Shown here: positions 1 through 64,000 of the stretch, piece by piece | Layout: each line of letters opens with the position of its first letter | Numbering within the stretch: the stretch's first letter is position 1 | NCBI GenBank assembly: GCA_037176885.1 | Contig: JAWWNJ010000073.1 | Coordinates: 124,001 to 188,000, forward strand | DNA length: 64,000 nucleotides | DNA from: Favolaschia claudopus | Taxonomy: Eukaryota > Basidiomycota > Agaricomycetes > Agaricales > Mycenaceae | Direction: 5' to 3' | Translations under genes and position numbers: made by a program | The notes under the pieces: generated by a model | What the model saw: the letters and a program-made list of their open reading frames with translations, nothing else | What the model was told of the DNA's origin: nothing | Database searches by the model: none

Positions 1-97
1 CCAGGTTGCCGGGCATCCACAGAGTAATGATGGTGCTTATAGCTTGAAGCTTGACGGGCTTGAAGAGGACGGGAAGTTGATGTGTTTGGTACTATTT

Positions 98-310
98 GCA
101 ATCAGCAGATGGCTGAATTTCGACGAACAGAGTCAACGGAGTATTTGGTTCTGCGTGCAGCAGCGTGTTTTGCTCTATTTAGATCCGACGATGTTTGTAT
201 CTATGTGCAATCAGCAGATGGCTGAATTTCGACGAATAGAGTCAACGGAGTATTTGGTTCTGCGTGCCATGTTTAGAACTGTCTGCAATCAGCAGACGGC
301 GAATTTTCTG
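98..310. repeat. degenerate tandem repeat, about 60-bp unit
   Basis: A block starting GCAATCAGCAGATGGCTGAA and running to TTTGGTTCTGCGTGC occurs at 98-158 and again at 207-267 with only about one difference. A shortened third copy starts at 285 (GCAATCAGCAGACGGCGAA). Spacing is 109 and then 78 bp. An open frame happens to run through the copies, but nothing in it looks like a protein domain, so I read this as non-coding repeat. Confidence 0.6.
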
Positions 311-684
311 ACCAGCGCAATCGAGATTCAATCTAGATTCGTTTGGGTTTATTTGGTTTTGGCTGATGAAGGCGCCGAATTTCCACGGAGGGGGACCTAG
401 CTTAAAAGCAAGGTCATAAAAGAACCACCATCTTGTTTTTAGTTCTTTGGAGCAATTATTTTATGATAGAATGCTTTGGTAGACTTTGACGCGACGCGAC
501 GCGATTGTGACATTGTGACGTGCAAAATCACATGTTCTGTGACCTCTCCTTCCCAACTTGTCCAACTTCGCGCGTAGCCTGGACGCATCCTCATCTCGCT
601 GGCTTCGCAGCGCGCCGTCCGTGTATTTATCGGTCTCAGCTGGATATCCACCCCCTCAAGCGCTCTATTCCCCATCTTTGAATC

Positions 685-1337
685 ATGTCGCAAGCGGTAC
701 GACTGGCGGTGCCCAACCTTACCGTGACTCACCTGTCCTATAGGCGAGCGACGACAGTTTCGATGCTGCCGACGACTTAGCGAAAATGGCCTGGGACGAA
801 GATGCTCTGGCAGAGATGGAGAGAGTCGCTACCCAACCCTCGTCGCCAGTGAAGCAATGGCGGAGCCCAGAGGCTGTTCATTGTCAGTCCCAGACATCGT
901 CTTGAGATTTGTCCTTGAAGCTCACGCGGTAGCAGCTCCTTCTACTCCAGAATCCAAGCAGCGTCATGGTATACAGCTGGGTAATGATACCCCTGCCACG
1001 CCGTCTCGTCCTTCAGGCCGTGAGACGGGTTCCGCATCGGCAAGCCGGATTTACAGGACTTTGGAGGAGGTAACAATCGAGGACGAGCGTGAGTTCTGTA
1101 CCTATCAGGAGTCACCCTCAGACAGTCTGACCACTTGCAGCATCCCTGCATAGAGCTCTTTTTCCAATGGATCCCAAGCAGGTTTGCGCCAAGCAGCGTC
1201 TTCATGCGCAATGATATCCTGACATGAGTTAGGCTTCTCGAAATCGCGTTTTTGGTTTAGATGACGATGATGAAGGCATGTTACATCTTGTCTCCACAGT
1301 GTTGCCTCTTTTAATGGGCTTTTTCCAGTCGAGACAA
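685..1337 (+). other. possible upstream exons of the RdRP gene or a small separate gene
   Basis: Plausible exons: 685-696 (starts ATG), 744-882, 933-1088, 1141-1181 and one from 1233, separated by introns of 47, 50, 52 and 51 bp with good GT/AG ends and branch-like TGAC sequences. The joined frame is acidic and Ser/Pro-rich (reads SDDSFDAADDLAKMAWDEDA near its start). Another in-frame candidate exon, 1300-1337, would join to 1383 through a GTAAGA...CAG intron and lead straight into the frame of the ATG at 1409. I could not connect exon 1233 to that frame without an implausibly short intron, so the true start of the RdRP stays open. Confidence 0.3.
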
Positions 1338-1408
1338 GTAAGAAATACAACATTCCGACCAAAAATACTAAGCTATTCGCAGAACTGCGATCACTGCCTT
1401 CACGCTCT

Positions 1409-4400
1409 ATGGCGCCTCCTCCTGTTCCAACCCATACACGTCCCCTTCGATCATCTTCCACGTACTCTTCCATCAACTCGACCTCGAGTTCCAACTCCCT
1501 GTTCTCGGCGACTTCCCGCACGTCGTCGATGTCCTCCATGGAATCAGTGGACACAAGTCCACGGAATTCTCCTCTCAAAAGGGGAGCCGAAGATCAGCTA
1601 ATCTCTTCACCTTCACCATCCAAGTCCCGTAAGCTTTGCGCGACTCCAGGATCTGATCCCTCATCCAACTCAGCCATGGAATCGCCTCTTGCGAGCCCTT
1701 CGAAACCTCGACCGTCAGCGGAGACCTTCACTTTGGAGAGCCTGTTCGACGGCAAGCACGGGTGTTGGCTCACGAAATATATCGTCGCACACTCTAAAAG
1801 GGTCCTTCATGCATTAGAAGGCCAGGGGGTAACGTTGGGAGTTCAATGGGAATTGGCACGCGGGGTTTCAGCCGGCAAATTTAGTTGGGAAAATATCGAG
1901 ACCAAAATGAAGAAGACCGCCAACGCTTTCGCAGGCACGAATCTTGAGGTAGCGTGGAAAGTATCAGATATTATGCGGGGGATAACCGAGTCCAAGCCCC
2001 GTGACCGCGATTTATGGTCCGTCGCATTTCGTCTTGTTTCGAGCAGGTATTTATCGTCGCTGTGTCCAGGTCCGAAGTCGATCGCGAACATGCGGCCTTC
2101 ATGGAGAACAAAGGCCGCGGACTCGGGTTGTTGGAAGGACCTTGGCCACATTGGAAGGGCGATACCCCCTATTACGGTGGACGCGTGGAATACCCCCTCC
2201 GCCTTTACAAAACCGCAAGCGCGGAAAATCCATACCACATCAGGATAGAGAAGCCCCGGATCGGCAGGTCTCATCGTTTTGCCCGTGACTTGGGATCTCC
2301 AAGCGTCCTGCATCTCTCGATTCCCTCCACGCTGGTCCAGGACGAGGGGGAAGAAATTAGACGATTTCTTGCTCAACGGTTCATTATCAACGGACGTGTC
2401 TACCTTGCTACTCCACCAAAAGACACGACTTCGGTGTATCTGATACAAACGAACGAGGATCATGAACGCAAGCCGCTCCCATGGTATGGCGATCAATACC
2501 GCATGTCCTTTGACGACTTTATACGGCGGCATAATCCTCTCCACCTCAACTCTGAGCAGGTAACTTGAGCTATGCGTTCAAACCATGAATCCAACTGATC
2601 ACACATCCAGTCGTTCGCCAAGTATACGGCGAGATTCGCGCTGGGACTGTCTACCTCGATTCCGGTGCTAGAGTTTGAAGAGCAGAATATCCATGAACTC
2701 CCAGATATTGTAACTCCTGACTGGCCGCCCGACGTGAAGCCTCCCGCAGATAAGATATTCTCGGATGGCGCCGGCCTCATCAACGATGCAGCGCTTGTGA
2801 TCATCACCAAGCGGCTTGGGTTCGCGCAGCGACTCACGGCAGTGCAGGGCAGATTTGGAGGTGCGAACGGGTTCATATACTTGTGGGCCGATTGCTCATT
2901 TTCTTGTTCGTCAAGGCTCCAAGGGATTATGGAGCAAGCACCCTTATGACGACAGCAAGAAGCCCACAATTTACATACGTCCATCGCAACTCAAAATCAA
3001 ACTGGATGGCCATCATCGTGTCCACCGTATATTTGATTTCTTACAAGGATCCCGTCCTTCAGCCACGTCTGGCCGGGAGAAAATTTCAGAGCAGGCCGTT
3101 CTCTGCCTTTCTCACAACGGTATTCCGGATGAAACCTTGGTCTCTTTGATGGTGGATGGTTTGGAGGCGTCTGTGAAGCCTCTTCTCAATTGGGCTCCGG
3201 GTGCGGAGCTGTCCCTATGGCGCGAAATAGATGGTTCGGGGGCTGTTTCCAGTACCCGGATGCAGCGTATCGCAAAGGGCAAGAGTCGTGCTCTGGGTTT
3301 CGGCGATCGCGAATCCGATGAAGTTGACGAGGAGCTCGATGTAGCGATGCTGGATTCCGAGAGCGCGACTTCTAGCTTTCCCGGTCGTGATATCGCTCTA
3401 GGTTCGCTCAAACTAAAGCTTATTTATTGTGGCTCACACTTTATCTTAGGGCCACTGAGCTTACACGAACGTGCGATGGAACTCTTACAATCTGGATTCC
3501 ACCGCTCGACGAGCGAATATCTAACCGATAAATTCCGCCTTATTATCAAAACGGAGATCAACACTATCGTCAACAAATACAAAGTCACTCTTCCGGAGTC
3601 AACTGCGTCGGAAGCGTTTGTTATTCCTGGTACGTTAGGGAAAACTAGGATCTTCATTACTTGATGGTTTGAAGATCCGCTATCGGTTCTCGAGGAAGGA
3701 CAAATCTTCTATCGGTCGTCAAACGGAATCAAAGATCCACTCACGGAGACGAAGTACAACACAGTTATCGGAGATGTGATAGTATGTTGTCTTATTTCGT
3801 CTGTGAATGATCATGGACTGACATGGCTACCGCGTAGATAGGAAGGCATGTGCAGATGTATTTTTCAGGTCTCCTGTACTGACGACACCAAGGTACCCAA
3901 TGCGTCTCCCATGCGATATGCAGAAGGTTAGGGGTCCCCCTCGTCTTCCCAACTCATTCTCATCTGGAGTGTTTTGTCTCAGGTCACAGCGGTCGATATA
4001 CCTGAACTTCACCCGTGGACCGACGTAGTCATCACCTCAAACTGTGGCCAGCAGAGCCTCTTGTCGCTGTTGAGCGGTGGCGGTATGTTGACAATAATCG
4101 CGATATTGAATTCAACTCATGTTTACGGATAGATTACGACGGAGGTTCGTTTGAAACTATAGTAGGACACACGCTTCGCTACTAACTGATAGGTCAGATA
4201 CCGTCATCTTCATATGGATGGAGGAACTGGTGAAACAGTTCGGCCCAAATAAACCACTCACGCCTGTGCCCGAGGGCTTCATGGGCCTTTTCAATCAAGA
4301 GGTTAAAACAGTTAGACAAGTAGGGGATGAACTCGGAGCTATGAATACCGAGGCAGCGCAGCAACGGCTTCAGGACTACCTCCTCGACGGCTTGCGCGAT

Positions 4401-5288
4401 TCGCAAGTCGGACAATACAGCTGGTTCCATGATATTTCAATCTATCGGCATGGATATGGAGATATCAAGTCGATTTTGATGGCCTATATGTTAGTTTTTC
4501 ATGACCGTTTGCATTTCTTTCGCTTGGTTGATACTTTTGCTCTCAGTGGTAATATTTTGCTCGACGCCGGAAAAAGCGGGTTAAGTCTGAAAGACGGAAT
4601 CTACGAAGCACACAAGAAGGTGTTCGGACAGCCGCAGCCGAAAAAACGCCACAATTGGGGTGAGCTGTCTCGAGATAGTTATGATCCATTTATTCTCGAA
4701 AGCTTGTTCGTTCATCCTTTCTTCCGTCTTTTCGTACGTAACACTTTTGGCAGATTCGTTGCGGGCAAGCAGAAGGGCGACGAACTCTTGCGCGAACATG
4801 ATCTCGCAGCAGGGATGCTCCCAGAAACGTTTAAAAAATTCGCGAAAGACCCTGATCTCCTCCAGCCGTATCAATTCAGCCAGAAAAAAGCGCAGGGCGA
4901 CGCTACGTGGGTGGAATTCTACAAATCGGAGCTGAACAAGATCGAGGACCACGTCAAACGTGCCCACGAGGAATTTTGTCGGATTCGGCCAACAATGGAG
5001 GCATATGAACGTGCGGCAATCATACGGGCGGCGCAGGAGAAGTTTGCGGAAACAATAGCTGGCATCGAACTGATGTCTCCGGACGAGGTCGCGCAGGTGA
5101 AGGCCTCATACGCTTATGCCCTGTCGACGAAGGAAGATTTTGGTTTCTGTGTTGCTTTTGGGACACTTTGCCACATCAAGGCGCGGGCAACGACTGGTAG
5201 CGGCGCTCCGGTTTCCCGCCTTTTCGATGAATCGAAGTCTATCTCGGGAGCTGCTGCTCGCGCGACGTTGGACGATGACGATCTTTGA
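1409..5288 (+). CDS. RNA-dependent RNA polymerase of RNA silencing (QDE-1/Rdp1 type)
   Basis: Copies single-stranded RNA into dsRNA for Dicer in quelling-type RNA silencing (family knowledge, RdRP PF05183). Proposed exons: 1409-2016, 2070-2559, 2611-2860, 2916-3401, 3450-3629, 3675-3781, 3838-3845, 3893-3926, 3983-4082, 4133-4144, 4198-5288. They sum to 1122 codons with consistent phases. Family blocks appear in order: SDGAGLINDAA, VQGRFGGSKGLW, YIRPSQLKIK, the LEEGQIF block, the GRYPMRLPCDMQKV block, VTAVDIPELHPW, SLLSGGDYDGDTVIFIW. The last holds the catalytic Asp triad DxDGD, so the enzyme looks active. Introns are 45-56 bp; the one at 3846-3892 is GC-AG (AG/GCATGT), and exons 3838-3845 and 4133-4144 are microexons. 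The N-terminal Ser-rich stretch is low complexity. The start is the first ATG of the first long exon; further 5' exons are possible. The C-terminus ends in an acidic tail. Confidence 0.88.
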
Positions 5289-6219
5289 CTGATTTTTTAT
5301 CCTTGGTTCTAGATTTTGGGTGGAGGGACGATTCGATCTTGTTTAATGTTAATTGTATTGTCTTGGATGGCTGCGAGACTCAACGCAGCAGAAGAAGCAA
5401 GACCCGACAACAGCCAAACTTTCAAGTTTCGACGAGATCTCCAATGCCACCGGTTCAACGTTTGCTTCAAGTTCAAAATCTGGAATTTGACAGCAATCCC
5501 CAAGTATCAATATCGACGTCAAGTAATATTGCAAGATGCCCAGAATCGATATCTCCAACAACTCCCTTATCAGAAATCCTCGCATCTTGCGCGATACAAG
5601 GTCGCGTGCGATTTCGACCCCCCAAGATGATCTTTCATCGCAACACTTAAGGCGGCGCAGCGTGGAGTTTCAGAGTTGGCTTCAAGGGTGCGGTGCTAAG
5701 TTCAAGATTCGTTCAAACAACCCAAGGCTCGATATCGACGGCAACCTCGATTATGTTTGCTTCAAGCGGCCGGCGCACGACTACTAGTACGACGGTGACA
5801 TCGATGACTGCCTCGACAAGTGACTATCGAAATGCAGGAATCATTGTGACAATTCGTTATGCCAGAGCAGGCCAGAGCCCAAATCAAAGAATATGAAGAA
5901 TCACCACAATGCATAGCAAATTTACTGGCGTTGTAGTCAAGTGCCACCGTGGTGGCAGGTTAACTTGAATATTGGCGGCCAGAGGGACAAACAATCGTAG
6001 TAGTTACTGACTGTGGTATATATACCTTCTCCCCAATATATGGTTCAGAGCAGTTGCTCCAGACGCGACGTACTTACTACACGTCGCGGATCCGTGGATA
6101 CTTATGTCACATGTGGGGCTGTGACATTAACCACATGATTGTGACGCAACGCGCTCTCCTCTCACCCCCAATTGCACTTCAAGGCAGCTTGCGCTTGTTT
6201 CCCTGGGTCTCACGCGGCA
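5289..6219. other. intergenic region between RdRP and the F-box gene
   Basis: No supportable gene: short frames on both strands with stops and no recognisable motif. A perfect 12-bp palindrome GGTATATATACC lies at 6015-6026, about 200 bp upstream of the F-box ATG and suitable as a TATA region. Confidence 0.4.
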
Positions 6220-7764
6220 ATGCCGTCCGACCACTCACTTCCAGACGAGCTCATCTCCGAAATCCTCACACCGGCTCTGAAGGTTAGCGAAGAGACGTTT
6301 TGTAACACCAATTCGGTCTCCCCATTTGCCAACTTTTCTGAATCGACTTCTGCGTATCTCTTGGTCTGCAAATCCTGGCTTCGTGTAGCGACCCCCTTGC
6401 TGTACAATGTTGTGGTCGTCCGCTCAAAGGCACAGGCGAAGGCTCTCAGCATCGCTTTGACCGGAAATAAGCAGCTGGGGCTTTTCATAAAGAAACTCCG
6501 GGTCGAGGGCGGATTCGGATCACCCATGCACGTTGTCTTGAAATACTCGCCAAATGTTTCCGATGTCTTCCTCTCATTCGATATTTTTTCTTCGGACAAT
6601 ACGAGCGGCCTATGCAAAGGTCTTCCCCTAATCAATCCCACCCGTCTAATTCTCTGGACTTCGAGTCGCAAAACATTGGAGAATAAGATGCTTTTGCAGC
6701 TGCTGCAGAGCCTGTCAGATGCGATAGCGAAATGGGACAATCTGGTGCGAACCCTCATCTCCAACCTTCGTGCTAATTGAAACATCATTCCCAGCGTATC
6801 TTCGACTGCCCTTTCGCATCAAATGGGCGCCTGGCTCAGAAGATCGTGCCACCTATGGTCAAAGCCAAACGCCTCGATACCCTGACAGTACAGAGTGTCT
6901 ACTGTATATCATGGGCATACTCTCAATTCAAGGATTGCCCTCTCAAAGCCATTCATATCAGACGTCCTGTATCCATGGCTGAACGGCAGTACAGTCTCTC
7001 CTCGGTGGATGCCGATCTCATGGCGCTCTTGAAATTCTCTGAGGCATCACCGCAAGTTTCTAACTCATTGATGTATTCCTGTTCTCATATGTTCAATGTA
7101 TTTGGCACAGGGACGTTTGGGATTCACCTGCAGAGCCGCCTGAGCCTAAGCTTCCGCTAATCACTCCATCTCTTGATCCATCCTTCGTTCCGCTAAACAC
7201 GGCCCCGAACGCGGTGAAGGAACACATTTGGACTCGTGTCATAGATTTTGCAATGTTAGTTGCAGCGGATCGCATTCGGTCTGCATCCAGCGACGAAGTT
7301 GCGCCTCAGCTCGGGCTATTGTTGGTATCGAAACTCTTTTATGTACGCGCTTCCATGCACTGGTCGCCCTTTGCTGATATTTGTTTTCAGCGAGTGGGGC
7401 GTCCTCTCTTTCATAAACACATCACCTTTCGGACACCGGCTCAAACGAACAAATTCGCACATATACTTGCGCAGAGCCCCGTTATTGCGCAGTACGTGCG
7501 TAGCATCAGCCTCGAACACGCAATTTATTTTTACAATTCCGACGCCGTGCGAAACGGCCGTTCTTCGCTGACCTTTATCCTATCCCAAGCCTACGCTCTC
7601 GGCTGGTTTGGTGATTTGGCGAATGGCTCTGCCCCTTTAATTCATTGGGATGCTTTCGCAGCGATGGCTAAGTGCTCAGGTCACACCTTGCGCGAATGCT
7701 CGGTCGACATTCGGATGGAGAAGGGTGTCCATTCGGCCTCTATCTTCGACAATCTGACCGCTGT
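6220..7764 (+). pseudogene. F-box family protein, 5' half, cut by the 35-kb element
   Basis: Exons 6220-6744, 6795-7072 and 7111-7764 encode the N-terminal two thirds of an F-box protein typical of large agaricomycete expansions. The F-box-like start is LPDELISEIL, followed by YLLVCKSWLRVATPLLYNVV and the family block GLCKGLPLINPTRL. F-box proteins recruit substrates to SCF ubiquitin ligases through Skp1 (family knowledge); the target is unknown. The intron 6745-6794 is canonical; the proposed 7073-7110 intron is only 38 bp and less certain. The frame runs intact to GCT-GT at 7764, where the terminal repeat of the large element begins, and stops five codons later. The other half is at 43174-44045 in matching phase, so this allele is disrupted rather than decayed. 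Confidence 0.85.
7762..7764. repeat. 3-bp target-site duplication (TGT), left copy
   Basis: TGT precedes the left TIR and TGT follows the right TIR at 43171-43173. Keeping one copy gives ...GCTGTACGTG..., which restores the F-box reading frame. Confidence 0.75.
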
Positions 7765-8265
7765 CACTCCGCAAAATTGAAACTTACTGTCTAACCAGTA
7801 TACTTTGCAGTAAACAATGTATACAGTTTAGCCAGAAAGCAATCCAGAAAGTAATGTATTCTGTAGAACAGAAAACCTACCTGTAAGCAAAGCTATCTGT
7901 AAAAGATTCTGTTAATCAGTAAATAAAGCTTTCGGCGCCGCCAGTAAGTGATCCAGTAAGTACTATATTCTGGATCACTTTCAGCATCCCAGTAAACAAT
8001 AAGAACTGGGGTGCCGAAAGTGATCCAGAATACAATAGAAACTGGACCGCTTTCTGTGCACCAGTAAGTAATGCTTTCTGGCGCACAGAAAGCGGTCCAG
8101 TAAACAATAGTTACGGGCCGCACAGAAAGCGCACCGGTAAGCTATTGTTTCTGGCTCCGCAGAAAGCGGTCCAGTAAGCAGTGATTTCTGGCCGTGCTGC
8201 AGCACGCCGGCAGCACGACTGCAGCACGTCTGCCGCACGCCGGCCGCACGCACTATCAAAATATA
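7765..8265 (+). repeat. left terminal inverted repeat of the 35.4-kb element
   Basis: Matches the reverse complement of 42670-43170 from CACTCC to CTATCAAAATATA with only a few differences. It is built of short alternating words (CAGTAA, CAGAAAG, CGCTTTCTG) that pair internally. One strong hairpin runs from GGATCACTTTC at about 7972 to GAAAGTGATCC at about 8028. Another is CCGCTTTCTGTGC...GCACAGAAAGCGG at about 8048-8096. The inner end (8191-8251) is a run of GCAGCAC/GCCGCAC words including GTGCTGCAGCAC. Confidence 0.9.
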
Positions 8266-11200
8266 TAAAATTTTTGGGAAAAAGGCTCTGAGTCGTAGGG
8301 TAATTTACAGCAAGGATATCGTAAGAACAGAGTATGTGATTTGAAGTCTACACCCCAAACAAAGATATTGTCGAAAAGAATCTCACTTTATTCGTGATAA
8401 CAGCATGAGGCCGATCGCCGACAAACCAGATGACTTCAAAACAACGTCCAAATGCCTACACCTCCTCCAACTATACCTCCACCATTGTTGTCTTGCGGTT
8501 CATCTTCACCTCCAGACTCGCTGGGCGAAGCAGTCGTCCAGTTCTGGCTGTCGTTGCGAGGGTGTATTTCCCGCATCAGAGGTGTCAAAGAAGAGGATGT
8601 CGGGGGCGTAGATGCAGACCACCGCAGACATATTCTCACCCACATCTCTCCGGAAATGACCAACCCTATCCGTGCCCACCACCACCACCACCATCAGCGA
8701 CGAAGCCGGCGCGCTCCTGCCTCTTTCCCCGTCCTGCCACCACTGCCAAAGCTACTGATTTTCGTCGTCGTCCCAACACCGTCACGGATTGCGGCCATGC
8801 ACAGGCGGCAATGCGACGTTGAACGCAGACAGCGGCGAGCGATGCTTGATTCCGAGGCGCGGTACAATACCGCCTCCACCATGCTCCGAGTCTTTGTCCA
8901 TATCTTCGGCTCGGTCCTCCACCGCTCCTCGAGCGTCCCCAAGGCCGACCCCACCTACACCCGCGCCGTCCTCGTTGTATGAACAAACACTAGCGAGTAC
9001 GATACTGCCGCCTTACATCGCCGCCGAATCGCCCGCCAGCACGCTAACCCGATAAGTGTACTAGTTGGCGTCGAATGTAACGTCAGCTCGAGTACGCTTG
9101 AGGTAATATAGAGGACAACGCTCGACAAGCGTCGATGGAAGATTTTGCAGTTTGCGGTGGTAGAGGAGAAGGCGGTTGGTAGAGGTTTGGGAGAGGGAAG
9201 GAGCGCCGGTGTCATCGTGGAAGTGAGTTTCTTCTGAGTATCAGCCGATACTGGAGACGGCGTTTACTTGACAAGGTGCAGCTCTACCCTCTTCCCATTC
9301 CGATCCCCCTTCTCCTCACCACCCGTCACCACCCTCAACCTATCGCGGAAAGAATCTCTTTCTACCGCCCGTATCCTCGCTCATTGACTTCGCCGCTCAA
9401 AGGTCACGCTGATGAGACGGGCGCCGGCGCCTCTCATCGCAAGCGGAGACGGGAAATGCACCAGTGCTATCTTTCCCATCTCTACGTCGACCGTTAAGCC
9501 CCGCACAGTCGGCAAACGCAACGTCAACGCCGGCTTTGCCTCCAGCGCAATCGTCTTGCTCCTCCTCCCGTCCACCACCACCACCCGTAAACCCATCTCG
9601 TGCATATTCGGGGTGACCGGGATGGAGAGGCAGAGGGAGGAGCTTTACGCGACCCTGTCGTCGGTGGGGATGACGTGGATGCGGTAGTGGCAGACGGGGG
9701 TGGGCGGAGGTGGGCGGGGGCGATGGCGGGCACGGAGGCGGAGGAAGAAGAGGGTGACTATGAGGAGGGATGGAAGTGGTGGGGCCGAACGAAGGAGAGG
9801 GTGAAGATGAGGAGGGATCGGTGATGTTGGAGGAGTGGGGTTTGAAAGGACGCGAGAGGCGTTTGGCTAGGAGGATAGGTCAGTATCGGCGGAGAAGGGT
9901 GTAGAGGAAGGAGACGGGCATGAAGAGATAGGAAGTAAGGCATCGTAATAGAGATTGCCACTCACCAGCAAATACAGTGGATGACTCCTCCAATCACGAA
10001 CGAAGACATTCTCCCCTTCTCCCTCTCCCTCCACGTCACCACCTCCTGAAACGTTGCGACGGGAATCCGACCGCTGGCATCACTCCCGAGCGCCTCCCTC
10101 ACCTCCCCTTCTGCCCGTTTCGTTGTCGTCGAAACCGATCTCTTATGCAATGCAACTCGCTTTCGCTTTCCGCACTGCACACCAACGCTCCAGCTCACGT
10201 ACTCAGAAAAGCGGGAGAACTAGATGCGTGAGAGGTAGACGCAGGCGAAAGCGACGACAACGGCGTGGAAGACATGCGGGGTGTCAAGCGCGAGATCTCG
10301 GAATTGGCGTACGATGGGCTGTTCCACGAGGGCCGTGAGTTGAAAGATAGCATGCGAGCCGACCAGATGGTGCGGGAGTGCTGGCCGCCCCAGCAACGAG
10401 ACGAAGGAAGGGAGAACGCGGTCGGGTTCGCCGTCTGCTGCCCAGCGTGCGGGGGAGTACTTGGGAAAGTACGCCGTGGAGGATGAAGGGGTGGTAATGT
10501 AAGCCGCGGAAGGAGGAGTTGTTTTGAACGAGTTGGAAGATGCCGGCGTGGCTACAGGGAAGAGGAGAACAGCGGGAAGAAGGCAAAAGTGGGTTTCACG
10601 CGGTGCGTCAGAGTGAAACAAGCCATGCGGAGCGGAGGCGGGTGCTGCGCGTGGCCGGCGTGGATGACGAAGGAAAAAACTGGGGCAGGGTAGTTTCCCG
10701 TCGAGGAGGCGCGGGTCGAGGCTGCTTAGTTGTGTAGGCTGGCTTGAGGTGTCGAAGACGTAGTGTTGACGACTGCGCACATGGACAATCAAGGCGGCGG
10801 GTGTCTGTGCGGCAAGGTCGGATGAATGAAGCACTGAGAGCGACGCGGCGTGGCGCACTCGCTCCGGCAGCTTCAGCAGCCAGAAAGTGTTTCTCAACGT
10901 TTCCGTGGCGGTCGTCGTGGCGCACGCTTCGTGGACTCGCAACGGATGCCTTGGGCGGCGAGCGGACATGGAGGAGGCGGGGCGATGAGTCGAAGATACG
11001 GCAGGCGGTACGTTCCTGAAAGTCAAGCAGACAATCGTGTTGCTTGGCTAGCGGCCGGATGAGACGAATGTCAAAGGAACGAGAGAAGCAGATGACTTAC
11101 GGCGGGCGGACAGAGCGTAAGCCACAACACCATATCGAAGCTGCAGCGGGGGTGCGAGATATACGGGTCAGCATGACGGAACGGACGCGATGCTCAAGAC

Positions 11201-11569
11201 AAGGTGTATTTGCCGGTGAGGTGGCGTCTTCGACGCTGAAGGAGAAAGAGAAGAGGCGCTTGCCCTGGGGCGAGGTAAGCGATACGACGGGCAGTGTTTG
11301 AGCGTGAATGTGTCGTCGGTGTTGAGTACGGTGTGAGGTGACGGGAAGGACTGGATTGCGGGAGGGAAGGCGTCGTCATTGTCAAGCAAGACCGCGATCA
11401 CTAATTTCGGCCGATAAATCCGTGCGGCTGCACGGACCAGAACCCACCTGACCGCCACCACACTTTTGTCTCCTGCGTCCTTCTGCCTCTGCCTCTTCGA
11501 CTTGGGGGTAGAGGGCCGCCGCTTCGCGCAGCAAAACTCGTACTTATGTACGGAACTTCGGTCCGACAA
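8266..11569 (-). other. gene-like sequence, copy A (unrecognised, degraded or captured)
   Basis: GC-rich, Pro/Ser/Arg-rich frames on both strands without a clean gene model. The most convincing coding-like signal is on the minus strand, 11026-10220, containing KLPERVRHAASLSVLHSSDL and LLGRPALPHHLVGSHAIFQL. Sequence at complement 11403-11431, 10841-10874, 10811-10830 and 10701-10721 recurs in the same order on the plus strand at 20141-20169, 20399-20430, 20476-20500 and 24648-24664 (copy B). Two related copies suggest a once-real gene carried or captured by the element. I do not recognise the protein. Region 8400-8960 holds only short proline-rich frames. Confidence 0.4.
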
Positions 11570-12423
11570 CCGCGCATCAGTTGATGGGGCGGCGTATTAA
11601 GTGATTTCCGGACATGGCATGGGAACTCTTTTTGGCTTGACTTCTACTTTGTAGTCCTACTCTTCGCCGTTCGGACAGCGTTAGCCAGGGCTTTCGTTTT
11701 CCCGTATTTTTTTTGGCACATTGGAATAGGCATTCTGGGAATACAGTTCTTTCAACTACTCCGCCCTGCTCGCCACTGCATCCACCGCGTTCTGAACTCT
11801 TTCGTTATGAATCGAATCTGTACGGTAATGAGTATTTGCTGTATCAGTTCTGGAGAGAGAAATGCTCACCTTGCCCATCACTCAATAAGCTGTGAAACTC
11901 CTTTACGAGAGATTGGAAGTTGTTTCTGCAACCCACAGAACCAAGGCACCATACCACCTCCTCTCTACAATAAACATCCACCCGTCGATAAAACCAGATC
12001 GGTATCGACAGCCTCTCAGCGGAACATTCGTCATCAAGCGCGGTGTGTACAACAGAAGGGCATGTAATGTGAGCTCCACAATTCTCGCGTTTGTTGGCAT
12101 GAAAAGGGACTATACTCAATCCCTCCTCGCGAGCGGCTTCTATCGATGCGACCAAGGTTTTGTCTTCCATTCCGTCGCATAACATGGTTTACGACTCGAA
12201 GCTTAGCTTCTCGTAGGGAACCACAAATCCATCGGCTCTGAGCCAAGTAAATTGCTGCTGTCAAATTTTGCCAGAATACGTCCCGTTGTAAGTCGGAATC
12301 GATGAGTATTATCCGAAAACCAGTCGGGTCGTCAGGCCTTTGCAGTACTAGGGCTTCGAATCGAGAGGCTTGCGGTTTGATCTACAGTACAAACAAACGA
12401 AAATGGTAAATATTTTTGTTCTT
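11570..12423. other. no gene seen
   Basis: Short frames on both strands with frequent stops and no motif. I see nothing supportable here. Confidence 0.3.
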
Positions 12424-12753
12424 TTAGAACGATGAACCACCACGCACCACTGAATATGTCGTCGCAGCCGTGAACCACTTGGTCGCCATTTCGGGATTGT
12501 TGACTCTGAGTTCGATACAGTTGAAGTCTCGGACACGGAACACCTTCGACTCCATGAACATCATTCGTCGTACCATCAAACCCGTGAGTATGCCTCCCAA
12601 ATATCTGAGTGCGAACATCAGGCTATCCCAATCCAGGCCGATGGCGTCGAACCATCACTTGAGATACTTACCTGTCGATGACTTTGACCCCCTCTTTCCA
12701 GTAAAACCTGCAGGAGAAGGTAAGAGTGGTCAAATTCTTGATAAGCACAAACA
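12424..12753 (-). other. possible spliced gene fragment, unrecognised
   Basis: On the minus strand a 5' piece ending at 12753 can be joined to 12707-12672 and then 12604-12424. The two introns are 45 and 67 bp with good GTAAGT and CTCCTGCAG signals. The frame reads FYWKEGVKVIDR then YLGGILTGLMVRRMM and ends in TTYSVVRGGSSF before a stop. Clean splice sites and an even residue mix favour a former gene. No domain is recognised and the 5' end is unclear, so it may be a captured fragment within the large element. Confidence 0.3.
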
Positions 12754-13963
12754 TGGTGAGAATGAGCAAGAGATTGGATAGACAGCGGCATTCAGTACGG
12801 CAGAGTCCAGTGGGAAACAATGGAAATTGGTGGGTTCTGAGCGGACAGAAAGGCTTGAAATAAGCCAGTAAATCTTCCATCTATGTCGCTTTACTAATAA
12901 TCATCCAGAGATTACTTGCATGTAACATCATTCAGTACACATTAGTGAACCCCAAAGACAATTCAAAAGTTCAAAACACTTCAACCATCTCGGAAGATTC
13001 AACAGTTGTTCAACAGCGTATTCTTTGTGAAGCAGAGTAACTCAAGTAATTACCTACGCTAATGAAATTCCACCTCTCAAGCCTTTTGATTCAATTCTCG
13101 TGCCGTTCAATGCTGTTGCAGTCAACTCAGTCAAATCATTTACACATACTGGTGAGTGTTTTGAAAAGGTTTGAGTGATATACTCGGGTATCGAATAGAA
13201 GGGTATAATTTGGAAGGGATCACTCAGCATCAGGATATTTGCACGTCGCCAGTCGACCTGGAAGTCACCGTGAAATGCCGTTCGGCCCAAGTTGCAACAG
13301 AATCAATTCCAGCGTGATCCTTCTCGGGGGACTCTCGTCAAAAATTTGATAATAGTGGATTCCATCGGAAGCCACTGGATTACAGTGGCGCACGGTGGAA
13401 CTCCAACCAACGGAAGCCAGTAGTAGAATTCAATGGCTCCCAACGGAAGCCATTTACGCCTCACTGGAGACCACTGGCTGATACCGATCAGCAATGCTGA
13501 CCAGTGCCGATGAGCCGTTTGACACCTCTGCGTGCGTGTATTACTGTCTCTGCTATTTATTCCACGCATATGGAATGTCGGCATGCCCAGGAATAGGTGT
13601 CGCATCACGACGAGCGGACGCCGCGTTGATTGCACGTTTCGAATTGCGATGATTTCGCTATTTCTCTAACTGAATAAAGGCACAAGACCTAGAGGCTAAT
13701 ATTGTCTCATTTTGGATTGTGTTGATTTCTTCGCATTTGACCCTGCCCGGCATAACGGCTACAACTACAGAACATCGGCATGGCTGATTGATCACAACAC
13801 AATTTCGAATTGCGATGATATCTTCACAGTACATCGGCGTGGCTAATCGAACGAGTCCACAACACACAGAGTCCGAAATCCGTGCTCCGATTTCGAATTG
13901 CGAATAGTTCAGTTGATATTCCAATCATCACTAATACCGGCCTACATGAGCCTAAAAACAAAA
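12754..13963. other. non-coding stretch with short GGAAGCCA repeats
   Basis: No gene supported. Between 13360 and 13480 the word AACGGAAGCCA or a near variant occurs three times beside CCACTGG words. The rest is AT-rich and broken by stops. Confidence 0.35.
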
Positions 13964-13992
13964 GCCGACACGGAGAGTCGAACCCTCGCGCG
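13964..13992 (-). pseudogene. tRNA-like 3' fragment (T-arm and acceptor half)
   Basis: Read on the minus strand the sequence is GCGAGGGTTCGACTCTCC followed by GTGTCGGC. This is a T-arm with the GGTTCGACTC B-box and the 3' acceptor strand, followed at once by a TTTTGTTTTT Pol III-type terminator (13953-13963). No matching 5' acceptor strand (GCCGACA-like) or A-box lies within about 100 bases upstream, so only a 3' fragment is present, perhaps from a tRNA-derived retroelement. Confidence 0.45.
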
Positions 13993-15521
13993 TGGAATTT
14001 CATTTGGTAAGCAGGAAATCTCACGGTCAGAAAAACTAAGGAAGGCTTCAAAAAGTTAAGATCCAATACAAACTTTTGTAACAATTCTAACCCTAACCCA
14101 GGTGGAATCCTTTCTCCGATAGATGGCGACAAATGAACGAAAAGCGTGAACCTGAGATTAAAGGAACGATTACATAAGTACTCGTAATGCCTCTCTGATA
14201 CGGAGTCAGATTCAATATGAGATTTGTTCCCCTGGCTAGTTTACTGTTGCTTTCAGCTAGCTCTGTCCTGAGACTCATATGCCAGTGTTCAATCAAGAGC
14301 GGCGTTGAAGCAATCTCTCGATTTACTTCATTCAAGCTTTATACAAGTCATTATCTCCATCATTGCTGAAATTGGGGACACAACAGCTCTAAGCCAGCAT
14401 TGTGAGTTCATTTTCTTATGATTTTCGTTGTGATTTTGCCTGAACGAACTTATCCTAGTAGTAGAATGTTTGAAACAGATGCCTCGCCCTTTGACATCCG
14501 AATCCCCACTCTGCAGTATGTCGTTCATTGTTTTTATCTTTTTCGATTACCCATATTCATTCATCTCTGACTCCTTGCTAGCCGCAGCTAGCGTCGCTTT
14601 CAAAAATCAATATTCATATCATTTATTACAGTTCTTAGACGGCCAGACCCCAAGATACCATTGCATGTACTGCATTTCTAGCGGCGATTTGGACCTCGTA
14701 AAGCTGAAGCACTAGACAAATCCCCCGAGTCAAGGACGCCGAACTCGGTCCGTTCGTTTGCTGTTGGTGGCACAATTGCTACAACAATGTTTATTGAAGT
14801 TATTGTCTTTACGTGAGATCTTTGCTTCTCCTGCGCCTCTATTGAATCACTCTGACCGAAGCGCAATTTTTCTGTGGCTCTCTGTAGGCCAGTAGCCACA
14901 ACGTAAGACCGGGACCTACCTACCGGCGTGTTACCGCCGTTCTTTTACGGTGCTGCAGCACGGTCACACGGCGGCAGTGCTGTCCGGGCAGCATGACTCG
15001 CCTCATATCTCCTCATATCCTGTGTTACGATTCAGAACTGCCTCGCATCTTCTTAGTAGAAAATATCCGATTCAAACTTGGCAACTTCAGAATATGAGCG
15101 GGAACAAAGGTTTTTGAAAAAAAATACAACCGACCGTAACTTCCTTCCTCGAGTTCTTAACTTTCTCGCCATTCTCTGGTCTTACTTCCGATTCTTTCCA
15201 GAGCCCATTCAATGCCTTCGTTTGCAGCCAGAATTTCGCGTCCGTTCTCATCTTCAATCTGAGCATGCGCCACAACTTGAAGTTTCGGCTTTGTACACTC
15301 CCATCTTTTTTTTCGTTTAGAATGGCCATCATGCCGCGCTCCTCGCTATTGAATGAATTCAGACTTGCGCGCTGCCTGTCCAAAATCGACCAACTTCAAG
15401 TTCCTCTACAGTTTCGGCGCCCAGGGCCCCAGACGTCACAGCCGATTCAATCAATCTTGCTGTACAGCTTATTTTTCTCGAGACTCGAAGTCCGCATTGT
15501 GCGGCAGCTGGTTGGAACCTT
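13993..15521. other. no gene seen; one GTGCTGCAGCAC module
   Basis: AT-rich sequence with only short frames. At about 14950-14975 there is GGTGCTGCAGCACGG, one of the dispersed palindromic words described elsewhere in the element. Confidence 0.3.
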
Positions 15522-16566
15522 ATGGCAGACATAGTGTGCAAAAAGTTTTCGTCGACAACTTTCGCATTTGTGCCTAATTTGCGGCAACTTCGTGCTTGGC
15601 GACAACTCGAGCTAGATGCAACTTGCAAAGGAACAACTTTCAATTGCTGCAACTTTGACGCGAACGTCTTTTCAGGTGGAGCAGCTTTGGGTTCCTTGGA
15701 TACATTTACAATTCCTCACGGTGCAGGTGCTGTCTTAAGGGAGGAGATTTCGGGCGACGGGTATAAGTAATACTGTAAGCTAGACTATTCATTTGAACTA
15801 TTCATTGATTATTCCGTCGAAGCTTATCATACATTGATTCAAGGACCGAGAAAGCTTACGGCCCAACAATCTGTCTGAAATTCACGACGATATCGGATTC
15901 CTAGAACAGACATCCATGCCAGCTAATAAGTTTTTCGCCTCAGGATATTCGCTAAAATTTTGCCAGCAACTGAAGTCAATTGGAAGTTTCGTTCACCAGG
16001 AAGTAGTCTAAGACTCAATCAATCAGCTTCTGGGAAGTATGGAAAGGCGCGGAATTACTCATCAGCTTCATAGAATCACTACAAACCATTCACATTCGCT
16101 CGGCATTTTCAAAACTCAACAGACTAAGTAGTATTTGTGAGTGATCATTGAATACATTGCTTAGTGCTTACCATCTTTTTCTGCCGGGTACAGTAGACTC
16201 TCGATTCAGGCACACTGGCCCCTCGTGAGCTTGATATACTGTAGTTCAGATTTTTGTGAGGCCGAACAGTGCCTAGCTATCAAATCCGAGTCGCCGGCAG
16301 ATTGCTTAAAACAGACCGGCCATGACGGCCATCAACACCGGGTCGTTGGACTGCAGAGTGCCTTGTTCGAAGTTGCAGCAAGTCGTTCCAAAAGTTGTCG
16401 TAAACACAGGTGAAGTTGCCCCGAGCTTCAACTGGCACATACCAAAGTTGTTCTTTGTATAATTCAAGTTGCACATAAGTTGAAGTTGCATCTCGGTGAA
16501 GTTGTTCAATTTTATGCGACAAATCCACGCTAACCTGAAACACTTTTTGCACAGTATATCGCCCAT
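15522..16566. mobile_element. small inverted-repeat element 1 (MITE-like, about 1.05 kb)
   Basis: Left end ATGGCAGACATAGTGTGCAA is inverted at the right end (16541-16566), which reads on the minus strand ATGGGCGATATACTGTGCAA. Flanks GGAACCTT (15514-15521) and AGAACCTC (16567-16574) share GAACCT in register, suggesting an imperfect 8-bp target duplication. Both subterminal regions carry many CAACTT/GCAACTT words in opposite orientation (about 15555-15660 and 16405-16510). No coding capacity. Confidence 0.55.
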
Positions 16567-16890
16567 AGAACCTCATTGCAGTACGTATCTGCTGCTGCAC
16601 TTCGCTCTTATTGCAGCTTCCCGAAGAGTCAACACCGTCGGTTACTTCTTCCGTGCCGCAGGACTTGGAGCGCTTGTGCTGCAACTTTTGATTCACCGCG
16701 AATGGCTCAAGTCTGATTGGGAACTCTTCTCAACGCTCGTAAGTACGTTTCCCTTTGATATGATTGTCTTGTTCGGCCTGTTCGCGGTGCTGCAGCACTG
16801 ACATCACCGCCTACTCATATTTGGGCCACAGCCACCGCAAACTCACGTTCAAGGAAGAAGTGATACCGAGACGTAAAAAACAATAGGTGT

Positions 16891-17578
16891 ATGGCACATA
16901 TACTGTGCAAAAATTATGAGCGATTACAACTCAGCTGGAAACAGGGTTTTTGCGCGCAACCTACTGTTACTTACAACTTTTCCTCGCAACTTACAACCTT
17001 GTGGATGCAACTTACAACTATGTTGCCAAGTTGCTTACAACTTTCTTGGTGGGTACATCTTGCTAGACTTGGCATCAACTACCAAATAGTGGTCTTTTTC
17101 GCGGAGTCTACCTACCTTTGTTTCGCTGATGATCGCAGCTGCATGCCGACATTGACGGCATCATGGCAGACTCGGCAAACACACAAAATTGCGGGTCATT
17201 CAGCAATGTACTTTCAAACGGCAATGCTCAGGGCAGAGGTGTACAACAAAATATTGAGGGAAGCTTTGAACATCATTCTTTTTCAAAAATAAAGTCCATT
17301 CACCTCGGTTTTCAGAGTCACTGTTGATTATGTTCATCTTTGTGCAGGGACAGCAAGCCGAACTAAATCACATCAAAATCAGATGGCCGATCGTTTGGCT
17401 GTCTCGATGCTAAGCCTTCGGTGAGATGCAACCAACTTCGAGATCTAAGTGAGATGCAACCAAAATATCAGATGCAACCAACCTCGAGATGCAGGCAAGT
17501 AAAGGTGCTACCAAAGATGTAAGTTGTCTGCAAAAACCCTGTAAACTACGGTGAATTTTTGCACAGTATATCGCCCAT
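16891..17578. mobile_element. small inverted-repeat element 2 (MITE-like, about 0.7 kb)
   Basis: Ends ATGGCACATATACTGTGCAA (16891) and, inverted, ATGGGCGATATACTGTGCAA (to 17578) match those of element 1. Flanking 8-mers ATAGGTGT (16883-16890) and ATAGGTGA (17579-17586) agree at seven of eight positions, as expected of a target duplication. The subterminal region is packed with ACAACTT, GCAACTTACAACTT and GATGCAACCAAC words. No protein is encoded. Confidence 0.6.
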
Positions 17579-18364
17579 ATAGGTGATTGGGAACCGCGTC
17601 TGCGTTGCAGCAGGGTGCGGCCCGACTCAGACTACTTAGGTGTGTAATGGTCGTGCGGCCGCAAGCTGTTCTGCGACAATAAAGGACGACGCTGAAGATT
17701 ACGCATCGCCCTCGTGCTGCAGCACAATTCTGAGCCATCCATGACAGTTGCGTACAATGATTGCTGGAACTGTCGATGAACTGATTTACTCTACAGATTC
17801 AAGGATGGTCAGAAATCATAAATATAGAACGTGAAGTTAATCGGAAACTACGCAAAATAGCAACGGGGCGAGTGCTGCAGCACTGAACACCAGTGGAAAC
17901 TGAGTTTCTCTTTCGCTTTGTTTGATTTAGAGTTTGAATTGAAGCCAAGATGCAGGTAACAGCTGGATCGGAATGATTCACTGACTTGTATACTTCAACT
18001 TTTCTAGGAGTGAGTTGAAGCTCTCGCGCAGAACCTGATTTTCGCTGAAGTCTGTTCTGTATTTGCATGTCATCCCAGCGGTAGCGTGTGTATACTCGAG
18101 CAATAATAATATCGCACAGCTTAAGCCGTAAAATATGGGAGATGAAATAATTCGAAGGGTTTATCAGCGAGTAATAAGTATCATACTGATTGTGGCATCG
18201 CGTGAAATCGTCCGATTTCGTGCTGCGGACGCAGGTCTATTCTTTTCGCTCAAGGTCGAAGAGGTGAATTCACACCGCACCTCCGTCAATGTGGTCTTCT
18301 CCTCGTCGCTCGACATTCAATTCCATGCCCTTTTGCCTAGTCTTCACAGGTCACTGTCTGCGGG

Positions 18365-18460
18365 TAACTTGGAGTCGGTCTGCATCTGCTGTGCTGCAGC
18401 ACGGAGGCAGCACTGCAAACTGTGCTGCTGCACTGATGGCCTGTTCTTTCTTATTGTTCG
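18365..18460 (+). repeat. dispersed CTGCAGCAC module, copy 1
   Basis: Contains in order GAGTCGGTCTGCA, GTGCTGCAGCACGGA, GCAAACTGTGCTGCTGCAC and TGTTCTTTCTTATTG. The same ordered words recur in inverted form at 18885-18995 and in weaker form near 26330-26420, 26515-26610 and 27690-27770. Confidence 0.55.
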
Positions 18461-18884
18461 GTCTGATGCTTACGTCCAATTCAAGTTGTCGCGTTCGAAT
18501 TTCCGTCAAGTACTACGTTGAATCCAACAATAAGATTAGATGTTGCAGCCTGCCTCACAGTGCTGCAGCACAACAGATCGTCTGCAGACGCCCGTACTGG
18601 AACCCGATTTTTCAGATAAAACGTGCTGCCGTCACGGTACACTTTTGAAATGGGTTCAATACGCTGACATCGGTGTAGTTGAGATGCTAATAATGTGAAC
18701 GAGTCGAGCTGCCGGCGGCCGCTTTTAATGATTGAAAATCTTCCGTGTAAGATTCAGCTGGAGGAACTCATGTATCCTTTCCTATGGTTCGGTTTGGGTT
18801 CAATTTTACATAACAGACGAGATTCGCGAGGCCGTTTGCGAAGGCATCAGATAAACTTTGTCTGACGAAAGCAGTAGGTAGTGG

Positions 18885-18995
18885 ACAATAAGAAAGAACA
18901 AAAAGCCCGTGCAGCAGCACAGTTTGCGCTGCCGCATCCGTACTGCAGCACGACAGCACGACAGATTTGCAGACCGACTCGGAGTCAGACTTGAG
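18885..18995 (-). repeat. dispersed CTGCAGCAC module, copy 2 (inverted)
   Basis: On the minus strand it reads GAGTCGGTCTGCAAATCTG, GTGCTGCAGTACGGATGCGG, GCAAACTGTGCTGCTGCAC and TGTTCTTTCTTATTG, collinear with copy 1 about 500 bp away. Confidence 0.55.
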
Positions 18996-20100
18996 TAGCC
19001 GCACTCTTCTGCGTACTTCATTCCGCACTTCGGGGTATACCCGCTCTCACTGACTCAACGTACACCCTACCATGCAAGCTCGTCAGTTCAACAGTATCTT
19101 TACTGTCTTCAAAATGAGACGAGGTCAGTCTCGTTCCGCAACCAAAACAATATCTTGTCTGGGTACCTTCGTTAAAATCCCCCTGTGTTCAGCGCTCTTG
19201 GCGAACATCACGAAATAAGATCTCGAGACCGATCACCAGAGATAGTGCGTTTGGACTCGTTGGAGGAGGGGAATGACTCGCTGCAATAAATCCGAGGTTT
19301 GAATGAGTAAAGAGGCTCACCATCAGCTTGTGTTACAAACCCGCACAGAGATGCGCAGAGCGGTGAAGGCCCGCATGATTTCTCAATCTGATCCCCAATC
19401 TTCAGTCTCTGTTCTGAACAAGGCTGATGAGCTCATGAGGAGAATACTGATGAGATAGCGAGAAACTCACTCTGTTGATGAGTCTCAGGCGTGTGTGGAA
19501 TAGGTTGAATGTGTACATTCAGGTTGGTTGCTGGACGGAACTGATAATTGAACTTTGTTCAACTCAAACTTGAGACGAAAGAGTTACATACCTGGAGTAT
19601 CTGAATCGGCCGTGTATCACGTTAGACAAACGAATAAATTGGAAATGAATGGATGAAAATTCAGGTTTTTGTAAGAATAAGATGAGTAGTAAAATCCTTT
19701 TGGGTAATGACTTTGTTATCGCTCATTGGGGGCGTCGTACTGATCCTACTAACAAGCCACTGCGTTAGTTGCGACATTCAAGGTCAAGAATTCTGAACCC
19801 CGATCGGCTAGAAGCTTTAAATTTGTGCTTGGACTTCGAGAAGTGAGATAATAAATTCACGAGCGGCTGCCGAACCAGAAAGCCAGGGCTGCCTGTCATT
19901 GCCGCTGCCAATGCTGAGCAGCGGAATTTTAGAGTCCTCAGAGAGTCGGAGGGATCCAGGCGGACTTGGAGAATTGTCGGAGAGGTTGCCATCATTAGAC
20001 TCATTCGGGATCAAGTACCTCGACACAGCGAATGGTACAAGTATTATCAATGCGTCCAGGAGTCGAGTCAGTCGACGAAAGAAGGAGACAAAGTTAGGAC

Positions 20101-20513
20101 AAAGCAGCTTGGGTGGCAGTTCCGTTACGACAACATTGGTCCGTGCGGCCGCACGGATATATCGGCCGATACAGGCCGCTGCTTCCCCTTTGCCTCAGCT
20201 GCACTTCGCACACCGTCTCACCGACAGTGCTTTTGCTCCTGTTTCCCCGTCACCTGCACCACGTCGTCTCTACGGTGGCAACTCACTCGTTTGCCCTCAC
20301 AGAGTACGGCTATTTGAGGTAAATCTGACGGCTATCGACTGCTTGATCTCTATTTTCCTCATCCGACACCGACTGACACCGAGCAGCGAGTTTGCGATGA
20401 AGCTGCCCGAGGGATTGCGCCACGCCGCGTAGGGTCATCCAGGTGCGTATCTTCGTTTCTTGTCTCTCCCAGCGCTCATTCTCATCAGACCTTGCAACAC
20501 ACGGATGTCACTG
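20101..20513 (+). other. gene-like sequence copy B, left part, cut by the MULE
   Basis: Collinear with copy A (complement of 8266-11569). Shared words are GTCCGTGCGGCCGCACGGAT followed by TATCGGCCGA at 20141-20169, AAGCTGCCCGAG...TGCGCCACGCCGCGT at 20399-20430, and CTCATTCTCATCAGACCTTGC at 20476. It stops at the 9-bp duplication of the Mutator-like element and resumes at 24560. Confidence 0.5.
20505..20513. repeat. 9-bp target-site duplication ATGTCACTG, left copy
   Basis: ATGTCACTG lies directly before the left TIR, and an identical ATGTCACTG directly follows the right TIR at 24560-24568. Nine base pairs is the hallmark duplication length of Mutator-like elements. Confidence 0.93.
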
Positions 20514-20632
20514 ACTAAACGCTATCCCCCCAACGCTGGTGCCAGGCACGTGGCCTCGGATCTCGGGCATCAAAGATGCATCACACGCTGTCAGAGGACT
20601 TCTTCGCAATCTACAAGTCCGTTTTCGAGCGC
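20514..20632 (+). repeat. MULE left TIR
   Basis: Identical by eye over 119 bp to the reverse complement of 24441-24559. Similarity continues weakly for another 20-30 bp inward. Confidence 0.92.
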
Positions 20633-20779
20633 AACGCGTCGCCGACGCAGTCCCGCCCCGCCGCCACTGTAGCTTCACGCAATATTCAAGTAATTATAAT
20701 GGCTGGTATCTAACAGAGAAATGTCTCAGCATTTAAGATCTGCAAAGTAGAGCGTGACTTGTACATGTCACCGCAAGCG

Positions 20780-20820
20780 ATGACGTAGTTGGATTTCAGC
20801 CTCAAATCCAACTACGTCAT
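20780..20820. terminator. hairpin beyond the 3' end of the MULE transposase
   Basis: Perfect 17-bp arms ATGACGTAGTTGGATTT and AAATCCAACTACGTCAT around a 7-base loop, 85 bp past the transposase stop codon. It could act in 3'-end formation or be a protein-binding palindrome; the terminator label is only a guess. Confidence 0.35.
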
Positions 20821-20904
20821 GGGTCGAATTTCTTCGTACTCAGGCTCGTGGTCTTGAAAGCAAAGGAATGTAATATTAATGCACAGGAATGTAAGGGAAA
20901 TAAT

Positions 20905-23900
20905 CTATTCAGGTGGAACATTCTCATCACCTTTGTACAAACCCATAGTGTTGCGGGTATATATTTGTGACTGCTTATCTCCCTTGCGTGCCCAAGTTGT
21001 TTCACGACGGCGGCTTGTTTTACTGAAGCGCCGTACATCGCCAACCATTTTTGAGACGTCGGCACCGAGTTTTCTGTCCGAAACTGACCGAAGCCACAGT
21101 TTTGCCTTTTTAGGATTGCTGGCTTGCTCTTCCAGGACGGCGGCGGCTGCGCGGAAGTCTCGAGCGAGCTGTTTGGCATATTCAACATGGCCAGCCTCGA
21201 CCTCCTGAAAGTTTATGGAGAAATTAATTGAAGTTGAACTAATTGATTAGAGGGATAAACCGGGATTTCCCTTACCTCGTCACTTTCTTCATCAACACGG
21301 ATCGGCGACGATGCGCCAGAGGATGATGAAATCTCGATGATGCTGCTGGAATCATCCTCGAAGTCGCTTCGCTTTCGCTTTGATCTCCGACTCAAGCCTG
21401 AAGTGGAGCTAGATGGAGTTCCGGAAACTGACTGTGCGGGTTTATGGTAAGTATCGGAACCAAGAGGATTGTCGCCGTCTGACACAGTGCCATCCAGCGA
21501 GTCGAGAGCATGAAGCTCAGTGCCATCCTTTGGCTTCAGAAGGGGATGGGAATAAAATGGCTGGACTCGGCGCCGGATCACGGTCTGAAAGAATTCAGGT
21601 GCGGGTGGATGAAATGCCTGCACAAGGTGTTTGCAGAGAAGGTATGGACTGTACTTCTGCTGGCCACATGTGCATGTCCACAATGAAGGGTCGATTTTGT
21701 ACTCCTGAGTTCCGAGTGGTCGAAGGCTTAGCTTTTTCCAGTTGGCCTTGAAGCATTTTTGCCACGGAGTAAGCGGGTTTGAGCGGCCGGCACGAAAGTC
21801 ACGCTCGAAAATCTGCATTTTTGCGGAGAATGTTGGGATGAGGTCGGTGATGAGCAGGTAGAAAACCTGGTCGAGTCTCGGGTGGACAAAGTCGTGAAGA
21901 GTTCGGTGCTTGAGATTGCGCCACAAGTTTTCCACAGTCATTGTTGTGCGCCAGCGACCAATGAAATCTCCGGAAGTAGAGCGGGCCCAGAGCTTCCATT
22001 TCGCAGGGCAGTACCAGGCACTCCACATATATCCCCAGACCTCCCGAAGCCCGCGCTGAAAGCAGAAGAGATACATGTCACGAACGGCATCATCGCGGAT
22101 TTGCTTGGATGTTCGGGACATTCCACGTCGATCCGGCAGAAGTGGATGCTCGCAAAAATGCCGAATAAAGAGCCGCAGAATTTGGCGACGGTGGGGGGCT
22201 GGACAGAATATGTAACCCGGGACGACGGAAAATACTGTCTCGTCCCCGGGCTCCAACCAAGATGGAGCAGCGTCCAGTCGGTCAGGTACGTCCAGATCTG
22301 CATCTGAGGCATCCAAGTCTTCGTCCTCATCGTCAACAAGAGACTCCACGAACTGTTCAAGCGCAGCTTGAGAGTCGTCCTCGTTGCCGATATTACGTCC
22401 ATTGAGATTGATCACAATTCGGGGGCGGGCGGGGGCAGAGGCAACAGGCCGACTGTTAAACATTACTCGAATTGTTGGAATAGCCTCTTGTGCGACCTCT
22501 AGATTAGCCTGAATGACTTCAGAATCGGAGTTCAACATCATTGTACAAAAAAAGACTTACCGACTCGCGCTGAATGGCCGTCATTTGCTTGATCGGAACA
22601 AAGTCACGGTCAATCCAATCGTACTCGCGAAAAGCTTCGTCTGGGTTGTAATACGCTGGTTGCCGTCCCACAACTGCAAGACGGCCCTTGATTGCGCGTA
22701 TTGCATGCCAGAAACACAACTGGTAGTTGACATCTTCTGGGAGCTCCGCAATTAATGCGTTGATTTCGGAGATGTCCTTGTCGCTGAGGCATTGCATGAT
22801 TTCCATCCCCCAGATCCGTACAAGATGGCGGACAATCGAGCGGAGATAATTCTCCTTCTCGCCTTCCTCTGGATTGTGGGACTTCAAAAATAAAAATCCA
22901 AGAGGAATCCCCGAGCCAAAAACCTCGCCCAAGATGGTGAAACATTCATAGCCAGCCTTGGTTGTGTTAACTGCGAGGCAGAGTCAGTACAAAAGGAGAA
23001 CAAAAAACATCGAAAGTTGCTCACATGTCGAGTCTATGCCGATCTCGCGAATTTTCCCCGCCCATTTGCGCAGAAAGGTCGGAATAGCGAACGCAAAAGC
23101 CTGGAACCCAGCACTGACACCCCCATTTGGAAGCTGGATGCGTTCGACCTCGAACTTGCTGCCTTGCTTACTAAATTCATCCAAAAGGACGTAGGCCGAC
23201 TTGAGTTCATCTTCATGACGCTTCCACTGATCTTGTTGCGCTTTAACCCAGATATTGTACACCGACTTGCGCAGAAAAGTCGGTTTTGGGTATTTTGCGA
23301 GTATCTCCTTCCAAAGCTGGTGGATAGAAATAAATTAAACTTGATAATCAAGGTGTAATGTGTCAAACTTACCTGGCTGGTGCGCAGATGCACATTCTTT
23401 AAGATGAAGTCCTTCACATCAGCCGGCACTTCCACAGAAATATACTTCTGATGGCAGTCCTCGTGCCGAATGCGCACAAACCACTCGTGAGTATCGGGGG
23501 AGCCCCAGATCGTGAGCCAGCCTTCACACTCATAGGCCGCCATCTTCCCCTTGTCACGCTGCTTTGATTTATCTTCAACCTTGATAGATTTACGTTGCTG
23601 ACTGGCGGATTGGGCACAATTGTAGTCATATCGCGTTGTGTCACTGTTGGCGAAGGGACGCTTCCCATGAAAGCTTCGAAAATAAGTTGAGGTTATTAAA
23701 AATATTTGAATAAAGGAGACGCACTGGAAACGATACCCGATACATTCTTGTACCTGTTCTGCAATCAAATTTGCAATGTCCTTCGGGGACTCGTCCTCCA
23801 GCACCAGTCCAGAGACATCCACATATGCTGTCAAATTGTGGATGTCACCGGCCTCTCGGAGCGCCTTAAAAAAATCCTCCGCCGATACGGCAGATGCACC

Positions 23901-24167
23901 AATGAAGGCAGATGCATCAACCGAGTTGTCTGCACGGTCCTTCTTTTTCTCCTTGCCGGCAGCAGCCGCAGAGTTGGCCTTCTGTTGTTGTTTCTTCTCC
24001 AAACAACTGCGGCAAGTTTTGGTAATCTCTAGACCATTGGCGCCGAAAATGGCCTTCCAGTTCTCCGGATTGATTTCAAGCTCACGGCCGCAATTTCCTT
24101 TGCAACGCGCAAGAAGCGTAGGTTTACTGTAAGCTGGCCAATCGTAAGTATTGTTATACCACAACAA
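20905..24167 (-). CDS. Mutator-like transposase with SWIM zinc finger
   Basis: Catalyses cut-and-paste movement of the element at its TIRs. Minus-strand exons: about 24167-23725, 23673-23373, 23316-23025, 22970-22561, 22508-21276, 21204-20905, with introns of 51-71 bp. N-terminal Cys-rich module (CKGNC ... CRSC), then the MULE DDE domain with GIDST (first Asp), GIPLGFLFLKS, LSDKDISEINAL (second Asp) and QLCFWHAIRAIKGRL. A SWIM finger follows, CTCGQQKYSPYLLCKHLV (CxC...CxH), then an acidic and Ser-rich linker and a basic tail ending VPPE. These are features of the MULE family (PF10551 plus SWIM). I see no stop or frameshift between exons. The start is uncertain: the first-exon frame begins with TTG at 24167, and a short further 5' exon up to about 24210 is possible. 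Confidence 0.87.
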
Positions 24168-24234
24168 GGCTCAAAAGAAGCATACTCGACGGCATGAGAT
24201 GCCACGAATGTCTGAGTGTGGGCGAAGGAAGACA

Positions 24235-24297
24235 GACGCGTCAAGTCACAGATCATTTGTGACTTGACGCGTCGCAGATGTGACTCAACGCGTTGAC
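24235..24297. promoter_or_regulatory. promoter-side hairpin and repeat of the MULE
   Basis: Arms GACGCGTCAAGTCACA (24235-24250) and TGTGACTTGACGCGTC (24258-24273) form a 16-bp hairpin with a 7-base loop. A third, degenerate half (ATGTGACTCAACGCGTTGAC) follows at 24278. It lies just upstream of the transposase start inside the TIR, so it may be a transposase or regulator binding palindrome. Confidence 0.5.
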
Positions 24298-24440
24298 AAC
24301 GTAGCGACTTCAAGCTTTTGAAGCCTTGCAGAAACTGAATTGCAGGGACAAGTCTGAAATGCATTTATTTTCAATTGTATCTACTGAGTTGGAGCTCCTG
24401 ACTGCATCGGGAGGGCAGGACAGTGTCGGCGACACGTTAG

Positions 24441-24559
24441 GCGCTCGAAAACGGACTTGTAGATTGCGAAGAAGTCCTCTGACAGCGTGTGATGCATCTT
24501 TGATGCCCGAGATCCGAGGCCACGTGCCTGGCACCAGCGTTGGGGGGATAGCGTTTAGT
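24441..24559 (-). repeat. MULE right TIR
   Basis: Reverse complement of 20514-20632 without a visible mismatch. It is followed directly by the second ATGTCACTG at 24560-24568. Confidence 0.92.
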
Positions 24560-25330
24560 ATGTCACTGTCGCCCGTACTTAGCGGTTATTCCGAGTCTGC
24601 ACCGTGAACCCGGACACTTTTATCGTCCTCTTCGATGGATCAAGCGACCTCGACGCGCGCCTCCCCCGCAGCATCTGCTCAGCTCGCACGTAATCTCGAA
24701 ACTATGATTCTGACGGGAGGTCCGCCTCATCACATCTGCCAGGGTTAAATCGCAAAGGTGCGTGTTGTGGCACCTTCCTCTTTACCGCCGTGTACTGACT
24801 CTGGCTTTCTCCGCGCTTTCTCCGCTGGCGTAGTATCACCCACCTGCCTACTCCAGTGTCCACCCTAGATCTACTCCGCCCATTATGGCTACGACTCACT
24901 CTCGATCTCCGACCCATCATCCACTGCACTGCACGTTGCCGAGTGCATTGCCCTTCCTCTAGATCGCGCCCGCTGCCGTCGTTCGATTCCGACTGCTGCC
25001 CGGCCGCTGCCACTCCATCGACATGGTTACAACCCATCACCCTCGACCCATTGTGCCTGCATCCTCAGTCTCACCTCAACGCTCACGACACTCTCCCGCT
25101 TCGTTCAGCGCCGCCGTCGCATCCGTCTATCCGCTCATTCTAGCGCATCACGTTCTAGCCGTCTACTCTCAACTCGCCGCCGCCGCCGCCACTCAGCGCA
25201 CCCTGACCACCGCCGTTCCGCCGCCCTCTCAAATCTACCCTCCACTCGACTTCACTCTCTCCTGCTACCCCGTTCGCTGCCGCCGCTGTCTCCTTCAACA
25301 CCAGCTGCCGTTGGAGATCGAACGAGGTAC
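24560..25330 (+). other. gene-like sequence copy B, right part
   Basis: Continues the copy A similarity past the MULE: CCTCGACGCGCGCCTCC at 24648-24664 pairs with CCTCGACCCGCGCCTCC on the minus strand at 10705-10721. Frames after that are Pro/Ser-rich and broken. One plus-strand frame around 25023-25330 (PLILAHHVLAVYSQLAAAAA) is coding-like but unrecognised. Confidence 0.4.
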
Positions 25331-26879
25331 GTTTTTTTTTTCGCATTTTGAATGGAACGGCAGAAATCATTCACCTGCGTCCCAGACCACCGCACGCGAA
25401 TCTCGCTGGGGAAGGAAAAAAATGGGAAGGCAGCGATAGGGAACCGCCGGAAGTAAAGGCTCGATGGGCTGGGAGGCGGGTGAAATGGAATGGCGGCGGG
25501 GTGGGAAGTCGAAACTAGTGGGTGTTGTGGAGCGTATTGTAAGTACAATGTACATACTCAGTCAATTCAAATGAGATGAACCTTGCTTTCAATACCTGCA
25601 GTTTGAATCGTCAGTAATCAAATGATAATCTTTGACTTCTTCCCCTAATATTGCATGACTCTATTTGAAGCAAACGAAACGGAAGAAAGAAATTCCGTCG
25701 ATGGAATGGCCACTACTCTGAAAGACCTTCCGTGCTGAGCACTAAGTTGGGTTGGGCTGTCGGTAAGTAACTAGCTAAACGAAGGGAGTATACAAGCTTG
25801 CTTACTATATTATGTCAACGAGCCAACTTCACTTCTCTTCAAGTTGAAGCGAATTTCAAAAAGAAGAACTTCTGCGAGTCTGCGGCGGTCCAATCGCAAA
25901 AAAAAAATCCAGTTGATTCAGGACTCGGTTTTGATTCACATTAAGGACTGCTGATATTGTGGTTTCAACTGTGTATTGATGCTCAATCGGACGCTCAACA
26001 AGCTTAAATGGGTTGGTCTCAGTCTGCTGTGCTGCAGCACCAATGGGAGACGGGCTGCAGCTCTTGAGATGTCTATCATTTCTCACTGCTGCTTATGGGC
26101 TCGAATTTACTTAGTAGAAATCTGGGATAATAATAATAAGGCAAAGGTCCCGCGCGGGGTACCGCCTACTCATACCTCCCGAACGGTGGCGACCTGACCC
26201 TCAAGGAGCCCTCTACCGACCGCCAGAAAATACAAGCTAAAAACCTGTGAATACAGGGAGGCTATTGTGCACTTGAAAGGTACAGCTAACTCAGTGGATT
26301 AAACATAAGCATCAGGTAAAGAACAATAAGAAAGTATAAATAGCTAGTCTAGCAGCACGGTTTGCAGCGCCGCATGCATGTTGCAGCACGGCGGATTTGC
26401 AGACCGTCTCGGACCGCTGCCACTCACCGACCGACATCGTCGCGGTGCACCACCTCCCCGAAACCAGCGCAATGAACAACAATGAAATGCAATTACTCAC
26501 TCAAGCTACTCGAGTCCGGTCGGTATACCAATCTGCAGCATACATACGGCGGGGCAAAGTGTGCTGCTGCACCGCCAGCTGTTCTGTCCTTTCTGATCAT
26601 CCTTCACCGTTTGCCTATGTCAGATACTATAAGTAAATTCAAACCCGTAATCGACAATAAGCATTAAGAAAACGGTAACTCAGAGGCGGAATGTGTAGTG
26701 ATACACCGTAAATTTTTTCTACCTATCCTTTAGTTCTACCGCGGCGGATCCAGCGAGATTGCGGCCTTGAGCTCGGCTACGGGGTGGTGGAGAAGTCCAG
26801 GGACCGTAGTGTATATTAGTGCCTGTACACTCTGTTACTCCCTGGGCCCTGGCGTTCCTAAGGGGACCGTGCCGTGTAA

Positions 26880-26906
26880 TCTTCCTTCCTTCCTTCCTTC
26901 CTTCCT
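26880..26906 (+). repeat. CTTC microsatellite
   Basis: Six to seven perfect tandem copies of CTTC (TTCC). Confidence 0.85.
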
Positions 26907-29485
26907 GTAAGGTAGTTTAATTGAATCTAACGTTTTTGTCTCTGTACAAGTTTGAATGTTTGTGAGCAAAGTGAATGAGAATGAAGTGGAACCGAGAATG
27001 CACGCACCGAGAGTACGGAAAATGAACAAGTCGAATCTCGTTCAACGGTTCAAGATATGCTGTGAGTTGGGGGAGATGGGATCAAGTGGACAAATTTTTG
27101 AGCTGATGGTGGTTTTGAGCTTGACTTGGGTTAAAAGATCAAGAGAGAATGGCAGACGACGCCGCTCAGAGTATAGAAGTGAAATAAAATGAAATGAATT
27201 TTACTTCAGGACAATATCTGAATCGAGTAGAATCTGCGCATTGATGTGTGAGAAGGATCGGTATACGTAGCGAAATGGGAAAAAAAGAAACACTCATCTG
27301 CGCCGCATCAAAAAGTGGGAGTTGAGAGCTGCGAGTACTAGTGTGTGTGTGTTCAAGTGTGCACTGAGTTAGGTTGCGTTGTTAGCACATGCAAGAACTT
27401 CAACTTGGAGAAAATAAAATTCGCCTCGAAGTTCAAGTAACAACATTATGTTCCTCTTAGCGATGTTCGGGGGGGCTTGGGTCAGGCATCGAAGATCGGG
27501 GTCGAGGTTCAGCGCCCAACCCGACTCGACATATAGTTGATCAAGGTCGGGTCGGGTCAGGAGGAGGAGCAGATTCGGCAACGTAAAAGAATAATTTCAA
27601 TTAAGGTACGATTCTCATCTCGCTGCAAGAAAGAAGTGTAGAACAAGAATTTGCGGGAAAGAATAAGACAGACCGGAAAGAGATTGCGCGAAATGGATTG
27701 CTGCGAGGAACTTGCCGTATCGGTGCTGCATCACGGCAGATTTGTCGACAGAATTCAAGTCCGACGTGAGGACCATGAGTGAGCTGCCACCCTTCCTTTC
27801 ACCCGTGGCAGGAACTAAAGAACCTTTCATACTCTTCACCCTAATAGATGTGTACACGCACCTTCGCGTTGTGGCGACATTCACGCGAAGGCATACGACC
27901 CAACGAAAGCTCATCTTGGTGAGACGGTCTAATGGAATTGAAGATATAGTTGGTCCAACCTCGTGTAAACATCTGGTTACCTGTTTCAAATTGAGTATTA
28001 GCGACATAGCAGCATGGACACAAACACGCGGGATTTGCTTCAGACTGTCATTGTCTCGTCCTACAAGATCGACCATTCGAGTACAAAGTCAATCAGCATT
28101 TCAAATCGGTTTGAACCAAATAAAAACTCAGGGTAAAGAGAAAGTCAGAGTGAAGCGAAGACTTGATTTGGACGGGCATAACAGTCGGTAAGTCAAGAAA
28201 ACAACGCTGGTTTTGTGACGGACCTCGGAACGGCGGTTTGAGTGGGATGTTCGTTTGATTGAAAGAGGGTAGTCAACCTGTTCGGATTTGAATTCCGCTG
28301 TGAAGTAAGAGGTGAATAAGGATTCGTGCGTACCGTCATATCGTTCGAACGAACAAGAACTTTGGGCGAGGAGAGGGTCAGATACCAGGTAAGATACGTA
28401 GATTCACAATTGTCCCAATTGTTCAACAGAAAGTTCAACCTCAATCTCAACATTCTCTCTCATCCATGACCTACTGCAGAGGAATCTAAAACGTTGTGGG
28501 ATAAAAGTATAAATTCATTTTTCAGTAAATATTCTAGTTTCAACTCGAAAGGAACTCGAGGTCGCAGTTTTGAGGCTAGTTCGCCGCTCGGTGCGAAGTT
28601 TCGCCCGAAGTTCAACTTCCGACCCGAAGTTTTCCAAAAAAGGCAATTGAACCCGAAGTTGAACTTGTAGTCGAAGTTCAACTTGGATGAAGTTTAGCAT
28701 CAATCATAGGAGGTTTTACTTGCCTCTCACTTAGATTCTGATGTACCAGAGCTTGGAATCATCCATCCAAACAGCCGGCCATCAGTCAGTGAAACACAGC
28801 TTGATCCGCTTGCTCGCACAGTCTACAGATCCCTTGTATCGGCATCGCTCTTTACCAGTGGTATATCCGCCATTGCTTGGCTGTTGCCCTGGATTCTTCT
28901 CAGTGTTTTTCTCCCTCCATTTTTCCTGATTTGATTTGTTTGAATCAAGTCTGTCAAGATTCTCACCAAAGCTCTCACCAATCTGCGCAGCTGCTTTACG
29001 GTTTTCTCCTGTGCTACTATTAGCTGAGGGAGAGCCGGATCCACCTGAGCTGAGAAGGTTTTCACTCAGCATGGGAATCAATATACTATAGCTACATCGA
29101 GACATGTATACACAATGCTTCTCACATCTTATGATCTTGTCTGTGCTCACCAACTAATTGCGGCCTACACTGACTTGTCAACGTATAAATCTCACTTGGA
29201 GTCGCATTAACAAGTCTCTGAGTCGTGCTGCAAGCTGGGGCAGATGAAATTTCTACTCAAACAATTTCCTGCCCGCCGCACACTGGAATATATGGGCCGA
29301 GTCGGCGAATCCATACACAAGACTTTGGCATTGGTGATATTCCAACTGAGATCCAAGCGTAGTCAACAGAAATTCCAAGAACGCTGAGATAGTTTCAACA
29401 CTGTGATCAGATGGATATGAATCAATCCTGACCCGCATTCAATGCATGTTGAATTCGAGAAGGTCTTGCGGGGAAGAAATAGGTT

Positions 29486-29524
29486 GCGGTGATTGCAATG
29501 GATAATATCCATTGCAATCACCGC
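29486..29524. repeat. 39-bp perfect palindrome
   Basis: Arms GCGGTGATTGCAATGGATA and TATCCATTGCAATCACCGC are exact reverse complements around a single central A. No gene is adjacent on either side. Confidence 0.9.
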
Positions 29525-29853
29525 GACAGAGGCATACCTGCGCAGAGCGTAGCTCGTTTGGATCAATTCAATCCTTGTAGAGACATAGCAGATAGTAACG
29601 AGTACTTAACTCTATCAACTGTTGGAATTCCGAGTGAGTCCGTACTCGCACTGCCCCGACTCACCTGATTGCGCTTGCTGCTGCGCATGATGTTGACGCT
29701 CCGCTCTATCGCGGTGTAACGACTGGCCATTTTTGCGCGTTATATCTGGCTATTTTAAGTCAAGTGCGGCCCTAAACAACCCAACTACCTGCCACGACTA
29801 TAGTCTTACTCGACTATCAATAGGAAGTCAGTACCTCTGTTGTTGACACTAAG

Positions 29854-30238
29854 TGTAAGGGCAACCTTTAGGACCCGAGATGTCTCGAGGGTCTAGCGAG
29901 GGAGAATCCAAAGTTAATTAAAGATGCTACTAGGAATACATTACAGCGCACCTAGCGAGGGAGAATCCAAAGAGAAGAAAGGCTAAGGATTCCCACGCTA
30001 GGTGTGGCAAACATATACTAACTAATTCCCACAAGGCCGGGTCAACCGGTAATAGTCCCTGGCCCGATCACATGCTAAGTCCCACCTTGATGACGTAGTT
30101 GGACTGGGATCTTGTGTACCCAAAAATAGAACTCTGTCATAGTTTGATGGAGCTCCACAGGAATGATGTAATGGGACTTGGGCAGAAGTGCCCAAGTCCC
30201 TTTGCGTCATGCTGCACAGAACAGGGGTTCCCCTGACA
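29854..30238 (-). repeat. 3' LTR of the Ty3/gypsy element
   Basis: Starts TGTAAGGG and ends CCCTGACA on the plus strand; matches 35468-35852 except T/C in CCGG(T/C)AATAG and A/G in GCTGC(A/G)CAG. CTAAG target copy precedes it. The Pol stop codon (30022-30024) lies inside this LTR. Confidence 0.93.
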
Positions 30239-33200
30239 TCACCCCCCCCTTGGAATGCGGCGCCTCGACGCATAGATCGCACCTGAGCTGGAGTCGACGA
30301 GCGGTCACGGAAGGGAAGGGAATCGAAGGCAGCAACAGCAATGGAGCGAGGTTTGGAAGGGTATTTGCGGTAGAAAGCGGCAACAGCGTCCGGGGCAAAG
30401 ACATTAGAGTGCTTCACCCATTGATCATGGGACGGGTCATAACCCTTCCAGCGAACAAAGTACCATAGACTCCCATAGCGGATCTTGGCATCCAATATCT
30501 CCTCGACCTCCCATTGCTTGTCGCCAGGAACGTCAAGGACTGGTGGCGGCTCTTCGTGTCTGGGGCGAGTGGGGAATGGATCGGCTTCCACAAGCTGAAG
30601 TTTCACGACAGGGAAGACAGGGTGGAGGGCAGAGTACCGGGGTGGCAGCTCCAGTTTGAAGGCACCATTACCGACGACCTTCAGAACCTTGAAGGGGCCG
30701 ATACGCCGGTGGGAGAATTTCACCGAAGGGCGGGTGGTGCGGATATCTGAAGCATCAACCCACACCCGGTCACCAACCTTGATGTCTGGAGCTGGCGTCC
30801 GCCGGCGGTCATAGTACTGCTTGTACTCTGCTTTGGCCTTGACAAGTGCTGCCTTCGCCTCGGAAACCCCTGACGCAATCCGATCGTGGAACTCGTTCAC
30901 AGCCTCCAACCTAGAACGTGCAGCGTGGGGCTCAAAGCCCATCCGTGGAAGGCGACCAGTGTCCGTCATGAACGGTACCTGCTGCGTGGAGGAGTGCATG
31001 TGGTTGTTGTACGCAAACTCCGCTGCAGGTAGCAGCTCATCCCAGTCGTCCTGCTTGTAATTGGTGAAGAGCCGGACGTACTGCTCAAGTTCCTGGTTAA
31101 CGCGCTCCGTTTGGCCATCGGTCTGCGGGTGGTAGGCCGTAGAAGTGGCTGGGGTGACCCCAACGAGGCGCCAAAGCTCGCGCGTGAACTCTGCAATGAA
31201 CTGGGTGCCACGATCCGAGATGTACTTCTCTGGCAGGCCATGGTGGCGCCAGACGTTCCGGTAGTACAGCCGAGCAGCACCAACCGCGTCAATGGTGGTG
31301 TGACACTCCATGAAGTGCGCTCTCTTCCCAAGGGCACAGACGACGACCATGACAGCATCGTATCCATGGGCCTCGGGAAGCTCGACGATAAAGTCGACTG
31401 ACACGGTGTGCCAGCGCTCTTCTGGGATCTCTGTGGGGTGGAGCTCACCAATCGGCAGTTGACGAAGCGCCTTGGTGCGGCAGCACAGGTCACAAGTCGC
31501 GACATACCGACCGACATGGCGCGACAGCTGGGGCCACCAGTAGTTCCGAGACACGAGCTCCAGGGTCTTGAAACGACCGGCATGGCCTGCAACGCGCGTG
31601 TCATGGTGCTGCTCCAAGATGCGTCGGCGGAGGTCCTTGTCTCGGGGGACGACAATCTTCCCCCGGAAGTAAAGGAGTCCACCTTCAATACGCCATTCCG
31701 AAGACCGGGCAGACCGCACACCTCGGGCCTTGAGGAGTTCCTTCGCAGTCAGGGCAATGGGCTCTTCAAGGTCGGGGTCTCCAGCAAGCGCATCACGAAT
31801 GTCGCGCAGGAGGGGAGCCTCAGGGCCAGCAATAACCAGGGCCTCGGTGGCCCGAACGTGGAACAGCTCGGGTCGAAGCAGGGTAACGTCCTGGTTATCG
31901 TCCTGCACTCCATGGTCCGGTCTCCGAGAAAGCGCGTCGGGGCGACCCATGAGGCGACCCGGTTGGTGGTGCAGCGAGAAGTCGAAACGGGAGAGGTAGA
32001 GAGACCACCGAGCTTGGCGACGATTGAGCTTCTGGGCCTTCCGGAAATATTCCAGGTTTTTGTGGTCCGTCCAGATCTCAACCAGGTGCTGCGCGCCCTC
32101 AAGGAAGTGGCGCCACTCCTCAAGGGCTCGCACGATTGCAAGCATCTCCTTGTCGTGAATCTCGTAATTCCGCTGCACCTCGTTCAGGCTTTTGGAGTAG
32201 AACGCAACCGGATGCCACTTGCCATCGTCACCCTGCTGGGAGAGGACGGCACCGGTGGCATAGTCAGAGCTGTCAGCCTCGAGCCGGTACGGGCGTTCGG
32301 GGTTCGGGAGAACCAGAACGGGGTCCCGAGTCACCCGCCGCTTGAGCTCGTCAAAGGCAGCTTGCTCTTCAGGCCCCCAGGTCCAGGCAATGCCCTTCTT
32401 GGTGCGTCTGAAGAGGGCTTGAGCGACGTCTGAGAAGCCCGCAATGAACCGGCGGTAGAAGTTTGTGAAGCCAAGGAACTGCTGCACATCCTTCTTATTC
32501 TCAGGCGCTGGCCAAGCTGCCACTCCTGCAACCTTTACAGGGTCCATCTCGACGTGGTTGTGGGAGATAATCACGCCAAGGTACTCAATGGAGGTCCGCT
32601 CAAACTCACACTTCTCGGCTCGAAGGTAAAGCTTGTTTGCGCGAAGCCTCCGCAGGACCTCTCGGACGATCTCTCGATGCCGACGGATGTCTGAGTGGGC
32701 AATGAGGATATCGTCGAGGTAGACCATGACGTCGCCAGAGAGGATAAGATCCTGGAAGATGTCGTTCATCATGGTCTGGAAGGTTGCAGGGGAGTTGGTC
32801 AGACCGAAGTACATGACCAGCGGCTCAAACAGTCCCCGGTTGGTCCGGAACGCTGCCTTCCACTCGTCGCCTTCACGGATTCGAACGTTGTTAAAGCCCC
32901 ATCGGACATCGAGCTTCGTGAAGTACCGGGCTCCCCTGAGTCGGTTGATGAGGTCGTTGATTAAGGGGAGCGGGTAACGATTCTTCACGGTCATAGCATT
33001 TAAAGCTCGATAGTCCTGTACGAACCGAAGTCCGCCGTCCTTCTTCTTGACAAAGAAGACGGGTGAGGCCATAGGTGATTTCGACGGTCGAATCCGGCCA
33101 GTGCCAAGTCCCTCCTCGATGAAGGCATCAAGTTCCTTCTGTTCGAGAGGTGAGATTGGGTAGACCTTGCAGTTCGTGGGTTTAGAGTCCGGCACGAGCT

Positions 33201-34200
33201 CAATGGCATGGTCCCAGGATCGGCGTTCAGGCAGCGAGTCAAAGGACTCCTTGTTGAAAACATCGTCAAACTCTCGGGCCCATTCGGGAACGTCCGAGCG
33301 CGCCGGGGCTGAGTTTTTGGCGTATGCCTCAGCCAGGCGCTGGGAGACGGTGCTTCCAGCACGGATATCCTCAGAAGGCAGGAACTGGGTGTAGAACACC
33401 CGGTCTCCCGGCTCAAGGGGGTCATCCACTTCATCCACATCATCCTCTTCATCATCCTCGTAGTCCGGGAACAGCTCTGGCAGGTCATCGTATTCATCTT
33501 CGCCTAAGTCTATGGCACAGATGGACGGAAGGGGACCAAGTCGGAGCTGCCGGAGGATCTCAGCGGCCAGGCGGGACTCTCGGCGCGCGGCGCGAGCCTC
33601 CAGGCGAACCTCGGTGCGGCACGTAGAGCACTCGCTGGGGCATCTGCTCATCTTGACCTCTCGGGTGTCCCAGTCGATCTCCGGGTTATGCTTCCGGAGC
33701 CAGGAGTAGCCGAGGATGAGCTTCTGCTTCCCAAGACGGGTAACAGCGAGCTGCATGCGCTCAGAGTGACCACGATACTGCAGCACGACGTCAGCCACCT
33801 CGCGGATCGCACCAGCCTCATTTGGCGAGCCATCCACATTGAAAACTGGAATGGGCTGTGCAAGGCGCCGGAGGGGGAGGCCAGACTTAGCTGCGAACTC
33901 AGAGTCAATGAAGTCTGAGGTGGCACCACAGTCAACGAGACCTTCGAGGGAAAGCTTGGTGGCGTCCTGGACTGCCTGAATCTCAAGGGGGAGATGCAGG
34001 GAGTTGGCACCGGGTGCAGCAGCAACAGTATAGCGCTGAGGAAGTCTACGTTCCCAAGGCTTTCGCCGGATGCGTGGGGAACGGAGGGGAGCAGGGGGTA
34101 CGTCTTTCATTTCGGCAGGTTCAACAGATGTAACATTGGCAGACTCATCATACAAACATGCGAAACGATTAGGAGACGCGATCGAGGGCGTACCGCTCAC
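30022..34200 (-). CDS. Pol polyprotein of chromodomain Ty3/gypsy element
   Basis: About 1,390 codons. Aspartic protease near residues 85-100 ([12 protein letters not shown]), reverse transcriptase with [11 protein letters not shown] near 490-505, and RNase H with [15 protein letters not shown] and TDHKNLEYF. The integrase has an HHCC finger (H..H ... CDLCCRTK), VDFIVELPE and the ISDRGTQF and [14 protein letters not shown] blocks (DDE). A C-terminal chromodomain ([20 protein letters not shown]) near 1240-1290 targets integration to marked chromatin in this family. The frame overlaps the Gag stop by four bases (GTGA) in the -1 frame, so Pol is probably made by frameshift or re-initiation. The final ~70 codons read into the 3' LTR. 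No stop or frameshift seen, so it looks functional. Confidence 0.93.
30239..30251 (-). other. polypurine tract of the Ty3/gypsy element
   Basis: On the element strand AAGGGGGGGGTGA abuts the 3' LTR, the expected site for plus-strand DNA priming. Confidence 0.7.
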
Positions 34201-35324
34201 TCGTCGCGTGGGAGAAAACCCTGCTCTTCCTCGGCGGCTACAGACTCCGGCTCAGGGAGCGAGTCGGTGGTGGCAACCCGAGCCACCAGTTCGGAGAGGA
34301 GCTCGGACCCAAGCTGACGAATGACCTCGTCAAGGATATCAGCGGCTCGGACGTCAGCTGGGGTGGGGCAATCCCGGGCCAGGTGTGGACCGCCGCATCG
34401 GTAGCAGCCACGGGGAGGTCCTCTCCCGGAGCGTGTGCGATCAACGTCCATGGGGACTACCTGCGGAGGAGCAGGAGCTGGCATGGCCCGAGGAGGAGGC
34501 GCAGGGACAACAGGGAAGACACCTGCTGGACGTGAGCGAGCGGCTGGCGGAGCTGAGGGGGCTTTCGGGAGAAGCCCAGCAGCACGAGCCCGCACGTGCG
34601 ATTCGTACTGGCGGTACGCTCGGGTCCGCCAAGCCATGTAGTCGCGGAGGTCTGGGGGGTCGCTAGACGAGGTGATGGCCGCATTGATGGCAGGGTCAAG
34701 GCCAGAGCGGAACTTGGTGACCTTGACCAACGCGTCAGCAAACCCAGCAAGGTCGAAGAGGTCTTCAAAGTCATCAGTGTACTTGAAGACATCCCGGGAG
34801 CCCATATAGTATGCCCTAGACTCGAGTTTGTGTAGGGCGTGGTCCTGCTCGTTCTCCTCGACAAAGCGTGAGCAGAACTCCTTGGTGAAGGCGTCCCAGG
34901 TGAGGAAGGGGAAAGGGGTTTTGATAGACATGCGCTCAGCCCATTTTTGCGCAGAGTCTTTGGACATAAAGGACATGGTGAAACGCACTGCCTTTTCCTC
35001 AGACATCTCACCACCTTCGACAAACGCCTCCGGAACCAGTCGGATGTAAGTCCGAGCTGAGTGAAGGAAGGCCCGGCCAGCCGAGCGGTCGCCGTCAAAG
35101 ACGAAAGGGGGGTTCGGTCGAAGGACCGTTTTTGCTGCCGGGGTGAGGTTGGCAAAGAGTCCTGGACTCTCAGCCGGAGGCTCTGGAGGAGCGGCAGGGG
35201 TCGGAGCAGTAGTAGTGGAAGGATTGGCAGCAGTTTGAAAAAGCTCGACCAGACGGTCAACAGTTCCCTCGAGCCTATCCATCCGCTCGGCGGCGGCTGC
35301 AGCAGCGGCGGCAGAGTCGGTCAT
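34197..35324 (-). CDS. Gag protein of chromodomain Ty3/gypsy element
   Basis: Capsid/nucleocapsid precursor. The first in-frame ATG (35324) opens [20 protein letters not shown], a short coiled-coil-like start; the frame itself is open further upstream into the 5' LTR without an ATG. The central region ([20 protein letters not shown] ... [13 protein letters not shown]) is the retrotransposon gag fold. The C-terminal zinc knuckle [13 protein letters not shown] is CCHC and binds RNA. Gag ends GFLPRDE at a TGA that overlaps the start of the Pol frame. Confidence 0.88.
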
Positions 35325-35467
35325 GGTGGGTTCTAGAGAGGGGGAGGAGGGGGCAAGATTCGCGGTTTGCGCGTCCGAGACAGCAGAGGAGGAGTCCGAC
35401 GAAGCGTCTGAAAAATCGCCAAAGCGCGCAATCTTGACCAGTTGATCCCTTGGAGCCTTTCTTCTGC

Positions 35468-35852
35468 TGTAAGGGCAACCTTTAGGACCCGAGATGTCTC
35501 GAGGGTCTAGCGAGGGAGAATCCAAAGTTAATTAAAGATGCTACTAGGAATACATTACAGCGCACCTAGCGAGGGAGAATCCAAAGAGAAGAAAGGCTAA
35601 GGATTCCCACGCTAGGTGTGGCAAACATATACTAACTAATTCCCACAAGGCCGGGTCAACCGGCAATAGTCCCTGGCCCGATCACATGCTAAGTCCCACC
35701 TTGATGACGTAGTTGGACTGGGATCTTGTGTACCCAAAAATAGAACTCTGTCATAGTTTGATGGAGCTCCACAGGAATGATGTAATGGGACTTGGGCAGA
35801 AGTGCCCAAGTCCCTTTGCGTCATGCTGCGCAGAACAGGGGTTCCCCTGACA
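35468..35852 (-). repeat. 5' LTR of the Ty3/gypsy element
   Basis: 385 bp, near-identical partner of 29854-30238 and followed by the second CTAAG at 35853-35857. The element is transcribed leftward from here. I see no conventional tRNA-complementary TGG primer site next to it, which would fit a self-priming element, but that is inference. Confidence 0.93.
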
Positions 35853-35857
35853 CTAAG

Positions 35858-38800
35858 GAGGGTCAAAGTGAGCTCCGAGCTGTTGACCGTAAAACCCATC
35901 ACAGGAGAAAGGCATTATAATAATAGCCTACTGCAGTACTATGGATCTGTTCCATAACAGAACCCTCAGAAGAGTGACGAAGAGTCAAGTACTTGTGTAC
36001 TACGGACTTAGACGAGGATGTAGAAGGCGCCGCGGTGGACATCAGAGTCAAATGACAGATGCCGCGGGCTGCCGACTATAAATAGACGGCTGGAACAGCG
36101 GAAAGGGATCTCATACAGGAGATGCCGGTGCCAGGATCAAAAGGCAGAGTTATGGCAAGACATGAGGTCTTTGACAGGAGTGATGATGTTGTGATGCTGA
36201 AGCCGAACAAGTACGGCAACTTCATTAGAAATCTATTTCTATATGGGAGTCAGCACGGATGACTTGGTGGCTTGATTAATTGGACAACAGACGGGTCCGT
36301 GAAATCGCGAGTGAATTGGAATGAACCAAGAATAGTCTCAGGAGTTAGTAGAGGCGTTGATGGCACCACCGGAAGGGTTGCCGCCAGTGACGGATTGACG
36401 GGATCACCAATGATGGCGTTCCGCGGGCTTCCGTAATTCAGTGATTCAACCGTGAGAGTCATAAATGCTGACTTTCTACCGTTGGATCGACAAGCCAAGA
36501 GGCTGCCGAAGGTCTTCCGGGACACCCAAATACCAATATACCATCTCTCTACTCAATTGGATCGACATTGCTTACTCTGTACTATTTATGTGATGTATTT
36601 CTTGGCATTAGTATAAAAGGACCTGTATTTCTTGTTGAGCTGGAGGACATCGCGCTCAGTCTATTGGACAGCGTTGGTGAACTCAGGCAGCAACGTAGAG
36701 GCACATATAAAGATATTGTCTACTTGTTTGTCTTAATAGAAACTGTGTTGAAGTTCAAGTCAAGTGTGAATCCTAAGCATTCGTTTCAAGAGCGTTCACC
36801 CGCGGAGGCTTCGCCTTTGAGTAGCTTTGTCGTGGTACTAGTGTGCTAGGAACTGCCTGCCTCTATAACCCGTGGACTGTCTATTTCGATTGTGAGGATA
36901 CGTGTGCTCAAGAGTGAACTAGTATCTCCCTGAGTCTGAAGAGAGTGGAACTGTCCATCTGCTAAAGCATTGCGTTGGAACTGCTGGCGTATAACCTGAA
37001 GAGATCTGATTAGTCCTCTTCTGAAAGACTTGTGCTATATAAAGGAGTGTCAAACGTTCCTGGAACTTGGAGGTTCAGGTCTATAGTACAACTGGTGCTA
37101 TAAGAATTGTACAGTCTGCCGCGGAAACTGTCTGTGGTCATACTTTCAATCTCGCCCTGATATTCAACTTTGTTGGTATCTTGTATCCTACTGTTTTATA
37201 GTTTCCTATTCTTAGGAAAGGTCCGCGGACGGAATCACTTCCTTCTACGGTGTGTGAGGGCGTGTTTTGTGCAAGGTTCTGCTTGCAAGTCGACTTATAT
37301 CCTCGTCACTGAGACATCTGGATTTCGGATCGAACCCCACGAACTCTTCGAGAGACATTTGAGTGTATCTTGTTGAGATATTTGTGTTGTAGTGTTGTGT
37401 GTGTTGGTTGAGTGTGTTATATATATATTTTTGGTGGTAGATTCTCTGCTGCGCTATATTTAGCACTTCTGTCGATATATCCAAGTGTCAGCGTTACAGC
37501 GGACATATGTAATTTTATCTTATGCTTCGGCTTTTACTATTCCGCACCTATGATGTACTTATATTCTTGTTGTAATGCTAAATCCCCTTGCGCGTTTGCA
37601 AGGGATTTCCCCGCTCTTTCGTTTGGCCGCCCGTTCTGCGGCAGCCATTTCAACATCAACAACGTATTTGTGCTGGACCGGCGAGAGAAACAAATTGTTG
37701 AAGATGGTGAGCCTGCAAAAGCGTACAAATCAGCTTGCATGAAAGATGTTTATTGTAGGTTGGAAACTCACATGGCTTGGAAAATCTCTGTTTGAGCTCC
37801 CGGTCTATCTGGTGCGTCCAAGCAGCAAACCTGAGAGTAGTTGAAAACGGAAGAGTCGACTCACCGAGACTCCCAGTCTCCCGGGAGTCTCAAGCCACAT
37901 AGGTTGAGCAGAATAATTAAGAGATGAGCTTGTTCAATCAACAACTCCGAGTCTCAATAGTAGTTACCGCGGACCTCAATGAAAGAATCCATGCAGTCTA
38001 GTACACAACTTGAAGCACCTACTTATTAGTATCCCAGATCTGATAGAGTTGGAGGAAGAGCTCATTCCAACTCCGCCAGAGCTCAATAGGGCTCTTTAAA
38101 ATTGTGAACCCCTGATATTGACTAGTCCCTCATAGACAGACACTCTATATAAGATTGTCTCGAACCTCACGACAACCTCACGAGATAGTATCAGTGCCCT
38201 CTGAGTCTTTCATTCCAGCCGAGAGTCCAGCGAATCAAATCCGTCAAGAATGCCATTGAGATACATTGAAAGAGGTGTCGGGCAGAATAGAATGATGCTT
38301 TGAAAGAGACAAGATTGAAAACGTCGAGAAAAATCAAGTCTCGTTCGGGAAAGCAGAGTCTGCGATCCGCTATCACATCAGCTGATGATCACTGATGAAT
38401 TGATAGCAGTGTGCACATCAAATCAGGCAAAACGAACTTGAACTTGAAGTTCATGCCCTATTGCTGAACTTGGTGCAACAAAGATCTTCATCCTCTCCAA
38501 GACGCTGAACTGCCGGTTTCTAACTTCAGATGAAAGCTCGAATATTTAATGAAAAATGAGGTCATATAAAAGCCATTTGTATTCTGGATGTAACGGTAAT
38601 AGTCAGACCGAAAACACAAGGTCGGATATGTCTCTGATACCTTGGATAAAAAAACGACGACCCAACCTGAAGATCGAGGTCGAGGTGCTAGAGCGAACGA
38701 CTGCAGGTGCGGATGGTGAAGGACTTATGCACTGTCCTGGTGGGAGGGACGTCAGAAACGGTGATTGACGGCCGTGAGCAAATCAGTGGCAGACACAGCC

Positions 38801-41800
38801 ACATCACATCGCCGTGGCTTTTGCTTTTGTTCTCGCTCAGTCGCTGGCGAGATTGGTATCGCCTTGCACCGTCCACAATCCCGCCCGCTCAGTCTGCCAG
38901 TGAGTCTTCCACTGGTGTGGCTTGCCGCGCCAATGATGGACACCACGCAATACTGCCTGGCTGCCTGCGGTCTTGGACGCATCAACGTCCTAGACGCCGT
39001 CATCTCCACCAACTTCGACGGCGCCTCCGAGCCTCGCCGCAGTCCCTCACGATTCCCGGACCGTCCATCTTCTGTGATTGTTCCCTTACAGCCTGCACAG
39101 CTGGGTCCTCAAAGTTTATAAAGCCCTCAAGGCGGCACGGGCTCGACCTCGACAGCTTTTGCGTGCTTTACCAAGGAAATTTTCGCCCTCGCCCAACCCT
39201 CGCCCTCGGCGTGTCTTTTTCTTGGCGGCTGCCCCGCATAGTCTGTATTGCAACGCGGATGAAGCTGCATCGGCTGCGCAGCAGCATTTGCAGAATATCC
39301 TCCTTGGTACTCATTGGTCGAACTCTTGGAAGTTGCCATGTATAGAAGGGTACTCAGGTGGGCCTTGCTTAATTTCTCTCATTTTCTCGATTCAAATTGA
39401 TGTTCATTCAACCCCACAGTCTGCTAAATACTTCAAATTCGGTAGGATCCAATTGCAATTGGATCGAATCACCGAGTCAGCAAGTAAGTGATCTGCATCT
39501 CACCGAAGTTCAGCACTCATCCGTTCAATCGTTCTAATCCATGTAGCACTCCACGCTGTTCAAAAAATGCCACTCATTCAAATCGCTTGGCCGAACTGGA
39601 GTCAAAGATGAAAAAGTTCGCTTCGGAGGTACGTTTCACTTCATTTTAATATTTGTAGTCTCGTGGTGAGACGTCTGTCTTTTTTTTTCAGGTCTCGTCT
39701 TCTCTTGAAATATCTCGAGCGATTCAACCTCGTTCAACCCCCGTTCAAAAGGTGTAATTCAGGTACGCAGCAATGGACTCGAGGTAAACTTCTCTTCGGC
39801 TAGCTCGCTTGTGCTGATCACTTAACTCAGCGCATGCTTCACAAACATCCCTTCTTCTCAACTCGCGATTGCACGAGCACCTTTTAATCTCAGTGAGTAT
39901 CAACCACACTTGTATGTCGCCTCCTTATCTGCTTCGACATAGAGATTCTTTTCGATCGATCTGAAAGGGAGCATAGTGGGGACGTTGGTGAGAAGGTGGA
40001 GGCGTTCGAGGGACCCGGAGGAGACGATGCGGAGGAGGGAGGAGGCGAGAGAGGGCGTCGTGTCGAGCCAGTCGTCCCAGCAGCCGAACAAGGCGATCTT
40101 GGTGACGCGGGTGAGGAGACCGAGTAGAATAGATAGGAGGGGCGGGTGGGGAAGCAGGAGCGAAGAAGCGGGGAGCTGTCAACATTGCTGACCCATCGCC
40201 TCACCGACGTTCGTGAGCGCAGGTGCGATGAGCACTATGCTTTCCTCTTTCTTTTCTTTTTGCTACGGTACCATAAGTAATTGACGCAATCCTTCCAGCT
40301 CTCCCAACTAGGGCCCTTCACAAATCCATCGCCTTCGCAACGCCGCAGCCCTTAGCGGCACAGCCGGTTTCGGTTCTCAAAATCATCTGCTTTCTCGCTA
40401 TTCAGTTCATCGCGGTGCTATCTTCATTCGCGCCTACTAAACTGACTTCATAACAACACCCACATCGATGCCACCCGAGCTGCCGTTCATCCTCCTCGCA
40501 CAGATCAGCACCCTGGAGCGCGAGTCCTCTTGGGTTGTCACTGGACCATGTATGTCAGTCAAAGAGTGTAACCTATGAGGAATCGAGAATATGGGGAGCC
40601 TTTCAAAGAGTTGGTCGTGGCGTGCGAGAGGGCGGGGTGTTAGGTTCGTTCTGCTCTTCTCGTTTCTGCGATAAATTGACTGAATCTTCGAATGTTTTTT
40701 TAGGATGAGCGCGGCAAGATATCCAGAATATAGAGGTAGATAGCAGTGCTGGCTGTGCGCTGGCGATGCAGAGGAGAAAGCACCAGCTCACCGCCCTCGT
40801 ATTTCTCATCGACATTCGCGCGGCTTCGTTTCCACTTTACGATTTGCCGCTATGCCCCTCTCCGTCACCATCCCACTTGGACAGGAGGATAACATGGATG
40901 GGTACGCGGTACCTGTTCTCCTCGTCAAGAAAGAGTCGTTTGATGAGGATGCAGAGATGTCGTGCGGTTGTGATGGTGGGCAGGAGGAGGAAGCGGGTAC
41001 GAAAAGAAGACCGGAGATGGCGTTTAGCCCGCGCTCGGTATGGGTTGTGGCATCCTCATCATCCTCATCGCCGCCGCCACCCTTCGCATATCCCCCACAC
41101 GCTGACCACCAACAACACCAGCACCAGTATCAACCCGCCGCGACGCTCGTCATCCCGTTTCGCCCTCAACGAGTTTATCTGGGGCCTCGCCTTCCAGACG
41201 ACTTGTACTGTTTCGTGTTCATCTTCGCTGTTCCGTTGTCGGCTCTCGAGGAGTACGCGCTGAGTGGTCATCTAGACGCTCATTGCCAGCAGTCGCAGAA
41301 GCCCAAAGACCACTTTCGTGCCGTTGTCTGCTCCCCATGTCTCGCCCCCGCCACTCGCAGACAAAGAGGATTCGGAACCGGGCACGCCCCGCTAGCGACG
41401 TTCCTCCCGCCTCGCCGTCATACGCCCGGGTGCACGATGTCGACCGCGCGCGCTCGGGGGTCAGCGTCGTGTCAAACTCAGCAGGGAGGCGGCGAGACCC
41501 CGAGTGGTGAGCGCGGCGCTGATCACCGCTTTCGAGTCTGGTGAAGGGGATGCCGCCGCCGTTCGCCGCCTTCAGCTGCGGCAAGGGGTAGGTACAAGCG
41601 GGGATGTGTAGAGGAATGCATTGAGCGAGTGGGTGACGGTAGTGCGGAGAGGGGACATGAAGAGAGGGTAGAGACTGACCTTGTCAAGACGACCCTGTGC
41701 CCAGTACCAGCTGATCCTCACAAGACAATCCCACTACGATATTGATGTTCTTTCCCTCAGCATTCAATCCACCACCTGCCTTCTTCTCCCAGCCCGTCGT

Positions 41801-42669
41801 TCGTGAAGCCCTATCATCTCGGCCGTATCAAAGCTTCCTTGGACGGACGATGAAGACGCGAACGGCGTTTATCCTTCTGGCGGCGATGTTGGGCGGTAGC
41901 ATCGTTAGCGTTGGATTGCACAATTTGAATGAGGATGGTGTGCGTGCAGGTGGTGTTAGGGGTTGGGGATGCAAGTCGCGAGGGGTCGTGGAGGCGAAGC
42001 GAGGAAAATTGAAGGCGTCGTACAGCCTTCGTCGTCGTCGATGGTGGTGGTCATGGGTCCGGATAGTGGGTATGGATAGGGTTGGTGGTGCATATGTTCG
42101 CCGGTGTCTACCTCTCCGCCTCCAGCATCCTCGTCTTTGACGGTGCCTACAAATCACTCTGAGCCGCCCGTCGGTGTATCTGCGCAAATGCCGTGTGTAC
42201 AGCAGGCGGTTCTCAGCGCAATAGGAAGCGGTCCGTCGACCACGCTGCGCAGCCTGTCCTCTGCATCCGCTATCCTTACTACGATGCCTCCGCCCGGATA
42301 TACCGCGGCCAGCAGCAATTCACTGTCTTGCCGCTCCTCTGCTCGCCGCAAATCTCCCCGACACCCCTCCATGCCAACCGTTCGTCACATCCGGAGGCTC
42401 GAGTCCTTCCGGCGTGATAGGCGAATCTGAGTAGCGCTTTGGATGCGGCCGTGGAATTGCTACGGTGCGGGGGAGGTGGGTGTATATGTGATTTATTGGT
42501 CATATTTCATCGGCTCGAGAGAAAAGAAAGTTTTCTTTCAACGATATCTTCGTTTGGTTCCAGATTTCGAACTTGATTATACCGTATCAATGCTATCCTA
42601 CCTGTATATCACTCTGCTACTCAGCATGAATCAATTCACGTCCCAGATTCTTTTTTTTTCCAAACTTGG
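35858..42669. other. remaining right part of the large element, no intact gene
   Basis: A promoter-like TATAAATAG lies at about 36077 in a GC-richer context, but no open frame follows. 36560-37460 is AT-rich with recurring GAACTG words. On the minus strand at about 40190-39900 a frame reads FGCWDDWLDTTPSLASSLLRI and LHLLTNVPTMLPF, resembling leucine-rich F-box family fragments. 40766-42430 has GC-rich Ser/Pro/Arg frames on both strands, like 8266-11569, without a clean model. I read these as captured or decayed gene pieces. Confidence 0.35.
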
Positions 42670-43170
42670 TATATTTTGATAGCGCGTGCGGCCGGCGTGC
42701 GGCAGACGTGCTGCAGTCGTGCTGCCGGCGTGCTGCAGCACGGCCAGAAATCACTGCTTACTGGACCGCTTTCTGCGGAGCCAGAAACAATAGCTTACCG
42801 GTGCGCTTTCTGTGCGGCCCGTAACTATTGTTTGCTGGACCGCTTTCTGTGCGCCAGAAAGCATTACTTACTGGTGCACAGAAAGCGGTCCAGTTTCTAT
42901 TGTATTCTGGATCACTTTCGGCACCCCAGTTCTTATTGTTTACTGGGATGCCGAAAGTGATCCAGAATACAGTACTTACTGGATCACTTACTGGCGGCGC
43001 CGAAAGCTTTATTTACTGATTAACAGAATCTTTTACAGATAGCTTTGCTTACAGGTAGGTTTTCTGTTCTACAGAATACATTACTTTCTGGATTGCTTTC
43101 TGGCTAAACTGTATACATTGTTTACTGCAAAGTATACTGGTTAGACAGTAAGTTTCAATTTTGCGGAGTG
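42670..43170 (-). repeat. right terminal inverted repeat of the 35.4-kb element
   Basis: Reverse complement of 7765-8265 with a few substitutions, for example TTTGCTGG here against TTTACTGG in the left copy. Ends TTTTGCGGAGTG, followed by the TGT target copy at 43171-43173. Confidence 0.9.
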
Positions 43171-43173
43171 TGT

Positions 43174-44045
43174 ACGTGTCCTGGATTGGAACTGCGGAGT
43201 TATCTATTCGGATATCGAAAGCGCCGATGTTGAGGGTTTATCGAAGTTGGAAGAATTGCGGACCATGACAGCCAACGCTTCCTTTTTTAATCTATTAACT
43301 CACCTGAAGTGCGTACCTTCTCCCTCATCTCCGTCTGATCGTTGATTCTGTTTTTTCTTTTCCTTCCGCGCAAGATTGACCAGTATCCGGCGTGTTAAGT
43401 TTTCAGATGATCGTTCCAATACTAAGGACTTTCTTGTCAAGCATGGTTCCAAATTAACCGAGCTTGAGCTTGCATTTCCCCACCTTGACCGATTGAAACC
43501 AACCAAGATTTTCGACCTGTGTTCGAATTTGAACTCGATCACTTTCTTTGAGGACGACTCAGTCGTATGTCTTTATTTATCTTCGTGTGGTCTACCGTTG
43601 CATTTATTCTACAACCCAGGAAGATCCTCCGTCGGTTCAAGATCTATACTCGTCTCAAACAGTTCATCCGCTGGTGAAAATTACGTTCAACATGTATTTG
43701 TACAAGTAAGACGCACCTGGCCATATCTCGCTTATCACACTAAAGAAAATTGCGTTTCAGAGAGGAAAAAAAAGCGATTGCGGCATGGGACAGCTTCTTT
43801 TCGCAGTTTAAGCCCGAGTGTTTCCCTAACCTGCGCGACCTGGAAGTCACTTGTTGTTCGTGGCCAACAAACGAGTCAGTGTTCTCGTGTCTATATAATA
43901 TATATGTCTCGTTTACCCTTTGTTTGGCAGACGGGAAATTGCGAATAGCTATTGGGTGCGATGGTCTGAACTTTTGCGCCCACGCGGGATCGCTTTGACA
44001 GACAAAACGGGGATGAAATGGCGACCGAGACTGAAAGTCAAGTAG
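43174..44045 (+). pseudogene. F-box family protein, 3' half, separated by the 35-kb element
   Basis: Exons 43174-43308, 43375-43561, 43620-43705, 43761-43874 and 43931-44045 with canonical introns of 55-66 bp continue the frame broken at 7764. Codon GT+A completes Val, then RVLDWNCGVIYSD, SKLEELRTM, SKLTELELAFPHLDRL, CFPNLRDLEVTCCSW, ending in MKWRPRLKVK. The Leu-rich spacing is that of the substrate-binding part of these F-box proteins. Together with 6220-7764 the exons total 2,094 nt, exactly 698 codons including the stop. It has no start of its own next to the TIR, so it is probably silent or makes only a read-through product. Confidence 0.82.
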
Positions 44046-44259
44046 ACTATTTTTGAAGGAGGGCGGATAGTTGTTGAAATGCCAATGTCATCGTGAATCT
44101 GGGCACACGTAGTATCTCTTGAGGACAGTCAGTGGACAGTCTGCCCCAGCGCCTGTGAAACATCAGAATTTCCTGCTTTGACCGGCTTCCATTGACGTAA
44201 AGGCATTCCGGAGTTCGGGTACTTACGTACCGGCCCGAATTCGTTCGTATCCTCCTACA

Positions 44260-45454
44260 ATGGAGAAGCTCGAAGCTCTCGCATCCGTTTCACGAGTGCG
44301 TGTCCTCGATCCACGCTATAGCCTTACTTATCACCACGAATAGCTTAGCGAAAGTGTGATACGCGTTCTTGGACAGGTCAGAGTCTTTGTACCTTGCATG
44401 CTTTAGATTCGAAATGTGATGCTTTGTTGTCAGAATCCTGGTAAATTCACGTTGCAAGGTAACTCAGGGCACGGGAACTCGTTCTGTATGAAGTGAGATA
44501 TCTGAATAACCAGGCACCAACACCTATATCGTTGGGAAACAACGACCATTCACGCTCGTCGACACTGGAGAGGGTCGGGAGGAGTATCTCCCGTTTCTCG
44601 AATCCGCTCTCGGAGACGCCAATGCTGCTGCTACGCCCAGCCCGATAGACCCCACCGTCGCAGACGTATCCGACATTATCATCTCGCACTGGCATCCTGA
44701 CCATGTTGGCGGTCTGCCCAGTGTATTGGCTCTGCTCAGACGTCTATGGGATCAGAGAAATGGAAACGCCGCCGCTACTTTCAAACCCCCACGGCTACAC
44801 AAGTTCTCCGCCACGATACCAATATCGAATACAAATAATCGGCTGCCCTCGATATTGGAGTCTCTCCTGCCTGAGTCGTTTGTGCCCAGTCCGTCAGGAG
44901 GTGTATTCCATGACCTTCATGACGGACAGATCATCTCACAGCTTCGCGTCCTACACACCCCGGGCCATACCGTCGACTCCATATGCCTTCACTTCCCGCA
45001 AGACAGCGCGCTATATACGGCGGACACGGTCCTCGGTCAAGGAACGGCGGTATTTGAGGATCTGGCGACGTATCTAGCGAGTCTGGGGCGGATGCTGGAG
45101 TTTTGCAAGACGGAGAAGGCGGGGAAACTGTATCCGGGACACGGGCCCGTTGTGGAAGATGGGCAAGAGGTCATTGCGACGTATAGGAAGCATCGGTTGG
45201 AGCGGGAGGCGCAGATCATCGAAGTACTCAAGCGGCCGCCGCCCGCTGCGTTAGGGGAGAAGGAGGCGAGTGAAAGGCATCCGTGGACGACGTGGACGCT
45301 GGTTGCGACGATTTATTCTGCGTATCCGGAGTCGCTGTGGCTTCCGGCGGCGCATGGTGTCACTTTGCATTTGCGGAAGCTTGAAGGTGAGGGAGTTGTC
45401 AAGAGGCTTGGTGGCGAGGCGGAGCATACGAGCTGGGAGTATGTGGGCAAGTGA
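44260..45454 (+). CDS. LACTB2: metallo-beta-lactamase fold hydrolase, LACTB2-like
   Basis: Exons 44260-44295, 44344-44376, 44434-44458, 44514-45454 give a 344-residue protein with consistent phases (introns 48-57 bp). It begins MEKLEALASVSR, then NPGKFTLQGTNTYIVG, the family's substrate-loop start. The zinc site is ISHWHPDHVGG (HxHxDH), followed by VLHTPGHTVDSICLHF (third His), ALYTADTVLG (bridging Asp) and YPGHGPVV (final His). LACTB2 of animals is a mitochondrial endoribonuclease. Fungal homologues include polyketide-releasing thioesterases, but there is no biosynthetic cluster here, so a housekeeping hydrolase or nuclease role is more likely. The C-terminal winged-helix-like segment (WTLVATIYSAYPESLWLPA) is intact. 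It lies 215 bp after the F-box stop, same strand. Confidence 0.9.
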
Positions 45455-46106
45455 GTGAAGGTGCGACAGATGCAGGCGCAAGATGGTAGTTTGTAAGTAT
45501 ATGATGCAGTATTGTATAAGATGAATGGAGAGCCCAAGCTCATACTTCTGAGACGAGAGTCGTCCGTCGGAACCTTTCGGTAACCGTTCAAGGAGAGACC
45601 GTCATTTCGCGGCGGCATCCAGGATTATATCAACACCAGCACCGTCCGCGTCATCCATTGGTACGTGGTGTCACGCTCTGCGGAAGCGAATACGTCGTTC
45701 GTGAGGTCGATGTACTCTGTGCCGTCGTCGGATGATTTGGTGAACAGAATTGCGTTGGAGGGCCGGCCTGAACACGAACGAGAAGCGCAATACAAGTCCG
45801 GCAGATTGCGACAGGTCTGTTGGCGCTTACATGGACGACCTTCATGTGAGCATCTCTAGGGATCCAGAACCGTGTTGTTGCTGTAGAGAATGTTAACATG
45901 GAGAGATAGAGCTAGCGCAGGTTTGAAGGGGCGAGGACACGAAGTGGTATCTCAAAAACACTTGCAAGATATGGTATTACAATGACGATGGACAGCAATG
46001 CGACGACAGATGTGTAAGAGGGAGAAAAAAAACGCGACCTGTAAAGCTTGTGAATGGGATCAGGACAGTCGAGGAGCCGAGATGACATACGGAAATGTGA
46101 ATCGAC
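45455..46106. other. LACTB2-centrin intergenic; possible small minus-strand frame
   Basis: On the minus strand, roughly 45800-45630, a frame reads RPSNAILFTKSSDDGTEYID and then LTNDVFASAERDTTYQWMTR before a stop. It is coding-like but has no clear start or matching splice phase, so it may be the last exon of a small gene or a remnant. The rest holds the two converging 3' ends. Confidence 0.3.
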
Positions 46107-46718
46107 TCAGGCGTCGTCTGTCATGATAGCAAAGAACTCCTGCTCGTTGATCTCCCCGTCTTGGTCCAGGTCAAACTCCTCTATCATGGCTTGTCTGTAG
46201 CTCAGTCGTCAGCATGGTACGGCCACAAGAACGGGGGAAGTCAAGCAAGTCTCACAGCTCGTCGTCCTCTAACCGATCCCCGATTTCTTTTGCCACCCTT
46301 CGTAGATTCCGCAAGGATATCTTGCCCGTGTTATCGTCATCAAAGAGTTGAAAGGCGCGCCGTATTTCATCCATAGGGTCGCGCGCGAGTATTCGTTCGC
46401 TCACTGCACGCGTTTATACGTGAGTCTCTACATGACATAGCCGAGAGACGACACACTGATTTTCGCGAAATCTTCAAAGTTCATAAGCCCCCTGCCAGAG
46501 TTATCATGGTCCCGTAAAATCTTCAACACCTCCGCTTTCTTCATGTCGAAGCCCAGCGCCCGCATCGCGACTTTGAGTTCGTGGTAGTCGACTGCGCCGT
46601 CGCCGTCGGTGTCGAAGAGCTCGAAGGCTTCTTTAATCTCTTGTTTCTGTTCATCTGAGAGCTCTGGGCGGGAGTGTGTGCGTCGCTTGGCTTTTTGGGC
46701 GGCGGATGAGGTGTACAT
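46107..46718 (-). CDS. CDC31: centrin (CDC31 type), four EF-hands
   Basis: Exons 46718-46457, 46403-46256 and 46194-46107 (introns 53 and 61 bp) give 165 residues, the usual centrin length. Four EF-hand regions are visible. The first loop, [12 protein letters not shown], has ideal calcium ligands. The second, [14 protein letters not shown], and the third, [12 protein letters not shown], also look competent. The fourth is [12 protein letters not shown]. The basic N-terminal tail and [17 protein letters not shown] are typical of centrins. It acts at the spindle pole body and in nuclear pore mRNA export and DNA repair complexes in fungi (family knowledge). Start chosen at the ATG preceding the basic tail. 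Confidence 0.94.
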
Positions 46719-48263
46719 GGCGGGTCGAGGTAGTAAGGCAGGTTCAGGGACGCGTTATTTGGCTCACCAAACCGTGACGCGTGATGTGACGCGCTTTTTG
46801 AAGGTTTTCCTGGTTTCCTGCCTTTTCATCACCTAGTATCGCCGCAAGAGCTACTTATAGCGGTAGCGAAAACAAGCGACAGACTAAGTATTCCTCTGAC
46901 CTTGGCCCAATACAAACCGACGATGTGTGGTGCCAACATCGACCAAACCTTCAAAAAGTTGCTCAAGGCGTGGATCTCGACTGGATACCACGCTCTTCAA
47001 CGAATCAAGCTCACAGTTGTGTTAGAGGAGGACTACGAAGAACAGAACTACATATCTTGGTTGCGGCAGACAAGGTTGAGTCGGCACTGAAGAAATGAAT
47101 GAAGAAACTGCAGCGATTACCAGGCAGTGGGGCGCAAGCAGCAAGGTTTCTGGCTCCTCAAGCTAGGCTAGGCCTCAAGCATAGTGCTATGAACATGATA
47201 TATGCTCATATACCTCCTGTATCTGCTGGTCGTCTCTCATTATTCTGGGCGGGGCCTCCTCAGACGCAGATCTCAGCTATGTATCGGTCCAGAATCTTCA
47301 ACAAGCTACTCGCCGAAAGATTTTGGAGCATCTTAAAACCATTACCCCTGACTCAGCGGCTGTGCGACTACCGTATGGTAGATATCTTCCACCGCTTTCG
47401 GTCTTGCATCCATGCACACCACCCAGCCGCGGTGTGGAAGGTCACCAAAGCAATTAAGGGCACCCCACGGATTCCTTGTAGGAGACCCTCATCAACGCTG
47501 CGGGGCATACACCTCAGACCAAGCTTGAAGCTTGTGGGGCAATGCGAATTGTTGTCCTTTCCGAAGAACTGAGAGCTTGATGACAGAGCGCCGGCGTGGC
47601 ATAGGTTGTGCGATAGTCAATATAGCTGCGGGCGAGCGCAGCCCATGACGCAGGTTACTACTGGGGACCAACAGCGCCAGCTCGCGCTACACAATACCCT
47701 CTGCAACACTAGTCAGAGCGACCTCGGAGCACGTCTAGTTTCCCACCAGACGAACGAGGAGTATCATCAAGACCGTTTGGAATCGAACGCTGGATGGAGT
47801 CGCCAATACCCCGGGAAACTCGCCGCTCGTCGCCCACCAGCCTGCAGCAGGCAAACCCGCGGGTCGCCACCAAGTCGCCCTCCAGTCACTGCCGGACTTT
47901 CACCATCCCGGCTTCAGTCATGAGGCGGAACGGGCATGAATACGGAGATCAGCAGCGTTCGCAGCAGCTCGAGGGAAGATGAACGGGTGGCACTGGCAGC
48001 TGGATACAACGCCGCTCAAATACGATGGCAGCGGGAAGTTGGAACCGGAGTACAGTACGTTGTAATCAAGCGGGCGGACAATCCATGATGCAGGCCTGTT
48101 TTTGTATACAATGCATCTAATCTCTACTCAGGGATCTTCACCTCCATCCGCAAAACACGTTGAGTGGGTGCCGCGACGCCTTGGGGGTCGATAACCCCAA
48201 GTAGATTACGTACATCTCATCACACACGATCATGTTACCAATTCCCCTTGCTCAGCCATCACC
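46719..48263. other. no confident gene
   Basis: Plus-strand frames at 46902-47090 and 47099-47572 have mixed composition, but no domain, weak starts and no matching splice structure. I see nothing that can be named. The region just upstream of 48264 serves the next gene. Confidence 0.3.
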
Positions 48264-48918
48264 ATGTCGTCCCAGACCCAGGACCCTTCACCTCGCAAAT
48301 GGAAGCTTTGTCGCGGCACTGCGGTACACTGCATTGGCTTTGTTGTGTCATACGAGAAACTGGAAGAGATATCTCGTGGTGCTTGCGAAGAGGCGTACAG
48401 AAAGCGCGTTGGAGGCGGGCTCGTTTTTTCCCTCCAGTGGCATGTCAGCAGACACAAGTACGAGCTGATTCCTCTTCAAAACGGAACCCGCGACTTCCTC
48501 TTCTGTATCTCATTCATCCCATATTGGAGGAAGGCCGAGGACGGCGACGCGATATATAGCAGGCTCTGTACTCTTTCGGAGGAGGACAAGGCGAAGTGGT
48601 ATGATATCTACGGGAAGCACGCAGGCATTGCGCTGGATGAGCTTGAAATCCAAACAATATGCTATCCTACAAACTGCGCAAGTAAGCACTCGTGCATCAC
48701 TCGAAGCGACAGCATCTAACGTTCTCGTTTCACTTTACAGTAGCACAGTAGATTCCATCTACGGTGGCACGAGTTATCATCGAGAACAAGGATGAATTGA
48801 GATGTTTCGTCGAACCCGTCCCCACTCTACGAGAAGGTATGCTTAATCCATGCTTTCGTGTTACTATCTCTGACTCCACATAGCAATCGCCGAGTTCGCT
48901 GCTATTATGCGAGCTTGA
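48264..48918 (+). CDS. uncharacterised protein, tandem paralogue 1
   Basis: Exons 48264-48677, 48752-48836 and 48884-48918 give 177 residues. The first intron begins GCAAGT, a textbook GC-AG donor; using the nearby GTAAGC instead breaks the frame. Clear tandem paralogue of 49563-50224 over its full length: CRGTAVHCIGFVV, ISRGACEEAYRKR, LVFSLQWHVSRHKYELIPL, LFCISFIPYW, GDAIYSRLCTLSEEDKAKWY, YGKHAGI, then the second-exon block ARVIIENKDELRCFVEPVPT. There is no signal peptide or membrane segment; it looks like a small globular cytosolic protein. Function not recognised. Confidence 0.72.
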
Positions 48919-49562
48919 TACGGTAGCGCCATTGATGATTGAAAGTCTTCACATTTCTTCCCCGCATCAATGACTCGGAGTTTTTTTCGCCTGACAGAAG
49001 ATTAATTGCTATTGCTCGGTTGGGTGTTGCCAATGCCGATGTAAGTGCTATGCCGGTTCGAGGAGCGCGTCGTCGACTGAAGCCGAATCTCACTCTGTAG
49101 TCCGGCCTCCCTTATCGCCTTATGCACGGCATTCTGCTGACGGTCGGTGATCACGCGTCCTGTGATGCGTCGGGGGAGTGTCAACTCGAAGGACACACGG
49201 ATTGCCTGTTTGCTGGGCCGATGAATTACCAAACTATCAGAGTAATTCCTGGAGGTGGCAGAGGATGAATCATCCCTTGAAAATCAACTACTTACTCTAT
49301 CATTATGCGAATTGATTCAGAGCGCGGGTGGCGGGCGCTTTGAAGCTGAGGGTCGAGGTGCTTTACAGTAACACCATCTTAAGGTAACCTCATTTTTTTT
49401 CGTAAATTTCTTTCTGTTGGTTTTTATTTTGTTTTTATTCCTCGCCAAAGTCGTTTGTAAGTGTGGGAAAACGTGACAAGACGCGAGAGTAACAGTCACA
49501 TTGTTTCAAGCACACGATCACGTTACCATTTATCCCTTGTTCACTTCCCCCATCTCCCCACC
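48919..49562. other. spacer between the two paralogues
   Basis: No gene supported. A short minus-strand frame at 49232-49002 is broken and has no motif. The 150 bp before 49563 are pyrimidine-rich, as in fungal promoters. Confidence 0.3.
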
Positions 49563-50224
49563 ATGCCTTCTCAACGACAGTACCAATTCCGTCGCGGGAC
49601 CGCTGTATACACAACTGGCTTTATTGTGCCACATACTACGCTCGAGAAGATATCTAGCGGAGCCTGCAGCGAGCAGTACAAAGCGAGGTTCGGTAACAAC
49701 CTTGTCTTTGCCCTCCAGTGGCACGTTGAGCAATTCGTGTACGAACTCATGCCTATGCGTGACCCGAAGCATCCGGGCTGCTACTTCTTTGGCATCTCCT
49801 TCTTTCCCTACCCTAAAGACCGGGCTGGCGATTCCATATATGAAAGGTTGTCTGCTCTGTCTGAAGACACCAAGGCGGATTGGTACGAGAGATATGGAAA
49901 GCACTCCGGTTTTCCATTGGAGGAATTTCAACCAACAACAGTTCGTTACTCTCTTTACGGTGGCGGTATGTGCTTCATTGAGCAAATTCCCGAGTCTCAA
50001 TAATTTGTTTGTCAACAGGGGCGAACTTTTTGCCAGATGTGGTATACGGAGTAATCCGTGCAAACAGAGATCTGTGGTATCTTGTGGAAGCTGCCCCGAC
50101 CATGCATGAAGGTATGATTTTCCTCGGTGGTCGGTGGCATTGAGCTGATATGTCCTGATATGTCTCAGTCCTGGCGCAACTTGGCGCTGCTGTGAACGCG
50201 AACGCTCGCAAAATTAAATCCTAG
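49563..50224 (+). CDS. uncharacterised protein, tandem paralogue 2
   Basis: Exons 49563-49965, 50019-50111 and 50169-50224 (introns 53 and 57 bp) give 183 residues. It matches paralogue 1 throughout: FRRGTAVYTTGFIV, ISSGACSEQYKAR, LVFALQWHVEQFVYELMP, FGISFFPYPKDRAGDSIYERL, LSEDTKADWYERYGKHSG, then YGVIRANRDLWYLVEAAPT and VLAQLGAAVNANA. Exon positions are conserved between the two genes, but this copy uses ordinary GT-AG introns. The conserved Trp/His in LQWHV and WY..YGKH may mark a functional core. Function unknown. Confidence 0.78.
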
Positions 50225-50942
50225 CGCAGCTGGAAATGTTGACCGTATCCCAAGAATGCTCGCTATGTATAATATGCGCCTCCCACAGTTTACTGTACTT
50301 GTATCGAATAGTAATTTGCCTGATTTGGAAATTTCCGAAAGAATGACCGTGACTTTATGTGGCGGTGTGTTAAACTTTCTCCCTCGCTTTCAAGTTGATG
50401 CCGCCAACAGTGCTCGACATTGCTGCACAATAGCCTAGCTCACACGATAGAAGCTCACCCGTCTCGGTTGTGCAAGTGGTATACTATTGATCCATACACA
50501 TAATGGTCGAACGAAGCGCCTCGAGAACTTCAAGCAGCTGCTGCAGCCTTTCCGAGTCTAGTTCATCTCGACCGAATAGGACTCCTCCGCTTGGACCTTC
50601 AAGTTGAGCCGATGTACATGCTGCTGATTATTGACGCTTTCCAACCGTTTTCGAAGACATCGCGATTTGATTTCTCTTTCGGCCCTCTGCTTTTACGCGT
50701 GAATCGATCCGAAATCCCTTCTCTCTTTTCAAAATCACAGTTATCGAGGCATATTCATGTGGACGCTCACTGACTTTTCGCCGGACTATTCTTGGATCCC
50801 TTGCCCTTATTCGCTGCGGAGATTTTCAAAGCGTCGCTATCAAAGCGTTCAAATCAGTTCAAAGCGCGACCATCATTCCAAGCTATTGGCGGGCCACCAT
50901 TCGATTGTGTTTGACGCAGAATAAGCCACGCCACTCATAGCC
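50225..50942. other. no confident gene
   Basis: Short plus-strand frames only. The stretch 50520-50780 reads like decayed leucine-rich sequence (RLLRLDLQVEPMYM-like) but is broken by stops. Confidence 0.3.
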
Positions 50943-50968
50943 ATGCCGCCCATACATATAAGAAGGTT
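50943..50968 (+). promoter_or_regulatory. TATA-like element upstream of the 51078 gene
   Basis: CATACATATAAGAAGG lies about 120 bp before the ATG at 51078, and TC-rich sequence follows. Spacing fits a fungal core promoter. Confidence 0.4.
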
Positions 50969-51077
50969 CGCTTTCCCAGATTTTTTCAAATTCTTCGCCT
51001 TAACCTTCATCTCAAATCGCACTACTCACCAATCTCAGTAACGGACCCCTTACTCCGAGCCGCCATTATAACACTGG

Positions 51078-52483
51078 ATGGACCTGCAGCCCATTATAGA
51101 CCGTGCCGTCCAACTTGGAACCAGATGGCAAACAATTTCCGATCGCTTAAACTGGGCTTGGAGTCATGCCAGACAGGTTTGGCTGCTGTTTTCACTCGTG
51201 GCTCAGTCTAACTATTCTTCTGTAGCAAACCAGCGGATGGTCCGCCGTCAGTCCGGTCGTCAATACAGAACTGCCAATCCTCGGTGCAACAATCGAACAG
51301 GTATATGAATCTGTTTGCCCCCCTCGTTTGTGCTCACGCTGACCACTGTATTCCAACAGCTGATAGATGCCTTGCGGCCTTTGCAGGCCAGTTGTGCTGA
51401 GATGGCCCGATTAACCGCTTCGAGAATTGGCCGAGTGCCACTGGCACTTGTGTTCGAAACGACTCCTCGTCCTATTCATGTTCCCCGATTTCCGACAGCC
51501 TTGGTCAACATTTTCCAACAGATGCCTCTGCCTCCTCGCGACCAACCTGGTGTGATCTACGAATCCACCGTCGATCGTTTGGCTTGTGCCTGGCTTCCAT
51601 CTATTTTCCATGCACCCATCAATTTCTTATCCAACCTCAACATACGTTTCGCGCCTTAGCCCCGGAAGACGTTCAGAAAATCATACGAGACTGGTCGAAC
51701 AGAGCTGACGCGGGTCAGGACTCGTTTAAATTTGTGTGTCATTTCGTGACTGCTTTTGCGTGCCCTGCTTGAACATACTAGGAGCTCGACTCTGACTTCG
51801 ATGGGAATGTCGGAAGTACATCCACGCCAACAATTACTCGTAACGAGAGAATGCACGCTCGCAGCGAAACATCTACTGAGGATGACTCGGAAATGTTCTT
51901 GAGGTTTCCATTAGACGCCAATCCTTCCATTGACTTCAGCCATATTCCTCGCCAGCGTATAGATTCGGAGGATTCCCTTGACCGGTCCGAGCCGCCCTCT
52001 GTTCTTCCGCCTGGCGTGCCATTTGACACCGTTCTTCGAGCGGTTGATAGGGCCAACGACAAGCTCAAACGACCTGACGTCTCTCTTGTGTTCCAACACA
52101 TCCCCTCGCTCGATGCATTTGACAATGGAGCACTTACTGAGGCAATTGAGATTCCGATTATTATGGTGGAGAACAAGCTTTGGAATGGTAAAGCCGGCAT
52201 CAAACAGGCTCGTGAGTACGCGAGGCTCTATGGGCGAGAGAGTCAACCGCACATGCGTTTCTTTGCCGGCAAGTTGGGGAACCGGGGTTTCGAGGTAACG
52301 ATGTTCCGTTATGCGGATGATTCAAGTGAATTGGTGCCTATCGTTGACCCGAACAATATGGTGAACGATGGGTGGTACTCTGCCTGCGACCCGTTCGTTC
52401 ACCAGACCATGTGCGAATTCTCCAGGGAAGTACAACAGGAATGGGGTGAGAAGTGTGGTCTGAAATGGGCGTATGAAGCATAA
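51078..52483 (+). CDS. uncharacterised five-exon protein, possible PD-(D/E)XK-like core
   Basis: Exons 51078-51176, 51226-51300, 51360-51585, 51660-51733 and 51782-52483 (introns 48-74 bp) give 391 residues with consistent phases. N-terminal half: MDLQPIIDRAVQLGTRWQTI, then LIDALRPLQASCAEMARLTA and SPEDVQKIIRDW. It is followed by an acidic linker and a C-terminal domain with IPIIMVENKLWNGKAGIKQA and REYARLYGRE, then HMRFFAGKLGNRGFEVTMFR. The E-x-K in VENK after a hydrophobic strand, followed by an A-R-E-Y-A helix, recalls fungal PD-(D/E)XK or restriction-like domains found beside effector-type proteins. This is a weak pattern match, not an assignment. Cytosolic or nuclear; no signal peptide. 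Confidence 0.65.
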
Positions 52484-53142
52484 TTGACTCGCTGATGGTG
52501 AGTATGCTATGATCTTTCAGCTCGGATAGTACAATATGCACATTTGGAGCGCTGTATCAAGTTTAGAGTATAGAATTTTTTCATGGATCTGTTCGTTGAA
52601 TGGCGCAAATGCCAGTTCCGAGTTCCAGTCTGTAAGGGGTCCGCCTTGGACGTTAATACTCCAGGCCCAAATCTTGTATTTGTATCACTGATATTTTTCG
52701 CGAATTGTTAGTTACGAGCCTCATGTAGATCAAAGTCGATACACGTACAAATAACTACTATCTGATCTACTCCCCCCACCTTCGGTCTGCACTCAAGCAC
52801 CTCACCAGGCCTAAACGGCGCTGATAGAGGTAAGAGTAGCTTACAAGAAGAAGGGGGAACGTAGATTCTATCCCATTTGGATTACTAGAGGTCTCTTAGC
52901 GTGATATTCGCTCGCTGTCGCTCGTGTCTCCTCAGCTACGAAATATTCGAGCTGAGTTGATTGTCTTTTCACTTAGAGCCCGGATATCCGGCTCTAGAGG
53001 AGATTATCTAGAGATTAAGGCGACTGTGTTTACTACAAGGTCTCTACCACAAGCTCGTCTTCGGCCCCTGTATTGTCTTTAATAGAAAACCCATCGAGGG
53101 TCTGCCGATCCTCACATAGTGGACACATTGGGAACTATTTAA
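52484..53142 (+). other. probable 5' LTR and leader of the second Ty3/gypsy element
   Basis: No gene. The upstream edge should hold the 5' LTR, but its partner lies beyond the window so the ends cannot be fixed. Contains a near-palindrome AGAGCCCGGATATCCGGCTCT at about 52976-52996. The gag frame opens after the TAA at 53140-53142. Confidence 0.4.
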
Positions 53143-56100
53143 GACGATCTCGACCTGGCCGATTCTCCGAATAACCCGATCGTTCCGTCTGCCCGAGAGA
53201 GGACTAGCCTCTTTGGACAGAAACTCCCCGTTAAGGTTGAGCCAACCAGCTCCCGTTTATTTGCTCCCACAAGAGCCTCCGCCGCGCGTTCAACCAAAGT
53301 CGAGACTAAGCGCGCTTCAGGAACACGGTCGCTTCCAATTTCAAAGGCGACCTCCCGCTCGGTTTCGCCCGTCAAGAAACCTTTCCAGCTCCCTTTCGGT
53401 CCGTCAGTCGACAGCCCAGCCGCCTCTAGGACTAGGGGTGCTGCAAGCCGAGGGAAGAGATTGGACTTCCAATCTATCCCTACGATTTACAGGAAACCCA
53501 AAGCGGCATCGGCGAAACCTTTGGATCCTGTGACGACGTTAGAAACGGCTCACGCGTCATCTCCAATCGTACCGTTTGAAGGAAATATAACGCACTTAGA
53601 CGAGCTCGGTTCTTTACCTCCGTCTTCGCCTCCTACCCCGTCAACGGAAAGTTCAATGACGACCCGTACGGATCACCCAAAACCGTCGAGTCAAGCCCTA
53701 AGCCCAGAAGAAGCAGTTCAGCACTTTGAAGCCCTGTACAAAGCATATCAGGCGGCATCGACGGATGAGCTCTCCTTATACCTTCGAGTCTGCTCCATCG
53801 CGGGCAAGAAGACGTTGGACAAGTCTGATATCATAGACCGTGGAGTCAACGTCCACCCACAAACTGTGGCTCAGTATGGCCTGGGAGCCAGCCAATTCAT
53901 GCACGTTTCCAAGACGTTGAAACAAATGCAATTGTTGCTGGACCGAGCGGCGCAGCTATCTTCCGGGCGCACGACTGTCTTCACCATTGATCCCTGCCAA
54001 GTCTTGCTGTCAGTATTAAGGAGTGCGCGTAATCTAGGCGAAATTCTAGCCGCATGGTCAGCCCTCAGCGAAAGAATGGACTTGGCGCAAAAGAACTTAT
54101 CTAAGTACCGCTCAGAGATTGTGCCGACGGAGTCAATCCTGAACTCCCCGACTTCAACGGCGCAGGAGATCTACGCCGACATGGTCTCCAAGGACCGCCC
54201 TCCTGCAGACGCGCTAGAGTTTATGTATGATCACGTTCCACATCTCCGTCCGTTGTGGCCTTCGGGTTACAATCATCAGTCAGACCATTTGACTCGATCC
54301 TTCCATATTCCATCTGATCTGGACGAGGCGTTTCCTGAGCGCGAGCCGGAAGTACAACCCGCAACCGTCTATTATTCAACTAGTGGTGAACGCAAGGAGT
54401 TGTCAGTGTCGCCTCGGTCGAGTTACGGCGCGGGGCCGAACTTTCAGCTGCCTCCCGTTGAAGGCGAATCTTCTCGACGCCACCCATTCCGGAAGCCCCC
54501 TTCTCCTCAGAGAGGGGAGCGGTCTCGTTCTCCTCCTGTTAAGAAAAGAGAGAAGGAGCGAAAAAGAGAGGAAGAGAAAACGGAACGTTCCCTCCCTATT
54601 CCTCCGGTCACCGCAGCCAATACTGGCTTGCTCAGCGCAGCTCCCCAGTTCAGATCACCTCAAGAAGCTATGCTGCCCAAGTCACCGATGGTTAAGGACG
54701 CAACTTGGGCTTCGAGAGTTCCGGGGCCGAGCTTGCCAGATCCCTTGAGAGGTGGACCAGCGAACGTCCCCCGAATCTATTCGTTTGAAACTTTGCATCA
54801 GCATGAATCGATCAGTCAGGTGAGAGATCTGAAGGGTAAAGCTCCGGAATATCCAAGGAGAGAACGCGAAGAAAGGGAAGCGCGGTACGCGAACCCTTTG
54901 CCTGCGCATGAGGAGCCGCCGCTGCCTCCACAAAGCCCTACTCTCTCACATGGTCATCAAGAGTGGAGAGCTGGAGGAGACGACCGAGGGCGCCCTGCTT
55001 CTCGACAGCGTCGCTCGCCAGCCCCGCCATCAGAAGCGTCAAAAGGCTCGAGAAGAAAATCAGAGCGCGAATTGCCGCCGGAAGGAAACGAACATAGAGG
55101 ACCGGCGGAGCACGCAGGCGCCGGAGGAGGAGATGACGGCGGTCCCTCCGACGGAGAAGGTAGCCATCGAAGTCGTAGACCAAGACGACGACGTCCTCCT
55201 TCTCCTAGGAACAGGGGGGGGCAACCCCCTGGCAATGGCAGGGATGGTAGAATTCCCCCAGGGGGGCCTCCATCTGAGCCCTCCGATTCCAGCTCTTCAT
55301 CTTCCTCGATTTCTTCAAGGTCGGACCACCGTTTCCCATACGTCGCTCCTGGTGCCCCTTATGGTACCATGGTCCCAACGATAGAGCCTAAAGTAAAAAT
55401 CGAATCCTTACCGGAATGGGACGGAAAGCACGAAACGGCCATCGACTACTTCTGGGAAGTCAGCCAGTTAGCGAGCTTGCTCGGGTGGATGCCTAGAGCC
55501 CTAGGGTTTTGGCTACCTACTCGGCTAGTCAAAGGCTCGCAAGTCGAAGTGTGGTTCTCAACGCTTCCATCCGAAAGGCAGGCGCAGATGCGGAGTCATT
55601 ACTTGGTCTACCTGCAAACTTTGCGTGATCAGTACCTGGGTAAACGATGGCAATTAGAGATGAACCTCAAGTTTGAGCAGCAAAACTTCAGACAGCCAGG
55701 ATACGATAAGGAGTCGCCTCAAAGTTTCGTTGCGCGTCGCATTCGGTACACCCGCCTGCTCACTAATACTGTGGAAGGGGGAAGAGAGGAAGTTTTCGTC
55801 ATTATGCAAAAAGCACCTATCGCGTGGAGCACCATCTTGGTCTTGGAGAACATCGCGTCTGTGGAATCCCTATACGAGCGAGTTAACGAACACGAGGAGG
55901 AGCTAGTGGAAGTCGTCCTACGTAGCTCAAGGGACCTCTTAACTACCCAAAACTTATCCTCTACGCTCCAGAAGATGGGCTTCACCCCACAAGCGGATCC
56001 CTCGTCGTACCGCAGACGTCCTCGTCGGGCTAACCTCGCCGAAGTGGATAGCGGTGGCGACGAAGAAGACTCATTTGAGGTTGTGGACCACCCTTCTCTC

Positions 56101-56418
56101 GGCGACGTCGAATCAGAAGAGACCCTCAAGAGCGTTTACCAGACGTTCACCAAGAGGCAACGTCCTCCTCCTAAAGGCGGGTATCCGTACCCTAAGCACG
56201 ATAACGTTCGGACCAAGCTCAGCAGGGAACCTCCTTCACCTTGTAAGGTTTGCGGTAGCGCGAAGCACTGGGATAAAGAGTGCCCGGATTGGGAAGCCTA
56301 CTTGAATCAACGCAAGAAAGGCGCCTTTAATGCTGAAATTGGAGCGTTATCAGACGAGACCAATCTTCTATATCACAGCGCTTACCTGGTCTTATCTGGG
56401 CAAGAGGAGTCTTTTTGA
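53143..56418 (+). CDS. Gag protein of the second Ty3/gypsy element
   Basis: The frame is open from 53143, but the first ATG is at 53656 (MTTRTDHPKP). The residues before it are Ser/Pro/Arg-rich and coding-like, so a spliced or non-ATG start is possible. A long low-complexity RS/PP region (residues about 280-600) precedes the capsid-like domain (KIESLPEWDGKHETAIDYFW ... LRDQYLGKRW ... NFRQPGYDKESPQSFVARRI). A CCHC zinc knuckle CKVCGSAKHWDKEC follows near the end. At up to 1,091 codons it is much longer than usual for gypsy Gag (300-450), mostly because of the N-terminal disordered half. It overlaps Pol by four bases. Confidence 0.85.
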   Translation, partial: DDLDLADSPNNPIVPSARERTSLFGQKLPVKVEPTSSRLFAPTRASAARSTKVETKRASGTRSLPISKATSRSVSPVKKPFQLPFGPSVDSPAASRTRGAASRGKRLDFQSIPTIYRKPKAASAKPLDPVTTLETAHASSPIVPFEGNITHLDELGSLPPSSPPTPSTESSMTTRTDHPKPSSQALSPEEAVQHFEALYKAYQAASTDELSLYLRVCSIAGKKTLDKSDIIDRGVNVHPQTVAQYGLGASQFMHVSKTLKQMQLLLDRAAQLSSGRTTVFTIDPCQVLLSVLRSARNLGEILAAWSALSERMDLAQKNLSKYRSEIVPTESILNSPTSTAQEIYADMVSKDRPPADALEFMYDHVPHLRPLWPSGYNHQSDHLTRSFHIPSDLDEAFPEREPEVQPATVYYSTSGERKELSVSPRSSYGAGPNFQLPPVEGESSRRHPFRKPPSPQRGERSRSPPVKKREKERKREEEKTERSLPIPPVTAANTGLLSAAPQFRSPQEAMLPKSPMVKDATWASRVPGPSLPDPLRGGPANVPRIYSFETLHQHESISQVRDLKGKAPEYPRREREEREARYANPLPAHEEPPLPPQSPTLSHGHQEWRAGGDDRGRPASRQRRSPAPPSEASKGSRRKSERELPPEGNEHRGPAEHAGAGGGDDGGPSDGEGSHRSRRPRRRRPPSPRNRGGQPPGNGRDGRIPPGGPPSEPSDSSSSSSSISSRSDHRFPYVAPGAPYGTMVPTIEPKVKIESLPEWDGKHETAIDYFWEVSQLASLLGWMPRALGFWLPTRLVKGSQVEVWFSTLPSERQAQMRSHYLVYLQTLRDQYLGKRWQLEMNLKFEQQNFRQPGYDKESPQSFVARRIRYTRLLTNTVEGGREEVFVIMQKAPIAWSTILVLENIASVESLYERVNEHEEELVEVVLRSSRDLLTTQNLSSTLQKMGFTPQADPSSYRRRPRRANLAEVDSGGDEEDSFEVVDHPSLGDVESEETLKSVYQTFTKRQRPPPKGGYPYPKHDNVRTKLSREPPSPCKVCGSAKHWDKECPDWEAYLNQRKKGAFNAEIGALSDETNLLYHSAYLVLSGQEESF

Positions 56419-59400
56419 AGGCCGCCGTTTCTTCTAATCAGGAAAAGCGTAAGACCGATACGGAAACGGACCACCGGTTAGGATCACTCGTTAAGGACAC
56501 CATCCAAAAGTTGGACAAATCAGGTCCAACTTCCAACATTCGAAGAGTTCTGAAAGTTCAGATAGAAGAGGTCGAGGATGAGTATTGGGCTGAAGAGGCC
56601 CGGATGCCCAAAGCGAAGAGCGGAATAATCGAAGATGCTGATTTTGAAGAAGTTGCGAGTTTTTCCGCGGCTGTCGAGAGGGAAGAGTCGGAGTCGAGCC
56701 ATATTGCTCCTCCAGTAGAAGAGTTGGATGCTCCGCCAGCTGATATCAAGCCTATAGCGTTGAAACCTCGGAGACGAACAAGTCCAGGAGCGTCTGCTTC
56801 GGGCGTCACGGTTCTGGCTGTCCGAGGATGGGTGCAGTCATTGGAGGGGAACGGAATGGACCTGAGATTGGACTCTGGGGCTGACATAAGCCTCGTCGCG
56901 GAGGATTTCCTCTCCACCCTCAACCCTCCAGTGAAAATCAGGGAGGGTCGTAAGATGACTCTCGCTCAAGTCACGGATCGCGAGCAAGTTATTCGTGGCT
57001 ACGTCAAGCTCAAACTCTTCGTGACCGCAATTTCTGGCGAAATCCTGGAGCTCGAAGTCGAAGCCTACGTCGTTAAAGGAATGAGCGTGCCCATCTTGCT
57101 AGGGGAGGACATTCACCTGAATTACGAGCTTGGAGTCTCCCGCAACCTCGAGACTGGAACGAAAATCTCTTTCAGATCCACCCCCTTTGAAGTAGAAGCA
57201 GCAGGCACAGGAACTTTCGAGAATCGCCCTCAAATGCTAGCTCTTTCGGCTCGTCTAACCTGCTACTCGGCGTCATCAAGCAGAAAGCGGGAGCATCGTC
57301 GGGCAAAAGGGGTTCGTCGGAGGAAGAGATTGAGACGAGGTGAAGAGGGGCGAACGCTCAGAGCCGACCAGGACTACCGGATCAAGCCCCATGAGTGCAA
57401 GCTGGTGCGGGTAGACGGAAATTTCGAAGAGGATAAGGAGTGGCTCGTGGAGAGAGCTCTCCATGCCAACGCCGATGACAGCTTTTTCGCGGTCCCCAAC
57501 ACGCTAATTTCGTCAAGAAAGCCCATCGTTCCCGTCAGCAATTTGAGTGACAGGCCTCGTATGATTCGCAAGGGAGAAATTGTGGGCTACAAAACCGATC
57601 CCCAGCAGTACTTCGACCGTCCCCGGTCTGAAGTAGAGTTGAGGGGAATGTCGGCCCGCACGGCTCTGATCTCGCGGATAATCGACTTGAAAACTAAGGA
57701 AGAATCGGTTGCCCAATCTTCCCCGGCGGATGACTCGCCCAAAGTTTCAAACGATGGAGTGCGTATCCGAACTGATTTCGGCTCTGGCGTCCCTCCGAGC
57801 GAAGAGAATACCTTCCAAGGAGTCCATGTCAGAACAGAAGAGGGCGTCGTACCGAACGAGGAAGGTGAGGTGAAGGAGGACGACTACGGTCCCAAAACTG
57901 CCGCAATGCCAGACGAAACGCTGTACCCATCTGCAGAGATGGAGAACTTGCTAGACGTGGGCTCCCTGCCGGACCATCTTAAGGACAAAGCTTGGAAGAT
58001 GCTGAGGTCGCGAGTCCGCGCGTTTGGATTCGACGGAAGGTTGGGGCACATGCAAGCGAGAGCGCCGATTCGAACTAAGGAAGGAGTGGACCCGATCGCA
58101 GTCCCTATGTACGCGAGCTCCCCGGCGAAAAGGAAAGTGATTGACGAGCAACTGGAGAAATGGTACGAGCAGGGAGTTATTGAGCCCTCTCGGAGTCCCT
58201 GGAGCGCTCCCGTCGTTATCGCGTACAGAAATGGGAAACCACGTTTCTGTGTCGACTATCGCAAACTGAACGCGGTCACAATCGCTGACGAGTTCCCTAT
58301 TCCGCGTCAAGGTGAGATCCTGCAAGCTTTATCAGGAGCAAACGTGTTGTCGTCACTCGACGCTCTAGCCGGCTTCAATCAGTTGGAAATCGCTGAAGAA
58401 GATGTGGAGAAAATGGCGTTCCGGACTCACCGAGGATTAGCTCAGTTCAGGAGGATGCCATTTGGACTCCGAAATGGTCCTTCCATTTTCCAGCGCTTGA
58501 TGCAGGGAGTGCTCGCGCCATACTTGTGGATCTTCTGTTTGGTGTACATAGACGACATTGTCGTCTACTCGAAAAGCTACGACGAGCACATCGACCACCT
58601 TGACAAGGTCTTGAAAGCCATTGAGGAAGCAGGAGTGACACTTTCGCCCACCAAATGTCATCTGTTTTATTCTTCAGTACTCCTGCTGGGGCACAAAGTG
58701 TCGAGACTAGGGCTTTCTACTCACCGGGAAAAGGTTCAAGCAATCCTCGATCTGGAAAGGCCACACAAGGTGTCGCAGTTGCAAACGTTTCTTGGAATGG
58801 CCGTCTACTTTTCTAGCTTCATCCCGTATTACGCCAACGTCTGTGCTCCTTTGTTCAAGTTGCTACGCAAAGGGGCGAAATGGAGCTGGGGCGAGGAAGA
58901 GGAATATGCCTTCAGGGCCACAAAGATGGCTTTGCTGAGAGCGCCCGTTCTAGGACATGCGATAGAAGGGTTGCCATATCGTTTGTATACCGACGCTTCG
59001 GACGAAGCGGCTGGTGCGGCTCTCCAGCAAGTCCAGCCGATCGCCGTCAAGGACCTGAAAGGGACGAAGGCCTACGAGAAATTGGAGATCGCTTATAAAG
59101 CTGGGCTACCGCCCCCGTCGCTAGTGACGAAGCTTTCTTCTAAGATCGAGGACTGCCCGAAAGCTCTGCAATGGGGAGATACGTTCGACGAATCCATAGT
59201 ATACGTCGAGCGCGTCATAGCTTACTGGTCGCGTTCTTTCAAAGGAGCCGAAACCCGCTACTCAACGACCGAGAGAGAAGCTTTGGCGGCTAAGGAAGGC
59301 CTAGTTAAGTTTCAGCCCTTCATTGAAGGTGAACAGGTGATGCTGGTTACTGACCATTCGGCGTTACAATGGGCCAGAACGTATGAAAATGCGAATCGAC

Positions 59401-61637
59401 GCCTTGCCGCGTGGGGGGCCATATTCTCTGCATATGCTCCAGGCCTAGAGATCATCCACAGACCAGGACGAGTGCATTCGAATGTGGACCCTTTGTCGCG
59501 CCTTCCGAGAGCGCCTCCGCCACACATCTCCCCCAGCCGTGACCAGGACGAAACCATCGTGATGAGCGGCGATCTCGCGGACGCTCAGGAGGGGTGGGGA
59601 CACCGAGATCCTGCCGTTAGAGCCACGTTCACCGCATTCACGGTGGATGACCTGACGGAAGGGCGCGCGAGCGCATTTGCCATCACTCGGAAGCAAGCGA
59701 AAGAAAAAGAAGCCGCAATTCAGCCTCCCTCAATTCCAGAGAACGTGAACGAGGCTGGGGGGGGTATTAGCAGTGAGCCTTTCGACCCGGAATGCCCTTT
59801 TTGTCGCCCTGGAAGACACTCGAAGTCACCATCCAATCAAGAACACCGTCACCAGCACGACACCGCGCCTCCAACCGAGCGCCAAGTGCTCGAGGAGAAG
59901 ACGAATGCCCCTGCTAGCTCCATTACAAACCTCCACAGCCTGACTGAAGGGGAAGTCGTGGACCCCTTGTCTCCCCCGCGCCAAGCAACAGGAGAGAAGG
60001 AGGAAGATGAGCTTGATAGCTTGCAGCCGACCCTAGAATATTGGGGGGCGACTAATCCGTCCCCCAACGTCCATGTTGCTATGGAGGATACGTTCAGAAA
60101 GCAATGGGTTCAAGACTACAAAGGCGACGCTGAGTTTGGACGCATCTGGAGTGATCCCGCGTCAGATAGAGACAATTGGACTCCAGGACAGAGATTCTTC
60201 AAAAACGACGAGGGCTTGCTATTCTTCAGGAATGCTGACTATCTACCCCGTCTATGCGTGCCCGAGGCGAAGCGCAAGCTGGTCATGGAGGAGGCGCACG
60301 AATCCCCGATGGCGGGAGGTCATATCAGCCCGGAGAGGCTATGGGACCGTGTCAGCGCAAAGTTCTACTGGAAACGGATGAAGATTGACCTGGATACCTT
60401 CGCGGACTCTTGCGACACTTGCCAGAAGATCAAGCCGAAGAATCCTGGCCGATATGGATTCCTCATTCCTAATCCCATCCCATCGCGTCCATATCAGTCG
60501 GTATCCCTGGATTTAATCGTTAACTTGCCGTGGTCGGGCGATTATAACGCTGTTCTGGTTGTGGTGGATCGACTCACCAAACACGCCTCATTCATACCTA
60601 CCACTTCCGGCTTGACCTCTCAGGGTTTCGCAGACCTCTTCGTCGAACATATCGTTTCCAGGTTTGGACTTCCGGATAACATCGTGGCAGACAGAGATCC
60701 GCGATGGACGTCTGATTTCTGGACGGCGGTAGTCAAAATACTGAAGACAAAGATGTCATTGTCCTCGTCTCACCATCCTCAGCATGACGGCCAAACTGAA
60801 AACGTTAATCGCCAACTGGAGACCTTGCTCAGAGCCTATGTGTTTGCCGATAAGACTGAATGGGCCAAATGGTTAAGACTGCTGGAATTCTCTTACAACG
60901 CGAACGTCCACTTCTCGACGGGAAAGGCACCTTTCTTCTTGCTCTACGGATTCGATCCCAAAGCGCCTTTGGACTACCTACTCCCCAACGATTGGGCAGC
61001 TTCATTAGCGACCGGCATGCGTAAAGAATCTAGTGCTTACCTGGAGCAGCTTAGGATTCATAGGGAGAGCGCCCGCTTGGCCATCGCTCGAGCGCAAAAC
61101 GACCAAGCCAAATTCTATAACAAAGGACGCAAAGAAATCCCGGAGTTCAAAGTCGGCGCGAGAGTGCTGGTAAACCCTCATTCGTTGGAATGGATTGAAT
61201 CGAAGGGCGAGGGCGCAAAGCTGGTGCAGCGTTGGATAGGACCGTTTGAAGTGCTCCAGAAGATTAACCCCAAGGTTTACCGACTCAGACTCGACGACAG
61301 ATATCCTGGGTTCCCCATCTTCAACTTTGACCACTTGAAACCATACAAGGAGTCCCCTCCAGAGTTTGGCGTCCGCAGCGTTCTGCCAAGCACCAGGCAA
61401 AGAGTGGAAGCCACAGAGGAGTACGAAGTGGAGAGCATTATTGGCAAGCGATACGACAAGCGGAGGAAGCAGAACCTCTGGCTGGTGAGGTGGAGGAATT
61501 ATGGCCCGCAGTTCGACACTTGGCAAACGCGCCGCGACTTGAAGAACGCGCCAGAAATGATGCGCTTATTCGAAAAGTCGGTCAAAAAGCGGGCTGAGCA
61601 GCAGTCCAGGAACGAACGGGCTGACCGGCCCGACTAA
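56415..61637 (+). CDS. Pol polyprotein of the second Ty3/gypsy element (chromodomain)
   Basis: About 1,740 codons, open throughout. Protease near residue 150 (LRLDSGADISLVAEDF), reverse transcriptase with RFCVDYRKLN, FGLRNGPSIFQRLM and YIDDIVVYS near 709, RNase H with YTDASDEAAGAALQQ and later YSTTEREALA and TDHSALQWA. The integrase zinc finger (HISPERLWDRVSAKFYW ... CDTCQKIKPK) leads to VSLDLIVNLPWSGDYNAVLV, DNIVADRDPRW and HHPQHDGQTENVNRQ (DDE). A C-terminal chromodomain EYEVESIIGKRYDKRRKQN lies near 1668. RNase H carries an insert of about 65 residues between its first Asp and the Glu. Frame relation to Gag is -1 at CTTTTTGA, consistent with slippage. Confidence 0.92.
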   Translation: MKAAVSSNQEKRKTDTETDHRLGSLVKDTIQKLDKSGPTSNIRRVLKVQIEEVEDEYWAEEARMPKAKSGIIEDADFEEVASFSAAVEREESESSHIAPPVEELDAPPADIKPIALKPRRRTSPGASASGVTVLAVRGWVQSLEGNGMDLRLDSGADISLVAEDFLSTLNPPVKIREGRKMTLAQVTDREQVIRGYVKLKLFVTAISGEILELEVEAYVVKGMSVPILLGEDIHLNYELGVSRNLETGTKISFRSTPFEVEAAGTGTFENRPQMLALSARLTCYSASSSRKREHRRAKGVRRRKRLRRGEEGRTLRADQDYRIKPHECKLVRVDGNFEEDKEWLVERALHANADDSFFAVPNTLISSRKPIVPVSNLSDRPRMIRKGEIVGYKTDPQQYFDRPRSEVELRGMSARTALISRIIDLKTKEESVAQSSPADDSPKVSNDGVRIRTDFGSGVPPSEENTFQGVHVRTEEGVVPNEEGEVKEDDYGPKTAAMPDETLYPSAEMENLLDVGSLPDHLKDKAWKMLRSRVRAFGFDGRLGHMQARAPIRTKEGVDPIAVPMYASSPAKRKVIDEQLEKWYEQGVIEPSRSPWSAPVVIAYRNGKPRFCVDYRKLNAVTIADEFPIPRQGEILQALSGANVLSSLDALAGFNQLEIAEEDVEKMAFRTHRGLAQFRRMPFGLRNGPSIFQRLMQGVLAPYLWIFCLVYIDDIVVYSKSYDEHIDHLDKVLKAIEEAGVTLSPTKCHLFYSSVLLLGHKVSRLGLSTHREKVQAILDLERPHKVSQLQTFLGMAVYFSSFIPYYANVCAPLFKLLRKGAKWSWGEEEEYAFRATKMALLRAPVLGHAIEGLPYRLYTDASDEAAGAALQQVQPIAVKDLKGTKAYEKLEIAYKAGLPPPSLVTKLSSKIEDCPKALQWGDTFDESIVYVERVIAYWSRSFKGAETRYSTTEREALAAKEGLVKFQPFIEGEQVMLVTDHSALQWARTYENANRRLAAWGAIFSAYAPGLEIIHRPGRVHSNVDPLSRLPRAPPPHISPSRDQDETIVMSGDLADAQEGWGHRDPAVRATFTAFTVDDLTEGRASAFAITRKQAKEKEAAIQPPSIPENVNEAGGGISSEPFDPECPFCRPGRHSKSPSNQEHRHQHDTAPPTERQVLEEKTNAPASSITNLHSLTEGEVVDPLSPPRQATGEKEEDELDSLQPTLEYWGATNPSPNVHVAMEDTFRKQWVQDYKGDAEFGRIWSDPASDRDNWTPGQRFFKNDEGLLFFRNADYLPRLCVPEAKRKLVMEEAHESPMAGGHISPERLWDRVSAKFYWKRMKIDLDTFADSCDTCQKIKPKNPGRYGFLIPNPIPSRPYQSVSLDLIVNLPWSGDYNAVLVVVDRLTKHASFIPTTSGLTSQGFADLFVEHIVSRFGLPDNIVADRDPRWTSDFWTAVVKILKTKMSLSSSHHPQHDGQTENVNRQLETLLRAYVFADKTEWAKWLRLLEFSYNANVHFSTGKAPFFLLYGFDPKAPLDYLLPNDWAASLATGMRKESSAYLEQLRIHRESARLAIARAQNDQAKFYNKGRKEIPEFKVGARVLVNPHSLEWIESKGEGAKLVQRWIGPFEVLQKINPKVYRLRLDDRYPGFPIFNFDHLKPYKESPPEFGVRSVLPSTRQRVEATEEYEVESIIGKRYDKRRKQNLWLVRWRNYGPQFDTWQTRRDLKNAPEMMRLFEKSVKKRAEQQSRNERADRPD

Positions 61638-61710
61638 GAAGCAGATAAGAATCTGTTTCCGCGGAACGGCTCCCCGTTCCGCCTTGTGTCGATCGTTATC
61701 GGAGATACAC

Positions 61711-61790
61711 GTTTTCTTCTCTATTCTCTCTCTCTAACTCTCTCTTTCTCTCTCACCTCCATCTCAATCTCAACTTTTCTCTTATCTCTG
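61711..61790 (+). promoter_or_regulatory. CT-rich tract before the third large frame
   Basis: TTTTCTTCTCTATTCTCTCT and similar CT repeats, 117-196 bp before the ATG at 61907. Such tracts mark transcription start regions in many fungal genes, so the downstream frame may have its own promoter. Confidence 0.45.
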
Positions 61791-61906
61791 CCTATTACCC
61801 TAGCTTCTCTTGCAGCCGTCTCGAAACATTCGGTAGTGCTGCTTGAAGAGCTGAGATCTTGTATTATCCGGAATATCCGATTTTGCAATCTCAATAAAAC
61901 ATCGTT

Positions 61907-64000
61907 ATGGACTCGATTTACCTGTCTGATAAAAACGGCGACCTCCTCGTCCCAATCTGGTCGCTCAACTCCGGTACAACTTTCTGTTCCTTCCTGGCTC
62001 CCTTCTCGTCGGTCTCCACACAAATCTTGAAGTACGCCTACGCCGTCCCTCTGTTGCTCGAGGAGGAGACGTCTTTGGCTTCCCTGCGTGAGATCAACAT
62101 CAGTAAGGAAGCATTCTGGTACAACGCGCGCGAGCACTGGCTCGGCTTCATCCCAAAGCAACCTCCTCCTGTGGGACCCTTCTACGAAGGCTGGGTCGAC
62201 CCCATCAAGTTAGCTTTCTCAGAGGCACACGTCCCTTTGATCGATCAGAGCGCAAGCGGGTACGATAGCGACGGACGCTCCACTCCTTCTCGGGTTTATG
62301 GCCACTGCGTCGATTACGACTGGGCGAACAGCATGTGCGAGCTCAACGACGCTCTGGAAAGCATCTGGCGCAGCGCCATAACCAACTCGGATTTCTATCG
62401 CAAGGGTCAGTGGCCCGGAACTTACGGAGAAACTCCCCGTACCGTGAACAAGTCCAAGATCAAGGACACCTACGAGCACGAGGACGAAGCTCACGAAGCG
62501 GTCTTTAGAGCGCGTCTGTCGCTCCGAAGCCAGGTAGGATTTATCGCCTGGGTATTCTCGGTGATTACCGTCAAAGAAGCTCGTCTGAGCGAGGACGACG
62601 AAGACCTCCTGGCAGCCATGCGTCTCCCCGAACGTCCTAAGACGGGGACAGTCTACAACTTAGCGCGGGACCGCTACGAGGTGAACTTCACCCACTTGAT
62701 TAACAACGACGTGCCCTTCCATTACGCGTGGACCGCTGCCGAACGCGACGACTCCCTATTTTTGCGTTACAGCCCAGAGTATCACATGGAGGTCGCGGAC
62801 GTCGTACGCGGGCATGACACCCCTCGAGTGAGCGACTTCGCTGTTCAAAGTCTCCGCAGCTTCCCTACGTGGAAGAGGAAGTTGCAGCTCACGGATTGGG
62901 AGCTGAGGAACCTCAAGGGCGGCAAACGCGGGGCCGTCTTATCCGAGTTTCGTCCGGAATGGGCGTACGAAGTCATCTACGAATTCGGATTCGGTGCGCG
63001 GCCTATTTACCATTGGAACGTCATACGCGCCTACTCCGAGCGATTCAAAGCGGCCGTGCATGAAGGGGAATACGGTACCCTGTGCACATTCTTCCGATAT
63101 GACCCTATCAGAGACGACGAACCTCCCTTTGATCGCCCTCCGCCGGTGCATCGTTTCCCTCTCACCGACTTCGCATCCGAATGCTCGGTTGAATACCCGG
63201 AGAAGAGTTTCTACTACGAGCCCACCGTTCGCGCGAGGGAGAGGAGCAAGACTCTATACGCTCCTCGCCCTGGTCGCACCTTCAACTCCTTCAATGGACA
63301 TCTCTCTACTGAAGTTAACTTGCCCCAAGGCCCGAGAGTGAAAGGAACGCCGCGCGCCCTGATGCATCGCATCGAGCGTAAAGTTCAGGACTCTTCCTCC
63401 GGGAGTTACGGCGAAGTTTTGGATCCTTCCCCGTTGAAAGAGAGATTGGGAGGATTCGCCCCTGAGGGTTACTCCCCTCCTCCATCTCCTACCGCTTCGC
63501 GTGCCAGGAGCCCCGTGAGGTCTAGCGATTGGGCTAAGAAGATGGCTGGCGGACGTACCCGTTCGTCTCGTTCGCTGAGCCCTAGGCGTGTGGACAAAGG
63601 CAAGAGGAGGATGCGATCGCGTTCTGTCGAAACTTCACGTACGTTGGACACTTCGGCGGAGGAACCCCCTCCTTCCGTGGAGAGGGAGTTTTATAGCATG
63701 GAATCCCGGGAACCTTCTCCTGAACGCATGGCTGTCGATTTGCCATCCGCAGCGGACGACGTTGTGGCTACGGCGGGTGACAGCGGATTACCTGCAGCGC
63801 CAACCGTGCTGCAAGTCGCTTCTCAGTATCACTACAACACTGAGAACGAAGCTGTGGTAGCTCTTGATCAATTCACGCCTATGATCGTGGAGCGCGAGCC
63901 CCGCCTCAAGCCGTATGTCAACTCGCAATGGAATATTCCGTGGCTAGACTCGGGGGTCCTTGTCATGGACGACTCCCGCACGCTGGTTCGGCTGAAATTT
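61907..64000 (+). CDS. large open frame (ORF3) downstream of gypsy Pol, incomplete at window end
   Basis: From ATG 61907 (MDSIYLSDKNGDLLVPIWSL) the frame is open for 698 codons to the last base, so the protein is longer than seen. The first half is globular: YAYAVPLLLEEETSLASLRE, FWYNAREHWLGFIP, a Trp-rich stretch, FRARLSLRSQVGFIAWVFSV, WELRNLKGGKRGAVLSEFRP. The second half is Ser/Pro/Arg-rich (SPRRVDKGKRRMRSRS), like the disordered part of the element's Gag. Codon and residue style match Gag-Pol of the element just upstream, 269 bp away on the same strand, so I infer a third retrotransposon ORF. A host gene is the alternative. It has no membrane segments, signal peptide or recognised domain. 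Confidence 0.7.
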   Translation, partial: MDSIYLSDKNGDLLVPIWSLNSGTTFCSFLAPFSSVSTQILKYAYAVPLLLEEETSLASLREINISKEAFWYNAREHWLGFIPKQPPPVGPFYEGWVDPIKLAFSEAHVPLIDQSASGYDSDGRSTPSRVYGHCVDYDWANSMCELNDALESIWRSAITNSDFYRKGQWPGTYGETPRTVNKSKIKDTYEHEDEAHEAVFRARLSLRSQVGFIAWVFSVITVKEARLSEDDEDLLAAMRLPERPKTGTVYNLARDRYEVNFTHLINNDVPFHYAWTAAERDDSLFLRYSPEYHMEVADVVRGHDTPRVSDFAVQSLRSFPTWKRKLQLTDWELRNLKGGKRGAVLSEFRPEWAYEVIYEFGFGARPIYHWNVIRAYSERFKAAVHEGEYGTLCTFFRYDPIRDDEPPFDRPPPVHRFPLTDFASECSVEYPEKSFYYEPTVRARERSKTLYAPRPGRTFNSFNGHLSTEVNLPQGPRVKGTPRALMHRIERKVQDSSSGSYGEVLDPSPLKERLGGFAPEGYSPPPSPTASRARSPVRSSDWAKKMAGGRTRSSRSLSPRRVDKGKRRMRSRSVETSRTLDTSAEEPPPSVEREFYSMESREPSPERMAVDLPSAADDVVATAGDSGLPAAPTVLQVASQYHYNTENEAVVALDQFTPMIVEREPRLKPYVNSQWNIPWLDSGVLVMDDSRTLVRLKF

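Follow-up and report, generated by a model that had tools for sequence, protein, structure and literature searches.

The segment between positions 7765 and 43170 of the window is most probably one inserted giant non-autonomous DNA transposon of the EnSpm/CACTA type. It was likely mobilised in trans, with a transposase from a related element, the copy on contig C89 being one candidate. The window is the whole stretch of 64,000 nucleotides that was analysed, positions 124001-188000 of contig C73 in a 264.6-Mb, 460-contig assembly of Favolaschia claudopus. The published genome of this wood-decay mushroom (strain CIRM-BRFM 2984) is a 265-Mb PacBio assembly in which 86.8% of the BUSCO genes are duplicated (PMC10905254). 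It is very likely that both nuclei of a dikaryon are present in the assembly.

The insertion site and the inverted ends

The element is 35,406 bases long, lies within an F-box-type exon and has the trinucleotide TGT on either side (7762-7764 and 43171-43173). Its left terminal inverted repeat (7765-8265, plus strand) starts with CACTCC, and the right one (42670-43170, minus strand) ends with GGAGTG. When the letters were read, the two 501-bp ends gave 497 matches and 4 mismatches with no gap, in agreement with the sequence-only reading, which had proposed inverted termini of this length and start flanked by TGT. In a self-comparison the arms extend to 509 nt at 99% identity (7765-8273 and 42662-43170), and the similarity breaks off at about position 501-508. 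Tandem repetition with periods of 37 bp and 11 bp is seen in the left end, which also contains an array of CAGWAA and TTWCTG motifs (7784-8190, plus strand). Fourteen copies of CAGWAA and five of TTWCTG, 19 motifs in both orientations, were counted in the 501-bp end, whereas 1000 dinucleotide shuffles of it gave a mean of 0.9 and a maximum of 5 for both motifs together. Subterminal motif arrays of this sort are bound by CACTA element proteins in plants, and the present array is predicted to consist of transposase-binding repeats.

Removal of the element together with one TGT joins flanks that align along all of their 308 bases with C32:1174201-1174508 of the same assembly, at 99% identity. This locus has one TGT and carries the junction GCTGTACGTG exactly as it had been predicted for an empty site, within the surrounding letters ..GACCGCTGTACGTGTCC... 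The runner-up matches to the joined flanks are paralogs at 78-82%. C32 follows the window colinearly on both sides of the insertion, at 92.2% in a 7,423-bp alignment (about 7.4 kb) on the left and at 91.6% in a 2,392-bp alignment on the right, with 87% farther right. Because of the empty site and the colinear flanks, C32 is probably the allele of the other nucleus; a duplicated segment is also conceivable.

The interrupted gene consists of a 5' part (6220-7764) and a 3' part (43174-43948), both on the plus strand. After removal of the element and one TGT, the exon formed by 7064-7764 and 43174-43342 is open across the join, with 290 codons in the window and 299 in C32. To this extent the F-box frame expected upon removal of the element was recovered; the full 698-codon model proposed for it was not reproduced, the difficulty lying in its intron 2. 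The F-box-like Pfam match of the gene is sub-threshold (15.3 bits against a cut-off of 24.3), and its four closest protein relatives are F. claudopus F-box proteins of 613-695 aa. Since the exon is open in both the window join and C32, the insertion into this gene is probably young, probably too young for the two halves to have decayed.

Just downstream of the interrupted gene, at 44510-45454, there is a metallo-beta-lactamase-fold gene (Lactamase_B and BLACT_WH), which has a counterpart in C32. The window also holds a second Ty3-type retrotransposon with a chromodomain (53143-61637), outside the giant element, and a 76-bp direct repeat with a spacing of 109 bp and 93% identity (83-267).

The interior and the family of ends

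Repeat subtraction and an ORF scan divided the interior (8274-42661) into a family backbone and nested elements. The recognised nested repeats amount to 16,452 bp and the remainder to 18,954 bp, which puts the backbone at about 19 kb; this subtraction is rough and its repeat limits approximate. A 4.0-kb element at 20514-24559 (minus strand), which appears to be MULE-like, is bounded by inverted repeats of some 147 bp (96%) and has a 9-bp duplication, ATGTCACTG, at 20505-20513 and 24560-24568; its two long ORFs gave no Pfam hit. A Ty3-type LTR retrotransposon with a chromodomain, a chromovirus, occupies 29854-35852 (minus strand), with 385-bp LTRs that differ by 2 mismatches and a 5-bp duplication, CTAAG. 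The segment 35860-37501, with at least 42 other matches at 92-98% (best 40 of 612 candidates scored), is a high-copy repeat that seems to be nested as well, and smaller repeats with copies elsewhere in the genome are also nested in the element. The earlier description of a very large element with nested cargo is supported, with the qualification that much of the 35 kb consists of nested foreign repeats.

Backbone segments totalling several kb are common to the giant copy on C154 in reverse orientation, mostly at 77-91%, and the backbone is partly common to C247, C8, C81, C213, C11, C57, and C46. The three segments that follow all lie on the plus strand. The segment 8682-11486 matches C247 at 80-92%, C154 mainly at 84-88%, and partly C213, C81, and C8; 14257-15528 is common to C154, C247, C8, and C81; and 17579-19077 matches C154 at 86%, with differences that show no codon periodicity. 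Such periodicity was absent from the differences in 39 interior alignments, of which two exceeded 5.99, a number near chance. No Pfam family, TET/JBP included, was found at E 0.01 in any of the 57 ORFs of at least 100 aa outside the two large nested elements, and no transposase was recognisable in the window element. The lack of both codon periodicity and Pfam families makes the backbone look non-coding and drifting.

The search of the genome with the 501-bp end, which had been suggested as a check, revealed other full copies as well as a candidate autonomous relative, C89. With the whole end as query, 26 near-full matches were found in the assembly, for 10 of which no partner was detected; with its inner part, the same 26 places and a fragment on C66 were found (27 of 27 candidates scored). 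The terminal pattern CACWCCGCAAAATTGAAA, with at most one mismatch, has 89 matches in the genome (45 on one strand and 44 on the other), and the reversed pattern has none. These matches form 25 short pairs, 7 giant pairs, and 25 unpaired matches. An eighth giant pair is on C57, the left end of which falls outside the pattern and the right end of which is among the unpaired matches. The giant spans are 21.4 kb (C8), 22.3 kb (C46), 24.6 kb (C57), 27.4 kb (C154), 27.5 kb (C81), 27.6 kb (C89), 35.4 kb (C73, the window element), and 78.2 kb (C115), and the short pairs span 237-1,687 bp; no pair was seen between these two ranges.

Perfect 3-bp duplications flank seven of the eight giants: TGT in C73 and C81, AGA in C89, ACA in C8, AAA in C154, ATT in C57, and TTC in C115. 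The exception is C46, with TTT and GTC. The ends of this copy (C46:365540-387849) are the least alike of the giants, with 440 matches in 501, and the pair was perhaps recombined from two elements. Both flanks were read for 11 of the short copies, a twelfth stretch being left out of the count; ten of these 11 also have a perfect 3-bp duplication, the exception being C31. All eight giant pairs read CACTCC or CACACC at one end and GGAGTG or GGTGTG at the other, and a single one of the 89 terminal matches (on C53) starts with CGC.

Seventeen ends were compared and placed in a tree. The two ends of C73 are 99.2% alike, and neither exceeds 96.4% identity with any of the remaining 15. Those of C89 are 100% alike and clearly nearer each other than any other end (96.4% at most), and those of C154 are nearest each other only by a hair. 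For C81, C8, C46, C57, and C115, the nearest neighbour of one or both ends belongs to another copy. Most branches of the tree are weakly supported; two of the 13 inner branches are well supported, one of them being that of the C73 pair.

Large blocks are also present inside other giants. The C57 copy (L024:3835-10000 and L025:1-2315) contains 1.9-kb direct repeats (99.8%) around a 1,123-aa ORF without a Pfam hit, which by its motifs we take to be a Penelope-like reverse transcriptase. A nested 10.4-kb block with 2.0-kb direct repeats (99.8%) lies in the C81 copy (L012:6467-10000 and L013:1-6856); three ORFs in it add up to about 1,030 codons, and one of them has a TNP-like RNase H match that is very weak and does not reach the cut-off. 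The C154 copy (L019:4894-10000 and L020:1-5672) has a nested 10.8-kb block with 1.3-kb direct repeats (99.7%).

The size of the window element might have another origin: what landed in the gene was an EnSpm element of some 17-25 kb, or even smaller, which was swollen to 35.4 kb by nested repeats, so that 35 kb never moved as such. About 16.5 kb of the element is recognised nested repeat, the two LTRs of the chromovirus have 2 mismatches in their 385 bp, and C154 lacks the MULE-like element, the chromovirus, and the other recognised nested repeats at the matching places, all of which favours such growth after insertion. However, the gene halves are still open and the insertion itself is probably young. 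Moreover, giant spans are general in the family, with eight pairs and none of 1.7-21 kb. The 27.6-kb C89 copy has an empty counterpart that is 100% identical over 400 bp, and this copy therefore probably moved at giant size. Growth in place is a substantial possibility, to be given somewhat less than even weight.

The C89 copy and a candidate transposase

The absence of a matching transposase, noted at first sight, holds for the window copy but not for the family. Between its family ends the 27.6-kb C89 copy carries an open two-exon gene of the tnp2 type, at C89:84.6-88.1 kb and with an intron of 53 bp. The tnp2-type match is below the Pfam cut-off, and the 974-aa protein scanned whole showed no Pfam family at 0.01. 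The predicted fold of a relative, P0007, resembles RAG1. The arms of C89 are identical for 950 bases and then about 92% alike, declining inward. This step suggests a recent terminal conversion tract. Both arms also carry an ORF with a T5orf172 domain, presumably of the GIY-YIG type (L009:1670-2449, minus strand, and L011:7178-7930, plus strand; best E 2e-5; 85% alike), so that this giant seems to have a nuclease-like gene at either end.

The interior of C89 has no similarity to the window element beyond the ends (blastn 1e-10, tblastx 1e-8), so it is the 96.4% identity of the ends that links C89 to the window element as a supplier of transposase. At least 107 related transposase matches are present in the genome (best 102 of 184 candidates scored), and any of these more than 100 related transposases, not that of C89 alone, might be the supplier. 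Two loci, C109:214000-231000 and C3:1553500-1570500, are 95% alike and share with C89 a region of about 9 kb in which the transposase gene lies. In the 17 kb examined for each, no end of the family was found; they are perhaps a sister family with other ends.

These observations bear on an alternative in which the tnp2-type gene of C89 is an unrelated passenger and the ends derive from a different group of DNA transposons with short duplications, for example Plavaka (CMCT) or PIF/Harbinger. The many related matches elsewhere and the two loci without family ends would agree with it, as would the Plavaka domain PF18759, found beside PF02992 in one of 45 relatives. However, there is no inner pair of ends around the transposase gene in C89. 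PIF/Harbinger duplications are TNA, a rule that those of the giants (TGT, AGA, ACA, AAA, ATT, and TTC) do not obey. Plavaka ends are given as TGT..ACA or CATCA..TGATG (PMC12730594), and the CACTCC..GGAGTG ends of the window element fit neither form; for PIF/Harbinger, TNA or ANT is given in another account (PMC12477816). This alternative is improbable.

Two separate insertions of short elements, facing each other by chance, would be a composite arrangement or macrotransposon, and short relatives with the same termini are indeed common (the 25 pairs of 237-1,687 bp). The sequence-only reading had named such independence of the 501-bp units, each with target duplications of its own, as the outcome that would speak against one element. 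Neither unit is closed by an inverted end on its inner side or flanked by a duplication of its own, and convergent pairs recur in the genome. A single TGT duplication spans the 35.4 kb, the empty allele lacks everything between, and the two C73 ends resemble one another more than either resembles the 15 others compared, which makes a chance arrangement highly implausible. Misjoining of unrelated contigs at repeats is hardly credible either: the genome is rich in repeats and in duplicated BUSCO genes, but the assembly is from PacBio reads (PMC10905254), exact 3-bp duplications in seven of eight giants are not expected from misjoins, and both flanks are colinear with one contig, C32.

Classification, mechanism, and implications

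The window element, read as one giant transposon, fits the EnSpm/CACTA type by its CAC..GTG ends, its 3-bp duplication, and its 19-copy motif array. EnSpm, the CACTA-type superfamily of the CMCT clade, is recognised by CAC..GTG termini, a 3-bp duplication without fixed sequence, and motif arrays in both orientations, all of which were found here, and by a tnp2/CMCT DDE transposase in an autonomous relative, for which the C89 gene is the candidate on the basis of its sequence and the RAG1-like predicted fold of a relative. The affinity to CACTA/CMC proposed earlier is upheld in the ends and duplications, but not in the narrow plant sense: the ends read CACTC or CACAC, and since the pentamer CACTA is absent, the label CACTA-type is used here. 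Polinton/Maverick elements have 6-bp duplications and a type-B DNA polymerase; here the duplications are 3 bp, and the 57 ORFs contain no Pfam family. Starships carry a DUF3435 tyrosine recombinase at one end, and no Pfam family was detected at E 0.01 in the 57 ORFs of the window element.

Fungal EnSpm elements have been described that end in 5'-CAC..GTG-3', duplicate 3 bp of the target, and have a CMCT-clade transposase in which C(2)C and H motifs are present (Kojima 2025; PMC12730594), and the present family is alike in its ends, its duplications, and its candidate CMCT-clade transposase. It differs in its giant size and its ends of about 500 bp, which are not reported in the relevant parts of that paper (PMC12730594), and the window element differs in having no Pfam-recognisable gene, such as TET/JBP, in its 57 ORFs. 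In the brown alga Ectocarpus, EnSpm elements reach 15.2 kb and KDZ elements 30.3 kb; these resemble the mushroom family in their very large size, their nested foreign elements, and families without transposase that are presumed to be mobilised in trans (PMC12477816). In contrast, the mushroom pairs span 21.4-78.2 kb, and one sister copy that shares their ends contains an open transposase-type gene. The soybean CACTA element Tgmt* (20.5 kb) is likewise a giant insertion within a gene, with a tnp2 transposase and subterminal repeats; it looks autonomous, whereas the 35.4-kb window element has no recognisable transposase (PMC2613891). Enlarged En/Spm elements of the red alga Chondrus are 16-20 kb long with 4-5 ORFs, whereas the mushroom backbone has no Pfam-recognisable gene (PMC6431247).

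A giant EnSpm family in a fungus was not found in the literature search. What appears to be new is the fungal family, with its sizes and its homogenised ends; fungal EnSpm itself and giant EnSpm outside fungi are already known.

The movement of the window element may be pictured as follows. A transposase from a relative, for instance C89, would bind the motif arrays in both 501-bp ends and pair the CAC..GTG ends across tens of kb in a synapsis. The block would then be excised and joined to a 3-bp staggered cut in the F-box-type exon. Because only the ends would be needed, the interior would be free to drift, decay, be replaced, swell, and collect other elements. Gene conversion or gap repair might keep the two ends of an element similar.

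A broader model is tentative and seems rather unlikely as a whole: only the ends of about 500 bp matter, so that one transposase could move any content from 0.2 to 78 kb; terminal gene conversion would rewrite the ends of a carrier alike; and miniature and giant forms would coexist with nothing between. The family would then be, by scale, a RAG1-like, DDE-based basidiomycete counterpart of the ascomycete Starships. The Starships of Pezizomycotina use a tyrosine recombinase and are not known to have long inverted ends. The two systems would be alike in that tens of kb are moved as a unit in fungi; unlike Starships, the present elements have long inverted ends, and a relative carries a gene for a DDE-type transposase.

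The reading as a giant EnSpm-type transposon would mean that blocks of 20-80 kb are also moved in fungi that do not host Starships, in a cut-and-paste manner and by RAG1-like enzymes. The family offers a testable system, with defined ends, a candidate enzyme, filled and empty sites within a single strain, and a gap in size that calls for an explanation. It bears on the maximum spacing of ends that a DDE transposase can still pair, and on how the genomes of Mycenaceae grew to hundreds of megabases.
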